Shown here: positions 1 to 64,000 of the stretch, one piece after another | Layout of the letters: every line of letters begins with the position of its first letter | How positions within the stretch are numbered: position 1 is the first letter of the stretch | DNA from: Thiocapsa rosea | GTDB lineage: Bacteria; Pseudomonadota; Gammaproteobacteria; Chromatiales; Chromatiaceae | DNA: 64,000 nt | NCBI RefSeq assembly: GCF_003634315.1 | Contig: NZ_RBXL01000001.1 | Span: 3,390,501 to 3,454,500 of the forward strand | Direction: 5' to 3' | Translations under genes and position numbers: made by a program | The notes under the pieces: generated by a model | Told to the model about the DNA's origin: nothing | Database searches by the model: none | What the model saw: only the letters and a program-made list of their open reading frames with translations

Positions 1-592
1 AGGTGGCGTCCCAACTCGTGCGGTGCGACCCGGTGTCGGACCAATAGGCGACGAACTCCTCGACCTGGTCCTGGACCCAGTCGCGTGCGATACCCTGCTT
101 GGCGGCCCAACTCAGGACCCGCGCACCGGGACCCCAGTCGGGCGGAATCGGGCGCGCCGGATCGGGTCTGCGTTTCGGGGTCTGTTGCCCCCGGTGCAGG
201 GGCGTGACGCCCCCGCTTCGGGGATTCGGCCCCGTCGGGTCGAGCGGATCCAAGACGATCGCAGGTCCGTCGTCGAGGGGCATGGGTTCACTCCCCCACG
301 CCGTCTCCCCATCGCGGGTCGGCACCTGCGCGGGGGATGTGCCGACCGCAAGGCTATAGAGTGTGCGCTGCGGCCGGCTGCGCGCGCGGTGGATCAGACC
401 GCGCGCCTCGAGTGCCGCCAGACAACGCGTGACGGTGCGCCGATCGACCTCGGCACGCGCGGCCAGGCGCGACAACGACGGCCAGCAGCCACCCGCCTCG
501 TCGGCATGCTCGGCCAACGCCAGCAGGACCAAGCGCTGTGCCGGCGTTAGTCCACGGCAGTCCCAAGCCCAATCGCGTGCCGCTCGGCTCAT
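1..592 (-). CDS. Helix-turn-helix protein with DnaT-like domain (partial, 3' end outside window)
   Basis: The frame stays open from an ATG at 592 to the window edge (197 codons). Residues about 15-70 look like a winged helix: a segment on recognising conditions in many phage and plasmid replication proteins (AEHADEAGGCWPSLSRLA, then DRRTVTRCLAALEARGLI). After a Pro-rich linker a second domain begins with DWGPGARVLSWAAKQGI and continues with W and F spaced as in DnaT/phage O-type ssDNA-binding domains. The start overlaps the stop of the upstream XRE gene (ATGA), so the two are translationally coupled. Inference: replication or primosome-loading protein of the integrative element whose integrase lies at 3645-4817. 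The C terminus is not visible. Confidence 0.7.
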   Translation of the reverse strand, partial: MSRAARDWAWDCRGLTPAQRLVLLALAEHADEAGGCWPSLSRLAARAEVDRRTVTRCLAALEARGLIHRARSRPQRTLYSLAVGTSPAQVPTRDGETAWGSEPMPLDDGPAIVLDPLDPTGPNPRSGGVTPLHRGQQTPKRRPDPARPIPPDWGPGARVLSWAAKQGIARDWVQDQVEEFVAYWSDTGSHRTSWDAT

Positions 593-813
593 GTCGGGCG
601 CCCCTGCTCGGGGCGGCGTTGCAGCAGATCCACCACATCGACATCCAGAGCGCGGGCGATGCGGCGCAGGCTGGCGAGGGTCGGGTTGGCGTCGCCGGTC
701 TCGATGCGGCAGATCCAGGCTTGCGAGGCCCCGGCGCGCTTGGCCACCTCGGCTTGGGTCCGACCGGATCGCCTGCGCAGGTGACGGAGGTTTCCTCCGA
801 TGGTGCTCTTCAT
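589..813 (-). CDS. XRE-family DNA-binding regulator, 74 aa
   Basis: A small Cro/CI-type helix-turn-helix protein. The HTH spans about residues 10-62 (TQAEVAKRAGASQAWICRIE, then NPTLASLRRIARALDV). The ATG at 813 is preferred over a longer in-frame start at 888 because a GGAG lies about 7 bases upstream and the extra 25 residues are low complexity. Its stop overlaps the start of the DnaT-like gene. Inference: autoregulator or copy-control protein for that replication-type gene in the mobile element. No effector domain is present. Confidence 0.75.
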   Translation of the reverse strand: MKSTIGGNLRHLRRRSGRTQAEVAKRAGASQAWICRIETGDANPTLASLRRIARALDVDVVDLLQRRPEQGRPT

Positions 814-1329
814 TCCGGGCTCCGAATCGCTGTCTGTGATATCCGTGCCGGCAGGCCGGGCAGATCGTGACGCTGCCGCCGCCGACATGGAACGCGCTAG
901 AAATCGCCCCGCCGGCAGTGTGGCCGAAGCCTAAGCCGGTGCGGAAAGCGTCCTCGAACGCTGAACAGATGATAGGCCGATTGCGTGCGCGGCGAAGCAG
1001 CTCAAGATGACGCTTTTCGACGCCTTTCGCGTGTTTTGGGGTCTTTATCGGCTATCGGGAGCGACGTGGACCAGCGAGCCCGGCCGGGGCGGCCCGGCAC
1101 CCGAACAGTAGGAGACGAACAGGGGAGGATGACGGCTGGCCCGGGCTTGTGGCACTTTCCGCCGGTCCATGCGGTGGATGGACGGACGGCCCGATCGCCC
1201 GCGCAATCGCTGGAAGGTGTGCTCTGCCGATGGCGCGCGAGGCTCTGCGGTACCGTCGCGACCGGGCCGCATCGGCAATCGTCGCCCGACAGAGAAGCGG
1301 CCGCTCGCTTATGAGCAGCCGTCGTCGGA
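814..1329. other. Intergenic stretch without a supported gene
   Basis: About 516 bases upstream of the XRE gene. Short open frames exist on both strands, but none has a convincing ribosome-binding site, a recognisable domain or conserved composition. It presumably holds the XRE promoter and the downstream end of the membrane-protein gene. No repeat A or B copy was seen here. Confidence 0.4.
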
Positions 1330-1731
1330 TCAGGATGATTCGAGCATCGTCGCGATCGTAAAACTGATCAGACTCAAGACCAGCATGACAAACCCGATGG
1401 TCAAAATGATGTTGTCGGGCATGTCCGACAGGAACTCCACCAGGTACAGCGGGGCGATGGCGGCGAACATCAGCAGAGTGCCGAGCACCCGCAGCAGGCT
1501 ACGTTGCTGTCGGTGGCAGCGCTGAACCGCCGACGGTGCAGCCGCCATCGCGGGAAAATCGATCCGATGATCCGGATGCGCGGGTTCGAACGCATTGTCG
1601 TTCTTCAGATTGATGCCGCCGAAATCGATGCTCACCGCCGGCATCGCCACCTCCGACGGCCTCGGCTTGGGCACGCTGTCGCCCATAATCCCGCGAATTG
1701 TCGAACGGATTTCATCACTCTTGTCGACCAT
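1330..1731 (-). CDS. Small membrane protein of unknown function, 133 aa
   Basis: Two hydrophobic helices close to the C terminus (LLRVLGTLLMFAAIAPLYLV and IILTIGFVMLVLSLISF) follow a polar 75-residue N-terminal part, suggesting a cytoplasmic domain anchored by a hairpin in the inner membrane. The start at 1731 is chosen because GGAGG lies 8 bases upstream; an in-frame ATG at 1770 has no such site. I do not recognise the family. It lies between the XRE gene and the repressor on the same strand, so it belongs to the mobile element by position. Confidence 0.55.
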   Translation of the reverse strand: MVDKSDEIRSTIRGIMGDSVPKPRPSEVAMPAVSIDFGGINLKNDNAFEPAHPDHRIDFPAMAAAPSAVQRCHRQQRSLLRVLGTLLMFAAIAPLYLVEFLSDMPDNIILTIGFVMLVLSLISFTIATMLESS

Positions 1732-1883
1732 CGAAAAAACCTCCGCTGTCCCGTGATCCGAAATATGCACTTGATATCAAACACATCGGATCGTCGCCCA
1801 CGGCATCGACCGAGTCAACGCAAAAAAGCGTCGTGCAACCGTCACTCCGGGGCGGATTCGCTGAACCGTGCACTCGGTCACGT

Positions 1884-2354
1884 TCAGCTCGCCAGCCTGA
1901 CGAGCTCCAACACCGGCGCCTTGCGGACATCCTCGCTGCTGCGATAGAGGCTGTAGAGCGCCGCGACCAGCTTGGCCTTCTTCGTCGGCGTCAACGTGGC
2001 GCCGATCTCGTCGAGTCCGGCTTCCACGGACTCAAGCAGGGTTTCCAGCAAAGTCACGTCGACCGGGCCCCGGACCATCGCGTCCGTGCCGTCCTCGGCG
2101 TGGCCCTGTCCGGTTGCCAGCCAGAGCAGGGACACACCGGCTACGCGGGCGATATCGACCAGCTTGTCCGCCCCGGGTACGCTCGCGCCCGCGAGGTACT
2201 TGCGGAAGATGCTCTCGGAGATACCGCACTTTTGCGCGAACGCATTCGTGGACAGCACGCCCTTGGCGCGTGCCAGACGCGCCGCGAATCCGGCAGCATC
2301 CCAGAAGACTTCGTGAAATAAATCATAATCTTGATTGTCAGTCGTCATGGCCAT
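1884..2354 (-). CDS. CI-like HTH repressor of the integrative element, 156 aa
   Basis: The N-terminal half reads as a phage-repressor HTH (LSTNAFAQKCGISESIFRKY, then SVPGADKLVDIARVAGVSLLWLATG), the form common in CI/Xre regulators of prophages and ICEs. The C-terminal half (residues 85-156) is helical and does not contain a recognisable LexA/S24 self-cleavage domain, so induction by RecA-stimulated cleavage is not supported. It is transcribed divergently from the FlhD/FlhC-like genes across a short AT-rich region with repeated CGCTTTAT motifs. Inference: it keeps the activator operon off, as SetR does for setCD in SXT. ATGs at 2354 and 2348 are both possible starts. Confidence 0.75.
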   Translation of the reverse strand: MAMTTDNQDYDLFHEVFWDAAGFAARLARAKGVLSTNAFAQKCGISESIFRKYLAGASVPGADKLVDIARVAGVSLLWLATGQGHAEDGTDAMVRGPVDVTLLETLLESVEAGLDEIGATLTPTKKAKLVAALYSLYRSSEDVRKAPVLELVRLAS

Positions 2355-2380
2355 ACCACCCGAGTCGAGCGCTCAGAATT

Positions 2381-2452
2381 CGCTTTATAGCGCTTTTAAT
2401 GTCGCTTATTATGCTTTTTTGTTTGACAGTATCGCTTTATCCGCACGATTAT
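2381..2452 (+). promoter_or_regulatory. Divergent promoter/operator region between repressor and FlhDC-like genes
   Basis: TTGACA at 2423-2428 and GATTAT at 2447-2452, spaced 18 bases, form a plausible sigma70 promoter reading toward the FlhD-like gene. The motif CGCTTTAT occurs at 2381 (extended to CGCTTTATAGCG) and at 2433 inside the promoter spacer, with a related CGCTTATTAT at 2403. Repeated sites with one inside a promoter fit repressor operators. The repressor bound is inferred from gene order only. Confidence 0.5.
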
Positions 2453-2489
2453 AACACCATCAACATGTCTTTCTGCCGTGAGAACGAAG

Positions 2490-2846
2490 ATGACGGACAC
2501 ACCCTCGGCCCCCGACGGGGAACCCTCTCGGACAAGCCCTGCGCCCTGCCTCGATCACGAGGTCGATACCCTGAATCTGATGTGGCTGCTCGGCGCCCGC
2601 GAACTCGCCCGTTCGGACGCCGAAAAGGCCCTCTTGGTCTATGGTCTCGACCGGGAGTTGCTGGACATCCTGCGTCACGCCTCTCTCGCGATGCTGCGCG
2701 AGCTGGCCGCTTCGGGCGTGCTGTTGTTTCGACCGCGCTTTCGTTTGCGCTGGCTGCAGGAACGTCTTCGGACGACCGGGCTGTCCGCACTCGGGCCGGG
2801 GCTGCAGGTGATTCTGCTCTCCGCCGAGGAGGTCGCCCGACCGTGA
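2490..2846 (+). CDS. FlhD-like transcriptional activator subunit (SetD/AcaD type), 118 aa
   Basis: Residues about 20-100 follow the FlhD pattern: a helix containing NLMWLLGARELARSDAEKAL, then a Leu-rich dimerisation segment and FRPRFRLRWL, matching the FlhD core of hydrophobic dimer helices. FlhD acts only with FlhC as a heteromeric DNA-binding activator. The stop overlaps the GTG start of the FlhC-like gene (GTGA), giving coupled 1:1 translation. ATG 2490 is chosen; GTG 2478 is possible. Location between an element repressor and an integrase indicates control of element transfer genes, not flagella. The flagellar alternative is less likely because no flagellar gene is nearby. Confidence 0.7.
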   Translation: MTDTPSAPDGEPSRTSPAPCLDHEVDTLNLMWLLGARELARSDAEKALLVYGLDRELLDILRHASLAMLRELAASGVLLFRPRFRLRWLQERLRTTGLSALGPGLQVILLSAEEVARP

Positions 2847-3445
2847 GACTTCAGCATCACGCCAGAACACAGCTGGCGATTACCCTGATCACACGGGGCA
2901 TGCGCACCTCGCTCGTCGGACGGATCAGCGGTCTACGGCCGGCGTTGCTGCGCGAACTGCACCACGAGATCCACGGCTGCAAGCCTTTGCCCGGTCAGTT
3001 GCCGAGCACCGGCAGTCTCCTCGGCACGGCGCGTCGGCAGGCCACCGCGTCGGTGTTCGCGGGCTTATATCGCGCCTTCGGCGGTGCGGCGGTTCAGCGG
3101 AGCATCGACATCGAGGCGCTGCTCACGGGGCATCGCCTCTATCTGGAGCAGATGACGCGGCTGGCGGCATCCGACACGCTCGGTGCACCCCTCGACATCA
3201 ATCATGGCTGGGTGATCGCCCGCGACCTGACCACGGGGCTCGTGCTCTTCCGCACCTGCGAGCACTGTGCGATCCCGTACGTGCAAGGTGCGTTCTCACG
3301 TCGGGCCGTGGATTGTCCTATCTGTGCGTTGAAGGTGTCTCGGCCGTCGCGCGAGGGCGAGGACGACGCAAGGCCGAAGCGCATCACTTCCTCGAGTGCC
3401 GAGCAAGGCACTCCGAATCCGGATACGAGGCACGCAAGCGAATGA
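2843..3445 (+). CDS. FlhC-like transcriptional activator subunit (SetC/AcaC type), 200 aa
   Basis: Starts at GTG overlapping the FlhD-like stop. The protein has the FlhC layout: an N-terminal helical part with LRELHHEIHGCKPLPGQLPS, a central YLEQMTRL/AW-type segment, and a C-terminal four-cysteine zinc site at about C139, C142, C158 and C161 (CEHC, CPIC). These cysteines bind zinc in FlhC. About 35 residues beyond the zinc site are polar and probably disordered. The stop overlaps the next gene's ATG (ATGA), so three genes are co-translated. Function by family and context: partner of the FlhD-like protein in switching on an integrative element. Confidence 0.75.
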   Translation: MRLQHHARTQLAITLITRGMRTSLVGRISGLRPALLRELHHEIHGCKPLPGQLPSTGSLLGTARRQATASVFAGLYRAFGGAAVQRSIDIEALLTGHRLYLEQMTRLAASDTLGAPLDINHGWVIARDLTTGLVLFRTCEHCAIPYVQGAFSRRAVDCPICALKVSRPSREGEDDARPKRITSSSAEQGTPNPDTRHASE

Positions 3446-3789
3446 AGCGCCTCTACCACCGCCCGGAAGCCGCCGAGTACCTCGGGATGTCGGCTACGTC
3501 GTTCGACGCCGTCGCCGCACCGTTCCTGCCCCACATCCTGATCGGGCGCACGGGCAAGCGATATGACCGCGCGGATCTGGACGCGTGGGCCGATTCCCAG
3601 ACTAAAATCTATCCTGCGGGCGTCTCGCAAGGAGGTAGACAGGCATGCGAGACACGAAACACGCGCCGGGGCTCAAGCTCCGGGGCGACATCTGGCACAT
3701 CAACAAGATCGTCACGCTCGGAGGGGAGAGCGTCAGACTTCGCGAGTCAACTGGATGCCGCTCGGCAAAAGAGGCCGGCGTCGTCCTGA
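3442..3789 (+). CDS. Small HTH protein, excisionase-like, 115 aa
   Basis: The N terminus (KRLYHRPEAAEYLGMSATSF, then LIGRTGKRYDRADLDAWADS) is a MerR/AlpA-like winged helix of the kind found in excisionases and element-encoded regulators. It starts by ATGA overlap with the FlhC-like gene and ends 145 bases inside the integrase gene. The overlapping C-terminal tail (residues 68-115) is Ser/Arg/Thr-rich and looks like a by-product of integrase coding, so the functional protein is probably the first 60 or so residues. Inference: recombination directionality factor for the neighbouring integrase. Confidence 0.6.
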   Translation: MKRLYHRPEAAEYLGMSATSFDAVAAPFLPHILIGRTGKRYDRADLDAWADSQTKIYPAGVSQGGRQACETRNTRRGSSSGATSGTSTRSSRSEGRASDFASQLDAARQKRPASS

Positions 3790-4817
3790 ATCGGCGCGTT
3801 GCGGAGGTTCGGGCGCAGTTGCTTGCCGGGCCCGTCGTCGTCGCGCCGCCCGAGCACACATGGAGCGAGGCAGCGGCCGAGTACATCGCCGATCTGGAGC
3901 GGCGAGGTAAGGACAGCACACGCGCACTGCAGGACGTGCGGATGTTGTTGCCGGGAATCGGCGATCTTGCCTTGTCGCATGTGCATCAGCGAACGCTGCA
4001 AGGCTGGATCGATGCGCAGCGGGGGACGAGGTCGAGCGGAACCGTCGACCGGGCGTTGCGTACCGTCTCGACGGTGCTGAACTTCGCCGCGCGCGTGTTG
4101 CGGGACGGCAATACCCCGTGGCTTACGCTGGCCCCGCCGAGACTGCGGGCGCCGGATTGGGGGGAGCGCCAGCCGCGGCCGATCACTTGGGCCGAGCAGG
4201 ACGCATTGATCGAGGCCCTACGGTCGCACCTCGTCGGGCCTGTCCTGTTTGCGCTGGCGACGGGGGCGCGTCAAGCGGAGATCACGACGCTGAGATGGAA
4301 TCAGCACCGCGCACAGCAGGGGATGCCGACCGGGTCGGTGTGGTGGATTCCGCCCGAAGTGCGCAAGTCCAGCAGCCGCAAGAGCGCCAGCCAGCAAGAC
4401 GGGCGGTTCCTGATCTGCAATCGGGCCGCGCGGTCCGTGATCGAGCGGCAGCGCGGGAAGGATACCGAATGGGTGTTTCCGAGCACCGAGACCGACAAAG
4501 ACGGCAAGACCAGAGGGCTTTACCGGATCAACAACCACGGCTGGCGAACGGCATGCAAGGCCGCCGGACTGAGTATCCGGGTGCATGATCTTCGCCACAC
4601 GTTCGGGGCGCGGGCGGCGGACGCGGGGATTCCGCTCGACATCCGCAGATCGTTGCTCGGACACGAGCATCGCGACATCACGTTGCACTACAGCTCGCCG
4701 GGTTTGGCGAGGTTGCTCGAGGAGGCCGAGCGGGTGGTTCGTCCCGGCTCCGAGCTGCGGGTGATCCGGGAAGTCTTCGAGGTCCAAAATGGCACAAAAA
4801 CAGGTACAACAAACTAG
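3645..4817 (+). CDS. Tyrosine recombinase / integrase, 390 aa
   Basis: Catalyses site-specific integration and excision. Residues about 10-60 form an arm-type binding domain; 75-160 the core-binding SAM-like domain. The catalytic pocket is visible as Arg in ATGARQAEITTLRW (about 207), HDLRHTFGARAADAG (about 314-328), LLGHEHRDITLHY (about 336-349) with the Tyr nucleophile last. The ATG at 3645 is preceded by AGGAGG at 9 bases. The gene ends 33 bases from the CCA end of tRNA-Arg on the opposite strand, the normal position for an integrase that uses a tRNA 3' end as attachment site. Confidence 0.93.
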   Translation: MRDTKHAPGLKLRGDIWHINKIVTLGGESVRLRESTGCRSAKEAGVVLNRRVAEVRAQLLAGPVVVAPPEHTWSEAAAEYIADLERRGKDSTRALQDVRMLLPGIGDLALSHVHQRTLQGWIDAQRGTRSSGTVDRALRTVSTVLNFAARVLRDGNTPWLTLAPPRLRAPDWGERQPRPITWAEQDALIEALRSHLVGPVLFALATGARQAEITTLRWNQHRAQQGMPTGSVWWIPPEVRKSSSRKSASQQDGRFLICNRAARSVIERQRGKDTEWVFPSTETDKDGKTRGLYRINNHGWRTACKAAGLSIRVHDLRHTFGARAADAGIPLDIRRSLLGHEHRDITLHYSSPGLARLLEEAERVVRPGSELRVIREVFEVQNGTKTGTTN

Positions 4818-4849
4818 ACTAAAACGAATGGACTTGTAACGCGTTGATT

Positions 4850-4926
4850 TGGCGCGCCCGACAGGATTCGAACCTGTGACCCCAGCCTTCGGAGGGCTGT
4901 ACTCTATCCATCTGAGCTACGGGCGC
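4850..4926 (-). tRNA. tRNA-Arg (anticodon CCG)
   Basis: The reverse strand reads a complete cloverleaf of 77 bases: acceptor GCGCCCG pairing with CGGGCGC, D arm with GCTCAGATGGATAGAG, anticodon stem CAGCC/GGCTG around loop CTCCGAA (anticodon CCG, reading CGG), T arm ACAGG-TTCGAAT-CCTGT, discriminator G and an encoded CCA. The tRNA 3' end faces the integrase, so this is the likely chromosomal attachment site of the element to the left. Confidence 0.96.
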
Positions 4927-4979
4927 ATTGACGACTTTTGACTTCTAGCCTCGTGCCTGTCCGGAGCAGTGATTCCTAG

Positions 4980-5019
4980 CTTCGGAGGGCTGTACTCTAT
5001 CCATCTGAGCTACGGGCGC
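4980..5019 (-). repeat. Exact 40-bp copy of the 5' half of tRNA-Arg
   Basis: Bases 4980-5019 are identical to 4887-4926, i.e. the tRNA from its first base through the anticodon loop. No matching T arm or acceptor 3' strand follows on the reverse strand, so it cannot fold as a tRNA. It lies 53 bases upstream of the intact gene. It could be the relic of a tandem tRNA-Arg that lost its 3' half, or an att scar from an earlier integration or excision with crossover near the anticodon. Confidence 0.85.
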
Positions 5020-5184
5020 TTTGAGGGGTTTCGCTGTCCGGACTGCTGCGATTCGAGGCGAGATCGGGGTCTGGTTCGGCGAAGGCCCTGAAGGATACTG
5101 CGATCCGCCGCGGTCGTCCATGCCGATCTTGCGCTCTTGCGCTCGGGTTGAGCAGGGTCGGCTGTTGGTCGACACGTCCGAGGC

Positions 5185-5271
5185 TAAACCGCGCCTCACG
5201 CGGTATGCGAAATTTTCGGATGGGATCGGCCCCGGCAGAGTTGACGACCGATGGAGGCCGGCGCGGTTTAA
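5185..5271 (+). repeat. Repeat A, copy 1
   Basis: About 87 bp bounded by TAAACCGCG and CGCGGTTTAA, with the family core GGATGGGATCGGCCCCGG. Followed by a 23-base AT-rich spacer and repeat B copy 1, forming the composite A-spacer-B arrangement. Confidence 0.85.
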
Positions 5272-5294
5272 GAGATTAAAAAATAAATCATTTT

Positions 5295-5398
5295 GAACCG
5301 CCTCCCCGCGAATGGCCGTGGATGCACCAAACGTCGAGCTCACTCGTAAAGTGAGCATCTCGCTCTTAAAGTGAGCATCTCGCTCTGGACGCGGTTTA
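5295..5398 (+). repeat. Repeat B, copy 1, with internal duplication
   Basis: Repeat B carries the family core GTGAGCATCTCGCTC and ends GGACGCGGTTTA. In this copy about 20 bases including AAAGTGAGCATCTCGCTCT occur twice in tandem, making it longer than the usual 86 bp. The final TTA is the reverse complement of the TAA stop codon of the rep helicase gene. Confidence 0.85.
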
Positions 5399-7402
5399 GT
5401 CGACGTCGAGCATGCCTTTGAGCGCATGCAGATGGCTCAGGCCGCGGGCCTTGCGGTTCTCGGGGGTCTCCTGGCGCGCGTTGTCCCAGCACAGCTGATC
5501 CTTGGGCAGCTCGGAGAGGAATCGGCTGGGCTCGCTGGTCACCCACTCGCCGTAGCGTTTGCGCCGACGGGTGAGGGTGAAGGTGAGGGTGCGCTGGGCG
5601 CGGGTGATGCCGACATAGGCGAGTCGGCGTTCTTCCTCGATGGTCTCCTCTTCGATGCTGGTGCGGTGCGGGAGCAGCTCCTCTTCCATACCGACCAGGA
5701 AGACGTGGGGGAACTCCAGTCCCTTGGCGGCGTGCAGGGTCATGAGGCTGACTCGGTCGCCGCCTTCTTCCTCGTCCTGGCGCTCCATGACGTCCATCAG
5801 GGTGAGATGGCTTGCCATCTCGGCGAGGGACTTCTCCTGCAGCTCGCCCTTCTTGAGTGCGCCGAGCCAGTCGAGCAGATCGGTGATGTTGGCGTAACGG
5901 CGGTCGGCGACCGCCTGGCTGGAGGCGTGCTCGCGCAGCCAGGAGGCGTAGTCGATCGTCTCGACCAGGGTGCGCATGGTCCCGACCGGGTCGGTTTCGC
6001 CGCGACGGGCATGCTCGGAGACCAGCGCGGTGAAGGCGTGGAGGCGCTCGCGTTGGCGCTCGCTCAGGTGCTCGCCCAGCCCCAGCTCGCCGCAGGCATC
6101 CAGCAGGTGGATTCCTCGCTCGCGGGCATAGTTGGCGAGTTTCTCAAGGGTCGTCGGGCCGATCTCGCGGCGCGGGGTGTTGACGATGCGCAGGAAGGCA
6201 GCGTCGTCCTCCGGATTGGCGATCAGGCGCAGGTAGGCCATCAGGTCCTTCACCTCGGCGCGGGCGAAGAAGGAGGTGCCGCCGCTCAGGACATAGGGCA
6301 CGTTGTGCTCGCGCAGGGCCTTCTCGAAGGGGCGCGCCTGGTGGTTACCGCGATAGAGGATGGCGATGTCGCCGAAATCCGCCGCTTCGGCGAACTTCAG
6401 ATGCAGGATCTCGGAGACCACCTGCTCGGCTTCGTGGCCCTCGTCCTTGCAGTGCAGGACCCGCGGCGGCTCGCCCTGGCCGTGCTCGCTCCAGAGCCGC
6501 TTCTCGAAGACGTGCGGGTTGTTCGCGATGAGTGTATTGGCGAGTCCGAGGATGGTCGCGCTGGAGCGGTAGTTCTGCTCCAGCATGATGACCTTCAGAT
6601 GCGGGTAGTCGGTCTGCAGCCGGGCCAGGTTCTCGGGCCGTGCGCCGCGCCAGGCGTAGATGGATTGGTCGTCGTCGCCGACCACGGTGAAGGCCGCACG
6701 CGGGCCGACGAGCCGGCGCACCAGGTCGTATTGCGCCCCGTTGGTGTCCTGGTATTCATCGACCAGCAGATACCGGATCCGCCCTTGCCAGGTCTCGCGC
6801 AGCTCCGTGTGCTCGGCGAGCATCCGTGCCGGACCCAGGATGAGGTCGTCGAAGTCGACCGCGTTGTAGGCACGCAGACTGCGCTCGTAGTCGGCGTAGA
6901 ACGCGGCGAGTCGGGCCTCGAAGTCGTCTTCGGCCCGGCTGGCGGCCTGCGCGGGGTCGACTAAGTCGTTCTTCCAGCGCGAGATGCGGTGTTGGATGGC
7001 CGCCGGGCTGAAGGCATCGCCGCCTCTGGTGTGACGCAGGTGTTCCTTGATCAGCGCCTCGGCGTCCTGGGCGTCGAGCAAGGAGAAGCGCGGGCGCAGC
7101 CCGGCGTGCTCCGGGTGTCGACGCAGCATGTCGAGCCCAAGCGTGTGGAAGGTGGAGATCGTCAGGCCGCGTGTCTGCGCACCCCTGATCTGGCTGCCGA
7201 CCCGCTCGCGCATTTCCCGAGCCGCCTTGTTGGTGAAGGTGAGTGCGCAGATGTGGCGCGGCGAGATCCCGCCTTCGCCGATGAGGTGGGCGATCTTGCG
7301 GGTGATCACCCGTGTCTTGCCGGATCCGGCGCCGGCCAGGACCAGAAGCGGCCCGGCGGTGTAGTGCACCGCCTCGAGTTGTCGGGGGTTGAGTCCGGTC
7401 AT
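5396..7402 (-). CDS. rep: ATP-dependent DNA helicase Rep, 668 aa
   Basis: Superfamily 1A 3'-5' helicase of the UvrD/Rep group that helps forks pass protein roadblocks. Visible motifs: Q motif LNPRQLEAV, Walker A GAGSGKTR (about 24-31), Walker B LLVDEYQDTN (about 215), motif III VVGDDDQSIYAWRGA, motif VI VGITRAQRTL near residue 590. The phrase ARHICALTFTNKAAREM-type and ISTFHTLGLDMLRR region are closer to Rep than to UvrD, and the length fits Rep (about 670). The ATG at 7402 opens directly with MTGLNPRQ. The stop codon is supplied by repeat B. Confidence 0.95.
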   Translation of the reverse strand: MTGLNPRQLEAVHYTAGPLLVLAGAGSGKTRVITRKIAHLIGEGGISPRHICALTFTNKAAREMRERVGSQIRGAQTRGLTISTFHTLGLDMLRRHPEHAGLRPRFSLLDAQDAEALIKEHLRHTRGGDAFSPAAIQHRISRWKNDLVDPAQAASRAEDDFEARLAAFYADYERSLRAYNAVDFDDLILGPARMLAEHTELRETWQGRIRYLLVDEYQDTNGAQYDLVRRLVGPRAAFTVVGDDDQSIYAWRGARPENLARLQTDYPHLKVIMLEQNYRSSATILGLANTLIANNPHVFEKRLWSEHGQGEPPRVLHCKDEGHEAEQVVSEILHLKFAEAADFGDIAILYRGNHQARPFEKALREHNVPYVLSGGTSFFARAEVKDLMAYLRLIANPEDDAAFLRIVNTPRREIGPTTLEKLANYARERGIHLLDACGELGLGEHLSERQRERLHAFTALVSEHARRGETDPVGTMRTLVETIDYASWLREHASSQAVADRRYANITDLLDWLGALKKGELQEKSLAEMASHLTLMDVMERQDEEEGGDRVSLMTLHAAKGLEFPHVFLVGMEEELLPHRTSIEEETIEEERRLAYVGITRAQRTLTFTLTRRRKRYGEWVTSEPSRFLSELPKDQLCWDNARQETPENRKARGLSHLHALKGMLDVD

Positions 7403-7576
7403 GCAGGAACCTGTGGGGTCGAGACGATCGGGTCCTCGCGACGCGCGAGGCCGCCTCCGGTCGGGGCCGACAACGATACCCTATCGGCCCCGGTCGAGCG
7501 CATGTCCGAATGAGGCAATCCGGGTGCGTTCGTACTACCATGCAGATCTTTCAAACGACGGTGAGGTGGTGGTCCC

Positions 7577-7927
7577 GTGACGAAAACGATCCTGCTGACG
7601 ATCCCGCTGCTGCTCGGCCTCGGGGCGGCGTATGCGCAAGAGGAGCCACCGGCGGCTGCCGGCGGTGGTTTTCCGGAGGTGCCGACGGTGATTCCATCTC
7701 CGATCACCGGCGAGCCGGTGGAGCCCGAGATCACCATTATCGAATCCGGCGACGATGTCATCTACGAGTACCGCATCCGCGGGGTGCTCTATATGGTCCG
7801 GATCCAACCCCAGTTCGGACCGCCTTACTTCCTCTTCGACACCAATGGCGACGGCATCCTGGACATGCAGGAGAATGCGGCGAACAACATCTCGATCCCG
7901 CAGTGGGTCCTGTTCGAATGGAATTGA
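7577..7927 (+). CDS. DUF2782 periplasmic protein, 116 aa
   Basis: A signal peptide (KTILLTIPLLLGLGAAYA) is followed by a Pro-rich linker and a compact domain with EITIIESGDDVIYEYRIRG, LYMVRIQP and PYFLFDTNGDG, the DUF2782 signature. The GTG at 7577 has GGTGG just upstream. Function of DUF2782 is unknown; it occurs widely in gammaproteobacteria, often near core metabolism genes. It is the first gene of a plus-strand run before the TRAP permease genes, 137 bases away, so shared transcription is uncertain. Confidence 0.8.
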   Translation: MTKTILLTIPLLLGLGAAYAQEEPPAAAGGGFPEVPTVIPSPITGEPVEPEITIIESGDDVIYEYRIRGVLYMVRIQPQFGPPYFLFDTNGDGILDMQENAANNISIPQWVLFEWN

Positions 7928-8064
7928 TGACGGATCGAGTCGCGTCCGGGATGACCTGTCGATCTTGACTCTGCGGTCATGCGAGGTGCCGACTCCGTTC
8001 AGGCGGATCCGACGCATCGCCCGAGTCGCCTGTGTCTCGGTGAGCCCCACGCTTGGAGCCCTGT

Positions 8065-8640
8065 ATGAATAACCATCCCCGCCCGGGCGGTCGGGCGCGT
8101 CTGCTTGTTCTCGCCGATCGGATCGACGCCGTCATCCGACGGATCGGCGAGTGGGCGACCTGGCTTTCGCTTGCGATGGTGCTGGTGACCTTCGCCGTGG
8201 TGGTGCTGCGCTATGCGTTCGACATCGGCTCGATTGCGCTGCAGGAGTCGGTGACCTACATGCATGCCGTCCTTTTCATGCTCGGCATCGCCTATACGCT
8301 GGGGCGCAACGGCCATGTGCGTGTGGATATCCTCTATGAGCGTCTCTCGCGTCGTGCGCGTGCGCGGGTCGATCTGATCGGTACGCTCCTGCTGCTGATC
8401 CCCGTGTGCGTGCTGATCATCTGGCTCGGTTGGGCCTACGTCGCGGAATCCTGGCGCGTTCAAGAGGCATCGCGCGAGGCAGGCGGCCTTCCGGCCGTCT
8501 ATCTGCTGAAAACCTTGATCCTGATCATGCCGATCCTGCTGTTGGCGCAGGGCCTGTCCAACGCGCTGCGCAATGGGCTGTTCTTGGCGGGGATGGAGGA
8601 GGCGCTGCCGACCTCCGACGGGGAGATCGGTCGTGCATGA
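8065..8640 (+). CDS. dctQ: TRAP transporter small permease (DctQ type), 191 aa
   Basis: Four transmembrane helices (about residues 30-50, 65-85, 105-130, 148-170) with the DctQ pattern: Arg-rich N terminus, LRYAFDIGSIALQESVTYMHAVLFMLG and NGHVRVDILY. It is the accessory membrane subunit of a sodium-driven uptake system for organic acids. ATG 8065 has GGAG 6 bases upstream. The C terminus overlaps the large-permease start by 8 bases. No DctP solute-binding protein gene is adjacent, so the substrate cannot be inferred here. Confidence 0.88.
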   Translation: MNNHPRPGGRARLLVLADRIDAVIRRIGEWATWLSLAMVLVTFAVVVLRYAFDIGSIALQESVTYMHAVLFMLGIAYTLGRNGHVRVDILYERLSRRARARVDLIGTLLLLIPVCVLIIWLGWAYVAESWRVQEASREAGGLPAVYLLKTLILIMPILLLAQGLSNALRNGLFLAGMEEALPTSDGEIGRA

Positions 8641-10018
8641 GCTGATGCCTGTCCTGCTGTTCGTCGGTGTCGTCGTCACCCTGCTGGCCGGATACCCGGT
8701 GGCGCTCTCGCTGGGCGGTACGGCGCTCGCGTTTGCCTTGGTCGGCGAGGTCTTCGGGCTGTTCGAGCCGGCGTTTCTCGAGGCGTTGCCCAACCGTCTC
8801 TACGGCGTCATGACCAACGAGACGCTGATCGCGGTCCCGCTTTTCGTCTTCATGGGCGTGATGCTCGAGCGCTCGCGGGTCGCCGAAAGCCTGCTCGACA
8901 CCATGGCGATGCTGTTCGGGCCCCTGCGCGGCGGGCTCGGGATCTCGGTGACCCTGGTGGGCATGTTGCTGGCGGCGAGTACCGGAATCGTCGGTGCCAC
9001 CGTCGTGACCATGGGCCTCCTGTCCCTGCCGATTATGATGCGCCGCGGGTATTCGCCGAGCTTGGCCGCCGGGACCATCTGCGCATCGGGGACCCTGGGC
9101 CAGATCATCCCGCCCTCGATCGTATTGGTCTTGCTCGGGGATGTGCTCTCATCGGCCTATCAGCAGGCGCAACTCGATATGGGCATCTGGTCGCCGGAGA
9201 CCGTGTCGGTCGGCGATCTCTTCATCGGTGCGCTGGTGCCCGGGTTGATGCTGGTCGGCCTTTATATCCTCTACATCGTGGGTGTCGCGGTGTTCCGCCC
9301 CGAGGCGGTGCCGGCGATGCCGCGCGAGGATCGTCCGATCAATGGCGCCGCGCTGGCCTGGCGGGTCGTCTCGGTGCTGATCCCGCCCCTGTTCCTGGTG
9401 GTGGCGGTGTTGGGGTCGATCCTCGGCGGGTTAGCGACGCCGACGGAGGCGGCGTCGGTGGGTGCAGTCGGTGCACTGATCCTGGCCGCGGTGCGTGGTC
9501 GGCTGACCGTGTCGACCCTGCGCGAGGTCGTGCGTCAGACCACCATGGTGACCAGTATGGTGTTCTTGATCTTCATCGGTGCCGCGATCTTCTCGTTGGT
9601 CTTTCGCGGTTTCGGCGGCGACGACCTGGTCACGGAATTTCTCACCGGTTTGCCCGGCGGTGTCGTCGGCGCAGTGGCGCTTGTGATGCTGGTGATGTTC
9701 CTGCTCGGCTTCATCCTGGACTTCATCGAGATCACCTTCGTGGTCGTCCCGATCGTGGGTCCGGTGTTGCTCGCGATGGGGCTGGATACCGTCTGGCTCG
9801 GCGTGATGATGGCCATCAATCTCCAGACCTCTTTCCTCACGCCGCCGTTCGGCTTCTCGCTCTTCTATCTGCGCGGGGTGGCTCCGCCCGAGATCACGAC
9901 GCTCCACATCTATAAGGGTGTGGTGCCCTTTATTCTGATTCAGTTGCTCGTCCTTGGCCTTCTCGCGCTCTGGCCCGCGCTGGCGACCTGGTTGCCCGGA
10001 TTGGTCTACGCGTCTTGA
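8633..10018 (+). CDS. dctM: TRAP transporter large permease (DctM type), 461 aa
   Basis: The transport-forming subunit with about 12 hydrophobic helices. DctM hallmarks are visible: PVALSLGGTALAFAL, the ASTGIVGATVVTMGLLSLP stretch, GTLGQIIPPSIVLVLLGDVL, GGLATPTEAASVGAVGALI and NLQTSFLTPPFGFSLFYLRG. A loop of about 30 residues after the first half (SSAYQQAQLDMGIWSPETVS) resembles TRAP permeases labelled for mannitol or chloroaromatic substrates, but that label carries no firm substrate. The GTG at 8633 follows GGGGAGA. Translationally coupled to dctQ. Confidence 0.92.
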   Translation: MHELMPVLLFVGVVVTLLAGYPVALSLGGTALAFALVGEVFGLFEPAFLEALPNRLYGVMTNETLIAVPLFVFMGVMLERSRVAESLLDTMAMLFGPLRGGLGISVTLVGMLLAASTGIVGATVVTMGLLSLPIMMRRGYSPSLAAGTICASGTLGQIIPPSIVLVLLGDVLSSAYQQAQLDMGIWSPETVSVGDLFIGALVPGLMLVGLYILYIVGVAVFRPEAVPAMPREDRPINGAALAWRVVSVLIPPLFLVVAVLGSILGGLATPTEAASVGAVGALILAAVRGRLTVSTLREVVRQTTMVTSMVFLIFIGAAIFSLVFRGFGGDDLVTEFLTGLPGGVVGAVALVMLVMFLLGFILDFIEITFVVVPIVGPVLLAMGLDTVWLGVMMAINLQTSFLTPPFGFSLFYLRGVAPPEITTLHIYKGVVPFILIQLLVLGLLALWPALATWLPGLVYAS

Positions 10019-10215
10019 ACGGAAACCGGTGCCAAAGCGCGTTCAGCGCGGTTCTCGAGTGCGTCGCGTTGACTGCGACCTCGCGGGCCGTCGGGCCGGC
10101 TGAAAAGGACGACTGCAAGTCGTCTATCCGGGGGTGTCGCCGCTTCGCGACGACCGTTGGCGTCACTTCCGACCCATCGTCTGCGCAGTTGGGATGTTGA
10201 TTCCCGCAAGTTACC

Positions 10216-10300
10216 TTAACCCGCGTCCTCGCTAAGGGCTGCGGATGCACCAGATGTCGAAATCACTCGAAAATGAGCCTCTCGCTCTGGACGCGGTTGA
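10216..10300 (+). repeat. Repeat B, copy 2 (solitary)
   Basis: Starts TTAACCCGCGTCC and ends GGACGCGGTTGA, with the core ATGAGCCTCTCGCTCTGG. No repeat A partner is next to it. Its right 38 bases are translated, on the minus strand, as the last residues of the PilZ protein. Confidence 0.85.
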
Positions 10301-10643
10301 GCTGACGACCGGTCGCGTCGGCGGCCTGCGGTGGCGGCGGCTGTCGGGTCATGTCCCGCGTCAGACCGCGGTAAAGGGCAGGTTGAGGATCCCGGAACAT
10401 GACGCCGATGCCGGACCCGCGATGGTGGACCACGATGGCCGGGATCAGCCATCCCTTGCCGAGACACTCAAGCTCGAGCTCGACCAGGACACCGCTCGGG
10501 AGGGTGAGATTGCTGACCTCCAAGAACATCCCCTGATCGGACAGGTTGCAGCCTCGGGCGCAGATGAAGCGGCGTTTGCGATAACGGATCGAGACATGAA
10601 GGTCGATCGGATGTCGGGCGCAGTAGCGGCGTTCGATGGTCAT
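10263..10643 (-). CDS. PilZ-domain protein, 126 aa
   Basis: A single PilZ domain for cyclic-di-GMP binding. The RxxxR-type N-terminal motif reads RRYCARHPID (basic residues at about 5-10) and the second motif is GCNLSDQGMFLEV (normally D/NxSxxG; here NLSDQG). Hydrophobic strands follow to about residue 100. The last 12 residues (LNRVQSERLIFE) and the stop codon are encoded by repeat B and have no counterpart in the domain, so the C terminus has been replaced or extended by the repeat. Target process is unknown; the neighbour on the same strand is a glycosyltransferase. Confidence 0.85.
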   Translation of the reverse strand: MTIERRYCARHPIDLHVSIRYRKRRFICARGCNLSDQGMFLEVSNLTLPSGVLVELELECLGKGWLIPAIVVHHRGSGIGVMFRDPQPALYRGLTRDMTRQPPPPQAADATGRQLNRVQSERLIFE

Positions 10644-10758
10644 TGGACAGTCTCTCCCCTGATCTTCGGTTTCGCGCGATAGTAGAGGCTCGACTTGACG
10701 AATCGGTTGAAGTCGCGTGACGAAACGATGAACCTTGCCGAGGACGGAGTCGTCTTCG

Positions 10759-11463
10759 TCAGCCGTCGCGATGTTGCCAATAGCCCCAGTCGTATGTGCG
10801 ATATTTCACCGGCATCAGATTCGTATAAAGCAGGATGCAGCGCGCGATCGAATGCAGCGTCTTGCGCAATCGGCTGGGCTCGATGCGCCGATGATCGGTC
10901 GCGTGAACGACCAGGTTTTTCCGGAACGACACCCGAAAACCCGCGCGCCGAAGACGCCAAACGACCTCCGAGTCCTCGTTGCAGGTCAGTCTCAGGTCGA
11001 AACCGCCCACGCATGCGAGTGCATCCCGCCGGATCAATAGATTGGAGCCCGATGCCGCCGGTATTCCACAGGCGTGGCTAAGCGCTTGGGCGCGTGCGAT
11101 CCGGTGGTAATAGGCGCTGAAGCGGTCTCGGGAGAGCTTCGGTCCGTAATACACCGCACTCCCGGAAAGGGCCGCGAGCTGGTCGAAATAGCCCGGCGGA
11201 AACAGGATATCGGCATCGCTGAACAGCAGCCAATCGGTCCGCGCAAGATCAGCGCCCCGTTGTCTCGCTTGTGTGACGGATCCGGGTTCGCGCAGGACGA
11301 GCGTGCGCTCGGGACGCAGGGTCTCGATCAGGTTCGGCGTTTCGTCCCGGCTCGCATCCACCACGATGAGCCGAATCTGTGCGGGAACGGAGGCCAGAAA
11401 TTTCCGGATATTGTGGGCTTCGTCGCGCGTCGGAAGGATCAGTGTGATATCGACCGGCAGCAT
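10759..11463 (-). CDS. Family 2 glycosyltransferase, 234 aa
   Basis: GT-A fold sugar transferase. The N terminus ITLILPTRDEAHNIRKFLASVP is a typical nucleotide-sugar binding strand, LIVVDASRDETP follows, and the metal-binding DxD is LLFSDADILFPP (about 85). A later segment SNLLIRRDALACVGGFD with CNEDSEVVWRLRRAGF gives the ED catalytic motif. There is no membrane helix apart from a weak C-terminal hydrophobic patch. Acceptor and product cannot be named; a role in cell-surface glycan or glycolipid synthesis is typical. Confidence 0.85.
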   Translation of the reverse strand: MLPVDITLILPTRDEAHNIRKFLASVPAQIRLIVVDASRDETPNLIETLRPERTLVLREPGSVTQARQRGADLARTDWLLFSDADILFPPGYFDQLAALSGSAVYYGPKLSRDRFSAYYHRIARAQALSHACGIPAASGSNLLIRRDALACVGGFDLRLTCNEDSEVVWRLRRAGFRVSFRKNLVVHATDHRRIEPSRLRKTLHSIARCILLYTNLMPVKYRTYDWGYWQHRDG

Positions 11464-11767
11464 TCCCGTTCATCCCGTCTCGCGCGGCAAAATAGCCGTC
11501 GAGCGAGTTTAAGGCAGAGTCATGTCAACCTGATGACACGATCGTCCCGCGTCCGGGATCCGGTCGGGAGCGAGTTAAATGGGTTTAGAATGATTGTGGT
11601 CCGGGAATCCGGAAAAAGAACCCCCGGAGTCCAGGGGTATGGACTCCGAGGTAATCGCTTCCCCGGCTTGGGGATGCCGGGATTTGGGGTCGCCCTCAGG
11701 GGGGATGAGCAACCCCGATGCGCTCGGCAAATATGACCCGGTACACTTGAGTAAGTTCCTCTGATGT
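11464..11767. other. Intergenic stretch, no gene seen
   Basis: About 300 bases upstream of the glycosyltransferase. It contains a GC-rich, imperfectly palindromic part (about 11620-11700, with GGAGTCCAGGGGTATGGACTCC) but no frame with start-site signals. Repeat A begins at 11768. Confidence 0.35.
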
Positions 11768-11854
11768 TTAAACCGCGCCCAGCGTGGTATGCGATGTTTT
11801 TGGATGGGATCGGCCCCGGCAGACTTAACAATCGCTGGAGCCGGCGCGGTTTAA
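11768..11854 (+). repeat. Repeat A, copy 2
   Basis: Close to the family consensus: TTAAACCGCGCCCAGCG at the left, core TGGATGGGATCGGCCCCGGC, right end GGCGCGGTTTAA. Joined by a 21-base AT-rich spacer to repeat B copy 3. Confidence 0.9.
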
Positions 11855-11875
11855 AATACTCAAAACTCTAATATT

Positions 11876-11961
11876 TTAATCCGCGTCCCGCTTAAGGGTC
11901 TTGGATTCACCAAACGCCGAGTTCACTCGAAAATGAGCATCTCGCTCTCGACGCGGTTTAA
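11876..11961 (+). repeat. Repeat B, copy 3
   Basis: Left end TTAATCCGCGTCCCGC, core AAAATGAGCATCTCGCTC, right end CGACGCGGTTTAA. Together with repeat A copy 2 it makes a 194-bp composite. Confidence 0.88.
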
Positions 11962-12076
11962 GGCGAAAAAATCACCTGATGGGGTATTCCCTAATACGCC
12001 CTTCCGAATGCAACAGGAAGTCAGTCCGGGATCGACATATCGGCAGAACACTTTCAATGCCTTAATAGTAAAACCT

Positions 12077-12170
12077 TAATCTAAATCGCGCATTGCCGCT
12101 CGTTGCGTGTAAAGCCGAGCCTTCGCGCACCCGCATCCGACACACATCACCCCGGGCGCGATTTAGATTA
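12077..12170. repeat. Variant inverted-repeat element at the polA stop codon
   Basis: A perfect 15-bp inverted repeat, TAATCTAAATCGCGC at 12077-12091 and its complement at 12156-12170, encloses 64 bases. The ends resemble repeat A/B ends (AAACCGCG) with two changes and 4 extra outer bases. The outer TTA at 12168-12170 is the reverse complement of the polA TAA stop. Confidence 0.75.
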
Positions 12171-14900
12171 ATGGGCCTCGTCCCAGTTGTCTCCCACCCC
12201 GATATCGACAATCAAGGGAACAGCCAGCTCCGCGGCGGATTCCATCATCGCGCGAATGCGCGCGCCGGCCGTCTCGACCGCATCGGCAGCGATCTCGAAC
12301 ACCAGCTCGTCGTGCACCTGCATGATCATCCGAACCGGCGGACGTTCGGATTGGATCCACGTGTCCGTCGCGATCATGGCGCGTTTGATGATGTCGGCCG
12401 CCGTACCCTGCATCGGTGCGTTGATCGCGGTCCGCTCGGCGGCAGCGCGCCGGCTCTGGTTGCTGTGCCCGATCTCGGCGAGATAGAGCCGCCGGCCGAA
12501 GAGGGTCTCGACATAGCGGTCCTTGCGCGCTTGGGCGCGGGTACGCTCCATAAAGTCCTTGACCCCTGGATAGCGCTGAAAATAACGATCCACGTAGTCC
12601 TGTGCCGCACCCCGCTCGATGCCGAGCTGCTTGGCGAGCCCGAAGGCGGACATGCCGTAGATGAGTCCGAAGTTGATCGCCTTGGCCGAGCGGCGTTGCT
12701 CCCCGGTGACCGCCTCGGGTGCAAGCCCGAGGATCTCGGCGGCGGTCGCGCGATGGATGTCGAGCCCGCTCGCGAAGGCCGCGAGCAGCCGTTCGTCGCC
12801 CGAGAGATGGGCCATGATCCGCAGCTCGATTTGGGAGTAGTCGGCGGCGAGCAGCCGGTTCCCCGGCTCGGCAACGAAGGCGCGGCGGATCCGGCGACCC
12901 TCGTCGGTGCGGATCGGGATGTTCTGCAGATTCGGATCGCTGGATGAGAGCCGGCCCGTGGCGGCCACCGCCTGATGGTACGAGGTATGGACCCGCCCGG
13001 TGTCCGGGTTGACCATCTGGCGGAGCTTGTCGGTGTAGGTGGATTTGAGCTTCGAGAGGCTGCGGTGCTGCAGGATCAGATCCGGCAATGCATGGCCGTC
13101 GGCGGCGAGCTGCTCGAGGACCGACTCCGAGGTCGAGGGGGCTCCGGTCGGCGTCTTGGCGACCACGGGTAGACCCAGCTCCTCGAAGAAGATGGCCCCG
13201 ATCTGCTTGGGCGAGCCCATGTTGAAGCGGCGCCCGGCGGTCTCGTAGGCCCGGATCTCGATCTCCTGGATGCGCTTGGCAAGCTCCCCGCTCTGAACGG
13301 CGAGCAAATCCGGATCGATCCGTACGCCGTGGCGCTCCATGCGCGAGAGGATGGGGATCAGGGGGATCTCGATGTCCCGGTAGAGTGCGGCCATGCTCGG
13401 GATCGCTTCCAGACGGGGCCAGAGTGCGCGATGCAGGCGCAGGGTTACGTCAGCGTCTTCGGCGGCATAGTGTCCGGCCTGCTCCAGCGGGATCTGATCG
13501 AAGGTGAGCTGTTTGGCGCCCTTGCCGGCGATGTGCTCGAAATGAACGGTGTCGTGGTCCAGGTATTTCTTGGCCAGCGAGTCCATGTCGTGGCGGGTCG
13601 CCGTGCTGTCGATGACATAGCTCTCGAGCATGGTGTCGTGGGCGATACCGCGCAGCTCGACGGCGTAACGGGCCAGGATGCTCATGTCGTACTTGAGGTT
13701 CTGGCCGACCTTGCGACGGTCGGGATCCTCCAGCAGGGGTTTCAGCCGTTCGAGCACCTCCAGGCGATCGAGCTGATCCGGCGCGCCCGGGTAGACATGG
13801 GCGACCGGGACATAGGCGGCCGTGCCCGGCTCGACGGACACCGACAGGCCCACCAGCTCAGCACGCATGTAGTCGAGGTCGGTCGTCTCGGTATCGAAGG
13901 CGAAGAGGTCCGCGGATTCGATTCGAGACATCCAGGCATCGAAGGCGTCTCGCGTGAGGACGACCTCGTACGTCTGGCTCGGCTTCGATTCTGGCTTCGA
14001 TTCCGTCGATGCCTCGGCGGCATCCGGCTCCCCGGCGCCGGTGTCGGAGTCCTTGAGGGTGGCGAGCAGTCGGCGTGACTCCAAGCGCTCGTACCAACCA
14101 CGCAGGGTCTCGCGATCCGGCGGGGCAGGGCGCAGATCCGTGGGCTCCAGATCGAGCGCCACATCACGCTTGATGGTGGTCAGCTCACGCGACAGGGGCA
14201 GTTGGTCCAGCACCGCGCGCAGATTCTCCCCGACCTTGCCCGTGATCTTCTCCGCATTGGCGATCACCCCGTCTAGATCCCCGTAGTCGGCGATCCACTT
14301 GGCCGCGGTCTTGGGGCCGCATTTGGGCACACCGGGGATGTTGTCGACGCTGTCGCCCATCAGGGCCAGATAGTCGACGATGCGCTCGGGCGGCACGCCG
14401 AACTTCTCGGCGACACCCGCCGGATCCAGCACCGTATCCGTCATGGTGTTCACCAGCGTGACATGCTCGCCGACGAGCTGCGCCATGTCCTTGTCCCCGG
14501 TCGAGACCAGTGTGGGGATGCCCTGAGCGGCGGCGCGGGTCGCGAGCGTGCCGATGACGTCGTCGGCCTCCACGTCCGGGATCACCAGCAGGGGCAATCC
14601 CATCGCCCGGATCACCTCCTGCAGCGGCAGGATCTGCTCGCGCAGCTCGTCGGGCATGGCCGGTCGATTGGCTTTGTATTCCGGATAGATCGCATCGCGA
14701 AACGTCTTGCCGGGCGCGTCGAAGACCACGCCGATGTAGTCGGGCCGATGCTCGTCGATGAGCTTGCGCAGCATGCTGACGACACCCATCAGCGCCCCGG
14801 TGGCCTCGCCCTTGGAGTTGGTCAGTTTGGGCAGGGCGTGATAGGCGCGAAACAGGTAGCCGGAGGCGTCGACCAGGATCAAAGGGTAGCGTGTTGCCAT
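12168..14900 (-). CDS. polA: DNA polymerase I, 910 aa
   Basis: Repair and lagging-strand polymerase with three activities. Residues 1-300 are the 5'-3' exonuclease (LILVDASGYLFRAYHALP at the N terminus, GVVFDAPGKTFRDAIYPEYK). The 3'-5' proofreading domain keeps its acidic site (FAFDTETTDLDYM, about 340). The polymerase domain shows motif A DYSQIELRIMAHLSGD, motif B RRSAKAINFGLIYGMSAFGL and motif C MQVHDELVFE. The ATG at 14900 gives MATRYPLILVDASG; a longer in-frame extension to 15290 lacks homology-like character. Length is normal. The TAA stop lies in an inverted-repeat element. Confidence 0.97.
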   Translation of the reverse strand: MATRYPLILVDASGYLFRAYHALPKLTNSKGEATGALMGVVSMLRKLIDEHRPDYIGVVFDAPGKTFRDAIYPEYKANRPAMPDELREQILPLQEVIRAMGLPLLVIPDVEADDVIGTLATRAAAQGIPTLVSTGDKDMAQLVGEHVTLVNTMTDTVLDPAGVAEKFGVPPERIVDYLALMGDSVDNIPGVPKCGPKTAAKWIADYGDLDGVIANAEKITGKVGENLRAVLDQLPLSRELTTIKRDVALDLEPTDLRPAPPDRETLRGWYERLESRRLLATLKDSDTGAGEPDAAEASTESKPESKPSQTYEVVLTRDAFDAWMSRIESADLFAFDTETTDLDYMRAELVGLSVSVEPGTAAYVPVAHVYPGAPDQLDRLEVLERLKPLLEDPDRRKVGQNLKYDMSILARYAVELRGIAHDTMLESYVIDSTATRHDMDSLAKKYLDHDTVHFEHIAGKGAKQLTFDQIPLEQAGHYAAEDADVTLRLHRALWPRLEAIPSMAALYRDIEIPLIPILSRMERHGVRIDPDLLAVQSGELAKRIQEIEIRAYETAGRRFNMGSPKQIGAIFFEELGLPVVAKTPTGAPSTSESVLEQLAADGHALPDLILQHRSLSKLKSTYTDKLRQMVNPDTGRVHTSYHQAVAATGRLSSSDPNLQNIPIRTDEGRRIRRAFVAEPGNRLLAADYSQIELRIMAHLSGDERLLAAFASGLDIHRATAAEILGLAPEAVTGEQRRSAKAINFGLIYGMSAFGLAKQLGIERGAAQDYVDRYFQRYPGVKDFMERTRAQARKDRYVETLFGRRLYLAEIGHSNQSRRAAAERTAINAPMQGTAADIIKRAMIATDTWIQSERPPVRMIMQVHDELVFEIAADAVETAGARIRAMMESAAELAVPLIVDIGVGDNWDEAH

Positions 14901-15045
14901 GGATGTCTCGTCGGGGAGGTCTCGTCGGGGAGTCGGAGCGATGAGACGAACGGTAGCACAGGCGCGCCCGTCCGGCCCTCGATCGCGTGCCGGACTCCGC
15001 CCGGACATCCGCCGACGCAGGTCTTCTCGGGTGCTGCGTTTCAGG

Positions 15046-15660
15046 TCACTCCCGGCGTATGCCGACGGACAGGCCGCTGATGGCGGCGGCCTGATCGGGC
15101 GGGACTTGGGCCTCGATGTGAAGGATGGCTCCCGGCTCGAGCCGCGGGCCGCGGGCCAGGTGAAAGACGAGGCTCTCGCTTGCGGTCCCGTCTGCGAGCC
15201 CGATCCGGGCGACCACGGGCACAGGTGCGCCGGACGGAACCTGCCAGGGGGTCGGGTTCGGGATCGGAGCGACGACCTTGAGCAGAACATCGAATCGCCC
15301 GGATCCTCGATCGAAGCTCTGATGCTTGACGTTGAACGGATCCCGACTCAGCGCGGCATCGAAGCTCCAATGAATGTCGCCGGCCTTGGAGGGCGCAGAG
15401 GCGGAGCCTCCTGAGCTCGCTCCGGATTCGAGCTGCTGCAGACGACGCGTCAGCTCATCGACTCGCTGCTCGAGCGCTTGAAGGCGCGACGCTCCGGTCG
15501 TCGGATCGGCGTCGGCTTGGACGACCGGCTCGGTCGATGGCGGTGCTGCCGGCGCGAGTCCGAGCAGCATCAGTCCGAGCAATCCGGCCAGGCCGATCGT
15601 GCCGGCCGGGCCGATCAGGACAAGATGCCGCGTGGCGGGGCTTGGATGTGCTCGAGTCAT
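15046..15660 (-). CDS. Membrane-anchored coiled-coil protein of unknown function, 204 aa
   Basis: One hydrophobic segment near the N terminus (about residues 18-40, LVLIGPAGTIGLAGLLGLML) is followed by a short coiled coil (SRLQALEQRVDELTRRLQQL) and a beta-rich C-terminal domain with VPVVARIGLADG and GAILHIEAQVPPD. GGGGGGAA just upstream supports the ATG at 15660. It likely sits in the inner membrane with the C-terminal domain in the periplasm. It is divergent from the octaheme cytochrome gene, and the shared 480-base region carries FNR-type sites that could serve either side. Family not recognised. Confidence 0.65.
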   Translation of the reverse strand: MTRAHPSPATRHLVLIGPAGTIGLAGLLGLMLLGLAPAAPPSTEPVVQADADPTTGASRLQALEQRVDELTRRLQQLESGASSGGSASAPSKAGDIHWSFDAALSRDPFNVKHQSFDRGSGRFDVLLKVVAPIPNPTPWQVPSGAPVPVVARIGLADGTASESLVFHLARGPRLEPGAILHIEAQVPPDQAAAISGLSVGIRRE

Positions 15661-15805
15661 GCGGTTCCCCCCGATCTGTTTGATCGCTCGGCTGAACAGA
15701 TCCGACTTGGAATCGATCGGCCGCGGTCGCGCACCGGATGTCGGTGCTACCCCGTCGGTCATTGTCGTTTTCGCGGCACCTTGGCCGAGGCCGCGGGCCT
15801 CCGCC

Positions 15806-15819
15806 TTGATGCAGATCAA
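15806..15819. promoter_or_regulatory. FNR-type site 1
   Basis: TTGATGCAGATCAA, an exact match to the CRP/FNR-family palindrome TTGAT-N4-ATCAA. It lies 146 bases from the start of the divergent coiled-coil gene and 325 bases from the Hao-like gene. Confidence 0.65.
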
Positions 15820-15922
15820 GGCCGATCGGCCGATTCCTGTCCTTTCCTCTTCGTCGAAAAACCCATGTAGGCTCGGTATATACAATTTCCGCCGGGCCAA
15901 TATCCGATCGGATGCAGGGGCA

Positions 15923-15936
15923 TTGATCAAGATCAA
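15923..15936. promoter_or_regulatory. FNR-type site 2
   Basis: TTGATCAAGATCAA, an exact match to TTGAT-N4-ATCAA, 208 bases upstream of the Hao-like start codon. Could bind FNR or a nitric-oxide regulator of the DNR/NNR group; the two are not separable from the site alone. Confidence 0.7.
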
Positions 15937-15960
15937 TCATCCATCAACCGCCCGTGAAAT

Positions 15961-15974
15961 TTGACTTGCATCAA
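15961..15974. promoter_or_regulatory. FNR-type site 3 (one mismatch)
   Basis: TTGACTTGCATCAA differs from TTGAT-N4-ATCAA at one position. Centre-to-centre distance from site 2 is 38 bases, so the two sites are not an exact number of 10.5-base turns apart. Confidence 0.5.
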
Positions 15975-16143
15975 GGCCGCCCGGAGATCCCCTCGGCATC
16001 GTCCGGGGCGATAGGGATGATTGCCGAGTCCGATTGGCGCGAGTGGTTTTCGGCGTGTCGGTCGATCAGGCGGGCGTCCTCGATGCGAGACCTCGCCGAC
16101 TGGTCCAGGGACGGAATCCATAACAAAGAACCCGGAGTGCACT

Positions 16144-17664
16144 ATGAAGCAACATCCTCGCGGATCGAGTCCCGCGGGCCTCGATCGGGTCGATCTCGCC
16201 CGATTGGGTCTCGCCATTGGGTTTCTCGCCCTTGCAACGACGGTTGATGCCGCACGTCCAACCGGACAGGCCGGTGTCGACTGGGGCGATCCACGCGGCG
16301 AGGAGTGCGTGGATTGTCATATGACCGAGAACCCCGGTCTCTACTGGGAATGGAACCACAGCGCGCACGGTCAGGCCGGCGTGCATTGTCTCGACTGTCA
16401 TCAGCGTGAAGAGGGCGCGATCGATGCCTTCAAGCACGAGGGCGAGTTCATCTCCATCGTGGTGACACCGAAGAACTGCTCGACCTGTCATCAGACCGAG
16501 TTCGAGGAGATGGACGGCTCCCATCACGCGAAGGCCGGTCAGATCCTGGGCTCGCTCGACAATCTGCTCGGCGAGGTCATCGGCGGACCCGCCGCGGTCA
16601 ACGCCGGCTGCAAGCAGTGTCACGGCGGCGAGTTGGAGTTCTACACCGAAGGCAAAAACAAGGGTCGCCCGACTCCCGGGACCTGGCCCAATACGGGCAT
16701 CGGCCGGATCAATCCCGACGGCAGTCTCGGCTCCTGCACGGCCTGTCACGGTCGGCATCGTTTCTCGCGGGCCCAAGCGCGCACGCCCGATACCTGCGGC
16801 AAATGCCATGTCGGACCGGATCATCCGCAGATCGAGGTCTACAACGAATCCAAGCACGGCATCATCTACCGCGCCAAGGTCAACGAGATGAATCTCGACT
16901 CGCGCAAATGGGTCGCAGGTGTGGACTATTCTGCCGCGCCCACCTGCGCGACCTGCCACATGAGCGCCGGCCCCGGGATCGGGCCGACCCACAACGTCGG
17001 CGAGCGTATCTCCTGGACTCTCCGTCCGCCGATCTCGACCAAGATCAACTTGGTCAAACTGGAGAACGGACAGGAGTTCGACGTGCCCGAGGGGCAAGCG
17101 ATCCCCGCGGTCGGCGACGAGGCCAAGGGCTCGACGGTGATCGAGGTACTGACCTGGAAGGACCGGCGCGCCAAGATGGAAAAGGTCTGCTTCGGCTGTC
17201 ATGCCGAGAGTGTAATCACGGGTCACTACAAGCAGTTCGACGACGTGGTCGACCTCTACAACGACAAGTTCGCGATACCGATCTCGGCCGTTATGGATCG
17301 ACTCAAAGAAGCCGGGTACATCACGCCGGCCCCCTTCGACGAGAAGATCGAGTGGACCTGGTGGGAGATTTGGCACCACGAGGGTCGTCGGGCGCGCCAC
17401 GGAGCATCCATGAGCGGACCGGACTACACCTGGTGGCACGGCATGTACGAGGTCGCCCAGCACACCTACTTCAAGTGGATCCCGGAGCTTAAAGAGGTGG
17501 TGGCCAAGAAGGACGGCAACGAGGAGTTCGCCGTCGCTCTGCTGGAGGAATACTTCAAGCCCATCGAGGGACATGACTGGTACTTCAACGGCATGAGCAA
17601 GGATCAGCTCGATGTGGTGCGCAAGGGCTTCGAGGCGCGCTACGGGGAGGGCTCTTTGAAGTAA
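16144..17664 (+). CDS. Octaheme hydroxylamine dehydrogenase-like cytochrome c (Hao family), 506 aa
   Basis: A signal peptide (LARLGLAIGFLALATTVDA) is followed by eight CxxCH heme sites in order: CVDCH (about 55), CLDCH, CSTCH, CKQCH, CTACH, CGKCH, CATCH and CFGCH (about 349). Eight hemes and the C-terminal helical part with HHEGRRARHGASMSGPDY and WWHGMYEVAQHTY place it in the Hao family. Family members oxidise hydroxylamine to NO or, in the epsilon-Hao branch, reduce nitrite or hydroxylamine to ammonium. Whether the crosslinking Tyr of true Hao is present cannot be settled without alignment. It stands alone, without a quinone-linked partner gene. Upstream FNR-type sites suggest anaerobic or NO control. 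Confidence 0.88.
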   Translation: MKQHPRGSSPAGLDRVDLARLGLAIGFLALATTVDAARPTGQAGVDWGDPRGEECVDCHMTENPGLYWEWNHSAHGQAGVHCLDCHQREEGAIDAFKHEGEFISIVVTPKNCSTCHQTEFEEMDGSHHAKAGQILGSLDNLLGEVIGGPAAVNAGCKQCHGGELEFYTEGKNKGRPTPGTWPNTGIGRINPDGSLGSCTACHGRHRFSRAQARTPDTCGKCHVGPDHPQIEVYNESKHGIIYRAKVNEMNLDSRKWVAGVDYSAAPTCATCHMSAGPGIGPTHNVGERISWTLRPPISTKINLVKLENGQEFDVPEGQAIPAVGDEAKGSTVIEVLTWKDRRAKMEKVCFGCHAESVITGHYKQFDDVVDLYNDKFAIPISAVMDRLKEAGYITPAPFDEKIEWTWWEIWHHEGRRARHGASMSGPDYTWWHGMYEVAQHTYFKWIPELKEVVAKKDGNEEFAVALLEEYFKPIEGHDWYFNGMSKDQLDVVRKGFEARYGEGSLK

Positions 17665-17700
17665 GGCGCCGAGCGCTCGGCCTTAGGGACTGCAGGGGAT

Positions 17701-17726
17701 GTAGGGGCGAATGAATTCGCCCCTAC
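17701..17726. terminator. Hairpin after the Hao-like gene
   Basis: GTAGGGGCGAA and TTCGCCCCTAC form an 11-bp perfect stem around TGAA, 37 bases after the stop codon. There is no T tract, so it may be a short palindromic repeat acting in mRNA 3'-end protection and not a rho-independent terminator. Confidence 0.5.
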
Positions 17727-17835
17727 ACTTGCAGGCGACGCCGTGCCCATCTTCGATCAGGGATCATCCAAACCCCTTCCAGGCCCAACCCTTTGCTCCC
17801 CGGTACCCGGAGCGCCCAGCATTCGAGAGCCCACC

Positions 17836-18297
17836 ATGCGCACGATTCCGATCGTCCTCTTTGCCCTATTGCTGACCGCATCGGCGGCACTCGCCGCCGA
17901 TGCGGATGCTTTGATCCGAGACGGCGAGGCCAAGCTCCAGGCCGGCGAGCTCGATGCCGCCGTCACCGTCCTGCGCGAGGCGGTCGCGCTCGATCAGGGC
18001 TCCGCCTTGGCCCGGCTGCGTCTCGGCGGGGCGCTCCTGATGACGCAGAACTATTCCAGTGCCATCGAGCAGTTTCGCGAGACGGTGAGATTGGACCCGA
18101 GCAGCGCCAACGCCTTCGTCGGGATGTCTGTCGCCTATCTGCACAGCGCGCGTTACGACCTCGCCCGCGCCTCTCTGGACGAGGCGATCCGGATCGATCC
18201 CGACAAGCGCAAGGAGGCGGAGCCGCTGTTGGCCTACATCGACAGGGCGTCTGCCCGGACGGATGCATCCGCCGGCGAGCCACATCCGAAGCACTGA
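17836..18297 (+). CDS. Secreted TPR protein, 153 aa
   Basis: A signal peptide (IPIVLFALLLTASAALA) precedes three tetratricopeptide repeats over about residues 20-135 (AKLQAGELDAAVTVLREAVALD, ALLMTQNYSSAIEQFRETV, AYLHSARYDLARASLDEAI, each followed by a DP-type turn). TPRs bind other proteins; here in the periplasm. The ATG at 17836 has no strong ribosome-binding site but begins the signal peptide directly. It is on the same strand 170 bases after the Hao-like gene, with a hairpin between, so a functional link is possible but not shown. Confidence 0.75.
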   Translation: MRTIPIVLFALLLTASAALAADADALIRDGEAKLQAGELDAAVTVLREAVALDQGSALARLRLGGALLMTQNYSSAIEQFRETVRLDPSSANAFVGMSVAYLHSARYDLARASLDEAIRIDPDKRKEAEPLLAYIDRASARTDASAGEPHPKH

Positions 18298-18427
18298 CCT
18301 GTCGACGCCCGTATTCGGCCGTGATCCTCGGACCGGTGGGTCGGATGGACGAGCGAGAACGGCGTCCACCGCGCCCTGCGCCGAACCCGATCGAGCGCGC
18401 TGCGCTCGACCACCCGACCGCCACGAA

Positions 18428-20800
18428 TCAGCGAAGTCGCCGATGTGATGCGGGATGCGGATCAATCCCTTGCGCAGCCACTCCTTCCGCCGGCGGGTGG
18501 CCGATCGGTCCGATCACGTGACCCGGCAGCCAGCGCAGCAGAACGGCCTCGAGCTCGGCGATCTGTGCGGGCTTGGAGATGAAGTCGTCCATCCCGGCGG
18601 CGGAGCAGTCCTCGCGATCGCGCTCGGAGACACCGGCGGTCATGGCGACGATGGGGACATGCTCGCCGTTGCCGCGAGCCTGCTCGGCTGCACGAATGTC
18701 GCGCGTCGCCTCGTGCCCGCTCAGCTTCGGCATCTGAATATCCATGAGGATCAGATCGAACCGCTCTTGCGCAACGGCCTCGATCGCCGCCTGACCATCG
18801 GGTGCGATGCCGGGCTCGATACCGAAGCGGCGCAACATCATGGTGACCACCTTCTGATTGACGGCATTGTCCTCGGCAACCAGAACCCGTGCGTCGAATC
18901 GCCGGGTGGGGCGCTTCGGGGGGGCCGGCACGATGCCGGCATCCGGTCGGGCCATCCCCAGGACCTTGGCGGCGGCATCGTGCAGCAGGATCTCGCGGAC
19001 CGGTTTGAGCAGGGTCACCTCGATCCCGACCCGACGCGCCTCGGGTCCCGGATAACCGAGGGAGCTGAGCATGATCAGCCGGGTCGCGCCGAGCGCATCG
19101 TCGCCCTTGATGCGATGGGCAAGCTCGATCCCGTCCATGCCCGGCATCTGCATGTCCAGAATCGCCAGATCGAACGGCCGATCCTGCTCGAGCCCGCGCT
19201 GCAATGCCTTCAATGCCTGCACACCGTCTTCCGCGCACTCGGTGCGCGCACCCCAGCGCGCGAGATGGCTTTCCAGGATCAGGCGGTTGGTGGCATTGTC
19301 GTCGACGATCAGCGTGCGTATGCCGCACAGATCGCTCTCCTCGCAATCCGGTGCCTGCGTCGCGGCCTTCAGTTTCAAGGTGAACCAGAAGGTCGAGCCG
19401 ACACCGGACGTACTCTCCACGCCGATCTCACCGCCCATCAGGCCGGCGAGCCGTTTGGAGATCACCAGTCCAAGGCCGGTACCGCCGAAGCGCCGAGTCG
19501 TCGAGGCGTCGGCTTGTGTAAAGGGACGAAAGAGGGTCTCGAGTGTCTGCGGATCGATCCCGATCCCGGTGTCCGTCACCTCGAATCGCACGAGCCAGCC
19601 ATCCGGTGTCGGGTGATCCAGGCTGACGCGCACCACGACCTCGCCGCAGGCAGTGAACTTCACGGCGTTGCCCATGAGGTTCATCAGGATTTGGCGGATG
19701 CGGTAAGGGTCGCCCGTGAGGACTCGGGGCACGTCCCGGTGCACGAAGCTCGCGACCTCGATCGGGCGCTCGCGCACGCCCGATGCGACCAGCCCGGTGA
19801 CCTCTTCGACGATGTTGCGCAGATCCAGCTCGATCTCCTGAAGGTCGAGCTTGCCGGCCTCGATCTTGGAGAAATCCAGGATGTCGTTGATGACCGTCAG
19901 CAGCAGACTGCCCGATTTCTCCGCGGTGTTGATGAAATCCTGCTGCTGGCGGGAGAGCTGACTGTCGCGCAGCAGCTCGAGCATGCCCAAGACGCCGTTC
20001 ATCGGGGTGCGGATTTCATGGCTCATCATCGCCAGGAATTCGCTTTTGGCCCGGTCCGCGGACATCGCCTCGTCGCGCGCGCGGGCCAGCGCGTCCATCT
20101 GTCGACGGGTCGCGGTGAGATCCCGCACCACCGCCGTGAACACGCGGCTGCTGCCGATATCCACTCGGCTCATCGCGATGTAGAGCGGAAACCCGGTGGC
20201 GTCTTTGCGCATCCCTTCGAGCTCTCGGATCTCGGTCAGCGCATCCGTCTTGCCGAGGGTTCGTGCGTCGCCGATCCGCTCCCGGTACTCGCTGCAATAA
20301 GGCTCCGCGAAGAGGATCGACATGGATTTGCCGCGAATCTCCTCCGAGGTGTAGCCGAACATCCGCTCCGCTGCGCGGTTCATCGCGACCAATCGGCCTG
20401 CGGCGTCGATGTGGACGGCGCCGTCGGCCATCTTGTCGATGATGGCCCGATTGCGCTCGCGGCTTTCCGTCAGGAAGGCGATCTCGCGCCCGGTCATGCG
20501 GGTCGTCAGAAAGGACCAGAGGATCGACACCACAGCGGAGACGGCCACTGTCGCGATCACGAGCGTGGTCTGCTGCGGCAGGTCCGTTCGCGCGAATTCC
20601 GCCCAGAGTCCCGGATCCGCCCCGAGCGCGCTCGCCTGTGCGCGGAGATCCCACAGCAGTGCGCCGACAGCTGCCAGTGTTCCGGCACCGATAAGACCGA
20701 GACCCGGGAGCATGAAGCGATCCAAGCGGTTGTGCTGCGCGGCGCGCGGCGGGCCGATGGAGGCGCGAGTGGGTCGCCGACGATTCAGCTGAGTCATCAT
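18428..20800 (-). CDS. Hybrid sensor histidine kinase with two receiver domains, 790 aa
   Basis: Two membrane helices (about 30-50 and 82-103) flank a short periplasmic loop of about 30 residues. Next come a PAS domain (about 125-240), HisKA with [10 protein letters not shown] (about 262), the ATPase domain with N box and [15 protein letters not shown] (about 435), receiver 1 ([10 protein letters not shown] at about 494, phospho-Asp in [10 protein letters not shown]) and receiver 2 ([10 protein letters not shown] at about 636, phospho-Asp in [10 protein letters not shown]). No Hpt domain is present, so phosphotransfer onward needs a separate protein. The paired ATG at 20800 is chosen because the helix starts soon after. 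The signal sensed is unknown. Confidence 0.92.
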
Positions 20801-21141
20801 TCTCGACAGGACAATTGAATGGGGAAACCGCTCGGCGGGCTCGGTTGCTCGGGGAGATAATCGCGAACCTCGTGCTCCGCCCGATGGGGCATTCCCTGCT
20901 TCTCGCGGATGGAGCGGACCCCATGCCTCGTGTCGCATCCCGGCGTCTCGCGTACGCTGCCCTGCAGATGGTAACACTATCGGATCGGGCAACGGCCATC
21001 CTGCCGGGGCGACCGCGGCGGGGGCAGGCGCTCGATCGCCGGCAGCGTTCGTGTCGCGAGTCGGACTCGGCACACGGTTGACAGCGGGAGCGCGGCTGGA
21101 CGAGAGTGATCCGATTCGATTCATTACGGCAGGATCTCCCT
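20801..21141. other. Divergent intergenic region, no gene seen
   Basis: About 340 bases between the histidine kinase and the TldD-like gene, which are transcribed away from each other. Both promoters must lie here, but no clear -35/-10 pair or operator palindrome stands out. Confidence 0.35.
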
Positions 21142-22584
21142 ATGGATCACCTTTTCGACGTCGCCGATCTGTTCTTGAGCACGGCTCCGGCCTGCGACTA
21201 CTGGACGCTGCGTCTAGTTGCCGAGGAGCACGATCATTTGGAGGTGCGTCAGGGCGTTGTCGAGCCGAGTCGACTGACATCGATCGCGGGCGCCATGGTG
21301 ACCCTCGTCAAAGACGGCGGCATCGGTTACGGCGCAACCAGCGATCTCAGCGCCGCCGGCCTGCGCGCCGCGGCCGAACGCGCTGCCGGCTGGGCGCAGG
21401 TCCATGCCCGGCTCGGACTCTTCGAGGCGGGCATCTATCCGCGCAGCAGCACCCGTGCGGACTATCGCACGCCGATCGAGGAGCCCTGGTCGACGCTGCC
21501 GATCGGCGAGAAGCTCGACATCCTGCAAACCGCCAACGACGCCTTGGCGATCGACGAGCGGATCGTCGACTGGTCGGCTTGGTTGGCGCGCCGCCGGGTG
21601 GCGCAGCTCCTGATCACGAGCGACGGGGGGCGTGTCTCGCAGGTTCTGGACTATGTGCATCCGGGTCTGGTCGCGGTCGCGAATGAAGGGAGCCAGACTC
21701 AGCGCAGGCATGGCGGCGGCTCGGACGGCTCGCAGCAGGGTGGTCTGGAACGGATCGTCGCCGTGCGTCTGCTCGAGGACGCCCCGCGCGTGGCCGAGGA
21801 GGCGCTCGCCCTTCTGGATGCCCCGGAATGTCCGCAAGACACCCGCGATCTCGTTCTGCTGCCGAGCCAGATGGTGCTGCAGATCCACGAGAGCATCGGC
21901 CATCCGTTGGAGCTCGACCGCATCTTGGGCGACGAGCGCAACTATGCCGGCACCAGCTTCGTCACCCCCGGTATGTTCGGGCGCTACCGCTACGGCTCGG
22001 AGCTTTTGAACGTCACCTTCGATCCAACGGTGCCGATGGAGCTGGTCTCGGGGGTCGCCGACGACGAGGGCGCGCCCGCCGCGCGTGAATACCTGATTCG
22101 ACGGGGCATCCTGGAGCGTCCGCTCGGCGGATCCTTGTCCCAAGCGCGCGCCGGTCTGCCGGGTACGGCCAACACGCGTGCCAGCAGTTGGGATCGCCCG
22201 CCGATCGATCGCATGGGCAACATCAACCTGGAGCCCGGCGAGGGCAGTCTGGCCGATCTGATCGCGCAGGTGGAGCGGGGTGTGCTGATGGACACCAACC
22301 GCTCCTGGTCGATCGACGACAGTCGCAACAAGTTCCAGTTCGGCTGCGAGCTGGGTCGGCTGATCGAGGACGGCGAACTCAAGGGGTTGGTGCGCAACCC
22401 CGGCTATCGCGGCATCTCCGCGAGCTTCTGGCGCAGCCTCGACGGCGTCGGCGGGCCGGAAAGCCTCGAGATCCGCGGGGTGTGCAACTGCGGCAAGGGC
22501 GAGCCGAACCAATCGGTCTACGTCGGCCATGCCACGCCGCCCTGTCTGTTTCGCGACGTTGCCGTGTTCGGAGGTGGCGAATGA
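21142..22584 (+). CDS. tldD: TldD-like metalloprotease subunit, 480 aa
   Basis: TldD/PmbA family. The zinc-binding HExxxH is seen as HESIGHPLELDRILGDE at about residue 252, the mark of the catalytic TldD subunit; the PmbA/TldE partner lacks it. TldD-TldE heterodimers degrade unfolded peptides and mature microcin-like peptides. The N-terminal beta barrel part includes EVRQGVVEPSRL-like strands (VRQGVVE at about 37). ATG 21142 is chosen over an upstream in-frame ATG because the family N terminus starts there. The stop overlaps the partner's ATG (ATGA). Confidence 0.88.
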   Translation: MDHLFDVADLFLSTAPACDYWTLRLVAEEHDHLEVRQGVVEPSRLTSIAGAMVTLVKDGGIGYGATSDLSAAGLRAAAERAAGWAQVHARLGLFEAGIYPRSSTRADYRTPIEEPWSTLPIGEKLDILQTANDALAIDERIVDWSAWLARRRVAQLLITSDGGRVSQVLDYVHPGLVAVANEGSQTQRRHGGGSDGSQQGGLERIVAVRLLEDAPRVAEEALALLDAPECPQDTRDLVLLPSQMVLQIHESIGHPLELDRILGDERNYAGTSFVTPGMFGRYRYGSELLNVTFDPTVPMELVSGVADDEGAPAAREYLIRRGILERPLGGSLSQARAGLPGTANTRASSWDRPPIDRMGNINLEPGEGSLADLIAQVERGVLMDTNRSWSIDDSRNKFQFGCELGRLIEDGELKGLVRNPGYRGISASFWRSLDGVGGPESLEIRGVCNCGKGEPNQSVYVGHATPPCLFRDVAVFGGGE

Positions 22585-23900
22585 ACGCCGATGCCTTTTT
22601 CGCCTTGGCCGATCATCTGAACGCCGAGCTGCACGGCGCGGAGATCCTCTTTTCCAACCTCTCCAACGAGTCGTCCGACTTCGTGCGACTCAACCGCAAC
22701 CGGGTGCGTCAGGCCGGTCATGTCGGGGCGACCGCCTTGGACTTGACCCTGATCGAGGGCGTTCGACAGGTCGAGGGCGGCTGCGATTTGAGCGGCGATC
22801 CAACCGAGGATCGGTCCCGCGCGCGGCGTCTGCTCGCCCGGCTGCGCGAGCGTTTGGCGCACGTCCCGGACGATCCCTACCTCAGTTACTCAACCGAGGC
22901 GTCCGAGAGCGACCATTGCGGCGACGCACGACTCCCGGTCGCCGCCGAGGCGATCGGCGAGCTGATCGCGTCCGCCGACGAGATGGACCTGGTCGGGATC
23001 TGGGCGAGCGGCGAGATCGCCGAGGGGCTCGCAAGCTCGATCGGGCACCGCCACTGGCATGCGAGTACCAGCTTCAACCTCGATTGGAGCTGTTATCTGG
23101 AGGCCGACAAAGCAGTCAAATCCGCCTACAGCGGATTTGACTGGGATCCGGCGATCTTGCGCGGCAAGCTCGAGACGATGCGCGAGGGGCTGCACATCAT
23201 GTCCCGCCCGGCGCGCATCCTGGAGCCGGAACGCTACCGGGCCTATCTGGCGCCGAGCGCCGTCGGCGAGCTGATGGGCATGCTCGCCTGGGGCGGGTTC
23301 GATCTGAAGAGCCACCGCACCCATCAGACCCCGCTGCTCAAGATGGCGCGCGGAGAGCGCAGCTTCGACCCGCGCGTCGGGATCCACGAAGAGCACGACC
23401 GCGGTCTTGCACCCCGGTTCACCCCCGAAGGCTTTCCGACACCGCCGCGTGTCGCGCTGGTAGAAGGGGGGCGCTTTGCCGGATGCCTGGTCGATGCGCG
23501 CTCGGGCAAGGAATACGGCGAACCGGTCAACGCCGCGAGCGACGCACCCGGATCGCTCGGTCTGGATGCGGGAACGCTGGATGTCTCCGAGGTGTTGGGC
23601 CAACTCGACACCGGTCTGTGGATCGGCAATCTCTGGTACTGCAACTGGTCCGATCCCAACGACTGCCGCGTCACCGGCATGACCCGCTTCGGCACCTATT
23701 GGGTCGAGGCCGGCGAGATCGTTGCCCCGGTCAAGGTCATGCGCTTCGACGACAGCCTCTACCATCTGCTCGGCGATCGTCTAGAGGAACTGACGCGCGA
23801 GCGCGAGCTGCTCCTCTCCGCCGAGACCTACGACGGGCGCTCGACCGACAGCGCGCTGCTGCCCGGTGTGCTGGTGTCGGGGATCGATTTGACACTGTGA
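22581..23900 (+). CDS. TldE/PmbA-like partner subunit, 439 aa
   Basis: Second TldD/PmbA-family protein, co-translated with the TldD-like gene by ATGA overlap. It shares the fold signature (SDFVRLNRNRVRQAGHVGATALDLTLIEG at the N terminus, broken here for length; SSIGHRHWHASTSFNLDWS in the middle) but has no HExxxH, so it should be the non-catalytic half that completes the heterodimeric cavity. No RiPP precursor gene was seen nearby. A general proteolysis role is as likely as peptide maturation. Confidence 0.85.
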   Translation: MNADAFFALADHLNAELHGAEILFSNLSNESSDFVRLNRNRVRQAGHVGATALDLTLIEGVRQVEGGCDLSGDPTEDRSRARRLLARLRERLAHVPDDPYLSYSTEASESDHCGDARLPVAAEAIGELIASADEMDLVGIWASGEIAEGLASSIGHRHWHASTSFNLDWSCYLEADKAVKSAYSGFDWDPAILRGKLETMREGLHIMSRPARILEPERYRAYLAPSAVGELMGMLAWGGFDLKSHRTHQTPLLKMARGERSFDPRVGIHEEHDRGLAPRFTPEGFPTPPRVALVEGGRFAGCLVDARSGKEYGEPVNAASDAPGSLGLDAGTLDVSEVLGQLDTGLWIGNLWYCNWSDPNDCRVTGMTRFGTYWVEAGEIVAPVKVMRFDDSLYHLLGDRLEELTRERELLLSAETYDGRSTDSALLPGVLVSGIDLTL

Positions 23901-23980
23901 GATGGCGGCTCCCGACGTCCGCAACCGTCGGCAGGGCGTCGTCTCAAGAACCCTTTCACATAGGCGTTCCTGATTTAACT

Positions 23981-24026
23981 CGTGACACCGCTCCGCGGTG
24001 TCACGCATCTACTAGCGCTCCGCGCC
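23981..24026 (+). repeat. REP sequence, left of the RAYT gene
   Basis: A 25-base palindrome, GTGACACCGC-TCC-GCGGTGTCAC with flanks, is followed after about 9 bases by a smaller GC palindrome ending GCGCTCCGCGCC. Bipartite REPs of this kind are substrates of RAYT transposases. The copy at 24685-24730 is in opposite orientation. Confidence 0.85.
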
Positions 24027-24041
24027 CCGTCCGAGAACGGA

Positions 24042-24575
24042 TCACCAATCCCTGAAGACCTCGACCAACCCCGCGCGCCCGGCATAGCAGCGCGCGCTCG
24101 ACCAGCGCCAATGCTCCGGATCAACCACAAAACCCCTCTTCACCGGATTGTTGTGGATGTACTCCAGCTTCTGTCTCAACATGACATCCCCCTCGATGCA
24201 TTCCGGATGCGATCCCTCTTGCCGGAGCTGATACGAGCGATCGCTGCGTCTCGCCTTGAACGTGAACCCCATGCGATCCAACAGCCGTCTTGCGCCCTGC
24301 TCCTTGAGCAGATCGATGAGGTTCCGGGCCGAGTAGGATTTGAAGCGCTTCCAGACATCCGGCAGGTTTGGTGCCTGCGCCACCGCATGCAGGTGGTTTT
24401 CCAGCACGACGAAGCCGTAGATGCGAAGCGCAGCATGCTCCTGCAGGTATGACCAAGAGTCGAACACCACTTGCGCGGTTTCGGGTCGAGTGAAAATGGG
24501 CAGCCATTCGACGACGGTACACGTCAAGAAATGTGGGTGCTCCTGCGAGGCGAAACGGTAGCGTGTCCGAGCCAT
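24042..24575 (-). CDS. REP-associated tyrosine transposase (RAYT), 177 aa
   Basis: IS200/IS605-like Y1 transposase of the single-copy RAYT group. The metal-binding HxH reads GFVVLENHLHAVAQ (about 60) and the catalytic Tyr is in QKLEYIHNNPVKRGFV (about 138), a RAYT signature. The N terminus FLTCTVVEWLPIF is typical. The gene lies between inverted REPs at 23981 and 24685, the usual RAYT-REP arrangement, and probably maintains and spreads these REPs. The C terminus (HWRWSSARCYAG) is complete. ATG 24575 starts MARTRYRF. Confidence 0.9.
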   Translation of the reverse strand: MARTRYRFASQEHPHFLTCTVVEWLPIFTRPETAQVVFDSWSYLQEHAALRIYGFVVLENHLHAVAQAPNLPDVWKRFKSYSARNLIDLLKEQGARRLLDRMGFTFKARRSDRSYQLRQEGSHPECIEGDVMLRQKLEYIHNNPVKRGFVVDPEHWRWSSARCYAGRAGLVEVFRDW

Positions 24576-24684
24576 TGGCGCTCCGTGGATATATCGTTTC
24601 GTGTACTCTACTCGAATGTTTGCTTCGTTGTGAACTGCATCTTGACTCCCGGCGTTTCAGCCTCCGATCGTCTCCTCTGCACGT

Positions 24685-24730
24685 GGCGCGGAGCGCCAGT
24701 AGAGGCGTGACACCGCGGAGCGGTGTCACG
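24685..24730 (-). repeat. REP sequence, right of the RAYT gene (inverted)
   Basis: Reverse complement of the left REP: GGCGCGGAGCGCC then GTGACACCGCGGAGCGGTGTCAC. Its last base is directly followed by the putative 5' end of group II intron 1. Confidence 0.85.
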
Positions 24731-25228
24731 GTACGCCTGCAGAGGCGTTTCAACAGTACGGTGAAAGTCCGTATCGGGGCAAGCCATAACCCCGTAGCCG
24801 AAGGTTACTGCGTCGCCGCGAGGCGGGGTGGGGAGCAACCGGAGGCGAACGACCAGTCCGTAGGATGACGAACCCGTTTCGGTGTTCGGTGGTGGCGAGC
24901 CTGCCGTGACATGGCGAAGCCTGAAACGCACCGCTCACGCTGACATGGCGCCCAAAGCGATGAGTGGACCACCGGGTATGTTTGGGGATGGAATGGTCGG
25001 AAGGTGAAACGAGAGAAGCAGGGAGACCTGCCCGCGGAGGTGACCGGGGGCAGGAGTCAGAGTCCTCGTAGTACCGCACGTACGCTCGGACAACCAGGGC
25101 CATCGGCTGGAAACGGCCGATCCTCGAGACACCGGGGCGCAGACCCTGCCTACCGTTGAGACCGGGTACGGAAAAGCGCGGAAAGCAAAGCCGCGTCGAG
25201 GGAAGGGGGATAGGAAGAGCGATCTGGA

Positions 25229-25290
25229 ATGACCAGAGCGATGCAGCAAAACAGAGCAGTTTCGGCAGTGTCGGCAACGACTAACCTAAG
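25229..25290 (+). pseudogene. 5' fragment of the intron 1 reverse transcriptase gene
   Basis: ATG at 25229 opens MTRAMQQNRAVSAVSATTNL, the N-terminal leader of many group II intron maturases. The frame runs into the IS at about 25291. The RT body resumes beyond the IS at about 27392-27433 in sequence that reads RWAKRETDTRSWQW before the conserved RT-0 region. Confidence 0.7.
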
Positions 25291-27391
25291 TTTAACACCC
25301 CATCCAAAGCGCCCTTGTCTTTCATTGGCTTACGCCAAACGAAGTGGGCGAGTGGCACTACAAACATGCCATTCTTCGGGATGAGGGTTCAGACAATCAT
25401 TTTGTGCACACCTCCCGGGACGGGGTCGCTGCCGAGTGCCCGGATGATCGCCAGCTGCGCCGGTTCGGGCTGGGTGGCCTTGCGCACATGCAGGGCACGC
25501 CCGTCGGGACGGCGGAAGGTGGCGGTCACCCGGCATTGACCGGCGAGGATCGCGCGCAGGGTGGACCACCGGTCGGTGATGCCGTGCGCCTGCAGGCGCC
25601 GCCGGATGATCTGGACGAACTGGTAGGCGAGCACGGTGATGAACAGGTGTCCCTCGGCGCGCTCCGCCGTCCGGTGATAGACCGGGCGCAGACCCAGCTC
25701 CGATTTTAAGGAGCGGAACACCGCCTCCAGGTCGGTGAGCATGACGTAGGTCCGCCACAGCTGCTCCGAATCCCACGTCAGCTCGTTGGTGCGCAGGCAA
25801 TAGACCCCGGGGTGCGTGACCAAGGTGCCGTCGACCGGCCGGCGCTCCCAGCGGATGGCTTGGGCGTTGACCCCGCCGGCATCCGGCTCGACGGTGATGC
25901 TGTAGTGCTGCCCGACGCCGTGACTCTTCTCCTTCAACCGCCCGATGCGCTCCCACAGCTTGGTGATGCGCTTGGTGGTGCGCGGGCGGGCCAGTCCCTC
26001 GTGCAGGGCCTGCAGGGCCGCCTCGAAGCGCGTGCAAAACCGCTCGGCGATGCCTTCTTCCTTGTGCGCCCGGCGCTCGGAATAGCAGTAGAGGCGAACC
26101 TCCTCGCCCTCGGCGTCGAGGACACGCTGCACGGCGACGGGATCCCCGCCGGCGGTCTGGATCGAGATCGCCGCGTCCGCATCGAATTGGCGCTGCCGCT
26201 CCCGGCTCACCACCAGATAGCGATACCCCTGCGCGCGCAGCCACACCACGTTCTCCTCGGTGGCGATGCCGCGATCCATCACCACCAGGGCGCCGGCGGG
26301 GGCGCCCAACCCGGCGAGCATGCCCTCCAAGGTCGTGCCCTCGACCACGTTGCCGTCGAAGACCTCGGAGCGGCGCACAAAGCCGCTGCTGTCGAGTACC
26401 AATCCCAGGGTCACCAGCGGGCAGTCGCTGCGTTTCTCCTTGGAATGGCCGTGCTTGGCCCGTGGATTGGCCGCCGCTTCGCCTTCGAAGAAGGTGTTGG
26501 TCAGATCGTAGAGCGTGACCGTCCAATCCAGCCCGAAGAATTCACTGACCCGGGCGAACAGCGTCTTCTCGATGGTGGCGCGGTGGCGCAGCAGGGCATC
26601 GGAAGCGCGGTAGAAGCGCATCAGGTTCATGGCCTCGAAGTCGACGTCCAGCAGTTCGCCCAACCCGCTGGTCTCGACCAACCAGCGCCGGGTGGCCCGC
26701 TCGGAGCCCGGCGCGGCCATCCGGGCGATGATCGCCCCGAGGATCGCCGTGCGATCGGGCGCGTTCAGGCCCAAGGTCTCCAGCAGGGTGGCGAACTCCA
26801 GCTGCGCCATCGCCCACAGCCCCACCGACTCCACCCCGACCGAGCGCGGACGGCTGAAGATCAGCGAGTCCACCTCGATGGTGTCGAGCTCGGGCGGTGC
26901 CGCCGGAGTCGGCGCCGCGTCCGGTGTCGGCGCTTCGGGTGTCGGGGACGGCGCGGGGGTCGTGACCGGCTGCCGCGCCAACAGTTGGGCGCCCAGGCGT
27001 TGCGCCGTGCGCTCCAATTCCGCCGAGATCTCGACCTTCAGCAGCACGCCCTGCCCGCCGAGCAACTCCTCCAGGCGCACGCACAGCGTCGGCCACTCGG
27101 CCGGCGGCACCGCGAAATGGCGCCCCAGGTTCAGCAGCGTGATCTGCCGGACCTTGCCGCCGACCCGCGTGGAGCGCACCAACCGGTGAGTGTGGTAGCG
27201 CTCGCCGGTGGCGCTGTTGCGGGTGTGGGTGCGACGGATGTACATGCCCGTACGCTAGCCCATGCGCTGCCGGGCGCCTAGGGGCAGGCCGAAATAATAT
27301 GGCACTACTTTTCAGATTTGTGCGGCCGTGTACATATGAATCAATGGTATAGATCGCCTGCGGGCACGAAATCGGCCCCGACCGTGTTAAA
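25291..27391 (-). mobile_element. IS1634-like insertion sequence
   Basis: A 618-aa DDE transposase fills most of this stretch. An 8-bp inverted repeat TTTAACAC at 25291-25298 and GTGTTAAA at 27384-27391 is the best candidate for the ends (2.1 kb). The match decays quickly inside and no target duplication is clear, so the ends may be off by some bases. Confidence 0.6.
25389..27245 (-). CDS. IS1634-family transposase, 618 aa
   Basis: Transposase of the IS4/IS1634 DDE superfamily. The N terminus YIRRTHTRNSATGERYHTHR with VGGKVRQITLLNLGRH is a common IS1634-type leader. The catalytic core has TLYDLTNTFFEGEA (first Asp region), LVVMDRGIATEENV (second Asp region) and, near residue 490, LTDLEAVFRSLKSELGLRPVYH with the final Glu in a Y-helix-like setting followed by HLFITVLAYQFVQIIRRRL. 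The frame is intact, so the element may be active. A 35-residue Pro/Ala/Thr linker lies at about 95-125. Confidence 0.85.
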   Translation of the reverse strand: MYIRRTHTRNSATGERYHTHRLVRSTRVGGKVRQITLLNLGRHFAVPPAEWPTLCVRLEELLGGQGVLLKVEISAELERTAQRLGAQLLARQPVTTPAPSPTPEAPTPDAAPTPAAPPELDTIEVDSLIFSRPRSVGVESVGLWAMAQLEFATLLETLGLNAPDRTAILGAIIARMAAPGSERATRRWLVETSGLGELLDVDFEAMNLMRFYRASDALLRHRATIEKTLFARVSEFFGLDWTVTLYDLTNTFFEGEAAANPRAKHGHSKEKRSDCPLVTLGLVLDSSGFVRRSEVFDGNVVEGTTLEGMLAGLGAPAGALVVMDRGIATEENVVWLRAQGYRYLVVSRERQRQFDADAAISIQTAGGDPVAVQRVLDAEGEEVRLYCYSERRAHKEEGIAERFCTRFEAALQALHEGLARPRTTKRITKLWERIGRLKEKSHGVGQHYSITVEPDAGGVNAQAIRWERRPVDGTLVTHPGVYCLRTNELTWDSEQLWRTYVMLTDLEAVFRSLKSELGLRPVYHRTAERAEGHLFITVLAYQFVQIIRRRLQAHGITDRWSTLRAILAGQCRVTATFRRPDGRALHVRKATQPEPAQLAIIRALGSDPVPGGVHKMIV

Positions 27392-27432
27392 GATGGGCTA
27401 AACGTGAGACAGACACCCGCTCTTGGCAGTGG

Positions 27433-28680
27433 GTGGAAGCATCGGTGTGGACGGACCGAATGTTGGCAGCCCTGGAGAACGGGGTGAAGGGAGGGCGATG
27501 GTACAGTCTGATGGATAAGGTTCATGCCCCGACAACGCTGCGCCTGGCCTGGGAACGGGTGCGGGCGAATCACGGCGCGGCGGGTGTGGATCGGATGCGG
27601 ATTGAGCACTTCGAGGCGCAGGCGGATCGCTACCTGGCGGAACTGCATGATGACCTCGCCGCGGGACGCTACCGGCCCGATGCGGTGCGACGGGTCTACA
27701 TCCCCAAGGGTGACGGCAAACGCCGCCCGCTGGGAATCCCCGTGATCAAAGATCGCATCGTGCAAGCGGCGCTGAAGCTGGTCATGGAACCGATCTTTGA
27801 AAAGGATTTCCTGCCCGTGAATTATGGCTTCAGACCGCAACGAGGATGCAAGGACGCGCTGCGGCAGGTCGATGAGTTCCTGCGCGAAGGCTACACCACA
27901 GTGGTGGATGCCGACCTGGCGAGCTACTACGACAGCATCCCGCATCAGCCACTGCTGGAACGGGTGGCCGAACGGATCAGCGATGGTCGCGTACTGAACC
28001 TGATCGGGCGCTTCTTGGAGCAAGCGGTCATGGACGGCCTGGAGTGTTGGACCCCCACGGCGGGCACCCCCCAAGGTGCGGTGCTCAGTCCGCTGCTGGC
28101 CAACCTCTACCTGCACCCCCTGGATCGGATGATCACCGAGCGGGGTTGGAAGATGGTTCGATACGCCGACGACTTCGTCATCCTCTGTCGGGACCGGGAC
28201 GAGGCGCAAGCCGCATTGGAAGCGGTCCGGGCGTGGACCCAAGCCAACGGGCTGACGCTCCACCCCGAGAAGACCCACATCGGCGATTGCCGTGAACCGG
28301 GGCAGGGGTTTGAATTCCTGGGCTACCGGTTCGAGGCGGGGCGCCGTTGGGTGCGCAAGAAGAGTCGCAAGGCACTGCGCGAGGCCGTGCGGGCCAAAAC
28401 CCGTCGCTCGCGCAGCGGGAGCATGGCGCAGATCGTGGAGGAATTGAACCTCACGCTGCGAGGCTGGTACGAATATTTCAAGCACGCCTACCGCACCGAG
28501 TTTCCCGACGTGGACAAGTTTGTCCGCCGCCGCCTACGCGCCCTGTTATTGCGCCGCCACCACAAGCAGGGATGGGGCCTAAGCCCCCTAACGCATCGAC
28601 GTTGGCCAAATGCCTACTTCGCGAAGCTTGGGCTTTTCACCCTGACCGAAGCCCATGCCGTAGCGTGCCGATCCCGATGA
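27433..28680 (+). CDS. ltrA: Group II intron 1 reverse transcriptase/maturase, body (415 aa)
   Basis: Promotes splicing and retrohoming of intron 1. RT motifs are intact: RT-1 RRVYIPKGDGKRRPLGIP, PQRGCKDALRQVDEFL, the palm TVVDADLASYYDSIPH, TAGTPQGAVLSPLLANLYL and the catalytic RYADDFVILC (YADD at about 244). The thumb/maturase X domain follows (LRGWYEYFKHAYRTEFPDVD, about 340-370). No HNH endonuclease domain is present. The natural start is cut off by the IS, so translation would have to begin at GTG 27433 or ATG 27463; the RT core would be complete in either case. Confidence 0.85.
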   Translation: MEASVWTDRMLAALENGVKGGRWYSLMDKVHAPTTLRLAWERVRANHGAAGVDRMRIEHFEAQADRYLAELHDDLAAGRYRPDAVRRVYIPKGDGKRRPLGIPVIKDRIVQAALKLVMEPIFEKDFLPVNYGFRPQRGCKDALRQVDEFLREGYTTVVDADLASYYDSIPHQPLLERVAERISDGRVLNLIGRFLEQAVMDGLECWTPTAGTPQGAVLSPLLANLYLHPLDRMITERGWKMVRYADDFVILCRDRDEAQAALEAVRAWTQANGLTLHPEKTHIGDCREPGQGFEFLGYRFEAGRRWVRKKSRKALREAVRAKTRRSRSGSMAQIVEELNLTLRGWYEYFKHAYRTEFPDVDKFVRRRLRALLLRRHHKQGWGLSPLTHRRWPNAYFAKLGLFTLTEAHAVACRSR

Positions 28681-28697
28681 GGAAACGCTCGACCGGA

Positions 28698-28729
28698 GAG
28701 CCGTATGCGGGAGAACCGCACGTACGGTT
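28698..28729 (+). ncRNA. Group II intron 1, domain V
   Basis: GAGCCGTATGCGG-GAGA-ACCGCACGTACGGTT folds as the 32-34-nt catalytic hairpin with the AGC triad at its base and a GNRA-type loop. It is followed at once by GTGTG, the 5' end of another intron, and not by domain VI. Confidence 0.85.
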
Positions 28730-29243
28730 GTGTGTCCAGCGAAGGCTGGCGTGTTCAGCAGGAGACAGTCCTGCCGGGGTAACAGTCAGGAGCCCCGTAG
28801 CTTGGATCGCAGGGTGGCGGGAGACCAAGACTCTGAAGCCGATCGACAGCACCTTCCTTGGGGAGGTGGCGAGTCACCAGGCCGTAACAACAGTGAACGC
28901 AATGATGGCCTCGACAATGCGTAGCTCCGAAGGCCGAGCCTGCAACCGTGGGGCGAAGGCAGCATGGCGGGTCGAAATCTGACCGAGACGATCCGACCAC
29001 TTCGGCGGGGTGAGTAGCGACGGCATGGTGGCAAGGGCACGCTAAGCAACTGGAGAAGCCCGTCTCGCCCCGGGGCGAAATCCCCGGAGCAAGGTAGGTC
29101 TTATAACCGGCGACACCGGGAAGTGGACCGAAGGCGAGCGGGTGGCGGATGGGCGCGTAGTAGCGCTGAAGCGGGGTAATGTCCGTGGAGCGAAGGCGCC
29201 CTACTGTTGGCAATCCTTGAACAAGATGGGAGGCAGGGGCGAG

Positions 29244-30555
29244 ATGACAACGACGCCCATCGATCTGCAAGACCTGAGGAAGAGGATCTACATCAAGGCG
29301 AAGGCTGAACCGGCCTGGCGCTTCTGGGGACTCTACGTCCACGTGTGCAAAGAGGAGACCCTGCACGCGGCCTATGCGATGGCGAAAGCGAACAACGGTG
29401 CCCCCGGCAGTGACGGGGTGACGTTCGCGGCCATCGAGGCGGCTGGCGTGGAGGCGTTTCTGAAAGGCATCCGGGATGAGCTGGTCATCGGAACCTACCG
29501 ACCGCAACCGAATCGCCGCCGGGAGATTCCCAAGGGAGACGGGCGCATGCGCGTCCTGGGGATTCCCTGCATTCGCGATCGCGTGGTCCAGGGGGCGCTC
29601 AAGCTGATTCTGGAGCCGATCTTCGAGGCTGACTTCCAGGATGGAAGCTATGGATACCGACCCAAGCGCACGGCGCATCAAGCCGTGCAGCGCGTGGCCG
29701 AGGCCATTGTGAGCAACAAGACCTATGTGATTGATGTGGACCTGGCGTCTTACTTCGACACGGTTCGTCACGATCTCCTCTTGGGGAAGGTGGCGGAGCG
29801 GGTCCGCGATGATCAGGTCTTGGGCTTGCTCAAGCGTATCCTCAAGGCCAGTGGCAAGCGGGGCGTTCCGCAAGGCGGTGTGATCTCACCCCTGCTCAGT
29901 AACCTCTACCTCAACGAGGTCGACCGGATGCTGGAGCGGGCCAAGGAGGTCACCCGCAACGGACGCTATACCTATATCGAGTATGCCCGTTATGCCGATG
30001 ACCTGGTGATCTTGGTCGATGGGTATCGCCGGTGGAACTGGCTCAAGGACGCGGCCTGGCGACGCTTGGTCGAGGAGTTGGCCAAGCTCGATGTGCAACT
30101 CAATCAAGACAAGACACGACGGCTGGACCTGAGCCGGGGAGGGGCATTCAGCTTCCCTGGGCTTTGACTTCCGCCGGGCCAAGACTCGGCGCGGGGTCTG
30201 GGGCGCGCGTTACACGCCACGGATGAAGGCGCGTACCGCGATCCTACAACGCCTCAAGGACGTGTTCCGCCGCTACCGCTCGCAGCCGATCGATCGGGTG
30301 ATCGCCTTGATCAATCCGATCCTCAGGGGGTGGGTAGGCTACTTTCGGGTGGGGCACTCCAGTCGCTGTTTCGGGTATGTCCAAGATTGGGTGGAGAAGA
30401 AGATTCGGCGCCATCTGATGCGCGCGCGGCAGCGTCAGGGCTTTGGCTGGAAGAGGTGGAGTAGGACGTGGCTATACGAGGTGCTCGGGCTCTACGACGG
30501 GTACCGAATCGGGCTGCGTAAGCCGAAAGCGCTCCCAGTGCAAGCGGTCTCATAA
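29244..30555 (+). pseudogene. Group II intron 2 reverse transcriptase/maturase, frameshifted
   Basis: ATG 29244 opens MTTTPIDLQDLRKRIYIKAK. RT motifs are good up to the palm (PNRRREIPKGDGRMRVLGIP, YVIDVDLASYFDTVRHD, GVPQGGVISPLLSNLYL, YARYADDLVILVDG with YADD at about 250). At about 30152-30156 the frame breaks: an extra C in GCTTCCCTGGG turns the expected FSFLGFDF into FSFPGL-stop. The rest (FDFRRAKTRRG through VGYFRVGHSSRCFGYVQDWV to the stop at 30555) continues in the next frame and carries the maturase X domain. It is either a real mutation or a base-calling error. If real, intron 2 would need help in trans. Confidence 0.82.
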
Positions 30556-30576
30556 CCCTGGATGTGAAGTCGGCAG

Positions 30577-30612
30577 GAAAGCCCGGTGCCGGAAAACGGC
30601 ACGCCGGGTTTG
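30577..30612 (+). ncRNA. Group II intron 2, domain V
   Basis: AAAGCCCGGTGCCG-GAAA-ACGGCACGCCGGGTTT forms the domain V hairpin with the AGC triad (AAGC) at its base and a GAAA loop. It lies 21 bases after the RT stop codon. Confidence 0.8.
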
Positions 30613-30813
30613 ACGTGGCGGGGGCTGGAAACGTGATCATGGGAGCCGGACTGAGGGCCAGCGCGAAAGCGCTGGAGGATCCACCGGACCCTAACCTCGG
30701 CGCGCCAGTTCTCGACCCTACCGGAGGGAGGGGAGGCGTGAGCCTTCCCTACCCTATAGCTACGGTGCTGACGGCCGAGGTGATCTCATGCCGCCGGTTC
30801 TTACTCTTATTCT

Positions 30814-30859
30814 CGTGACACCGCTCCGCGGTGTCACGCATCCCTTGGCGCTCCGCGCC
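30814..30859 (+). repeat. REP sequence, orphan copy beyond the introns
   Basis: CGTGACACCGCTCCGCGGTG... followed by GGCGCTCCGCGCC, the same bipartite REP and orientation as 23981-24026. It begins 57 bases after the end of intron 1. Confidence 0.85.
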
Positions 30860-30898
30860 ACGTGCTACGCAGATCGACCATGCGTTGACACGCAGGAG

Positions 30899-31153
30899 TC
30901 AGTAGTGGTAACGCAGCTGTGCCAGGAGGAGGGCGTTTTCCTCGACCTTGTAGACGAGACGGTGCTCGTCGTTGATGCGTCGTGACCAATAGCCGGCCAA
31001 ACCGTGCTTGAGCGGCTCGGGTTTGCCCAAGCCATCGAAGGGCGCACGCTGGATGTCGCCGATGAGCCTGTTGATCCGAATGAGCATCTTGCGATCGGCA
31101 CCCTGCCAGTAGAGATAGTCTTCCCATGCGCGCTCGGAGAAGATGAGCCTCAT
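30899..31153 (-). CDS. yoeB: YoeB-family toxin, 84 aa
   Basis: Ribosome-dependent mRNA interferase of the Txe/YoeB type. Full-length match to the family: [20 protein letters not shown] at the N terminus, then [35 protein letters not shown] and the C-terminal RYHY whose His and Tyr are the catalytic end of YoeB. The ATG overlaps the antitoxin stop (ATGA), so antitoxin is made first. Probably co-repressed by YefM-YoeB at the operator near 31420. Confidence 0.93.
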
Positions 31154-31401
31154 TCCACGAGCGCTCGCTCGGTTCCGCCGCCGGCTTCGAGCTCCGCAAT
31201 CGATTCCAAGAGGCGGCGTGCATTGGTCGGGCTGCGTAAGAGGTAAGCGGTTTCCTCGAGGGCCTCGAAGTCTTCCAACGACATCATGACCACCGAGCGA
31301 GAGTTTTTCCGGGTGACAATGATCGGTGCGTGGTCGTCGCAGACCCGTTCCATCGTCTCGGCCAGCCTGCGTCGGATCTCGGTATAGGTCATGGTATTCA
31401 T
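31150..31401 (-). CDS. yefM: YefM-family antitoxin, 83 aa
   Basis: Phd/YefM fold. [40 protein letters not shown] and [20 protein letters not shown] are family signatures. The N-terminal 50 residues dimerise and bind DNA; the C-terminal tail neutralises YoeB. The ATG at 31401 follows GAGAGAGGC. An open frame extends 63 codons further upstream but has no start-site signal and crosses the operator, so it is not used. Confidence 0.92.
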
Positions 31402-31417
31402 CGGATTGCCTCTCTCT

Positions 31418-31437
31418 ACTGTACAGATAACTGTACG
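31418..31437. promoter_or_regulatory. YefM-YoeB operator
   Basis: ACTGTACAGATAACTGTACG contains a TGTACA core at 31420 and a TGTACG half at 31432, 12 bases apart, directly upstream of yefM. TGTACA-centred paired palindromes are the known binding sites of the E. coli YefM-YoeB repressor. Confidence 0.65.
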
Positions 31438-31588
31438 GCGAGAGGCCATATGATGCAACGACGACGCAGGCTGTAAGGCTAGCGCCGACCTTACCGACTC
31501 GGAAGAGCGCCGGCCGGCGCGGTTCCAGTGTTCTAATAGCGACCGGACCAACCGGCGCCCCGCTGCGCTGCCCAAAAGGGACGAAGGC

Positions 31589-34452
31589 ATGCCCGATTAT
31601 CTGAAACCCCTGTTCAACCGCCGTTTACTGGCCGACGCACTGCGCGAGCTGCCGCCGACGTTGGATGAAACCCGGAGAGCAATCGCCTTGGGCTGGGCCA
31701 CCGGTGCCGCGAACGGCACCCTGCTTGGCCAAAAGGAAAAACCCCTGCAAGGCCAATTCCTGAGCGAGGTGATGGACCGCCTGCTCGGCTTTCGCCAGCT
31801 CGTCGGCTCCGACGGCACGCATCACATGGAGCCCGAGACCAGCTCCAAGACGGTGAAGGGCTATCGACCGCCGGACGCACGCCTCGGCTGGTTCGGGTCC
31901 GCCGTGGATCTCACCCGCGCGGTCTTGGAGCTGAAGGCACCCGGCGCGGATCTGGACACCAAGCAGGGCGCGGGCTACGGCAAGCTCACGCCGGTGGAGC
32001 AGGCGTTCGGCTATGCCGCCAAGGTGGACGGCTGCCGCTGGGTCATTGTCTGCAATTTTATCGAGCTGCGTCTGTATCGCACCGATCGCGGGCAGGGTTA
32101 CTGCCAGCGCTTCTGGTTTGCCGATCTGGTCGATCCCGAGCGGCTCGACGTCTTCCTTTTCCTGCTCGGTCGCGAGACCCTGCTCGGCGCCGATCCCGCC
32201 GCACCGAGTCCGGTCGAACGTCTGGCCAGCCACACGCACGTGGCCGAGGAGCGGATCACCAAAGCCTTCTATGTCTTCTATCGGGATCTGCGGCTCGATC
32301 TCTTCTATCGGCTTCGCGCCGACAACCCGGCGCCTCTGTCCGAGTCGGCCGAGTCACATGCCGTGCAGCTTCTGGAGCAGGCCCAAAAGCTGCTGGACCG
32401 TTGTCTCTTCATCTGCTTTTGCGAGGATATCGGACTGCTGCCGGCCAAGGTGCTGAACAGCGCCTTGACCGTCAAGACCGAAGGTTTTGTCAGCGTCTCG
32501 CGCTGGCAGCAGCTCTGCGGTCTCTTCGATGCCATGGATAAGGGCCTGCCGGCGATGCAGATCAACGCCTACAACGGCGGTCTCTTCGACAAGGACGCCG
32601 CGCTCGATGCCCTGGTGGTGGCCGATGCCGCGCTCGACGGCATCCGTGCGCTTTCGGACTACGACTTCGAGACCGATCTGAATGTCAACATCCTGGGCCA
32701 CATCTTCGAGCAGTCGATCACCGACCTGGAATCCATCCGCGCCGAGATTCGCGGCGAGGCCGACGACCGGCAGCGCTCGCGACGCAAGCGCGACGGCATC
32801 TTCTACACCCCGGATCTCATCACCCGCTTCATGGTCGCGCGCACCATCGGCGGTTGGCTGGCCGAGCATCATGCGCAGATCGAGGCCCGCCATCGCACCG
32901 GCAAGCCCGGACCCCTGTCCAACGAGACCCGTCTGAAGATCTGGGTGGATCATCTCGAGGTCCTGCGGCGCATCAAGGTGCTGGATCCGGCGTGTGGATC
33001 GGGTGCCTTCCTGGTCGCCGCCTTCGAGTATCTGATCGGCGAGTACGAGCGGGTCAACCGCACGATCGCCGAGCTGACGGGCGCGCCCGGACAGCTCGGC
33101 CTGTTCGATCTCGACCGCCAGATCCTGCAGGACAACCTGTTCGGGGTCGACCTCAACCCCGAGTCGGTCGAGATCACCAAGCTGAGTCTCTGGCTCAAGA
33201 CCGCCCGACGCGACAAGCCGCTCAACAATCTCGACGCCAACATCCGCTGCGGCAACTCGCTCGTCGAGCCGCCCGACGCCCCGGCTGGCACCCCGGCCGA
33301 TCAGGCGCTCGTCGATGCCTTCGCCGCGCTTCCGCCCGATCGCCGTGCCTTCGATTGGCGCGCTGCCTTCCCGGCGGTCTTCGCGCAGGGCGGCTTCGAT
33401 GTCGTCATCGGCAACCCGCCCTATGTGCGCCAGGAGGCTCTGGGTCCGCTTAAACCCTATCTCGCCCGACGCTATGCCAGCTATCACGGCGTCGCCGATC
33501 TCTATGTCTATTTCTACGAGCGCGGTCTGGAGCTGCTCGCGCCCCGTGGCACGCTCAGCTACATCGTCACCAACAAATGGCTGCGTGCCGGTTACGGCGA
33601 GCCGCTGCGCCGACTCTTCAGCGAGCGCGCTGTGCTGGAGGAGATCCTGGACTTCGGCCATGCACCCATCTTCGAGGACGCCGACACCTTCCCCTGCATC
33701 ATCGTCGTTCGGCCGCGATCCGCGGCATCAGACAACTGTGCGGATAACGGGGCGCACGACAGCGCGGACGTCGCGCCGCCGACCGCAGCGGACCCGCCCG
33801 AGCCGCCGATGGTGAGCGTCTGCCCGGTCCCGCGTGACCGCTCCACCGAGCTGTCGCTGCAGCACTATTTCCACGAGCACGCCTATCCGGTGCCCTGGAG
33901 CCGTTACGGTGCCGGCCCTTGGAGCCTGGAGTCACCGGAGGTCGAGACCCTGATGGAACGGCTACGCGAGCGTGGTGTGCCGCTGGCCGATTTTGTCGGT
34001 TGCAAGCCGATGTACGGCATCAAGACCGGGTTCAACGAGGCGTTCCTGATCGACGAGGCGACCCGCGCGGATCTGATCGGCGCGGATCCCGCCTGCGCCG
34101 AGATCATCAAGCCCGCAACCAAACCCGCGAGCTGCTCAACTGGCTGCGCCACGAATTCGCCGTCGAGAAACCGGGCCAACAGCTCGAAGACTTCGCCCGA
34201 CTGACCGGCGACGCCTTCGCCGCCGAGGTCCGCAAGCGTCGCCCCAAGGGCGCGCCCCGTCTGACGCCCGCCGCGATCGGCGAGCTGACCGACACCCACG
34301 TCCGCTATGCGAGCCCCATGCAGCAGCGTGCCGCCGAGATCCGCGCCCTCGAACGCCGTCTCTCCGACCTGGTGAATCAGGCTTATCGCCTGAGCGACGA
34401 CGAGATCGCGCTCATCCGGCGCACCGCACCGCCGCGCATGCCGGGCGACTAA
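31589..34452 (+). pseudogene. Type IIG restriction-modification enzyme lacking its specificity region
   Basis: A fused nuclease-methyltransferase of the Eco57I group. The N-terminal part has a PD-(D/E)xK-like site (AVDLTRAVLELKAPG, about 110-125). The adenine methylase has motif I LDPACGSGAFL (about 466), NLFGVDLNPESV and motif IV NPPYVRQ (about 609). After AEIIKP (about 34112) the frame shifts, and the next frame resumes with NQTRELLNWLRHEFAVEKPG and RLSDLVNQAYRLSDDEIAL, the normal C terminus of this family. The target-recognition region of some 200-250 residues expected between them is missing. So one deletion removed DNA specificity and the frame. The first open frame ends at 34204 (871 codons). 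Confidence 0.8.
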
Positions 34453-34488
34453 AGGACGCTTGCGGAAATCTTATATATTTCTTATTTT

Positions 34489-34752
34489 ATGGACATGAAC
34501 ACAATCCAATGGACCTGCAAGGCAGCCCGACAACTGCGTAAGATCAAGGATAAGTCCGCCCGTCAGCGGATCTTCGCCGAGGTGCAGTTACTCGCGACGT
34601 TTCCGGATTGTGTCAACGTCAAAAAGCTCACCAATCACGTCTATCCGTACCGACTTCGCATCGGCGACTATCGTGTTTTTTTTGAGTTCGACGGCGCCGT
34701 CCGTATCGTCCTGATCGAGGAGGTCAAGAAACGCAATGAACGCACCTACTGA
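34489..34752 (+). CDS. RelE/HigB-like toxin, 87 aa
   Basis: RelE/ParE superfamily: WTCKAARQLRKIKDKSARQR at the N terminus, KKLTNHVYPYRLRIGDYRVFFEFD in the core, VLIEEVKKRNERTY at the C terminus. Such toxins cut mRNA on the ribosome or poison gyrase; the KxxN...YRLRIGDYRV pattern is RelE-like. Toxin comes first and overlaps the HTH antitoxin by 17 bases, the gene order of HigBA-type modules. No clear ribosome-binding site precedes the ATG, which may limit toxin translation. Confidence 0.88.
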   Translation: MDMNTIQWTCKAARQLRKIKDKSARQRIFAEVQLLATFPDCVNVKKLTNHVYPYRLRIGDYRVFFEFDGAVRIVLIEEVKKRNERTY

Positions 34753-35065
34753 CTTGCAGATCATCAAAGGGCCTGACGGGCAACCGGCCTTTGTCGTTCT
34801 GCCCTATGACGAGTATGTGCGGCACTATGCGCGCGCACATGAGCTGATTCCAAACGAGGTCGTGGGTTACATCATTCGTGATGAGATGACCCCGGCTCGC
34901 GCCTGGCGCGAGTACCTTGGCCTTACGCAAGCCGACGTTGCCGCGCGTGCCGGTATGACGCAAGCAGCCCTCTCGCAAATCGAATCCGGCGCTCACAAGG
35001 CCCGTAAGGCAACCAAGGCCAAGCTCGCCGCAGCGCTCGGGATCACCGTCGAGCAGATGACATAG
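34736..35065 (+). CDS. HTH antitoxin of the RelE-like toxin, 109 aa
   Basis: The C-terminal half is an XRE helix-turn-helix (LGLTQADVAARAGMTQAALS, then IESGAHKARKATKAKLAAAL, residues about 58-105). The N-terminal half begins LQIIKGPDGQPAFVVLPYDEY, a strand-rich segment resembling Phd/YefM-type neutralising parts. It overlaps the toxin gene and so is coupled to it. It probably represses its own promoter upstream of 34489. Confidence 0.85.
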   Translation: MNAPTDLQIIKGPDGQPAFVVLPYDEYVRHYARAHELIPNEVVGYIIRDEMTPARAWREYLGLTQADVAARAGMTQAALSQIESGAHKARKATKAKLAAALGITVEQMT

Positions 35066-35151
35066 GCAATGGGCGCGGACGCGTCCTGTCCGAGGTGACC
35101 TCCACTTGGCGGCCCGCAACTCTAGCGCCGGCCGCACCGATTCAGGCATGA

Positions 35152-36779
<1,628 letters not shown>

Positions 36780-36800
36780 GATATCGGAAAATATATCATT

Positions 36801-36886
36801 TTAAACCGCGTCCCCGCTAAGGGCCGTGGAAGCACGAGACGTCGAGCTCACTCGAAAATAAGCATCTCGCTCTGGACGCGGTTCAG
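36801..36886 (+). repeat. Repeat B, copy 4
   Basis: TTAAACCGCGTCCCCGC at the left, core AAAATAAGCATCTCGCTCTGG, right end GGACGCGGTTCA. Forms a 194-bp composite with repeat A copy 3. Confidence 0.88.
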
Positions 36887-36897
36887 CGCCGTAGGGT

Positions 36898-36963
36898 GGA
36901 CAAGCGACAGCGCAGTCCACCGAACCCCGCTCCGGCGCTGGTGGACTGCGCTGTCGCTTGTCC
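36898..36963. repeat. Long perfect palindrome, 24-bp arms
   Basis: GGACAAGCGACAGCGCAGTC plus CACC at 36898-36921 is repeated as its exact complement at 36940-36963 around an 18-base loop. It follows repeat B by 11 bases and lies downstream of gdhA. It may act as a bidirectional terminator between gdhA and mazF. Confidence 0.7.
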
Positions 36964-37124
36964 TACCGGCTGGTCCAACGATCAAGGCCGTTTTGAACGC
37001 GGGCGCTCGGGCCAACCGCGGGCCGAAGATCTCGTCGGTCTCGATGATGTCGGTGAACCTGTCCGGTCGTTGGCTCGGGAGTCATGCCCCGCCGGGGGCA
37101 TCGGCCGGTGATGACGACGGTCGA

Positions 37125-37451
37125 TCACTCCAGCATTCGAATCAAGATCTCGTGCCACTCTGCAACATCGATTTCACCCAGCTTTCCGGCGAGCCGACGC
37201 TTGTCCACGCATCGAATCTGGTCGAGCAGGATGCGCGCGGGTCGGCCGTTGAACAGGAGCTCCGGCCGGCATCCAAGTGGCTGACCTTTCGAGGTGATGG
37301 GGGCGACGATGACCCGAGGCAGTGCGGCATTCATGTCGTCCGGCGAGACGACCAAGGCCGGCCGCGTCTTCTTGATCTCCGTCCCGAGGGTGGGATCGAG
37401 ATTGACCCAATAGACGTCGCCCCGCCTGATGCCTTCGGCGTTCCTCACCAT
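37125..37451 (-). CDS. mazF: MazF/PemK-family toxin, 108 aa
   Basis: mRNA interferase. The SH3-like fold signature is complete: IRRGDVYWVNLDPTLGTEIKK, then TRPALVVSPDDMNAALPRVIVAPIT and the C-terminal LLDQIRCVDKRRLAGKLGEI. The conserved Arg and the TRP motif of the active site are present. The ATG at 37451 overlaps the end of mazE by 7 bases. Regulation is expected through MazE-MazF binding upstream of mazE. Confidence 0.93.
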   Translation of the reverse strand: MVRNAEGIRRGDVYWVNLDPTLGTEIKKTRPALVVSPDDMNAALPRVIVAPITSKGQPLGCRPELLFNGRPARILLDQIRCVDKRRLAGKLGEIDVAEWHEILIRMLE

Positions 37452-37681
37452 TCCCAATCTCCGCTATCGGAGTCGGGCGGCAGTCCATCCCAGGCGTCCG
37501 GATCGTTTTCGGGTCGATAGCCGTCGAACCAGCCCGCGCGAGTCTGGCTGACGGGCTCGATGACGATCCGAGTCCCTTCAAGTCGCAGCTCGATCTCGTC
37601 CCGGATGCCGCACTCGGCCAAGAGTGCCGCAGGGATCAGCACGCCCCGGGAATTCCCGATCTTTCTCAATGTGGTTCGCAT
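37445..37681 (-). CDS. mazE: MazE/AbrB-type antitoxin, 78 aa
   Basis: A swapped-hairpin AbrB DNA-binding domain at the N terminus (TTLRKIGNSRGVLIPAALLA, EIELRLEGTRIVIEPV) is followed by an acidic tail (GYRPENDPDAWDG, DSDSGDWEW) that binds MazF. The ATG at 37681 starts the hairpin; an in-frame extension of 12 codons upstream is unlikely. Third toxin-antitoxin module within 7 kb. Confidence 0.92.
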   Translation of the reverse strand: MRTTLRKIGNSRGVLIPAALLAECGIRDEIELRLEGTRIVIEPVSQTRAGWFDGYRPENDPDAWDGLPPDSDSGDWEW

Positions 37682-37769
37682 GATCTGATCCTGGATGTAA
37701 TAACTTGGTGAGTACATCTCAATCGGTCGCCATGATCAAGAGGCAAGACCGTTCCGCCGAGCTCGGCCC

Positions 37770-40451
37770 TCAGCCCGCCGCCTGATAACACACCAATCGC
37801 TGGCACAAGACATCCGCGACCACGCGCAGACCGGTGTCGCGCGCATCGAGCCAGGTGAGGGCTGCCGCGACGGCGTCGTCCGGGGGGTCTTCCAGATCGA
37901 GCGGGAGTCGAGTGGATGCCGGCAGGGCGCTCAGCCAGGCGGGGTTGTAGCTGGCCTCGCCGAGATGCGGGAAGAGGGCGACGTAGGCGATCTGGGATTC
38001 GACGAGATCCTGGAAGAAGTGCGAGCCGAAGGAGAGGTCCGGCACCATGCCGTCGCCGAGCTCGGCGACCTCGGCGATGACGGCGACCAGGCTGATGTCG
38101 GAGAAGCGGATGGGCACGCCGAGCTCGGGTGAGCTGGTGCCCCAACGGCCGGGTCCGATCAGCAGGGTAGGGCAGTCGTCGCGATCGGCGATGCGGCGAT
38201 TGAGCTGTCCGACCAAGCGGGCGACGGCGAATTTCTGTACCGTGGTCAGGGCGCTGTAGCGCGGGCCGTCGACGTGGATGATGCGGGCGATCGGCTGGTC
38301 GATGTTGCCGCCCATGAAATGGCCGTCGGCTGCGAAGAAGAGGCGTCGGCTCGGCACCGCGACCGGGAGCTCGACACGTTGGTTGAGACCGAGGGTCTGC
38401 AGCGGTCGGCACTGGACGAGACTGAAGGACGGGGTGCCGTCGTCGGCGAGATGCAGGGTGAATTCGACGTCGATCGGGTAGGCGTAGGCGGCTTCAAGGG
38501 TCTGGAGCAGATGCTGCATCAGGTCGACGAATGCGGTCTCGCGCAGGAGTGGCGTGAAGGTGATGCGCCAGACGGGGTCGCCGCCGGTGCGCTCGCGTGC
38601 GCGTTGCGTTGCTTCGCGGTCGAGCTCGGCGCACCAGCGCAGCGGCAGCTCCGGGTCGCTTGTGAGGTGTCTCACGGCGAGCGAGCGTAACCGGTTGTCC
38701 GAGATATCGAGGACGTCGATGTCGTGCTGGGAGAAGCGCACGGCATCGTCGCGATCGCGGAAGGGACGTTTGTGGGGCTGATCCAAGGCCACTACGCAGG
38801 CGTGATCGCCCTCGATGCGGTCGACCGCGCGTGTGCCGAGACCCATCACCAGGCGGACCATGCCGGCAGTCGGGTCCATCGACTCCTCCCAGACGAAGGT
38901 GTTACGCGACACGCCTACGCCGGCGGCGTCCGGGAAGTAGTAGCGCCCGTGATAGCGCCCGCAGACACGTTGCAGGAGAAGCGCCATCGGCTCTTCGAGG
39001 TCGGCCAACCCGCGTTGGCGCCGGTAGGTGAGGGCGTCCTCGCTCATGGTGCTGGCGAAGACGCGGCAGATCGCCTCTTCGAGCTGGGCGAGCCGTTGCT
39101 CGGGCGAGCCTTGGTTGACGAGGAAGAGGCTCTCGTATTTGCCGGCAAAGGCGTTGCCGAAGCCGTCTTCGAGCAGGCTGCTCGAGCGCACCAGGATCGG
39201 ATACTGCCCGAAATAGTCGAGCATCCGTTCGAGCTCCGAGCGGACCTCTTCCGGAAGCCGGCCGCGCAGCATGTCCTCGCGCAGCGACTGGGCCTCGGTG
39301 AAATAGCCCGCCTCGGTGCGCTGGCGCATGATTCTGGGCCACCAGCCGTTGTGCACCAGGTACGAATAGTAGACATCGGACCCGAGAAAGAAGGAGTCGT
39401 GCGGCTCCAGATGACGTTCCCAGCGCTCGGGGTCGTCCTGCAACAGGATGCGGCGTGCGAGCAGCATCCCGACCGCCTTGCCGCCGATGTAGCCGCTGCC
39501 GATCATGCGTGCCCGGATCTCGATGAGATCCTGGAGGCCGAGATAGCGGCGCGCGAGCGCGACGATGCGCTCGTCCCGGCTGATCAGGACGTGATAGAGC
39601 TGCTCCAGAACCGTGCGGCGTCGCTCGCCGTCGGCGTCGTGATTTAGGACCTCGGCGGCATCGAGAAAGAGCCGATCCCAGTAGTCGAGCTGGCGCTGGG
39701 TGGTCTCGCCTTTGCGGCGTTCGAGGTCCGCATGGAGCCGGGTCGCGTCGCTGCTGTCGACCACCGGGCGAAACGCCTCGCCTTGGTGGATATGCGGCAG
39801 GAACATGGTCGGCGAGTGGCGCTCCCAGACCTTGACGGGTTGCACGTAGCAGCCGGTCTCGGCGCGTCTGACATCGATCAGGACCTGCGTCGTCTCGCGG
39901 ATGCGCGCCATCGTGGTGTAGCAGTGGCTGCGCGAGAGTAGGCCGAAATAGGCGACCGTATCCAGTTGATAGAGGTAGGGACAGATGACCTGGAAGAGAT
40001 TGCCGACCATCAGGTCGGTGGCCCAGGCCGAGAGCAGATCGGAGAGACAGTCGAAGACGTAGAAGGCGCCGCGGCCGTAGTCCGTGATCAAGCGGTGGAC
40101 GTGGCAGGTGAATGCCTCGAAGCCGCGCAAGGCGTCGATCGAGACGATCTTGATGCCCGGCCCCGGCGCGACCAGCGGCGCATGTCGGCCGAAGCGCAGA
40201 TAGATGATGGAGCGCTCGCCCGCGACGGCTTGGGCGACGAAGGGGTCGACGAAGCCGCGGTAGTCCTCGACGTCGTCGATACGCCAGACGACATTGTCGC
40301 CGATGCGCAGGCCGTCGAGGACGGTGTCCAGTCCGGCAAGTCCGGTCGAGACGCGCTCGGCGTCGGCTGCCGCGCCGGGATCCGTCGCGTCCGGCAGCGG
40401 GTTGGGCTCGGACGCGCGGACCTGACCGGCGGAGATCGTCGGCTCGGTCAA
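37770..40451 (-). CDS. PEP/pyruvate-binding (PPDK_N) protein with degenerate KaiC-like N terminus, 893 aa
   Basis: Residues about 33-220 resemble a RecA/KaiC fold (STGLAGLDTVLDGLRIGDNV) but the nucleotide-binding P-loop GxxxxGKT is replaced by IGDNVVWRIDDVEDYRGF, so ATP binding there is doubtful. Residues about 330-700 contain the ATP-grasp PEP-synthase/PPDK N-terminal domain (IGGKAVGMLLARRIL, YPILVRSSSLLEDGFGNAFA, YESLFLVNQG, VMGLGTRAVDRIEGDHACV). The swivelling His domain and the PEP/pyruvate TIM barrel of PPDK are absent. The TTG start overlaps the dsbA-like stop (TTGA). A regulatory or phosphotransfer role is possible; the reaction is not known. Confidence 0.8.
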   Translation of the reverse strand: MTEPTISAGQVRASEPNPLPDATDPGAAADAERVSTGLAGLDTVLDGLRIGDNVVWRIDDVEDYRGFVDPFVAQAVAGERSIIYLRFGRHAPLVAPGPGIKIVSIDALRGFEAFTCHVHRLITDYGRGAFYVFDCLSDLLSAWATDLMVGNLFQVICPYLYQLDTVAYFGLLSRSHCYTTMARIRETTQVLIDVRRAETGCYVQPVKVWERHSPTMFLPHIHQGEAFRPVVDSSDATRLHADLERRKGETTQRQLDYWDRLFLDAAEVLNHDADGERRRTVLEQLYHVLISRDERIVALARRYLGLQDLIEIRARMIGSGYIGGKAVGMLLARRILLQDDPERWERHLEPHDSFFLGSDVYYSYLVHNGWWPRIMRQRTEAGYFTEAQSLREDMLRGRLPEEVRSELERMLDYFGQYPILVRSSSLLEDGFGNAFAGKYESLFLVNQGSPEQRLAQLEEAICRVFASTMSEDALTYRRQRGLADLEEPMALLLQRVCGRYHGRYYFPDAAGVGVSRNTFVWEESMDPTAGMVRLVMGLGTRAVDRIEGDHACVVALDQPHKRPFRDRDDAVRFSQHDIDVLDISDNRLRSLAVRHLTSDPELPLRWCAELDREATQRARERTGGDPVWRITFTPLLRETAFVDLMQHLLQTLEAAYAYPIDVEFTLHLADDGTPSFSLVQCRPLQTLGLNQRVELPVAVPSRRLFFAADGHFMGGNIDQPIARIIHVDGPRYSALTTVQKFAVARLVGQLNRRIADRDDCPTLLIGPGRWGTSSPELGVPIRFSDISLVAVIAEVAELGDGMVPDLSFGSHFFQDLVESQIAYVALFPHLGEASYNPAWLSALPASTRLPLDLEDPPDDAVAAALTWLDARDTGLRVVADVLCQRLVCYQAAG

Positions 40452-41104
40452 CCCGCGGCCGTCTGCTCGCGCGCCATGACGATCAGGTCATCGGCGATGG
40501 CAAGCATTTCGGGGAAGCCTTTGGCCTGCTGACCGACCACGATGTACCGACCGCCGACGGTGATCATGGGCACGGCATCGACGCGATAGCGCTCCACGAG
40601 GGTGTCGCTGCGTTTGATCTGGGTCTCGACCGCGAACGAATTGAACAAGGGCTCGAAGGTCGCGACGTCCACGCCCTTGCTTGCGACCCAGGCGAGCACG
40701 TCTTTCTCGGTGAAGAGCTTGGTCCGGTCGTGATGCAGCGCCACGAAGACCTCTTGGTTGAGTCGATCCAGGTCGCCGCTGTATTCCAGCGCGTAGAAAA
40801 GTCGCGCGAGGTTGGTCCAGGCGGCCCGACCGAAGGTGACCGGAACCTGGCGGAAGGTGACGTCCTCCGGCAGCTTGGCGGCCCAGGGCTTGATGACCGG
40901 GTTCAGATCCATGCAATGCGGGCAGCCGTAGGAGAAGAACTCCAGGACCTCGATCTTGTCGGGCGCGGATCCCGGCTGCGGCGGCGAGACGGCGCGCCAG
41001 TCGCGGCCCTCGACCAGGTTGGCGGCGACGGTATGCAGCGGGAGCATTGCGGCACCGAGGGCGCCGATCATGGTTTGGGTGAAGCGACGGCGGGTGAAGG
41101 CCAT
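40448..41104 (-). CDS. dsbA: DsbA-like thiol:disulfide oxidoreductase, 218 aa
   Basis: Periplasmic thioredoxin-fold enzyme that forms disulfides in exported proteins. The signal has twin-Arg-like residues (AFTRRRFTQTMIGALGAAML). The active site is FFSYGCPHCMDLNP (CPHC, about 60), identical to E. coli DsbA, and the cis-Pro loop reads RVDAVPMITVGG (about 180). The helical insert lies between. Its stop overlaps the start of the PEP-binding gene, though no functional link is obvious. The ATG at 41104 lies 45 bases from repeat A copy 4, leaving little room for a promoter. Confidence 0.92.
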   Translation of the reverse strand: MAFTRRRFTQTMIGALGAAMLPLHTVAANLVEGRDWRAVSPPQPGSAPDKIEVLEFFSYGCPHCMDLNPVIKPWAAKLPEDVTFRQVPVTFGRAAWTNLARLFYALEYSGDLDRLNQEVFVALHHDRTKLFTEKDVLAWVASKGVDVATFEPLFNSFAVETQIKRSDTLVERYRVDAVPMITVGGRYIVVGQQAKGFPEMLAIADDLIVMAREQTAAG

Positions 41105-41148
41105 GGTGGATCTCCGGTCGGGATGAACGAGGTGGTGATTCGATAGGA

Positions 41149-41235
41149 TTAAACCGCGCCCAGCGCGGTACGCGATGGTCTTGGATGGGATCGGCCCCGG
41201 TGGATTTGACGACCGCTGGAGCCGGCGCGGTTTAA
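41149..41235 (+). repeat. Repeat A, copy 4 (solitary)
   Basis: TTAAACCGCGCCCAGCG left end, core TTGGATGGGATCGGCCCCGG, right end GGCGCGGTTTAA. No repeat B follows. It lies upstream of the dsbA-like gene, i.e. at a 5' and not a 3' gene end. Confidence 0.88.
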
Positions 41236-41454
41236 GTGTCGATTTGGCCGGTGATGATATGTCCCCGGCGCCGTCTGTGTCAGTACCGTCCGCGTGTCTG
41301 TCGGGGTTGTGCCGAGCCGAGCGAGGCACAACTTCCCCGCGCGCGGTGCTTCCGAACGACGACCCGACGCGTCTGTCGTTGCGTTGGAGGCTCGGGCCGC
41401 TGCTGGCGGTGTTGTGCTTCCTATCGTCAGCGCAACCTACGGCGTCGGCGCAAA
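41236..41454. other. Intergenic, with a short palindrome shared with 45.9 kb
   Basis: GTTGTGCTTCCTATCGTCAG followed by CGCAAC at 41411-41436 is nearly repeated at 45929-45954. No gene is supported. It is the 3' flank of the lipoprotein hydrolase gene. Confidence 0.4.
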
Positions 41455-42588
41455 CTATGGGTTCTTGCCGCAAAACGCGCTCGCCCTTGGGCCGCGCGGT
41501 GAGGTTGCTTCGCCCGACGGCAGGGGTGCCTCCTGATCCGCGAGCCAGGCGGCGATGTCGGCGCGTACGCGCGCTCCTTGGCGGTCGCGCGGCAGCATGT
41601 GCCAACCCTGCTCATAGAGAACGAATGTCAGACCCGGATCCGTGCCGGGTAGTTTCGCCAGAAATCGGCAGAATGCATTCTTGGGGATGATCTCGTCCTG
41701 TTCGCCGTAGAGCAGCAGGGCAGGGGTCTGCAGATGGCGCGCTGCGGCTTGTGCCCGGTCCATCAGGTCGGTGATGCCCCACAGGGCATCGATGCGGGTT
41801 GCCTTGATGACGAGCGGGTCCTTGCCCATGGCCTGCAGCATCTCGATATGATCGGACGGACTGATGCGGATCCCCTCGCCGGTCAGCTTCAGCCAGGGCA
41901 GGGTGCGCACGGCCCCGTCCAGGGCGAGGCGTTGATACCAGGGCATGGTGTCGCGCGACCAGACGGCGGGGGCGATCAGGATCAATCCGTCGACCGGCAG
42001 CGGCCCCTGCGCCGTTGCGGTCAGGACGACGGCACCGCCCATGCTCTCGCCCGCGACATAGAGACGGGCATCGGGATGGCGCGCACGCAGCAGATCGACC
42101 AGGTTGCGCAGATCCGCGGCAAGCCGGTCGCTGCCGTGCCAGCGACCGGGCAAGGCGGCGGCGCCGAAACCGCGCTGGTCGACCGCGTAGGTGGTGATCC
42201 CCGCGGCGGCAAGCTCGCGGCCCAGGGGGGCGAAGGCGTTCGCGTAGTCGTTGAAGCCGTGCAGTCCGAGCACAACCATTCGCGGAGGCTCGGCGCCGCT
42301 CCAGACGCGCAGGGGCAGACGATAACCGTCGTCCATCCGCGCAGCGTCGACACCGAGGCCGGGCGACCCTTTACTCGTGTCGGGGGATTCGACGATGTTC
42401 GGGGAGGCGCAGGACGTGAGCATGAGAACAATGATCAGGGCGGAGAGCGCATTGGTCCAGGGCGGGCCCGAGATGACTTTCGGCAGTGTCGTCGTGGCGA
42501 AGGATAGGATCCCGGCCGGGCTCGGCCCGCCGCGCCTGGGACGAAGCGCGTATACTGCGCCGCTGTGAATATCCTGCTCGAAGCCCAT
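41455..42588 (-). CDS. Lipoprotein alpha/beta hydrolase (lysophospholipase-like), up to 377 aa
   Basis: The hydrolase core has the nucleophile elbow YVAGESMGGAVVL (GxSxG), oxyanion strand MVVLGLHGFNDYANAF, acid YGEQDEIIP and His in EQGWHMLPRD, the usual order of monoglyceride lipase/lysophospholipase enzymes. Before it is a hydrophobic stretch ending in LTSCASP, a lipoprotein lipobox. The true start is unclear: ATG 42588 gives about 50 residues before the lipobox and overlaps the divergent ABC gene by 24 bases; no better in-frame ATG lies between it and the lipobox region. Substrate not determinable. Confidence 0.8.
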   Translation of the reverse strand: MGFEQDIHSGAVYALRPRRGGPSPAGILSFATTTLPKVISGPPWTNALSALIIVLMLTSCASPNIVESPDTSKGSPGLGVDAARMDDGYRLPLRVWSGAEPPRMVVLGLHGFNDYANAFAPLGRELAAAGITTYAVDQRGFGAAALPGRWHGSDRLAADLRNLVDLLRARHPDARLYVAGESMGGAVVLTATAQGPLPVDGLILIAPAVWSRDTMPWYQRLALDGAVRTLPWLKLTGEGIRISPSDHIEMLQAMGKDPLVIKATRIDALWGITDLMDRAQAAARHLQTPALLLYGEQDEIIPKNAFCRFLAKLPGTDPGLTFVLYEQGWHMLPRDRQGARVRADIAAWLADQEAPLPSGEATSPRGPRASAFCGKNP

Positions 42589-43446
42589 GATCTCGTCCGG
42601 CTCTATCCTGGTGTGCGCGCCGTGGATGGTATCGGTTTTCTTGTCGAAGCCGGTCAGTGTTTCGGACTCTTGGGACCGAACGGGGCCGGAAAGACGACGA
42701 CCTTGGAGATGCTGGAGGGGATCCAGACCCCGACCTCGGGCACCGTACTGTATCGTGGTCGGCCGCTCGACCGCGCCTATCGCGAATCCGTCGGCATCCA
42801 GTTTCAGGCGACCGCGCTGCAGGATTTTCAGACGGTGCGCGAGTCGCTGACCATGTTCGCCAGCCTCTACCGGCGCACCGCGGACCGCGACGAGCTCATC
42901 CGGCTCTGCAATCTCGCGGAGATCCTGGATCGGGATACGCGCAAGCTCTCGGGTGGTCAGCGTCAGCGGCTGCTCTTGGCGATCGCCTTGGTCAACGATC
43001 CTGACCTGGTGTTTCTCGACGAGCCGACAACGGGTCTGGATCCGCAGTCCAGGCGTAATTTCTGGGGTCTGATCGAGACGGTGCGTCGGCGCGGCAAGAC
43101 GATCGTGCTGACCACACATTATATGGAAGAGGCCGAGCGGCTCTGCGATCGGATCGCGATCGTCGACCACGGGCGGATTATCGCCGAGGGTCAGCCTGCG
43201 CGTTTGGTTCGGGATCATTTTCCGGCAACCGTGATTCGCCTGCCCGAGTCCGCGTGGCCCGTCGGGGCTGCGCTTCCACCGACCGCGGAGCGACGCGACG
43301 GGACCATCGAGCTTTTTGCCGAGGAGGTTCCGCCGATGTTGGCCGAGATCGAGCGTGTGGGGGCCGATCTAACGAATCTGCGGGTGGCGACGCCGAATCT
43401 TGAAGACCTCTTTTTGAAACTGACCGGACATGATCTGCGCTCTTAA
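42565..43446 (+). CDS. ABC-2 exporter ATPase subunit, 293 aa
   Basis: Walker A GLLGPNGAGKTTTLEMLEG (about 37), Q-loop QFQATALQDFQTV, signature KLSGGQRQRL (about 130), Walker B LVFLDEPTTGLD (about 150) and switch His TTHYMEEAERL. The C-terminal extension fits drug/daunorubicin-type ATPases (CcmA/DrrA group). GTG start. The stop TAA is part of repeat A copy 5, and the permease follows only after the A-B composite, 280 bases downstream. Confidence 0.94.
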   Translation: MNILLEAHDLVRLYPGVRAVDGIGFLVEAGQCFGLLGPNGAGKTTTLEMLEGIQTPTSGTVLYRGRPLDRAYRESVGIQFQATALQDFQTVRESLTMFASLYRRTADRDELIRLCNLAEILDRDTRKLSGGQRQRLLLAIALVNDPDLVFLDEPTTGLDPQSRRNFWGLIETVRRRGKTIVLTTHYMEEAERLCDRIAIVDHGRIIAEGQPARLVRDHFPATVIRLPESAWPVGAALPPTAERRDGTIELFAEEVPPMLAEIERVGADLTNLRVATPNLEDLFLKLTGHDLRS

Positions 43447-43530
43447 ACCGTGCCCGGCGCGGTACGCGATGTTTTTGGGATTGGATCGGCCTGGGCAGAC
43501 TTCATAGTCGCTGGAGGATGCGCGGTTTAA
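43443..43530 (+). repeat. Repeat A, copy 5, inside the ABC operon
   Basis: CTTAAACCGTGCCCGGCG left end, core TTTTTGGGATTGGATCGGCC, right end GCGCGGTTTAAG. The ATPase stop TAA (43444-43446) lies in its left end. A 20-base AT-rich spacer follows. Confidence 0.87.
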
Positions 43531-43550
43531 GATATTGAAAAAGATATTAT

Positions 43551-43637
43551 TATAAGCCGCGTCCCCGCCAAAGATCGTGAATACACCAATTGTCGATCTC
43601 ACTCGATAATGCGCGTCTCGTACTGGACGTGGTTTAG
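43551..43637 (+). repeat. Repeat B, copy 5, inside the ABC operon
   Basis: TATAAGCCGCGTCCCCGCC left end, core TAATGCGCGTCTCG (diverged), right end GGACGTGGTTTAG. More diverged from consensus than other copies. Confidence 0.82.
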
Positions 43638-43726
43638 GCCCGTGGGGCTCGGGCTTACTCGATCCCTCGGTCTCGATCGTACGGCCTCGATCCTGCGGAT
43701 TCTCGTCCAAACACCCGGAACATCTC

Positions 43727-44779
43727 ATGTGGCGCCGTATCCTGACCATCCTCGTCGCGCGTAACCGCGAGTTCTATCGCGATCGGGCCGGCCTGTCGTG
43801 GAACATCCTGATGCCGATCCTGATGGTGCTGGCCTTTGCCTTCATCTTCACCGATACGTCGCGCGATGTCTTCAAGGTCGGCGTGATCGCGGACGGCGCC
43901 GAATTACCGGTTGCGGCCTTCCCGTTCCTTCAGACCCGCCACATCCAATTCATTCCGGTGACGGATCCGGCGGCGGCGATCGCCAAGGTGGAACGCCACC
44001 AGTTGGATCTTCTGGTGGATCCGAGCGAGACGTCGCGCTATTGGGTCAACTCGGATTCGGCCAACGGCTATCTCGTCGAGCGTCTCTTGTTGGGCGCGCA
44101 AGGCATCGGCGCTCGAACGACCATCGATCCGGGCGAATCCGCGCGGGCGACCCCGCAGCGGATGACCGTGACCGGTGCGGCCCTGCGCTATGTCGACTGG
44201 GTGCTGCCCGGCGTGCTGGCCATGAACATCATGTTCTCCAGTCTCTGGGGTGTCGGCTGGGTAATCGTGCGCTACCGAAAGAACGGCGTGCTGCGTCGCC
44301 TGAAGGCAACGCCGCTGAGTCCTTGGGAGTTTCTCACCGCGCAGGTGTTCTCGCGTTTGCTGGTGGTTCTGGGGGCGAGCCTGGTGGTCTATATCGGCGC
44401 CAGTCTTCTGCTGGACTTCCCGATGCACGGCTCCTACCTGGCGCTGCTGCTGGTCTATGTGGCCGGTGCGCTCTGTCTGATCAGCCTCGGACTGATTGTC
44501 TCGTCACGCCTGCGCACGGAGGAGGTCGCGGACGGTCTGCTCAACCTCATCTCCTGGCCGATGCTGCTGCTCTCGGGGGTGTGGTTTTCGATGGAGGGGG
44601 CCAGCGGCGCGGCCCAGATCCTGTCCCGGTTCCTGCCGCTGACCCATGTCGTCGAAGGTGCTCGGGCCGTCATGATCGACGGCGCCGGTGTGGTTCAGGT
44701 CCTTCCCCAGATTGGCCTGCTGGCCGGACTCGCACTCCTCTTCCTGACCCTCGCGGCCTGGATGTTTCGTTGGGAGTGA
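43727..44779 (+). CDS. ABC-2 type exporter permease, 350 aa
   Basis: Six hydrophobic helices: one at about 20-40 (LSWNILMPILMVLAFAFIFT) followed by a periplasmic domain of about 130 residues, then five helices from about 165 onward, ending LAGLALLFLTLAAWMFRW. The signature LSGVWFSMEGASGAAQILSRFLPLTHVVEGARAVM is typical of the ABC-2 family. It completes the exporter with the ATPase at 42565. Substrate cannot be deduced. Confidence 0.92.
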   Translation: MWRRILTILVARNREFYRDRAGLSWNILMPILMVLAFAFIFTDTSRDVFKVGVIADGAELPVAAFPFLQTRHIQFIPVTDPAAAIAKVERHQLDLLVDPSETSRYWVNSDSANGYLVERLLLGAQGIGARTTIDPGESARATPQRMTVTGAALRYVDWVLPGVLAMNIMFSSLWGVGWVIVRYRKNGVLRRLKATPLSPWEFLTAQVFSRLLVVLGASLVVYIGASLLLDFPMHGSYLALLLVYVAGALCLISLGLIVSSRLRTEEVADGLLNLISWPMLLLSGVWFSMEGASGAAQILSRFLPLTHVVEGARAVMIDGAGVVQVLPQIGLLAGLALLFLTLAAWMFRWE

Positions 44780-44799
44780 GTGGGATGGATGCGGTCGTA

Positions 44800-45195
44800 T
44801 CAGGAGCCGCGCGACTTCGGGACGCTCAGCACCTCGACCTCGACCCTCGCTAGACCCTTCCTGATCATCCCTAGCTCGCGTGCGGCGCTGCGGGAGAGAT
44901 CGATGATTCGGCCCTTCACGAAGGGGCCGCGGTCGTTGACCTTCACGACGATGCTCTTGCCGGTCTTGGTGTCCGTCACCCGGACCTTGCTGCCGAGTGG
45001 GAGCGTCTTGTGTGCTGCACTGGGGATGTTCTTGTTGTAGATCGCCCCGCTTGCGGTCTTCCGACCATGGAGGCTGTCGTGATAGTAGGAGGCGATGCCC
45101 TTCTGAGCGTGCCCCGGTTTGACGCGTGCCTCGGCATTCGGGCCCGAGACAAGAAGAAACACCCCGAGCGAGGCGAAGATCAGCGTTTTGTTCAT
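44800..45195 (-). CDS. rlpA: RlpA-like double-psi beta-barrel protein, 131 aa
   Basis: Signal peptide (KTLIFASLGVFLLVSGPNAEA), then a DPBB domain with GIASYYHDSLHGRKTASGAIY, SAAHKTLPLGSKVRVTDTKTG and VVKVNDRGPFVKGRIIDLSRSAA. The Asp of DRGPF and the H/GRKTASG segment are the RlpA lytic-transglycosylase site, which cleaves naked peptidoglycan. It lacks the SPOR domain and the lipobox of E. coli RlpA, so septal targeting is doubtful. The ATG at 45195 begins the signal peptide. Downstream, convergent with the ABC permease, only 20 bases remain. Confidence 0.88.
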   Translation of the reverse strand: MNKTLIFASLGVFLLVSGPNAEARVKPGHAQKGIASYYHDSLHGRKTASGAIYNKNIPSAAHKTLPLGSKVRVTDTKTGKSIVVKVNDRGPFVKGRIIDLSRSAARELGMIRKGLARVEVEVLSVPKSRGS

Positions 45196-45487
45196 AAGCA
45201 AGACCGTTTTTGCAATCGGCCGGCGGGCGCCGTAGGCGGCGCATTTGGATGCCGGTCAGTTGATAACTTGGCGAGGAGTATAAGGGAAATCACGTATAGG
45301 GTAAACCCTATATCGGGAAAACCCGGATCTCTGGTCCGATGCCAGTCTAAGGTGAGGGGAGGGGTGAAAGGTGAAAGGTGAAAGGTGAGGGCTAAGCTCA
45401 TTTCCGGGAATCGTCATCCCGACAGCGAGTGCCTGGAGGGCATCGAGTCCCTGAAGCCGTCAGTCTTGAGCAAACCCTCGCAGAATT

Positions 45488-45527
45488 TGTCGTTGTCGTT
45501 GTCGTTGTCGTAATCGTAATCGGATTC
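45488..45527 (-). repeat. Short inverted copy of the hexanucleotide tract
   Basis: GTCGTTGTCGTTGTCGTTGT with CGTAATCG units and GGATTCCG is the reverse complement of the left edge of the tract at about 45760-45800, which reads CGGAATCCGATTACGACAAC. Both lie in the same 0.8-kb gap, so a long hairpin is possible. Confidence 0.75.
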
Positions 45528-45654
45528 CGAACGAACACGACAACGAGTCAATCCTTCGACCAATTTTCCTGGTTGCGGCTCTGCCGGTGGATCCTTTTCC
45601 GGAAATCACCAAGGCGATTTCCGGGAATCAACATCTCAACGGCGTAGACGATCG

Positions 45655-45695
45655 GCCGGAAGTGACGCCAACGGTCGCCGCTTCGCGACGCTGCT
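45655..45695. repeat. Short palindromic segment shared with 10.1 kb
   Basis: CGGAAGTGACGCCAACGGTC followed by GCCGCTTCGCGACG is nearly identical to the reverse strand of about 10140-10180 (GTCGGAAGTGACGCCAACGG). A low-copy intergenic repeat. Confidence 0.5.
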
Positions 45696-45774
45696 TCCGG
45701 CCGATCGGATGTGCGGCGCCGTTAGCCTTGGGCGAACCGTCGAAGCATTTTTTGGTGTCGTCCGGAATCCGATT

Positions 45775-45864
<90 letters not shown>

Positions 45865-46031
45865 ACGACCACGAGTAGGGGTGCCAGTCGTGTCGGGTCT
45901 CGCGAGGCGCAACCATCCGCCTACGGTAGTTGTGCTTCCGATCGTCAGCACAACTGATTACGGGTATGGAGTTTCCCGGAAATCACATGACCCATCAAAA
46001 ACGTGTCAAGCCCCCGCCGCAAACGTCCGAC

Positions 46032-48674
46032 CTACGGACCCTGCTCGACACGGGCTGTCGATCCCTCGCCTGTCATCACCGGCATCGGCCCCACCAGGCT
46101 CGCGGGCAATGTCTTGGCCGCGCTGATCAACGACACGGCAACGGCGGCCAGGTACGGGATCGACTGGACGATCAGGACAGCCACCCAGACCCGGACATCC
46201 AGCATGAAGGCATCGTCCCGGAGCATGATGAGGCCGGCCGCGAGCCAGAAGGCGATGACGAAAAGACCTTCTTCTCGCGCATCGGCCAGGGCGCGGATGA
46301 AGGCCGGTGCCTGCGCGAGCTTGGGGGTTCTGAAGAAGCCGAGCCTTCCCGAGACGAAGCCGCCGAACATGGCGCGGGCGATCGTGTGCGAGAGTGCCAG
46401 TCCGGCCAAGCCGGCAGCGAAGCTCTGACGCAGGGTCGCGGTGACCCGGCGCCGATAGAGCAGGAAACTCTTCGACATCTTGAAGCCGAACAAGACCAAG
46501 GGCACCAAGGCGACGGTCATGTAAGGCGGCGTCACCTGGAGCGGAAACATCACCATGGCCACCGACCAGGCGAGTGCCGCGAAATTGAACAGGAGATTGA
46601 AGCCGTCCGCGAACCAAGGCAGCCAGCCGGCGACGAAGTGATAGCGTTGGCCCGCCGAGAGTGTGGTCTTGCGGATCCCCAACAGCTCGCGGCGATGGTG
46701 CTTGAGGGTGCGCACCGCTCCGTAGGCCCAGCGATAGCGCTGTTTCTTGAAGTCGGCGAAGGTGTCCGGCATCAGGCCGCGTCCGTAGGTGCAGGGGATA
46801 TAGAGCGCCTTGTGACCCTCCTCGAAGACACGCAGTCCGAGCTCGGCGTCTTCCGTGATGCACCACTCCGCCCAACCGCCGACCGCGTCGAGCGTCGGGC
46901 GGCGGATCATGGTCATGGTGCCGTGCTGGATGATGGCGTTGCGCTCGTTGCGGGTGACCATGCCGATGTGGAAGAAGCCCCGATACTCGGCCATGCACAT
47001 CGCCTTGAAGGCGTTCTGATCGGCGTCGCGATAGTCCTGCGGGGCCTGCACGATGGCGACCTCGGGGTCTTGGAAGGCGGGGACCAGGTGTCTCAACCAG
47101 AGCGGCTGCACGATATAGTCCGCGTCGATGACGGCGATGACTTCGGCGCGCGGGTCGGTCTCGCGCAGTGCATAGTTGAGTGCGCCGGCTTTGTAGCCCG
47201 CGAGCGGATCCACATGGAAGAACCGGAAGCGTTCGCCGACGGTATCGTTGAGATGCCGGCAATGCGCCTCGACCGGCTTCCAGACGGCGGGGTCCTTGGT
47301 ATTGTTGTCGATGACCAAGACTTCGTAGCCCGGATAGTCCAACGCCGCCAAGGCGTCCAACGTCTCGATCAAGAGCTCGGGCGGCTCGTTGTAGGCGGGC
47401 ACGTGGACGGAGACGAACGGAAGTTCCTCGTCGGGCACCGCGCGCAAGGGGAACGGCCGCCGCCATCGGCGCAGCCACAGCGCCTCCGCCCATTCGTGCG
47501 TCTCGGCCATGATCAGGACGATGACGCCGACCCCGCCCACGAGGAGCAGGATACCGACGATGGCCGTGGCCGGCGTCATGTAAAGCCTTGTATAGTCGTA
47601 GACGATCCAGACCGCCGCGGTCGAGATGGCATACATCACCAGGGCGAGGAAGCCTTTACCCTTGCTCGACAGGCTCGCGCTGTCGCGGTAGAGAAACGCC
47701 AGGAGGAGCACTGCCATCACCACGGAGAGTCCGGCAAGCTCCTGCCAGTGCGGGATGCGTACGACGGGTTGGGTGAAGACGAACTTGGGCTCGCGATCGG
47801 TGTTGTAGACGCCCCAGTAGGCGCCGGTGGCCCCTTCGAGCTTGGTTTTCCAGGTCTGGTCGAAGGCCTCCATCACATAGTAGACGTAGCCCGCCTGCTC
47901 GGCGTGCGCCAGAAAACGGCGCAGGAATCGCGTTTGATTCGTCAGCGATGCCTCGGCCCCCCGATTGCGTCGGCCGTTGCTCGGCCAGCCGACCTCTCCG
48001 ATGATCACCTCTTTGTTCGGAAAAGCTTTCTTGACCTCGTCGTAGCGGCTGACCGCATAGGCGACGGCCTGTTCGATCGGGACACCTTCCCAATAGGGCA
48101 GCAGGTGGATGGTGATGAAGTCGACATGATCCGCAAGCTCCGGATATTTCAGCCAGACATGCCACGGTTCGGCCGTGCTCACGGGTAGCCAGGTCATCGC
48201 GCGGACCCGGTCCAAGTATTCGGTCAGCTCTGAGACCGAAACGTCCTCGCGCAGGATCGCCTCGTTGCCGACCATGATGCGTACCAGGTTCCGATAACCT
48301 TTGCTCAAGATCTCGCCGAAGCGTGCGAGCTCGATGTCGTTGGCCTCCGGATCCGATCCGATCCAAGCGCCGAGGGTGACATTCAGACCGCGCGCTGCGG
48401 CTAAGCGCGGGATCGCCGAGAGTGTGCTTTCGACCGAATAGGTGCGCACGGCATGGACGGTTCCCTGTAGAAGGGCCAGGTCTTCGTCGATCTCCTCGGT
48501 GGTCGGGAAGTTCTGGAGTGCCGGATCGTTGTGCGCACGCATCGGTGCGAACGAGAAGCCTTGGATACGATTCGGCCACGGCGGCTCGTCCGCCGGCCGG
48601 TTGAGCAAGGCCCACGCGGCAACCGTTAGGAGGGCGATCAGAATCGGGATGAGGAAGTTGCTTGAATATCTCAC
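46032..48674 (-). CDS. GH17-GT2 fusion, beta-glucan synthase-like, about 880 aa
   Basis: After one membrane helix (FLIPILIALLTVAAWALL), residues about 30-310 resemble a GH17 beta-1,3-glucanase/transglycosylase (IQGFSFAPMR, IMVGNEAILREDV, EVIIGEVGWPSNG with the catalytic Glu residues). Two helices lead to a processive GT2 domain: AYNEPPELLIETL, DNNTKD, IDADYIVQ (DxD), TEDAELG and QRYRW (about 643), then four C-terminal helices. The order matches NdvB/NdvC-type cyclic or modified beta-glucan synthases. Start uncertain: GTG 48674 begins just before the first helix; a TTG at 48785 is the alternative. Confidence 0.88.
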   Translation of the reverse strand: MRYSSNFLIPILIALLTVAAWALLNRPADEPPWPNRIQGFSFAPMRAHNDPALQNFPTTEEIDEDLALLQGTVHAVRTYSVESTLSAIPRLAAARGLNVTLGAWIGSDPEANDIELARFGEILSKGYRNLVRIMVGNEAILREDVSVSELTEYLDRVRAMTWLPVSTAEPWHVWLKYPELADHVDFITIHLLPYWEGVPIEQAVAYAVSRYDEVKKAFPNKEVIIGEVGWPSNGRRNRGAEASLTNQTRFLRRFLAHAEQAGYVYYVMEAFDQTWKTKLEGATGAYWGVYNTDREPKFVFTQPVVRIPHWQELAGLSVVMAVLLLAFLYRDSASLSSKGKGFLALVMYAISTAAVWIVYDYTRLYMTPATAIVGILLLVGGVGVIVLIMAETHEWAEALWLRRWRRPFPLRAVPDEELPFVSVHVPAYNEPPELLIETLDALAALDYPGYEVLVIDNNTKDPAVWKPVEAHCRHLNDTVGERFRFFHVDPLAGYKAGALNYALRETDPRAEVIAVIDADYIVQPLWLRHLVPAFQDPEVAIVQAPQDYRDADQNAFKAMCMAEYRGFFHIGMVTRNERNAIIQHGTMTMIRRPTLDAVGGWAEWCITEDAELGLRVFEEGHKALYIPCTYGRGLMPDTFADFKKQRYRWAYGAVRTLKHHRRELLGIRKTTLSAGQRYHFVAGWLPWFADGFNLLFNFAALAWSVAMVMFPLQVTPPYMTVALVPLVLFGFKMSKSFLLYRRRVTATLRQSFAAGLAGLALSHTIARAMFGGFVSGRLGFFRTPKLAQAPAFIRALADAREEGLFVIAFWLAAGLIMLRDDAFMLDVRVWVAVLIVQSIPYLAAVAVSLISAAKTLPASLVGPMPVMTGEGSTARVEQGP

Positions 48675-49049
48675 GGGCGCTCGGACGGCTTGGGCATGGC
48701 CGGATCGCGCGCTGCCGAGCAGAGAGTGCACGGGGCGGCGAACCTGGGGATTGGGGGCGGCACGACCTGATTCCTTGGAAAACAAGCTGTTTCAGTTCGG
48801 GCTCGGGGCCGAACAGCATGCGGAAGCGCACATCGGCAATGTCGCGATTCGACTTCGCAACCCTGAAATGATATCGCGATTTCGATGCCGAGGTGAGTCG
48901 GGTTACGCCGACGTCCAGAGCGTTTTCGTGCTTGTCGTTTCCCGCGGCGAGGTTAGACTCGGTTTGGACATGGCGCAACCGCACGTGGGTTTCGATTCGC
49001 GGCGACGGCGCTTCCTTGGAGAAAAGAGGACAACAAAGAGGAAAACGCG
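48675..49049. other. Divergent intergenic region, no gene seen
   Basis: About 375 bases between the GH17-GT2 gene and the di-heme peroxidase. If the TTG at 48785 is used, the first part is coding. No clear operator or promoter was recognised. Confidence 0.3.
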
Positions 49050-50114
49050 ATGAAGAAGCGAATGATCGCTTTAGCCGTCTCGGTGGGGCTCGCCGCAACC
49101 GTGGCCGCTGCGGATGACTCGGCTCTGCGCGACAAGGCCAAGTCTGCCGGACTGCTCCCGATCCCTGCCGGCGTGCCCGAGGTGGCCGGCAATCCCGTGA
49201 CGCGCGAAAAGGTCGATCTCGGTCGCATGCTGTTCTTCGACCCCCGGCTTTCGGCCAGCGGGGTCATTAGCTGCAACACCTGTCACAACCTCGGCATGGG
49301 CGGCGACGACAACCTGCCGACCTCCGTCGGACATGGTTGGCAAACGGGTCCGCGCAACTCCCCGACCGTGCTCAATGCCGTGTTCAACATCGCTCAGTTC
49401 TGGGACGGTCGCGCGGATGATCTCAAAGAGCAGGCCAAAGGCCCGATTCAGGCCGGCGTAGAGATGGCGAACGATCCCGAGAACGTGGTCGTCACGCTCA
49501 AGAGCATGCCCGAGTATGTCGAGCGCTTTACCAGGGCGTTCCCGAACGAGGCGGATCCGGTGACCTTCGACAACATGGCTAAAGCGATCGAGGCCTTCGA
49601 GGTGACCCTGGTGACGCCCGGATCGCCGTTCGATGACTGGATCGAAGGCAACGATGCGGCCATGACGGACGAGCAAAAGCAGGGTCTGGATCTCTACATC
49701 GAAAAGGGCTGCAGTGCCTGTCACGCGGGGATCAACTTCGGTGGTCAGGATTACTTCCCGTTCGGTCTGATCACCAAGCCCGGCGCCGACATCCTCCCCC
49801 CGGACGACAAAGGCCGCTTCGAGGTCACGAAGACGGCGTCCGACGAATACGTCTTCCGTGCCGCGCCGCTGCGCAACATCGCCTTGACGGCACCTTACTT
49901 TCACTCGGGTGCGGTTTGGGATCTAGGTGCGGCCGTCGCCCTGATGGGAACTGCACAGCTCGGGACCGAGATCTCCGATGCAGAGGCGGCGCAGATCGTC
50001 GCCTTCCTGCACGCGCTGACCGGAGAGCAGCCGAGGGTCGAGTATCCGATCCTGCCGGTCGAGACGGCCGAGACGCCAAGGCCGGACCTCTCTGCCTTGC
50101 CCGTTACGCATTAA
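49050..50114 (+). CDS. Di-heme cytochrome c peroxidase (MauG/CcpA family), 354 aa
   Basis: A signal peptide (KKRMIALAVSVGLAATVAAA) precedes two heme sites, CNTCH (about 75) and CSACH (about 221). LGRMLFFDPRLSASG, GHGWQTGPRNSPTVLNAVFN, FWDGRADDLKEQAKGPIQ and FRAAPLRNIALTAPYFHSG are typical of bacterial cytochrome c peroxidases, which reduce hydrogen peroxide in the periplasm using electrons from small c-type cytochromes. An AGGAAAA-type site precedes the ATG. The TAA stop lies in the AAACCGCG-type repeat at 50112. Confidence 0.93.
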   Translation: MKKRMIALAVSVGLAATVAAADDSALRDKAKSAGLLPIPAGVPEVAGNPVTREKVDLGRMLFFDPRLSASGVISCNTCHNLGMGGDDNLPTSVGHGWQTGPRNSPTVLNAVFNIAQFWDGRADDLKEQAKGPIQAGVEMANDPENVVVTLKSMPEYVERFTRAFPNEADPVTFDNMAKAIEAFEVTLVTPGSPFDDWIEGNDAAMTDEQKQGLDLYIEKGCSACHAGINFGGQDYFPFGLITKPGADILPPDDKGRFEVTKTASDEYVFRAAPLRNIALTAPYFHSGAVWDLGAAVALMGTAQLGTEISDAEAAQIVAFLHALTGEQPRVEYPILPVETAETPRPDLSALPVTH

Positions 50115-50207
50115 ACCGCGTCCGACGCGGTGCGCGTCGTTAGTTGGCTTGGCTGCGCCGGCTCCGACAACTGTCGGAGCCGGCGCAAGAGTCGCCGATG
50201 TCATGTT
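50112..50207. repeat. AAACCGCG-type palindromic sequence after the peroxidase gene
   Basis: Starts TTAAACCGCGTCCGACGCGG and contains a strong hairpin GCCGGCTCCGACA-ACT-GTCGGAGCCGGC at about 50158-50184. It resembles a diverged repeat A-like unit but lacks the GGATGGGATCGG core. It abuts repeat B (reverse) at 50208. The hairpin could terminate transcription. Confidence 0.6.
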
Positions 50208-50294
50208 CTAAACCGCGTCCAGAGCGAGATGCTCACTTTCAAGTGAACTCGACGTTTGGTACATCCACGGCCCTTAGCGGGAACGCGGTTTAAA
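50208..50294 (-). repeat. Repeat B, copy 6 (reverse orientation)
   Basis: Reads CTAAACCGCGTCCAGAGCG, core GAGATGCTCACTTTCAAGTG, end GGGAACGCGGTTTAA, i.e. the complement of the other B copies. An AT-rich spacer and a decayed A follow, so composite order is kept. Confidence 0.88.
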
Positions 50295-50318
50295 AGAATA
50301 TAATTTTTAATATGTTAC

Positions 50319-50370
50319 CCCGCTCCTGCTCCAGCGGACATCAAGTCTGCCGAGGCCGACCCGCTCCGAT
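50319..50370 (-). repeat. Decayed repeat A (reverse orientation)
   Basis: CTCCAGCGGACATCAAGTCT followed by GCCGAGGCCGACCC matches the complement of the repeat A right half with several substitutions. It lies 24 AT-rich bases from repeat B copy 6, the expected composite spacing. Confidence 0.6.
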
Positions 50371-50689
50371 TAGGCCGGCCCCTACGGAGCGCGGAGCGTC
50401 CGGGGGTGTGCCGGTTTCGGCGGTCGGCACTTGAAGCAACAGGATTAGACGTTACTTTTCTCCCAGCGCGACGTGTCGGCGGGTTGCCGCTTCCGATCTG
50501 TCTGAAGAAATCGCTTCATCAGCAACCACCGCTGTTGTCTACGGCTCGGGGGCATGGCGTGACCGATGAGCGTGAGGATGGTGCACAGGCGCTCGCGGAG
50601 TGGGCGAGATTGGTGTGGTGGCGCTGGATCGGTAGTCCGCATGGGGTGGGAGCTGCTCTCGAACAAGGCTGAAGTAAGGAGATTCACGA
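50371..50689. other. Intergenic stretch, no gene seen
   Basis: About 320 bases before the 3' end of bfd. No reading frame with start signals or recognisable domain is present. Confidence 0.35.
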
Positions 50690-50890
50690 CTAGGCAGCCG
50701 CCGCCGCGACCGCTCGTGATCGGCGGTCGTCGATCACCTCTTGCAACAACGCCTTCACGCAAAGCCCGCATCGACCGCAGTCGCCGGGCACACCCAGCTC
50801 CTTCCTCAGATCGGCGAGCCGCTCCGTGCCGCGCTCGGCTGCAGCGATGATCTGGCGATCGGTAATAGCCCGGCAAATGCATACGTACAT
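50690..50890 (-). CDS. bfd: Bacterioferritin-associated ferredoxin, 66 aa
   Basis: BFD-like [2Fe-2S] domain with the four cysteines in YVCICRAITDRQI and GDCGRCGLCVKALLQE (Cys pattern CxC...CxxCxxC-like; the cluster Cys set matches Bfd). Bfd reduces the core of bacterioferritin and releases iron. Divergent from the two bacterioferritin genes with a Fur-like site between them, so the storage protein and its iron-release partner share a control region. The Ala-rich C-terminal tail is unremarkable. Confidence 0.9.
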   Translation of the reverse strand: MYVCICRAITDRQIIAAAERGTERLADLRKELGVPGDCGRCGLCVKALLQEVIDDRRSRAVAAAAA

Positions 50891-50930
50891 GAGACTTCCC
50901 CCGAAACTACCCTTGACGTTGATAGAAGGA

Positions 50931-50950
50931 TAGGAATCATTCGCATTTGT
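50931..50950. promoter_or_regulatory. Fur-like box between bfd and bfr genes
   Basis: On the minus strand ACAAATGCGAATGATTCCTA contains AATGCGAAT, the same core as the two boxes at 60462 and 63928, and resembles the Fur consensus. It lies 40 bases from the bfd start and 54 bases from the first bfr. Confidence 0.6.
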
Positions 50951-51003
50951 GTCAAGATATCTTTCGGTGCATCTTCAGTCTTTTTTCGAAAGGTCCAGTC
51001 CAG

Positions 51004-51468
51004 ATGAAAACCCAACCCTCCATCAATCAACATCACAACGCGGTGCTCAAGCAGGCACTGACCGCGATCAATCAGTATTTCCTGCACGCGCGGATGCTCG
51101 GCAACTGGGGCTTCAAGACGCTGGAGAAGCGGGTCTACCACGCCTCGATCGAGACCATGAAGGAGGCCGACAAGATCGTCGAGCGCGTCCTCTTTCTGGA
51201 AGGACTTCCGAACCTCCAAGATCTCGGTAAGCTTCTGATCGGCGAGGATGTGCCCGAGATCCTGCGGGGCGATCTCACCATGGAGCTGCGTTATCGCGAA
51301 GCCCTTGCCGGCGCCATCGCCCACTGCGAGCAGCAGGGAGATTTCGTGAGCCGGCACCACCTTGAAGCGATCCAGGAGTCGAGCGAAGAGCGTATCGACT
51401 GGATCGAGACCCAACTGTCACTGATCGAGAGCGTCGGACTGCCGAACTATCTCGAGTCGGCCATCTGA
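51004..51468 (+). CDS. bfr: Bacterioferritin, heme-binding subunit without ferroxidase site, 154 aa
   Basis: Four-helix ferritin fold, full-length alignable with E. coli Bfr by eye (AINQYFLHARMLGNWGF, ERVLFLEGLPNLQDLGKL). The heme-ligand Met52 is kept (IETMKEAD), but di-iron ligands are lost: position 18 is Ala, 51 Thr, 54 Glu instead of His, 127 Ser, 130 Arg; only Glu94 remains. It should bind heme between subunits but not oxidise Fe(II). The neighbouring gene has the opposite pattern, so they likely form mixed 24-mers. Start ATG 51004 follows AGGTCCAG. Confidence 0.93.
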   Translation: MKTQPSINQHHNAVLKQALTAINQYFLHARMLGNWGFKTLEKRVYHASIETMKEADKIVERVLFLEGLPNLQDLGKLLIGEDVPEILRGDLTMELRYREALAGAIAHCEQQGDFVSRHHLEAIQESSEERIDWIETQLSLIESVGLPNYLESAI

Positions 51469-51492
51469 CCACAGCAGCCCGGAGACCCGAAC

Positions 51493-51969
51493 ATGAAAGG
51501 TAACCCCGAAGTCATCGCCCATCTTCAGCGCCTGCTCTCCAACGAGCTGGCAGCGATCGATCAGTATTTCATCCACTCGCTTATGTACGAGGACTGGGGT
51601 TTCGCGAAGCTGTTTGCGCGCATCGAGCACGAGGCAACGGAGGAGAAGGAGCATGCCTCGATGCTGATCCGGCGAATGCTGTTCTTGGAGGCGACGCCGG
51701 ATCTGAGTCAGCGCGACGGCCTGCGCGTCGGCGCGAACGTTCCGGAGATGTTGGCCAACGATCTGCAGGTCGAGTACGAGGTGGCGGCCGCGTTGAAGGA
51801 GGCGATCGTCTGTTGCGAGCAGCACAAGGATTTCCAGACGCGCAGCGTTCTGCTGCAACTGCTCAGAGACACCGAGGAGGACCACGCCGATTGGCTCGAG
51901 CAACAACTGGGCTTGATCGATCGCGTGGGGCTCGAGAACTATCTCCAGTCGCAGATGCACCCGGCCTAA
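51493..51969 (+). CDS. bfr: Bacterioferritin, ferroxidase subunit lacking the heme Met, 158 aa
   Basis: Ferroxidase ligands are intact: Glu18 (SNELAAIDQYF), Glu51 and His54 (ATEEKEHAS), Glu94, Glu128 and His131 (RDTEEDHADW). The heme-coordinating Met is replaced by Lys52, so it probably cannot bind heme in a homodimer. Twenty-four bases separate it from the first bfr, with GGAG before the ATG. Alpha/beta bacterioferritins with this split of duties are known in Neisseria and Magnetospirillum. The TAA stop overlaps a partial repeat A. Confidence 0.94.
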   Translation: MKGNPEVIAHLQRLLSNELAAIDQYFIHSLMYEDWGFAKLFARIEHEATEEKEHASMLIRRMLFLEATPDLSQRDGLRVGANVPEMLANDLQVEYEVAAALKEAIVCCEQHKDFQTRSVLLQLLRDTEEDHADWLEQQLGLIDRVGLENYLQSQMHPA

Positions 51970-51990
51970 ACCGCGCCCGGCTCGGTTTCG
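51966..51990 (+). repeat. Partial repeat A at the bfr stop codon
   Basis: CTAAACCGCGCCCGGCTCGG matches the first 20 bases of repeat A; the rest is lost. The bfr stop TAA is at 51967-51969. Confidence 0.7.
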
Positions 51991-52236
51991 GTCGAACCTG
52001 ATCCTCCGTCGGCAATCGGTCGGAGGATCAATGAGAATGGACACCCCGCAGCCGGGCGTTCGCCCGGTGTCTCGGTCCTCCAGAAGGGCCGGTACTCGAA
52101 AAAACGCGGCATCGAGCCCCGAGGCGGGTCGGTGACAAGCGTAGAGTCCAGCCATACAATCCCCCGCAGTCTTTGGGGAGACGCCCATCCGCGGCGTCTC
52201 CCGCCTTCAACGTCGGTCTGTCGGGAGAAGACATCT

Positions 52237-52686
52237 GTGAAATACGCTGCAAAGAGAACCTGGCCGGATAAGCCCAAGTCGTGGGAGGCGAAGGGCGAAG
52301 CGGAAACGCCCGAGGCGTTCGCTCTGGAATTCGCTGCCGACCAAGGGCTCGGTCTGGGGACCGAGATAGTCGTGATCGAGCGCGAAGGCGAGGACGCCGA
52401 GATCCAGTTCTTCAAGATTGCCAATACCTCGCCGTATCAGCTCGTGCAGGCGGAGCCGAGAGCGGGCGCGGGCGGTGCGCCGCGCCAAGACGCCATGCCC
52501 GAGGCGTCGTCGACGGTCTCGAGCGGCGCTTCGGACGACGCGAGCGCGGAGGTCGCCGCCACGCCACTGGACAATCTGCGCCCGTTCAAGACCATGATCC
52601 TTTATATGATCAAGGTCGCCGTGATCGCATTCGCTGCGATCTATGCCGTCGGTTACCTGTTTCGCTATCTGCGGTCCGCCCTTTAG
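52237..52686 (+). CDS. Tail-anchored protein of unknown function, 149 aa
   Basis: GTG 52237 follows GGGAGAA at 8 bases. The N-terminal 70 residues are soluble and acidic (EIVVIEREGEDAEIQFFKI), a Ser/Ala/Asp-rich linker follows (about 75-105), and a single C-terminal helix (MILYMIKVAVIAFAAIYAVG) with basic end RYLRSAL anchors it in the inner membrane. I do not recognise the family. It lies between the bfr genes and the LH2 locus, and its role in either is unknown. Confidence 0.6.
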   Translation: MKYAAKRTWPDKPKSWEAKGEAETPEAFALEFAADQGLGLGTEIVVIEREGEDAEIQFFKIANTSPYQLVQAEPRAGAGGAPRQDAMPEASSTVSSGASDDASAEVAATPLDNLRPFKTMILYMIKVAVIAFAAIYAVGYLFRYLRSAL

Positions 52687-52896
52687 AGCCGTTCCCGCGT
52701 GGGCGATCTTTCGCCCACATCCCGCCGTCCTTCGCCATCCGGCGTCCGCCTCGACCGTCCTCACCTTCTCGCGCCATGCGCCGGAACCCACGCTTCCGCT
52801 CCGCGATGACGCGCGCAGGCTCTGGACTCGGTTTAGGTTGAACCGCACCCTTGCCGACCCTCCGGCCTTTCCCTTATTTTTTTATGTAAAAGAAAC
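52687..52896. other. Gap before the LH2 promoter with a decayed repeat B end
   Basis: GCGATGACGCGCGCAGGCTC TGGACTCGGTTTAGG (52804-52838) resembles the right end of repeat B with substitutions. No gene is seen. Confidence 0.4.
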
Positions 52897-52928
52897 TTGA
52901 CATCTCAGCGTGTCAAGCTAAGATGACA
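52897..52928 (+). promoter_or_regulatory. LH2 promoter 1 with PpsR/CrtJ-type site
   Basis: TTGACA (52897-52902), 16-base spacer, TAAGAT (52919-52924). TGT at 52911-52913 and ACA at 52926-52928 give TGT-N12-ACA, the PpsR/CrtJ consensus, placed over the -10 element where a bound repressor would block RNA polymerase. The same arrangement occurs at 54385. Confidence 0.7.
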
Positions 52929-53070
52929 CACAAGGACAGCAAGTCAGTCCGAACGTTCCGGGACATAAGGAACGCTAGCGTGTTTCGTGGAGGTAGTCGG
53001 TGCCACGGAGGTCTGCCCCCCGATCGATGTCGGCGGCGCATTTACTCATTCTCACGACGGAGCTTAAACC

Positions 53071-53214
53071 ATGGCTGAGCAAGCAAGCCTTTCGGGTTTA
53101 ACCGAGCAGCAGGCGAAAGAGTTTCACGAGCAGTTCAAGGTCACCTACACCGCATATGTCGGCCTCGCCGCGCTGGTGCATCTGTTCATCATTGCAGCTA
53201 ACCCCTGGTTCTAA
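53071..53214 (+). CDS. pucB: LH2 beta chain 1, 47 aa
   Basis: Light-harvesting 2 beta polypeptide: a polar N terminus (LSGLTEQQAKEFHEQFKVTY) and one membrane helix with the BChl-ligand His in LAALVHLFIIAANPWF. It pairs with an alpha chain to bind BChl a and carotenoid in ring-shaped antennae of the inner membrane. GGAG lies about 10 bases before the ATG, and pucA follows after 12 bases. First gene of pucBABA block 1, behind the promoter at 52897. Confidence 0.95.
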   Translation: MAEQASLSGLTEQQAKEFHEQFKVTYTAYVGLAALVHLFIIAANPWF

Positions 53215-53226
53215 GAGGAGAGACCC

Positions 53227-53421
53227 ATGAACGTATTCGACTACAAACCTCTTGAGCAGGACTATCGCATTTGGCTGGTGCTGAACCCCGCGACGTGGCT
53301 GATCCCGATGTTCGCCGCACTGCTGGTCATCGCCCTTGCCGTTCACGTCTACGCCTTCTCGCTGCCGGGCAACGCTTGGACGCCGGCTGCTCCGGTCGCC
53401 GTGGAAGCACCTGCTCAATAA
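53227..53421 (+). CDS. pucA: LH2 alpha chain 1, long type, 64 aa
   Basis: Alpha polypeptide: short N terminus (NVFDYKPLEQDYRIWLVLNP), membrane helix (ATWLIPMFAALLVIALAVHV) with the BChl-ligand His, and a 20-residue periplasmic tail rich in Pro and Ala (AWTPAAPVAVEAPAQ). AGAGGAGA precedes the ATG. The tail is longer than in the second alpha type at 53654, so the block encodes two different alpha chains with nearly one beta sequence. Confidence 0.95.
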   Translation: MNVFDYKPLEQDYRIWLVLNPATWLIPMFAALLVIALAVHVYAFSLPGNAWTPAAPVAVEAPAQ

Positions 53422-53484
53422 GACACTTGGTTGCCGCTTTCTGAAACGGCACCGTATTTACACCTCTCTATCGGAGATACATCG

Positions 53485-53625
53485 ATGGCCGAGCAATCCT
53501 TGTCGGGTTTGACCGAACAACAAGCGAAGGAATTCCACGAGCAGTTCAAGGTCACCTACACCGCGTATGTTGGTCTTGCCGCGCTGGTGCACCTGTTCAT
53601 TATCGCTGCCAATCCTTGGTTCTAA
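53485..53625 (+). CDS. pucB: LH2 beta chain 2, 46 aa
   Basis: Differs from beta chain 1 only at the N terminus (MAEQSLSG instead of MAEQASLSG); the remaining 38 or so residues are identical in protein though not in DNA. ATG 53485 follows CGGAGA at 9 bases. An in-frame extension to 53431 lacks a start signal. Confidence 0.94.
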   Translation: MAEQSLSGLTEQQAKEFHEQFKVTYTAYVGLAALVHLFIIAANPWF

Positions 53626-53653
53626 TTAACCCGATCACGACGAGAACAAGATC

Positions 53654-53812
53654 ATGAGCGAAATCGCAAAACCGAAAAACCCGGAAGACGATTGGAAGGT
53701 GTGGCTGGTTCTGAACCCCGCAACCTGGCTGATGCCGATCTTCTTCATGCTGTTGGTCATCGCGCTGGTGCTGCACGCCGTCGTGTTCCAGATGGGATTC
53801 GGCTGGGCTTGA
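53654..53812 (+). CDS. pucA: LH2 alpha chain 2, short type, 52 aa
   Basis: SEIAKPKNPEDDWKVWLVLN, then the helix PATWLMPIFFMLLVIALVLH with the ligand His, and a short tail ending MGFGWA. Too short to appear as a long frame, but it begins after ACGAGAAC and is spaced 28 bases from beta 2. Differing C-terminal residues near the His can shift BChl absorption, so two alpha types may make spectrally different LH2 rings. Confidence 0.93.
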   Translation: MSEIAKPKNPEDDWKVWLVLNPATWLMPIFFMLLVIALVLHAVVFQMGFGWA

Positions 53813-53853
53813 TGCCTGCGAGTGCCGGGGCTTCCGTCGAGTAGCCCCGAGGA

Positions 53854-53885
53854 CGATGGGCCGGCGCCGCACGGCGCGCCCATCG
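53854..53885. terminator. Hairpin after LH2 block 1
   Basis: CGATGGGCCGGCGCCG and CGGCGCGCCCATCG form a long GC stem around CA, 41 bases after the alpha 2 stop. No T run follows. A near-identical hairpin follows block 2 at 55341. Confidence 0.65.
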
Positions 53886-54186
53886 TCGACGGCGGATGGT
53901 GAGCGGCAGAAACGCCGCTCTCATCCGCCGTATCCTGTCTGGGGCTGTCCTGGCCTGGCTGAAAACGATCGACTTCCTCCCGATCGCCTGTACGAAATCC
54001 TCTTCCGTCCGCCTCCTCTGCTCTACCGCCTTCATGCATCCGAAATCGTTGCCCGATGTTCGGCGCCCTCCTGCCGGCGGCTCTCCCTCTCGGTCTCGAT
54101 GGCCGGTATCCAGAGTCTTCTTCCGCGCCTTGCCGAACAAGGAATCCCGCGCGTGATGCGCGCCAAGGGCAGCGCAACCGCCGGAT
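53886..54186. other. Gap between LH2 blocks, no gene supported
   Basis: About 300 bases with an 86-codon open frame (from 53896) that has no start signal and no recognisable domain. Probably non-coding. Confidence 0.35.
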
Positions 54187-54271
54187 CTAAACCGCCTCCC
54201 CGCCAAGGGCCGCGGAGGCACCAAGCGTCGAACCCACGCGAAAGTGAGCATCTCGCTCTGGACGCGGTTGA
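54187..54271 (+). repeat. Repeat B, copy 7, between the LH2 blocks
   Basis: CTAAACCGCCTCCCCGCC left end, core AAAGTGAGCATCTCGCTCTGG, right end GGACGCGGTTGAGG. No repeat A partner. It lies in the non-duplicated part between the two blocks. Confidence 0.87.
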
Positions 54272-54384
54272 GGTTCAAGCCTGGTGCTGCTCCGCCCGCT
54301 TGGTGCGCGGAATATCTAAAACACTGAAAAATATATAAGTATTTTCTTTTGCGACTTCTCGGCAAAGATATTTGTCTAATCTTC

Positions 54385-54416
54385 TTGACATTGTCAGATG
54401 TAAAGCTAAGATGACA
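54385..54416 (+). promoter_or_regulatory. LH2 promoter 2 with PpsR/CrtJ-type site
   Basis: TTGACA (54385-54390), 16-base spacer, TAAGAT (54407-54412). TGT at 54399-54401 and ACA at 54414-54416 again give TGT-N12-ACA. The segment AAGCTAAGATGACACACAAG is shared with promoter 1 while the flanks differ. Confidence 0.7.
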
Positions 54417-54557
54417 CACAAGATCTCTGGTCAATTTGAAATTTTGAAGCCCGACGAGATCGGGATCAGAGAATCGGGTGGCAGTCAATGCATCCATGTC
54501 GCCGACCGTTTCCATCGAAGCGGCGGTATCAGCAGCCCCTATCATGGAGTTCAAACC

Positions 54558-54701
54558 ATGGCCGAACAGGCAAGCGTTTCGGGTCTAACCGAGCAGCAGG
54601 CGAAAGAGTTTCACGAGCAGTTCAAGGTCACCTACACCGCATATGTCGGCCTCGCCGCGCTGGTGCATCTGTTCATCATTGCAGCTAACCCCTGGTTCTA
54701 A
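54558..54701 (+). CDS. pucB: LH2 beta chain 3, 47 aa
   Basis: First gene of pucBABA block 2. The protein differs from beta chain 1 only at one N-terminal residue (ASVSG instead of ASLSG). From about base 54585 the DNA is almost identical to block 1, so the two sequences diverge only in the first nine or so codons and upstream. Confidence 0.95.
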   Translation: MAEQASVSGLTEQQAKEFHEQFKVTYTAYVGLAALVHLFIIAANPWF

Positions 54702-54713
54702 GAGGAGAGACCC

Positions 54714-54908
54714 ATGAACGTATTCGACTACAAACCTCTTGAGCAGGACTATCGCATTTGGCTGGTGCTGAACCCCGCGACGTGGCTGATCCCGATGTTC
54801 GCCGCACTGCTGGTCATCGCCCTTGCCGTTCACGTCTATGCCTTCTCGCTGCCGGGCAACGCTTGGACGCCGGCTGCTCCGGTCGCCGTGGAAGCACCTG
54901 CTCAATAA
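54714..54908 (+). CDS. pucA: LH2 alpha chain 3, long type, 64 aa
   Basis: Identical in protein to alpha chain 1; a single silent change (TAC to TAT) was seen. Same spacing and ribosome-binding site as in block 1. Confidence 0.95.
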   Translation: MNVFDYKPLEQDYRIWLVLNPATWLIPMFAALLVIALAVHVYAFSLPGNAWTPAAPVAVEAPAQ

Positions 54909-54971
54909 GACACTTGGTTGCCGCTTTCTGAAACGGCACCGTATTTACACCTCTCTATCGGAGATACATCG

Positions 54972-55112
54972 ATGGCCGAGCAATCCTTGTCGGGTTTGAC
55001 CGAACAACAAGCGAAGGAATTCCACGAGCAGTTCAAGGTCACCTACACCGCGTATGTTGGTCTTGCCGCGCTGGTGCACCTGTTCATTATCGCTGCCAAT
55101 CCTTGGTTCTAA
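54972..55112 (+). CDS. pucB: LH2 beta chain 4, 46 aa
   Basis: Identical to beta chain 2 in protein and, as far as I can see, in DNA, including the upstream 63 bases. Recent duplication or gene conversion. Confidence 0.94.
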   Translation: MAEQSLSGLTEQQAKEFHEQFKVTYTAYVGLAALVHLFIIAANPWF

Positions 55113-55140
55113 TTAACCCGATCACGACGAGAACAAGATC

Positions 55141-55299
55141 ATGAGCGAAATCGCAAAACCGAAAAACCCGGAAGACGATTGGAAGGTGTGGCTGGTTCTG
55201 AACCCCGCAACCTGGCTGATGCCGATCTTCTTCATGCTGTTGATCATCGCGCTGGTGCTGCATGCCGTCGTGTTCCAGATGGGATTCGGCTGGGCTTGA
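55141..55299 (+). CDS. pucA: LH2 alpha chain 4, short type, 52 aa
   Basis: Differs from alpha chain 2 by one conservative change in the helix (LLIIALVLH instead of LLVIALVLH) and one silent change. Last gene of block 2, followed by a hairpin and, 375 bases later, the pucC-type gene. Confidence 0.93.
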   Translation: MSEIAKPKNPEDDWKVWLVLNPATWLMPIFFMLLIIALVLHAVVFQMGFGWA

Positions 55300-55340
55300 T
55301 GCCTGCGCATGACGGGGCTGCCCTCGAGTAGCCCCGAAGG

Positions 55341-55372
55341 CGATGGGCCGGCGCCGCACGGCGCGCCCATCG
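55341..55372. terminator. Hairpin after LH2 block 2
   Basis: CGATGGGCCGGCGCCG/CGGCGCGCCCATCG, the same stem as after block 1. It probably sets the 3' end of the pucBABA mRNA and limits read-through to pucC. Confidence 0.65.
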
Positions 55373-55673
55373 TGCTCGAAGGGCGGGGATGGTCAAGACC
55401 CGCAACCCCGTCCTTCGCAACCCCGATGATCGCTCTTCCCCAGATCTCGACCGACATCGACGTCTCTCCCGAAGGCGCTCGCCTGTCGAACAGTCGACCC
55501 CTCCTCAGGATCGCTTGTCCGGTGCCTCGCCGTGCCGCGTGTGCTCGGGCATACCGCCTTTCGGTCCTGATCCGGGCGTGGTGGATCATTGATGCCCCGA
55601 GTGCGATAATCCTCGATCCTCAAGACATGGCTCTTGTTTCCGAGCCTCTTTTACCTGTGGAGCTGATCCCGGC
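55373..55673. other. Leader region of pucC, no gene supported
   Basis: About 300 bases. No TGT-N12-ACA site or clear promoter was recognised, so pucC may depend on read-through from the LH2 operon or on a weak promoter here. Confidence 0.35.
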
Positions 55674-57104
55674 ATGAGTCGTAACGACGATCCCTGGGCG
55701 CAAGCCTGGCGCGAGCTGCTGCCTCGGATATTGCCTTTTTCCGATGTCTCGTCGGCTGATTTTCCGTTGCGCCGAATCCTGCGCTTGTCCCTGTTTCAGG
55801 TCTCGGTCGGCATGGCGATGGTGCTGCTGCAAGGAACCCTGAATCGGGTCATGGTCGTCGAGCTTGCCGTGCCCGCATCGCTGGTCGGTCTCATGCTTGC
55901 GCTGCCGCTGATTTTCGCGCCGCTGCGTGCACTGATCGGTCATCGTTCGGATTACCACCACTCCGCATTCGGTCTGCGTCGCATCCCTTACATCTGGCTG
56001 GGAAGCATGATGCAGTTCGGCGGATTCGCGATGATGCCGTTCGCCCTGCTGTTGCTCGCCGACGTCAATAACCAGTTCAACGTTCTCGGCCAGTTCGGCG
56101 CTGCGCTTGCCTTCCTTTTGGTCGGTGCGGGGCTCCACACGACGCAAACCGCGGGTTTGGCGCTTGCCACCGATCTCTCGCCGCCGGAGAAGCGGCCCCG
56201 CGTAGTGGCGTTGCTTTACGTCACCCTCCTGGCTGCGTGGGCCGGAAGCTCGCTCCTGTTCGGACATTTGCTCACGAACTTCAGCAACGAGCTATTGATT
56301 CAGGTCATTCAGGGTGTTGCCTTGGCGACGATCATTCTGAACGTCGTTGCCCTCTGGAAGCAGGAGGCGATCGACCAGCAGCGGGCGGCCCATCCTGTGC
56401 CGCGCCCGCCGTTCCTGGAGACCTGGCGTAATTTCACCCGTGGCGGGCGAGCGAGCCGACTCCTGGTGGTCGTGGGTCTCGGGACGGTCGGGTTCACGAT
56501 GCAGGACATCCTGCTCGAGCCTTACGGCGGTCAGATCCTCGGTCTCAGCGTTTCCCAGACGACCGCGCTCAACGCCATCTGGGCGGCTGGCTCATTGCTG
56601 GCCTTCGTGCTTGCCGCGCGCCTGATGGGGCGTGGCAGCGAGCCCTATCGGATTGCTGCAGTCGGCGCCCTGATCGGGATCCTCGCCTTTGTCGCGGTGA
56701 TCTTGTCGGCTCCCCTCGATGCGGTCTGGCTGTATCGAACCGGCGCCGGGCTCATCGGTTTCGGCGGCGGGCTCTTCATGGTGGCAACCTTGACCGCCGC
56801 CATGGCACTCGCCGAGGGTGGGTTCAGCGGTTTGGCGCTCGGCGCATGGGGCGCGGTTCAGGCGACAGCGATGGGGCTTGCCTTTGCTGCCGGCGGTATC
56901 TTGCGTGACGTCGTCATGGCGATGGCGAACCGAGGTGTCTTCGGAGAAGACTTGGCCTGGCCGGCGTTGGGATACGATGTCGTCTATGCCCTCGAGATCC
57001 TGTTCCTCATCGCTACGCTGGTGGTGATTCTCCCGCTGGCTCTTCGCCCCGGAGATGCCAACACCCGCGCCGGATCCAAGATCGGTCTCGATCATATGCC
57101 CTGA
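55674..57104 (+). CDS. pucC: PucC-type LH2 assembly protein (BCH2/MFS family), 476 aa
   Basis: About 12 membrane helices with the PucC/LhaA pattern: LLPRILPFSDVSSADFPLRR at the N terminus, LRLSLFQVSVGMAMVLLQGT, RALIGHRSDYHHSAFGLRRI (conserved basic loop), AGLALATDLSPPEKRPRVVA and GFTMQDILLEPYGGQILGLS. PucC is needed to insert or stabilise LH2 in the membrane; the family also includes bacteriochlorophyll delivery proteins. Its position after pucBABA supports the LH2 role over an LH1 role (LhaA). ATG 55674 overlaps the motif GGCATGAG. Confidence 0.92.
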   Translation: MSRNDDPWAQAWRELLPRILPFSDVSSADFPLRRILRLSLFQVSVGMAMVLLQGTLNRVMVVELAVPASLVGLMLALPLIFAPLRALIGHRSDYHHSAFGLRRIPYIWLGSMMQFGGFAMMPFALLLLADVNNQFNVLGQFGAALAFLLVGAGLHTTQTAGLALATDLSPPEKRPRVVALLYVTLLAAWAGSSLLFGHLLTNFSNELLIQVIQGVALATIILNVVALWKQEAIDQQRAAHPVPRPPFLETWRNFTRGGRASRLLVVVGLGTVGFTMQDILLEPYGGQILGLSVSQTTALNAIWAAGSLLAFVLAARLMGRGSEPYRIAAVGALIGILAFVAVILSAPLDAVWLYRTGAGLIGFGGGLFMVATLTAAMALAEGGFSGLALGAWGAVQATAMGLAFAAGGILRDVVMAMANRGVFGEDLAWPALGYDVVYALEILFLIATLVVILPLALRPGDANTRAGSKIGLDHMP

Positions 57105-57329
57105 GGCATCGGCCTCGGCCCGCCGGTTCAGGCGATTTCCGAGAAGAATCACATCCCGACCGCGAAGGCCAGGAAGGCCTGACGGGACTGCAGCGGGCGC
57201 CAGAGCCGGAACCAGGACAAGCGGTTTAGATCTCTTCCAGGCGTGCGCTTGCGGGATGGCTCTTCCCGGCAATCACCTTAGGCCGGCGGTGCTCCCGCCT
57301 TGACCCGGACGCCGAGACGAGCGATCGCT

Positions 57330-58889
57330 TCAAGCCGCCAGGGTCTCGATCGCCAATGCGAATGAAGAGAGCCCGGAGTTGCCGAGCAGCGCATGCGGTT
57401 TTTCGGTGCGCTTGCAGAAACGTTTGGTCCGATAGTAAGCGCCGTGGCTGACATAGTCGGTTGCGCAGACGACGATATCGGCTGATGCCAGCATCGCCTC
57501 GAGCCGGTGTTGACTGTCTTCCATGCCGCCGTCGTGGTGGTCGAAACGACCGTTGCAACCCGCCACCATCGCACGATACTGATCGACGAGCTGCTTGCGC
57601 CCGCCCACACAGAGCACCAAGCGGCCCGCAAGATCCTTCGGCTGCACGCACGTCTCCGATGTGCACCCGTCGCACCGATCCGCAAGCAGGTGCGCGAGCA
57701 GCCGCTCGGTCGCCCGGCATTCCGCCTCCGCCGCGCACCGGGCGCGTTCCGACGCGTCGGCCTCTTCTCTTGCCCGAGTACCGATGCCTCGAAGGTGTGC
57801 GTTCTCCTCGCGGGTCCGATTCAGCTCGGCGTCCAGGCCTGCAGCCCGATCGGCAAGTGCGCTCAACCTGTCCTTAAAGCATGAACCGTTCACGAGCTCG
57901 AGCTCCTCGCGCAGGGCCTGCACCTGCGCGCGCGATTCGGCGAGTTCGCGCTCGCGGCTCGCCAAGGCGTTCTCGAGCGCGCGGATCCTCGCCTCGCGCA
58001 GATCCGCCTGTTGTCGGGTGCGCGTGTGGAGGTGATCAAAATCGCGTTGCAGCTGCTCGAGCTGCGTGCGCGTCTCGGTGAGCCGCTTGAGATCGGCGCG
58101 CTGCCCCGCGCCGATCTGATGGGAGAGCATATGGATCTCTTCATAAGCGCGTGTCATCACCCGGTGGTCGGCGCGCGGGTGCGTCATCAGCGCCCAGAGC
58201 CCGCCGGGAACCTCCCCCGTGTCGAGCGATTCACGCCAGAGCCGAAGAAGCGCGTCGGCGTCGCGTGCCTTCGCATAGCGTCGCACGCTGATCGTGAATT
58301 TCTTCTCCAGTGTCTTGTGTGTCGCCAGCGACAAGGGATTCTTCTCGGCCGCCGCCGCGACAAAGCTCACGTGGATGTCGAACTCCGACAGGGGCGTGTC
58401 GGGCCGTTGGGCCGTTCGCTCGGCGATTCGGCGCAGCTCGTCCACGGTGAGACAGGTCCCGATGATCGGGCAATGGTATTTGTGCGGGATGTCCCAGAGC
58501 CTGCGTCGCCCTGTCGATTTCAGGGTCGGCTGACGGCTCGGCGGGCCGGACAGCTCGGTCAATTTCGCCGTGGAAGCGGCAGCCGAGATCGATGGGCGCG
58601 GTGAGCGCGAGAGTGCAATCGGCGGCGACGAGAGCCCATCCGTTTCGGGAAAGAGCGCCTGCGCGATCTTGCTCTGCGCGCGTCGGGCCTGCGGGAAGGT
58701 CTCAGCCGTCGGAACCTCGGCATGATGCGCGCAACAGGTGCGCTTGCTCGGGACGCTGCCGATCCGCAGCTCCTCGAACATGCGATGCCATGACGCACCT
58801 TCCACCTCGGCGAGCAGCTCCTGACTCTCGAAGTCATAGATTGCGAGTCGCGCAGCCTGGTCGGAGACCTCGAAAATAAGCCGTTGCAT
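57330..58889 (-). CDS. DUF2325 protein with central coiled coil, 519 aa
   Basis: Residues about 95-290 form an undefined helical region including HKYHCPIIGTCLTVDELRRI. A coiled coil spans about 270-400 (EQLQRDFDHLHTRTRQQADL, LASRERELAESRAQVQALRE). The C-terminal DUF2325 domain (RLVLCVGGRKQLVDQYRAMV, FDHHDGGMEDS, ADIVVCATDYVSHGAYYRTK, GNSGLSSF) is complete. DUF2325 proteins are widespread and often lie near metal or redox genes; a function is not established. Cys residues HCPIIGTC and CDGCTSETC could bind metal. Its 5' end is 13 bases from repeat A copy 6. Confidence 0.85.
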   Translation of the reverse strand: MQRLIFEVSDQAARLAIYDFESQELLAEVEGASWHRMFEELRIGSVPSKRTCCAHHAEVPTAETFPQARRAQSKIAQALFPETDGLSSPPIALSRSPRPSISAAASTAKLTELSGPPSRQPTLKSTGRRRLWDIPHKYHCPIIGTCLTVDELRRIAERTAQRPDTPLSEFDIHVSFVAAAAEKNPLSLATHKTLEKKFTISVRRYAKARDADALLRLWRESLDTGEVPGGLWALMTHPRADHRVMTRAYEEIHMLSHQIGAGQRADLKRLTETRTQLEQLQRDFDHLHTRTRQQADLREARIRALENALASRERELAESRAQVQALREELELVNGSCFKDRLSALADRAAGLDAELNRTREENAHLRGIGTRAREEADASERARCAAEAECRATERLLAHLLADRCDGCTSETCVQPKDLAGRLVLCVGGRKQLVDQYRAMVAGCNGRFDHHDGGMEDSQHRLEAMLASADIVVCATDYVSHGAYYRTKRFCKRTEKPHALLGNSGLSSFALAIETLAA

Positions 58890-58901
58890 GGATGCTCCCT
58901 C

Positions 58902-58988
58902 TTAAACCGCGTCCGGCGCGGTATGCGATGTTTTTGGATGGGATCGGCCCCGGCAGACGTGACGACCGCTGGAGCTGGCGCGGTTTAG
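58902..58988 (+). repeat. Repeat A, copy 6, at the hmuS-like stop
   Basis: TTAAACCGCGTCCGGCGCGG left end, core TTTTTGGATGGGATCGGCCC, right end GGCGCGGTTTAG. The right end supplies the TAA stop (TTA, 58985-58987) of the minus-strand gene, while its left end lies 13 bases from the start codon of the DUF2325 gene. Confidence 0.88.
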
Positions 58989-59965
58989 TCCTGAAGCGCG
59001 TTGACGAGGGTGCGCCAGATCGGATTCTCGATGGCGACGAATCCGGGCACCGAGCTGAGCTGCGCCAGCAGTCGGCCTTGCGCGTCGTAGAGACGGAGCG
59101 ACGTCTGCTCGTGCGCCGCTTCGGAGGCATTCAAGACCCAGGCTGAATCGATCTTCGAGGTGTCGATTCGCAAGCGCGCCGAGTCGCTGCGCAGGGTCTG
59201 CCAGACCCCGTCGCGTCGATGGCAGAAGAAGGCGCAATCAAGGGTGTGAGCGACCCCCGCCGTTCCGGTGGTGATGCGAACGGGCAGCGCCTGCTCTGCG
59301 AGCGCTTCGAGGAAACAGGGGACCAGCTCGGCGTCCACGGCGCTGGCACTACCGCGTTCACGCAGCCTTGCGGGATTGAGTCGGAACTGGCCTGTGGCTT
59401 CGGCCAGATCGGCGACATCGACCGAATCGCCAAGCTCCGCCATCAGTCTGCGAAACGGAACGCTGTCGAGCTCCGCACCATCCCCGTCGCGCTGCGGTGC
59501 CGGCTCGCACCACGAGGCTGCCCGACTGAGGGTACGGCATCGGGTCAGGACGTCCGAGCCGCGCACTCGACCCTCCTCGCCAAAACCGAGATCCAGCAGC
59601 GGAGCGCCCTCCCGATCCAGGATGGAGATGTCCGAGCGCGGTCCTTGTTCAGCCGCATCCGTCCCCGAGCCATCGATGTGAGACCAGCGATCAAGCACCA
59701 TCCGAAGCGTGAACCGGCGGCCCGAAGCGATCCCGAAGGAGTCGTCGATACGGACCCCCGGCCAATTGCCATGGTGCTCCAACGTGACGGCCGGCTGGCT
59801 GGTCCCGATACGGAGCTGTCCGGCACCGACAAGCTCCCGGAGGAATGCAGTCCAATCACGGACCTTGCCCGCGGTGTTTCCCTGTTCCGCTCCCAAGGAG
59901 GGTGCTCGGGAGGCCGGCATGACGGCTGCACTCGGCATATGTTCAAGCTCGATGTAGGGCGGCAT
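58985..59965 (-). CDS. HmuS/HemS-like heme-handling protein, 326 aa
   Basis: The C-terminal half follows the HmuS repeat closely (LPVRITTGTAGVAHTLDCAF, RRDGVWQTLRSDSARLRIDT, IDSAWVLNASEAAHEQTSLR, LYDAQGRLLAQLSSVPG). The N-terminal half carries the weaker first repeat (RFTLRMVLDRWSHI, ISILDREGAPLLDLG). HmuS proteins bind cytosolic heme and open or pass on the ring to release iron. The key first-repeat His was not identified, so activity is uncertain. AAGGAG precedes ATG 59965. It lies near hemP and two Fur-like boxes. Confidence 0.7.
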   Translation of the reverse strand: MPPYIELEHMPSAAVMPASRAPSLGAEQGNTAGKVRDWTAFLRELVGAGQLRIGTSQPAVTLEHHGNWPGVRIDDSFGIASGRRFTLRMVLDRWSHIDGSGTDAAEQGPRSDISILDREGAPLLDLGFGEEGRVRGSDVLTRCRTLSRAASWCEPAPQRDGDGAELDSVPFRRLMAELGDSVDVADLAEATGQFRLNPARLRERGSASAVDAELVPCFLEALAEQALPVRITTGTAGVAHTLDCAFFCHRRDGVWQTLRSDSARLRIDTSKIDSAWVLNASEAAHEQTSLRLYDAQGRLLAQLSSVPGFVAIENPIWRTLVNALQD

Positions 59966-60024
59966 TGCGCACTCCTTGATTGATTCCGGAAGGTCGGCGG
60001 ACTCGCATAGGGGCGAGGCCCTGT

Positions 60025-60285
60025 TCAATGCGCGACGGTTGCCGCTCTTTGTGCGAGCCAGCGCCAATGACGCGCCAGTCGGCGATAGGCACAAAACCGT
60101 TCGGCATCGGACCCGAGATCAGGATGAAGGTAGAGCGCCTCGATGGATTCGACGACCCGTTCGGCCAGATCGGCCGACCGATGCCGAACGTAACGGCGAA
60201 TGAGCTCTCCGAGATGCATCTCCAGATCCTCCGGTTTGAGCCGAGCGAGATCGGAGTGTGAAGCCAAGGGGGAATCGACGGGCAT
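60025..60285 (-). CDS. Small Fur-box-linked protein, 86 aa
   Basis: A helical, Arg-rich protein (LEMHLGELIRRYVRHRSADL, CAYRRLARHWRWLAQRA). AGGAG lies 8 bases before the ATG. The Fur-like palindrome 177 bases upstream and the hmuS-like gene 60 bases downstream suggest one iron-controlled unit. I do not recognise a functional family. Confidence 0.7.
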   Translation of the reverse strand: MPVDSPLASHSDLARLKPEDLEMHLGELIRRYVRHRSADLAERVVESIEALYLHPDLGSDAERFCAYRRLARHWRWLAQRAATVAH

Positions 60286-60461
60286 GGTGTGTCTCCTAAG
60301 ACATCAAGCGGTTGTCGAACAATGCCCCGCTGGCGATCCGGACAAAGCGTCCGGGATTTGGCTGACGGGAGTCCCGCGTCGAACGGGACTGGAAACTGTC
60401 GCGAGCGCTCGGCGTGTGGTCCGGCAAACGCCGTCTCAGACTCGACTGCTGGCTAGATTAT

Positions 60462-60482
60462 TAATGCGAATCGTTCGCATTA
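60462..60482. promoter_or_regulatory. Fur box, strong palindrome
   Basis: TAATGCGAA-TCG-TTCGCATTA: perfect 9-bp arms around 3 bases. It lies upstream of the minus-strand 86-aa gene and hmuS-like gene, and shares AATGCGAAT with the boxes near bfd and hemP. Confidence 0.75.
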
Positions 60483-60580
60483 AAGATAGATGGTGGGTTA
60501 ACGCTTGTCAACGGAAAGCTAGGGCGCGCGTCCTCGGCAGGCGGGCTGCTCCCGCGGAGCGGCGGACCCGATGATTGATC

Positions 60581-60645
60581 CTAAACGGCGCCAGGCGCGG
60601 TCGAACTCACGCGAAAGTGAGCATCTCGCTCTGGACGCGGTTTAG
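60581..60645 (+). repeat. A/B hybrid repeat, 65 bp
   Basis: The left end CTAAACGGCGCCAGGCGCGG is repeat A-like; the right part GTGAGCATCTCGCTCTGGAC with CGCGGTTTAGG is repeat B. The inner halves are missing, as if A and B recombined within a composite. Confidence 0.75.
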
Positions 60646-60646
60646 G

Positions 60647-60677
60647 TTGACACGCCTGCGTAATATCTTTTTACAAT
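60647..60677 (+). promoter_or_regulatory. Possible porin promoter
   Basis: TTGACA at 60647-60652 and TACAAT at 60672-60677 with a 19-base spacer, slightly long for sigma70. It starts 2 bases after the hybrid repeat and lies about 115 bases before the porin ATG. Confidence 0.35.
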
Positions 60678-60792
60678 AGATCATACGATCGGGCAGCGGC
60701 ATCGACGCCGGCAGGTAGGTTCAGCGTCCGAGTACCTCGAATCGCAAACCCTCCGGAACTCCCCAAACCTCCTTTAAGGACACCTCATTTCC

Positions 60793-61968
60793 ATGGACAA
60801 TCGCTTGGCCTTAGGCGCTGTGCTCTCCTGTCTCACCCTGTCCGCGAATGCCTACGATGTCACCGACAGTTTCTCGATCGGCGCGGTGTTGGGCGCGGCG
60901 GGTCAATGCCAGGAGGGCCTGGGCGGGCTGGTCGACGAGGACGGGCAGTCGCTGGGCGGCAACAGCTGCCGGGGCGGCATGCCGTTTCAGCTTGAATTGA
61001 GCGTTCGCCCGAGCGAGCGCGACGAGTTCTTCGCCCTGTTCGGTTTTGCCGTGGACAACGGCCTGAACGCCGTCTCGCCCTTCGTGCTCGCCCCCTGGGC
61101 GGTCGATCTCGAGGACGATCTGAAGGACATCAACGGGCGCGGGCGCGACTACCTGCTGCAGGCCTGGTACAAGCACACCTTTACGCTGGCCGAGGACGCC
61201 ACCCTCGGGGCGACCTTCGGCATCATCGACTCCACCGGGTATCTGGACGAGAACGCCTACGCCAACGACGAATTCACCCAGTTCATGAACGAGGCGTTCG
61301 TAAACTCCGGCGGCTTCAATCTGCCGTCCTACGATGCAGGCGCGGCACTCGAGCTGGCGCTGGGGGACTGGGAGATCAAGGCCGCGGCGCTGAACATCGG
61401 CGAGAACGACGACGGCAACAACTACAACTTCTGGGGCGCGCAGGTCGGCTATCGTCTCGACACCGCGCTCGGGGAGGGCAACTACCGCGCCGTGATCACC
61501 GGCACCTCCTCGGCCTTCTTCAGGCCCAGCGCCGACCTCGGCGAGGCAGCGGAGTGGACCGAGGACGCACCGCAGGACGGCGCGCCGGTCGCCGCGCAGA
61601 AGACCGATCTGATGGGCTACGGCCTGTCCTTCGACCAGGCCCTCGGCGATCATCTCGGCGCCTTCCTGCGCCTGGGCTGGACCGACCATAAAGACATCCT
61701 CGACTACCGCGGGCTCTACACCGGCGGACTGCAGCTCGGCGGCGGTCTGTGGGGCCGCGAGGCCGACACCGTCGGCATTGCCTACGGCTATCTCGACGGC
61801 GCCAACACCGGGATCTCCAACACCAACGTCGCCGAGCTCTACTACCGCTTCGCCGCCAACGACTTCCTCGCCCTCACCGCCGACATCCAATACATGGCCG
61901 ACGCCTACGACAGCGGCGAGGACATCGAGGGCTGGATCTTCGGGTTGCGTCTGGTGGCGGAGCTTTGA
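60793..61968 (+). CDS. OprB-like carbohydrate-type porin, 391 aa
   Basis: A short signal peptide (LALGAVLSCLTLSANA) precedes an outer-membrane barrel with many alternating strands and aromatic belts (LLQAWYKHTFTLAEDATLGA, FWGAQVGYRLDTALGEGNYR, NVAELYYRFAANDFLALTADIQYM). The C terminus GWIFGLRLVAEL is a terminal strand of OprB type, though it ends in Leu and not Phe. OprB proteins pass sugars, but members in metal-linked operons are thought to pass other solutes. AAGGACAC precedes the ATG. It leads the DUF4198/NikL-like pair. Confidence 0.82.
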   Translation: MDNRLALGAVLSCLTLSANAYDVTDSFSIGAVLGAAGQCQEGLGGLVDEDGQSLGGNSCRGGMPFQLELSVRPSERDEFFALFGFAVDNGLNAVSPFVLAPWAVDLEDDLKDINGRGRDYLLQAWYKHTFTLAEDATLGATFGIIDSTGYLDENAYANDEFTQFMNEAFVNSGGFNLPSYDAGAALELALGDWEIKAAALNIGENDDGNNYNFWGAQVGYRLDTALGEGNYRAVITGTSSAFFRPSADLGEAAEWTEDAPQDGAPVAAQKTDLMGYGLSFDQALGDHLGAFLRLGWTDHKDILDYRGLYTGGLQLGGGLWGREADTVGIAYGYLDGANTGISNTNVAELYYRFAANDFLALTADIQYMADAYDSGEDIEGWIFGLRLVAEL

Positions 61969-61978
61969 TGAAACCGCG

Positions 61979-62067
61979 ATGAAACCGCGTCCGGTGGCGT
62001 CATGTCCTGTTGTCGGGCTGTTCCACCTTGCAGGCATCAACGAGCGTCGGAGTCGACGCGGTTTCAT
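61979..62067. repeat. Variant inverted-repeat element after the porin gene
   Basis: ATGAAACCGCGTC at 61979-61991 and its exact complement at 62055-62067 enclose 63 bases unlike repeat A or B cores except CGTCGGAG. It starts 10 bases after the porin stop; GATGAAACCGCG occurs twice in a row at 61967 and 61978. Confidence 0.75.
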
Positions 62068-62211
62068 GATGCTGAAAACAATCTCCTGAACCCAATCTCC
62101 TGAGCCGCGTCGCGCCGAGGCTGTGCTTGGGCGACAGCGCCGTCAGCGCGCATCTCGCGGGGGTAGGGTTTAGCCCGACCTTCGACTCGCAACCCATTGA
62201 CGGAGTACATC

Positions 62212-62997
62212 GTGACACTGACCTCCAGTCCATCTCGCCCGATCCGGATCTCTCTCGCTGTCGCACTCATGGGCGCGGCCGGTGCCCATGCCCACTTCCA
62301 GGAGCTCATCCCCTCCACGGATATCGTCAACGCCGAGACCGGCAACAACGTGACGCTGGAGATGCGTTTCACCCACCCCATGGAAGGTGGTCCGCTGATG
62401 GCGATGGGAGAACCCGTTCAGGTCGGGGTCCTGAGTCCAGGTGGTCGGGAAGACCTCAAGTCGAGCCTTCAGGCAGAGGAGGTGGACGGTCAGCGCACCT
62501 ATCGTCTCGACTATAAGATCAAGCAGCCGGGCGACTATGTCTTCTATCTGGAGCCCGCGCCTTACTGGGAGCCGGCCGAGGAAGCAATGATCGTGCATTA
62601 CACCAAGGTCGTCGTCGATGCCTTCGGTGCGGAGGAGGGTTGGGATGCCGATCTCGGCCTGCCGGTCGAGATCGAGCCCCTGGTTCGCCCTTACGGACTC
62701 TGGGCCGGCAATCTTTTTCAAGGGATCGTGAAACAAGACGGCAAGGCCGTGCCGTTTGCGGAGGTCGAGGTCGAGTGGCGCAACGACGGCTCGGTCAAGC
62801 CGCCATCGGATCCTTACATCACCCAGGTCATCAAGGCCGATGGGAACGGAGTCTTCAGCTATGCCATGCCCAAGGCTGGCTGGTGGGGCTTTGCCGCCCT
62901 GCTCGAGGGTGATGAGCCGATGAAGAATCCCGACGGCGAAGAGGTCCCGGTCGAGCTGGGTGCCCTCATCTGGGTCTATACGCGCGAGATGCGCTGA
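62212..62997 (+). CDS. DUF4198 periplasmic metal-transport-associated protein (NikK-like), 261 aa
   Basis: Signal peptide ([20 protein letters not shown]) and a mature domain starting [12 protein letters not shown], with [47 protein letters not shown] and a C-terminal carboxypeptidase-regulatory-like fold ([13 protein letters not shown]-like repeat; [20 protein letters not shown]). DUF4198 proteins accompany nickel and cobalt ECF importers (NikK). The N-terminal HxH could bind metal. GTG 62212 has GGAG at 7 bases. The next gene overlaps by one base, but no NikM/Q/O permease genes are in the window. Confidence 0.82.
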
Positions 62998-63680
62998 TGT
63001 CCGGCGCGGAGATCGCCGACGGTCGAACGCGAGTGGTGTGCAGCGCAAACGGATCGACGAGTGCCGCTTGCCACCTCGCGACGCTTCTGCTGCTGTCGAG
63101 TCTTAGCTCCCCGGCCCTCGCGCACAAGCTCCAAGTCTTCGCCTTTACCGAAGGTGCACGGATCAGCGGATCGGCCTACTTCGCCGGCGGCGGTGCCGCC
63201 TCGGGTGCGCGAATCGAGGTCCGTGACCGCGAGGGCAAGGTGCTGGCCGAGCTTGCGCCGGATGGCGAGGGTAAGTTTGTCTATACGGCTGCGTTGCCCG
63301 TGGATCATCTGATCCTCGCCATCACGGACGACGGTCATCAAGCCGAGTGGCGCGTCCCCGCGGCCGAGCTGGCGGCGGGCTTCGCACCGGACGAATCGCC
63401 CGCCCGGGACGCTGAAAGATCCGAAGGGGGCGAGGTGTCCGTCATTGTAGAGACGGTGCCATCTGCGGTTTCGGCAAACGCCATGGCGGCTCTTGATCCC
63501 GCATTGGAGTCAGCGATCGAGCGCGCCGTCGCGCGACAGATTCGACCCTTGCGCGAGCAGCTCGTTGCCGCGGAGGATCGGATCCGCCTCCAGGACATCC
63601 TCGGCGGCATCGGCTACATCATGGGCCTGACCGGACTGGCTCTCTGGTGGAAGAGCCGCCGTCCGTCCGGTCGGCCTTAG
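62997..63680 (+). CDS. NikL-like membrane-anchored protein, 227 aa
   Basis: Overlaps the DUF4198 stop (TGATG). An N-terminal hydrophobic stretch ends in ALAHKLQVFAFTEG, again putting a His near the mature N terminus, followed by a beta-sandwich (ISGSAYFAGGGAASGARIEV, KVLAELAPDGEGKFVYTAAL) and a C-terminal coiled coil and helix (LQDILGGIGYIMGLTGLALW) with a basic end. This fits NikL, the accessory subunit of NikKMLQO nickel importers. The cluster seems to have kept the periplasmic parts without the permease, at least within this window. Confidence 0.75.
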   Translation: MSGAEIADGRTRVVCSANGSTSAACHLATLLLLSSLSSPALAHKLQVFAFTEGARISGSAYFAGGGAASGARIEVRDREGKVLAELAPDGEGKFVYTAALPVDHLILAITDDGHQAEWRVPAAELAAGFAPDESPARDAERSEGGEVSVIVETVPSAVSANAMAALDPALESAIERAVARQIRPLREQLVAAEDRIRLQDILGGIGYIMGLTGLALWWKSRRPSGRP

Positions 63681-63709
63681 GTCTTGCGCGCCCGGACGGG
63701 TGCGCTGGC

Positions 63710-63898
63710 CTATTTCGTCAAGATCAATTTGTTGTTGCGCGTCATTCTCAGGATGTAACGATCGCCCGCGTGATCGATCAGCAGCAGGTTGTACCCGCGC
63801 AACAGCGCGTTGCTGTCGATCCGCGGAAGATCCGCGCGCATCGCTGCGGCAGACTGCGCACGCTGACTCGGGCTCTCGGACAGGGATTCTCTTGGCAT
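63710..63898 (-). CDS. hemP: HemP/HmuP hemin-uptake protein, 62 aa
   Basis: The C-terminal motif LLIDHAGDRYILRMTRNNKL, ending ILTK, is the HemP signature, preceded by IDSNALLRGYN. HemP/HmuP proteins regulate or assist heme uptake genes and often lie at the head of them. ATG 63898 follows GGAG at 8 bases; a GTG three codons upstream is possible. A Fur-like box is 30 bases upstream. The genes it would lead are not downstream on this strand (it is convergent with nikL-like). Confidence 0.9.
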   Translation of the reverse strand: MPRESLSESPSQRAQSAAAMRADLPRIDSNALLRGYNLLLIDHAGDRYILRMTRNNKLILTK

Positions 63899-63927
63899 GG
63901 CCGGCACTCCGCGTGAGTCGGTTTACA

Positions 63928-63950
63928 AATGCGAATCGTTGTCATTAAGA
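63928..63950. promoter_or_regulatory. Fur box upstream of hemP
   Basis: AAATGCGAATCGTTGTCATTAAG contains AATGCGAATCGTT, the same core as the box at 60462, with a weaker right arm. It is placed to control hemP on the minus strand. Confidence 0.7.
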
Positions 63951-64000
63951 TTATGTCGCGACGCGCCCGCTGTCAAGTCGTCTCGACCAGGTACGCCCTC

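Follow-up and report, generated by a model that had tools for sequence, protein, structure and literature searches.

The closest known system to the repeats described here is RUP of the pneumococcus with its partner IS630-Spn1. As described in PMC2229807, RUP is a 107 bp intergenic repeat with 9-bp terminal inverted repeats (TIRs), a TA target and IS630-like ends, and its mobilization in trans has been proposed. The A-spacer-B repeats in the window, a 64,000-nt stretch of the Thiocapsa rosea genome, are likewise short and intergenic, target TA and carry termini resembling an IS630 element, and we propose for them mobilization in trans. Unlike RUP, as judged from the descriptions, they span ~193 bp, consist of two exchangeable arms with inner copies of the tips and occur in a different group of hosts, whose searched genome yielded no close transposase. 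The Correia/NEMIS elements of Neisseria are also small and multicopy, with TIRs, a terminal TA and target duplication, but come in 107 or 155 bp forms, and the passages on them mention no two-arm unit with inner copies of the tips (PMC2229807). ERIC/IRU/RU-1, a 127-bp repeat, shares the terminal TA and target duplication, but the passages on it name no IS630 partner (PMC2229807). REP, BIME and REPIN sequences resemble A-spacer-B in their palindromic units, alternating orientation, mosaic composition and many copies; the REP palindromic unit measures 20-40 bp according to PMC3733652, and the arms here are longer at 84-88 bp. Our search of open PMC papers returned no report of the A-spacer-B family.

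Architecture and distribution of A-spacer-B

When the window was searched with the A and B cores at ≤3 mismatches, 7 and 9 matches were obtained against 0.29 and 0.14 expected from shuffles, respectively. The dispersed family of the first-pass annotation is real: core searches, repeat finding and profiles all recovered copies, and repeat finding yielded inverted pairs with the reversed A-B copy. Profiles confirmed the joined copies at 5185, 11768, 36693, 43443 and, reversed, 50208-50370, and assigned the lone arms at 10216, 41149, 54187 and 58902 to solo B, A, B and A, respectively; a hybrid at 60581 and, by eye, a partial copy at 51966 were also seen. The copies are given below by window coordinates, together with their state in the sister species G001 and G002 and the stop codons at their ends.

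5185..5398, plus strand: A-spacer-B unit (profile) whose B arm carries an internal duplication of 20 bp; right end doubles as the TAA stop of open frame 5396-7402 on the minus strand
10216..10299, plus strand: solo B arm (profile); missing in G001, where altered flanks hide the junction
11768..11960, plus strand: A-spacer-B unit, A1-B1 (profile)
36693..36884, plus strand: A-spacer-B unit, A1-B1 (profile); G001 has no element at that place
41149..41235, plus strand: solo A arm (profile); G001 and G002 empty, junction unreadable to the base
43443..43636, plus strand: A-spacer-B unit (profile); common to G001, not in G002
50111..50186, plus strand: A2-type arm (profile), outside the earlier list of loci; left end doubles as the TAA stop of gene 49050-50114 on the plus strand, a di-haem peroxidase (CCP_MauG)
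50209..50370, minus strand: reversed A-spacer-B (profile), A arm without its outer ~31 bases
51966..51992, plus strand: A outer-tip remnant of ~25 bp, seen by eye and below the reach of every profile; gives the TAA stop of open frame 51493-51969
54188..54270, plus strand: solo B arm (profile)
58902..58987, plus strand: solo A arm (profile), same copy in G001; right end doubles as the TAA stop of open frame 58985-60094 on the minus strand
60581..60646, plus strand: deletion hybrid, A outer ~19 bp joined to B outer 45 bp
61982..62064, plus strand: divergent arm (A profile, 23 bits), outside the earlier list of loci

A 464-kb sample of the window's own genome (G000) contained 46 loci. The family runs to hundreds of copies and is numerous within one purple sulfur bacterial lineage; a plasmid search with one A-B copy as the query gave no match.

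A-spacer-B is very probably an IS630-derived MITE, a single ~193-bp unit in which two arms of ~86 bp face each other in inverted orientation. It is short and multicopy with inverted outer ends and no internal transposase, as is general for MITEs, and an AT-rich spacer of ~21 bp separates the inversely related A and B arms. The constancy of order and spacer length claimed earlier held up: A was followed by B on the same strand in 50 of 53 two-arm groups from three genomes, the remaining 3 being B2-B2 inverted pairs, and neighboring arms in the 464-kb sample were 19-22 bases apart, with the sole exception of 1 base at the 5185 duplication. The same two-arm architecture was found in two further genera. 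Some compound loci carry more than two arms.

The arms had been described as sharing their ends and not their cores. This was only partly borne out, since A could be aligned over its full length with B in reverse complement (best E 3e-5 with profiles in the window); the likeness is concentrated in the outer half, which corresponds to the IS630 terminal repeat, and the consensus interiors alone matched marginally, 29 of 2000 shuffles being equally good. Arms of different types are mixed in all four combinations, with counts of 30, 9, 8 and 2. These classes were taken from profiles because motif-based classes, which gave 19, 18, 5 and 2 in a 44-row alignment (33 of the 49 A-B units plus 11 rows from other genomes), were seen by eye to put one row at the least (L116:2083) in the wrong class. 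The mixed arms amount to a natural test of which MITE parts the transposase reads.

IS630-like outer ends and a candidate mobilizer

The IS630/Tc1/mariner superfamily moves by cut and paste at TA. An IS630 clade present in G007, a genome of the same genus, and in other purple sulfur bacteria has terminal repeats matched by the outer ends of both A and B; the terminal sequence is homologous to an IS630 element. At positions 10-25, the B outer consensus resembled the transposase-upstream end (0.80) more than the downstream end (0.59), and the A outer consensus showed no preference (0.66 and 0.65, respectively), while inner arm ends scored 0.28-0.47. When the G007 element was used as a DNA query, only 7 places in 4 genomes of the genus were hit besides itself and a decayed G001 copy. 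These matches of 34-50 bp lie at the element terminus and are 80-90% identical (best E 3.9e-7); 5 are ends of two-arm units and 2 show an end only.

The G007 transposase belongs to NF033545 (155 bits, cut-off 100) and PF13358 (76 bits, cut-off 28.6), and the candidate mobilizer has the layout of the IS630 family, a transposase between terminal repeats with flanking TA. In the comparison of IS630 ends, 25 of 49 named loci had an end matching at ≥24 of 32 positions, and both ends with TA on both sides were present at 5 of these, one being G007's own copy. Among 30 loci with other IS630s of the genus, 8 had readable ends, either TACCTCATATAGGC-like or GTGCTGC-like, and the other 22 were unreadable by that test; these elements were rejected as mobilizer. 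G129, for example, has an unbroken IS630-clade transposase frame of 405 residues in three copies.

The first-pass annotation had proposed a non-autonomous family whose mobilizer is elsewhere or lost, and this view is supported. G007 bears the lineage with matching ends and gave no A-B match. In G000, only distant IS630 transposases were found (about 26% identity), no close intact transposase was detected in the genus genomes carrying the repeats, and two repeat-rich genomes of other genera likewise gave no close one (23-28% identity). In nine other stretches, taken from G000 and G001, IS630-clade ends were confined to the two-arm repeats, bar the G001 relic, and a search of the sampled DNA for split elements with half-arms far apart gave 35 partial hits, no pair of which flanked a gene by eye. 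Because the repeat-bearing genomes yielded no such transposase, the argument for mobilization in trans is drawn from the ends and TA: an IS630-family transposase would act on the outer ends by cut and paste at TA. The mobilizer has presumably been lost or has decayed in the window's genome, and the copies there are therefore probably immobile now. The sequence evidence suggests that an orphan repeat, which makes up about 1.1-1.5% of three sampled genomes, is tied to a specific IS630 transposase clade. RUP copies lying within IS elements are described in PMC2229807, and here one IS630 relic has its terminal repeat split by an A2-B2 copy.

Insertion of whole units at TA and the origin of solo arms

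Orthologous loci with and without copies were compared among the sister genomes. Uniform presence across relatives, which would have spoken against mobility, was excluded; copies are often missing in sister species. Seven empty sites were readable, a count that leaves out loci with unreadable junctions such as 41149, 60581, 311284, 70706 and 17736. The empty site was TA in 4 (129078, 255016 and 178942 of the G001 sample and the 5185 locus of the window) and one base off in 3 (369552 of the G000 sample, 39588 and 324013 of the G002 sample), which require a later change. The whole A-spacer-B unit inserts at TA, leaving TA on both sides, and thus the target duplication and empty sites typical of a MITE are present. 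A-B was still moving after the sister species diverged: the G001 copies at 129078 and 255016 are 99.5% identical, and neither is present in G000. At the 5185 locus, three insertion states were captured across three species, A-B in the window, solo A in G001 and an empty TA in G002.

It is conceivable, though unlikely, that A and B are separate MITEs of ~86 bp that share their tips, each mobile alone, and that the pair is a composite. TA plus TAAACCGCG does occur at each end of both arms, including inner copies of the tip within units, the arms combine freely, and solo arms exist, with an excess of A (36 against 9 of B). However, a whole A-B was present in at least one genome at all seven readable empty sites, the inner ends lack the IS630 repeat past the first ~9 bases, and solo labels were scattered on the A-arm tree (17 changes against 17.5 when shuffled), which comprised 20 of the 36 solo A (those with profile scores ≥45) and all 49 A-B. 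Some solo arms are what is left of an A-B unit, and most appear to be derived from one. They would arise chiefly when the DNA from one directly repeated tip (CGCGGTTTA or TAAACCGCG) to the next is deleted; equal deletion does not explain the excess of solo A.

Gene stop codons and folding

Copies are in excess on gene stop codons, and the TAA is completed by the element's own first bases. The element end coincided with the stop codon of a gene in 38 of 107 loci compared with 316 of 3489 intergenic TA sites (9%), where genes were the longest open frames rather than gene-finder calls. Both ends read TAAACC inwards, and therefore an element landing on the TA of a stop codon would restore TAA in either orientation. 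In a hand count of 13 stop-codon sites that set aside remnants and other repeats, the element-free relative read TGA, not TA, at 6; flanks compared for a possible TGA target had diverged too far for a reading. In the simplest view, TA-containing stops would be hit and selection would tolerate these insertions because the protein stays unchanged. That the stop codon is rebuilt offers a simple and testable explanation of how an element targeting TA could rise to hundreds of copies in a genome dense with genes.

More tentatively, the family might be a modular, gene-sparing MITE that rebuilds TAA, whose arms serve as exchangeable hairpin cassettes and whose inner tips are kept across three genera, perhaps with targeting of stops or transcript ends. 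If so, the family could fill gene 3′ ends, and many genes would gain new 3′ structure.

Retention of the repeats for a function as RNA or DNA structures at the 3′ ends of genes, for instance as terminators or mRNA stabilizers, with mobility being secondary, seems improbable. The excess at gene stops would fit, as would the strong predicted RNA fold of one consensus sequence (-82.4 kcal/mol, z -4.6), for which RNA and DNA parameters favor different structures, and pairing within arms at column 11 was kept in 91% and 88%. However, the copies decay with compensatory changes in only 3 of 27 pairs, so that selection on RNA structure after insertion is not supported, and the frequent lack of copies in sister species also argues against this explanation.

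We dropped, as highly improbable, an origin as REP-like palindromes (BIMEs/REPINs) spread by a Y1/RAYT transposase and leaving no target duplication, which the inverted pairs, mosaic make-up, copy number and Y1 transposases in 11 of 11 genus genomes would allow, since profile scans of the 30 Y1 loci in these genomes found an arm near just 1 and no link in 29, and the arm length, TA target and IS630-like ends do not fit, although a looser TGAACCGCGTC inverted pair accompanies one Y1 gene in five loci.

Anatomy and abundance of the two-arm unit

The first-pass annotation described two interspersed palindromic repeats, A and B, and their presence in the window is real and above chance: allowing up to 3 mismatches, the A core matched 7 sites and the B core 9, against 0.29 and 0.14 expected. 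An independent repeat search recovered the same families and inverted pairs; the positions of window copies given here are from the arm profiles. These profiles located 46 loci, covering 1.3%, in the 464-kb sample of the window's own genome (G000) around the window, a density which would correspond to approximately 600 loci in the whole 6.1-Mb genome. The A-B query yielded at least 43 matches in this genome, with 40 of 542 first-look candidates scored.

The A-spacer-B unit of ~193 bp consists of arm A (~86 bp), an AT-rich spacer (~21 bp) and arm B (~86 bp). The consensus of both arms starts with TAAACCGCG and finishes with CGCGGTTTA. A can be aligned to the reverse complement of B, chiefly in the outer half, and the consensus interiors alone show marginal likeness (29 of 2000 shuffles were equally good). 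Column 11 forms mostly C-G pairs within A (91% paired) and T-A pairs within B (88% paired), and is 9% paired between the two outer ends. Compensation does not maintain pairing after insertion: a two-sided change of any sort occurred in 3 of 27 predicted pairs.

By profile class, the 49 complete units in the samples of G000 and its sister genomes G001 and G002 comprise 30 A1-B1, 9 A1-B2, 8 A2-B2 and 2 A2-B1. One A arm in G001 is paired with B1 at sample positions 129078 and 255016 and with B2 at 178942, indicating that arms have been exchanged, probably through the spacer.

The A-B query was positive in 9 of 11 genomes of the genus (G000 included) and in none of 27 genomes outside it. A looser outer-end pattern, whose reversed control gave zero in all genomes, was positive in 18 of 116 genomes drawn from the family, a draw that included 4 from the genus. 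It marked 335 sites in G000, 125, 70 and 56 in three other genus genomes, 58 and 120 in G043 and G057 from two other genera, and 1-9 in each of the remaining 12. Sequence was read for 18 stretches of G043 and G057: ten are complete two-arm units of 191-193 bp and two (353-354 bp) contain an additional insert, while the rest are a 101-bp deletion and five stretches in which the pattern showed a single end only.

Insertion sites, recent movement and solo arms

Across the window, the sequences of G000 and G001 are collinear but inverted relative to each other. Judged by their flanks in G001, 44 G000 loci were divided into 14 with the element absent, 9 with it present and 21 missing usable synteny; the reciprocal figures for 48 G001 loci in G000 were 6, 10 and 32. 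The repeats had been taken for a non-autonomous element family, in keeping with which comparison of orthologous loci with and without copies revealed empty sites. Among small-gap junctions in the three genomes, seven were clear by eye, the others, including window 41149 and 60581, being unreadable to the base. The target is TA at four (G001-sample 129078, 255016 and 178942, and the window's 5185 locus in G002) and one base off TA at three (G000-sample 369552, G002-sample 39588 and 324013). At each of the seven, at least one genome carries a whole A-B as the insert.

The 5185 locus exists in three states: A-B in G000, A alone with identical flanks in G001, and empty in G002. Two G001 copies, each empty in G000, are 99.5% identical to one another, and thus the element moved after the G000/G001 split.

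Solo arms in the three samples number 36 for A and 9 for B. A tree of 69 A arms (49 taken from A-B units, 20 of the 36 solos) was poorly resolved and did not separate solo from A-B labels, with 17 changes versus 17.5 when shuffled (234 of 500 shuffles equally low). Spacer or B remnants are retained beside some solo arms. Solo arms therefore look mostly like derivatives of A-B, a derivation that leaves the excess of solo A unexplained.

Element ends and gene stop codons

Both element ends read TAAACC inwards, so that insertion into the TA of TAA or TAG recreates TAA. With genes defined as longest open frames, the gene stop coincides with the element end at 38 of 107 loci, some of them common to several genomes, compared to 9.1% (316 of 3489) for TA sites between genes (p 5.5e-14); genome by genome, the counts are 13/43, 14/40 and 11/24 (p 5e-5, 5e-6 and 6e-6). 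By hand count, 15 of the stop-codon loci have an element-free relative, and the identical codon is a stop in at least one such relative at 13 (TAA or TAG at 7, TGA at 6) and in none at 2. At one of the 13, a second element-free relative terminates three codons further on. Background stops of frames of at least 200 codons are TGA 406, TAG 138 and TAA 98. At window 51966, insertion created a new stop which the G001 frame continues past. The excess could stem from selection, from target preference or from the two together; the six TGA cases require either a subsequent change or a non-TA target.

Candidate mobiliser and neighboring repeats

Among the Y1 (REP-associated tyrosine transposase) and IS630 loci of the genus, a 1277-bp IS630 in G007 with ends TAAACCGAGCCTAGCCCGAGATACGTAATTTTT and TAAACCCCGCCCAGAGCGGGATACGTAATTTT stood out. 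Its 317-residue frame belongs to IS630 (NF033545 and PF13358), and the element itself supplies the TAA terminating a frame of 456 or more codons. Of 49 titled loci found with it (G007's own copy included), 25 have an end that matches at no fewer than 24 of 32 positions; they lie in Allochromatium, Imhoffiella, Thiocystis, Halochromatium, Thiorhodospira, Thiodictyon, Rhabdochromatium, Thiorhodococcus and one alphaproteobacterial bin. No such match occurs at the 19 Endozoicomonas loci or at 5 others.

As a DNA query against the 11 genus genomes, this IS630 matched its own copy, a decayed G001 piece (72% over 155 bp) and seven terminal stretches of 34-50 bp (80-90%) in G000, G003, G008 and G009, five of which are ends of two-arm units. 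At positions 10-25, the B outer end fits the transposase-upstream IS630 end better than the other end (0.80 versus 0.59), the A outer end fits both alike (0.66 and 0.65), and the inner arm ends fit poorly. An A2-B2 copy splits the terminal repeat of the G001 IS630 relic at a TA. The IS630s detected in G000 show only ~26% identity; the transposase behind the recent G001 movement would thus have been lost, not assembled or not recognised. No close transposase was found in G043 or G057.

TA-targeting MITEs with IS630 ends are a known kind, for which RUP with IS630-Spn1 serves as the model (PMC2229807). The openly accessible literature searched, PMC10969869 and PMC4853749 among it, yielded no earlier report of this repeat family, of a two-arm unit that has inner copies of the tip and exchanges its arms, or of a stop-codon excess of such an element.

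Other features of the window are as follows.
4850-5031: tRNA-Arg (CCG), adjoining a 70-bp partial duplication (83%)
10138-10217 and 45611-45690: 80-bp inverted pair (83%), missed by the arm profiles
12077-12170: different palindromic repeat TAAATCGCGC...GCGCGATTTA at the polA 3' end, with similar sequence 3' of polA in G002; could represent a second MITE family
23979-30863: two matches to group II introns, at 24812 (RF02001) and 28756 (RF02003), a frame for a reverse transcriptase-maturase (27433-28680) and three copies of a ~50-bp palindromic repeat
45758-45880: CGACAA-type tandem array, with an inverted counterpart near 45487
53059-55112: 300-bp direct repeats at a distance of 1487 bp (97% identity), enclosing a solo B arm

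Several members of the genus (loci L049, L053, L055, L065 and L067) carry a looser inverted pair, TGAACCGCGTC, ~1.3 kb from one particular Y1 gene. A repeat with GGYGATTTC...GAAATCRCC-like ends adjoins or sits within some A-B units (at L248 and L268 and in the flanks of a number of loci in G000 and G001).
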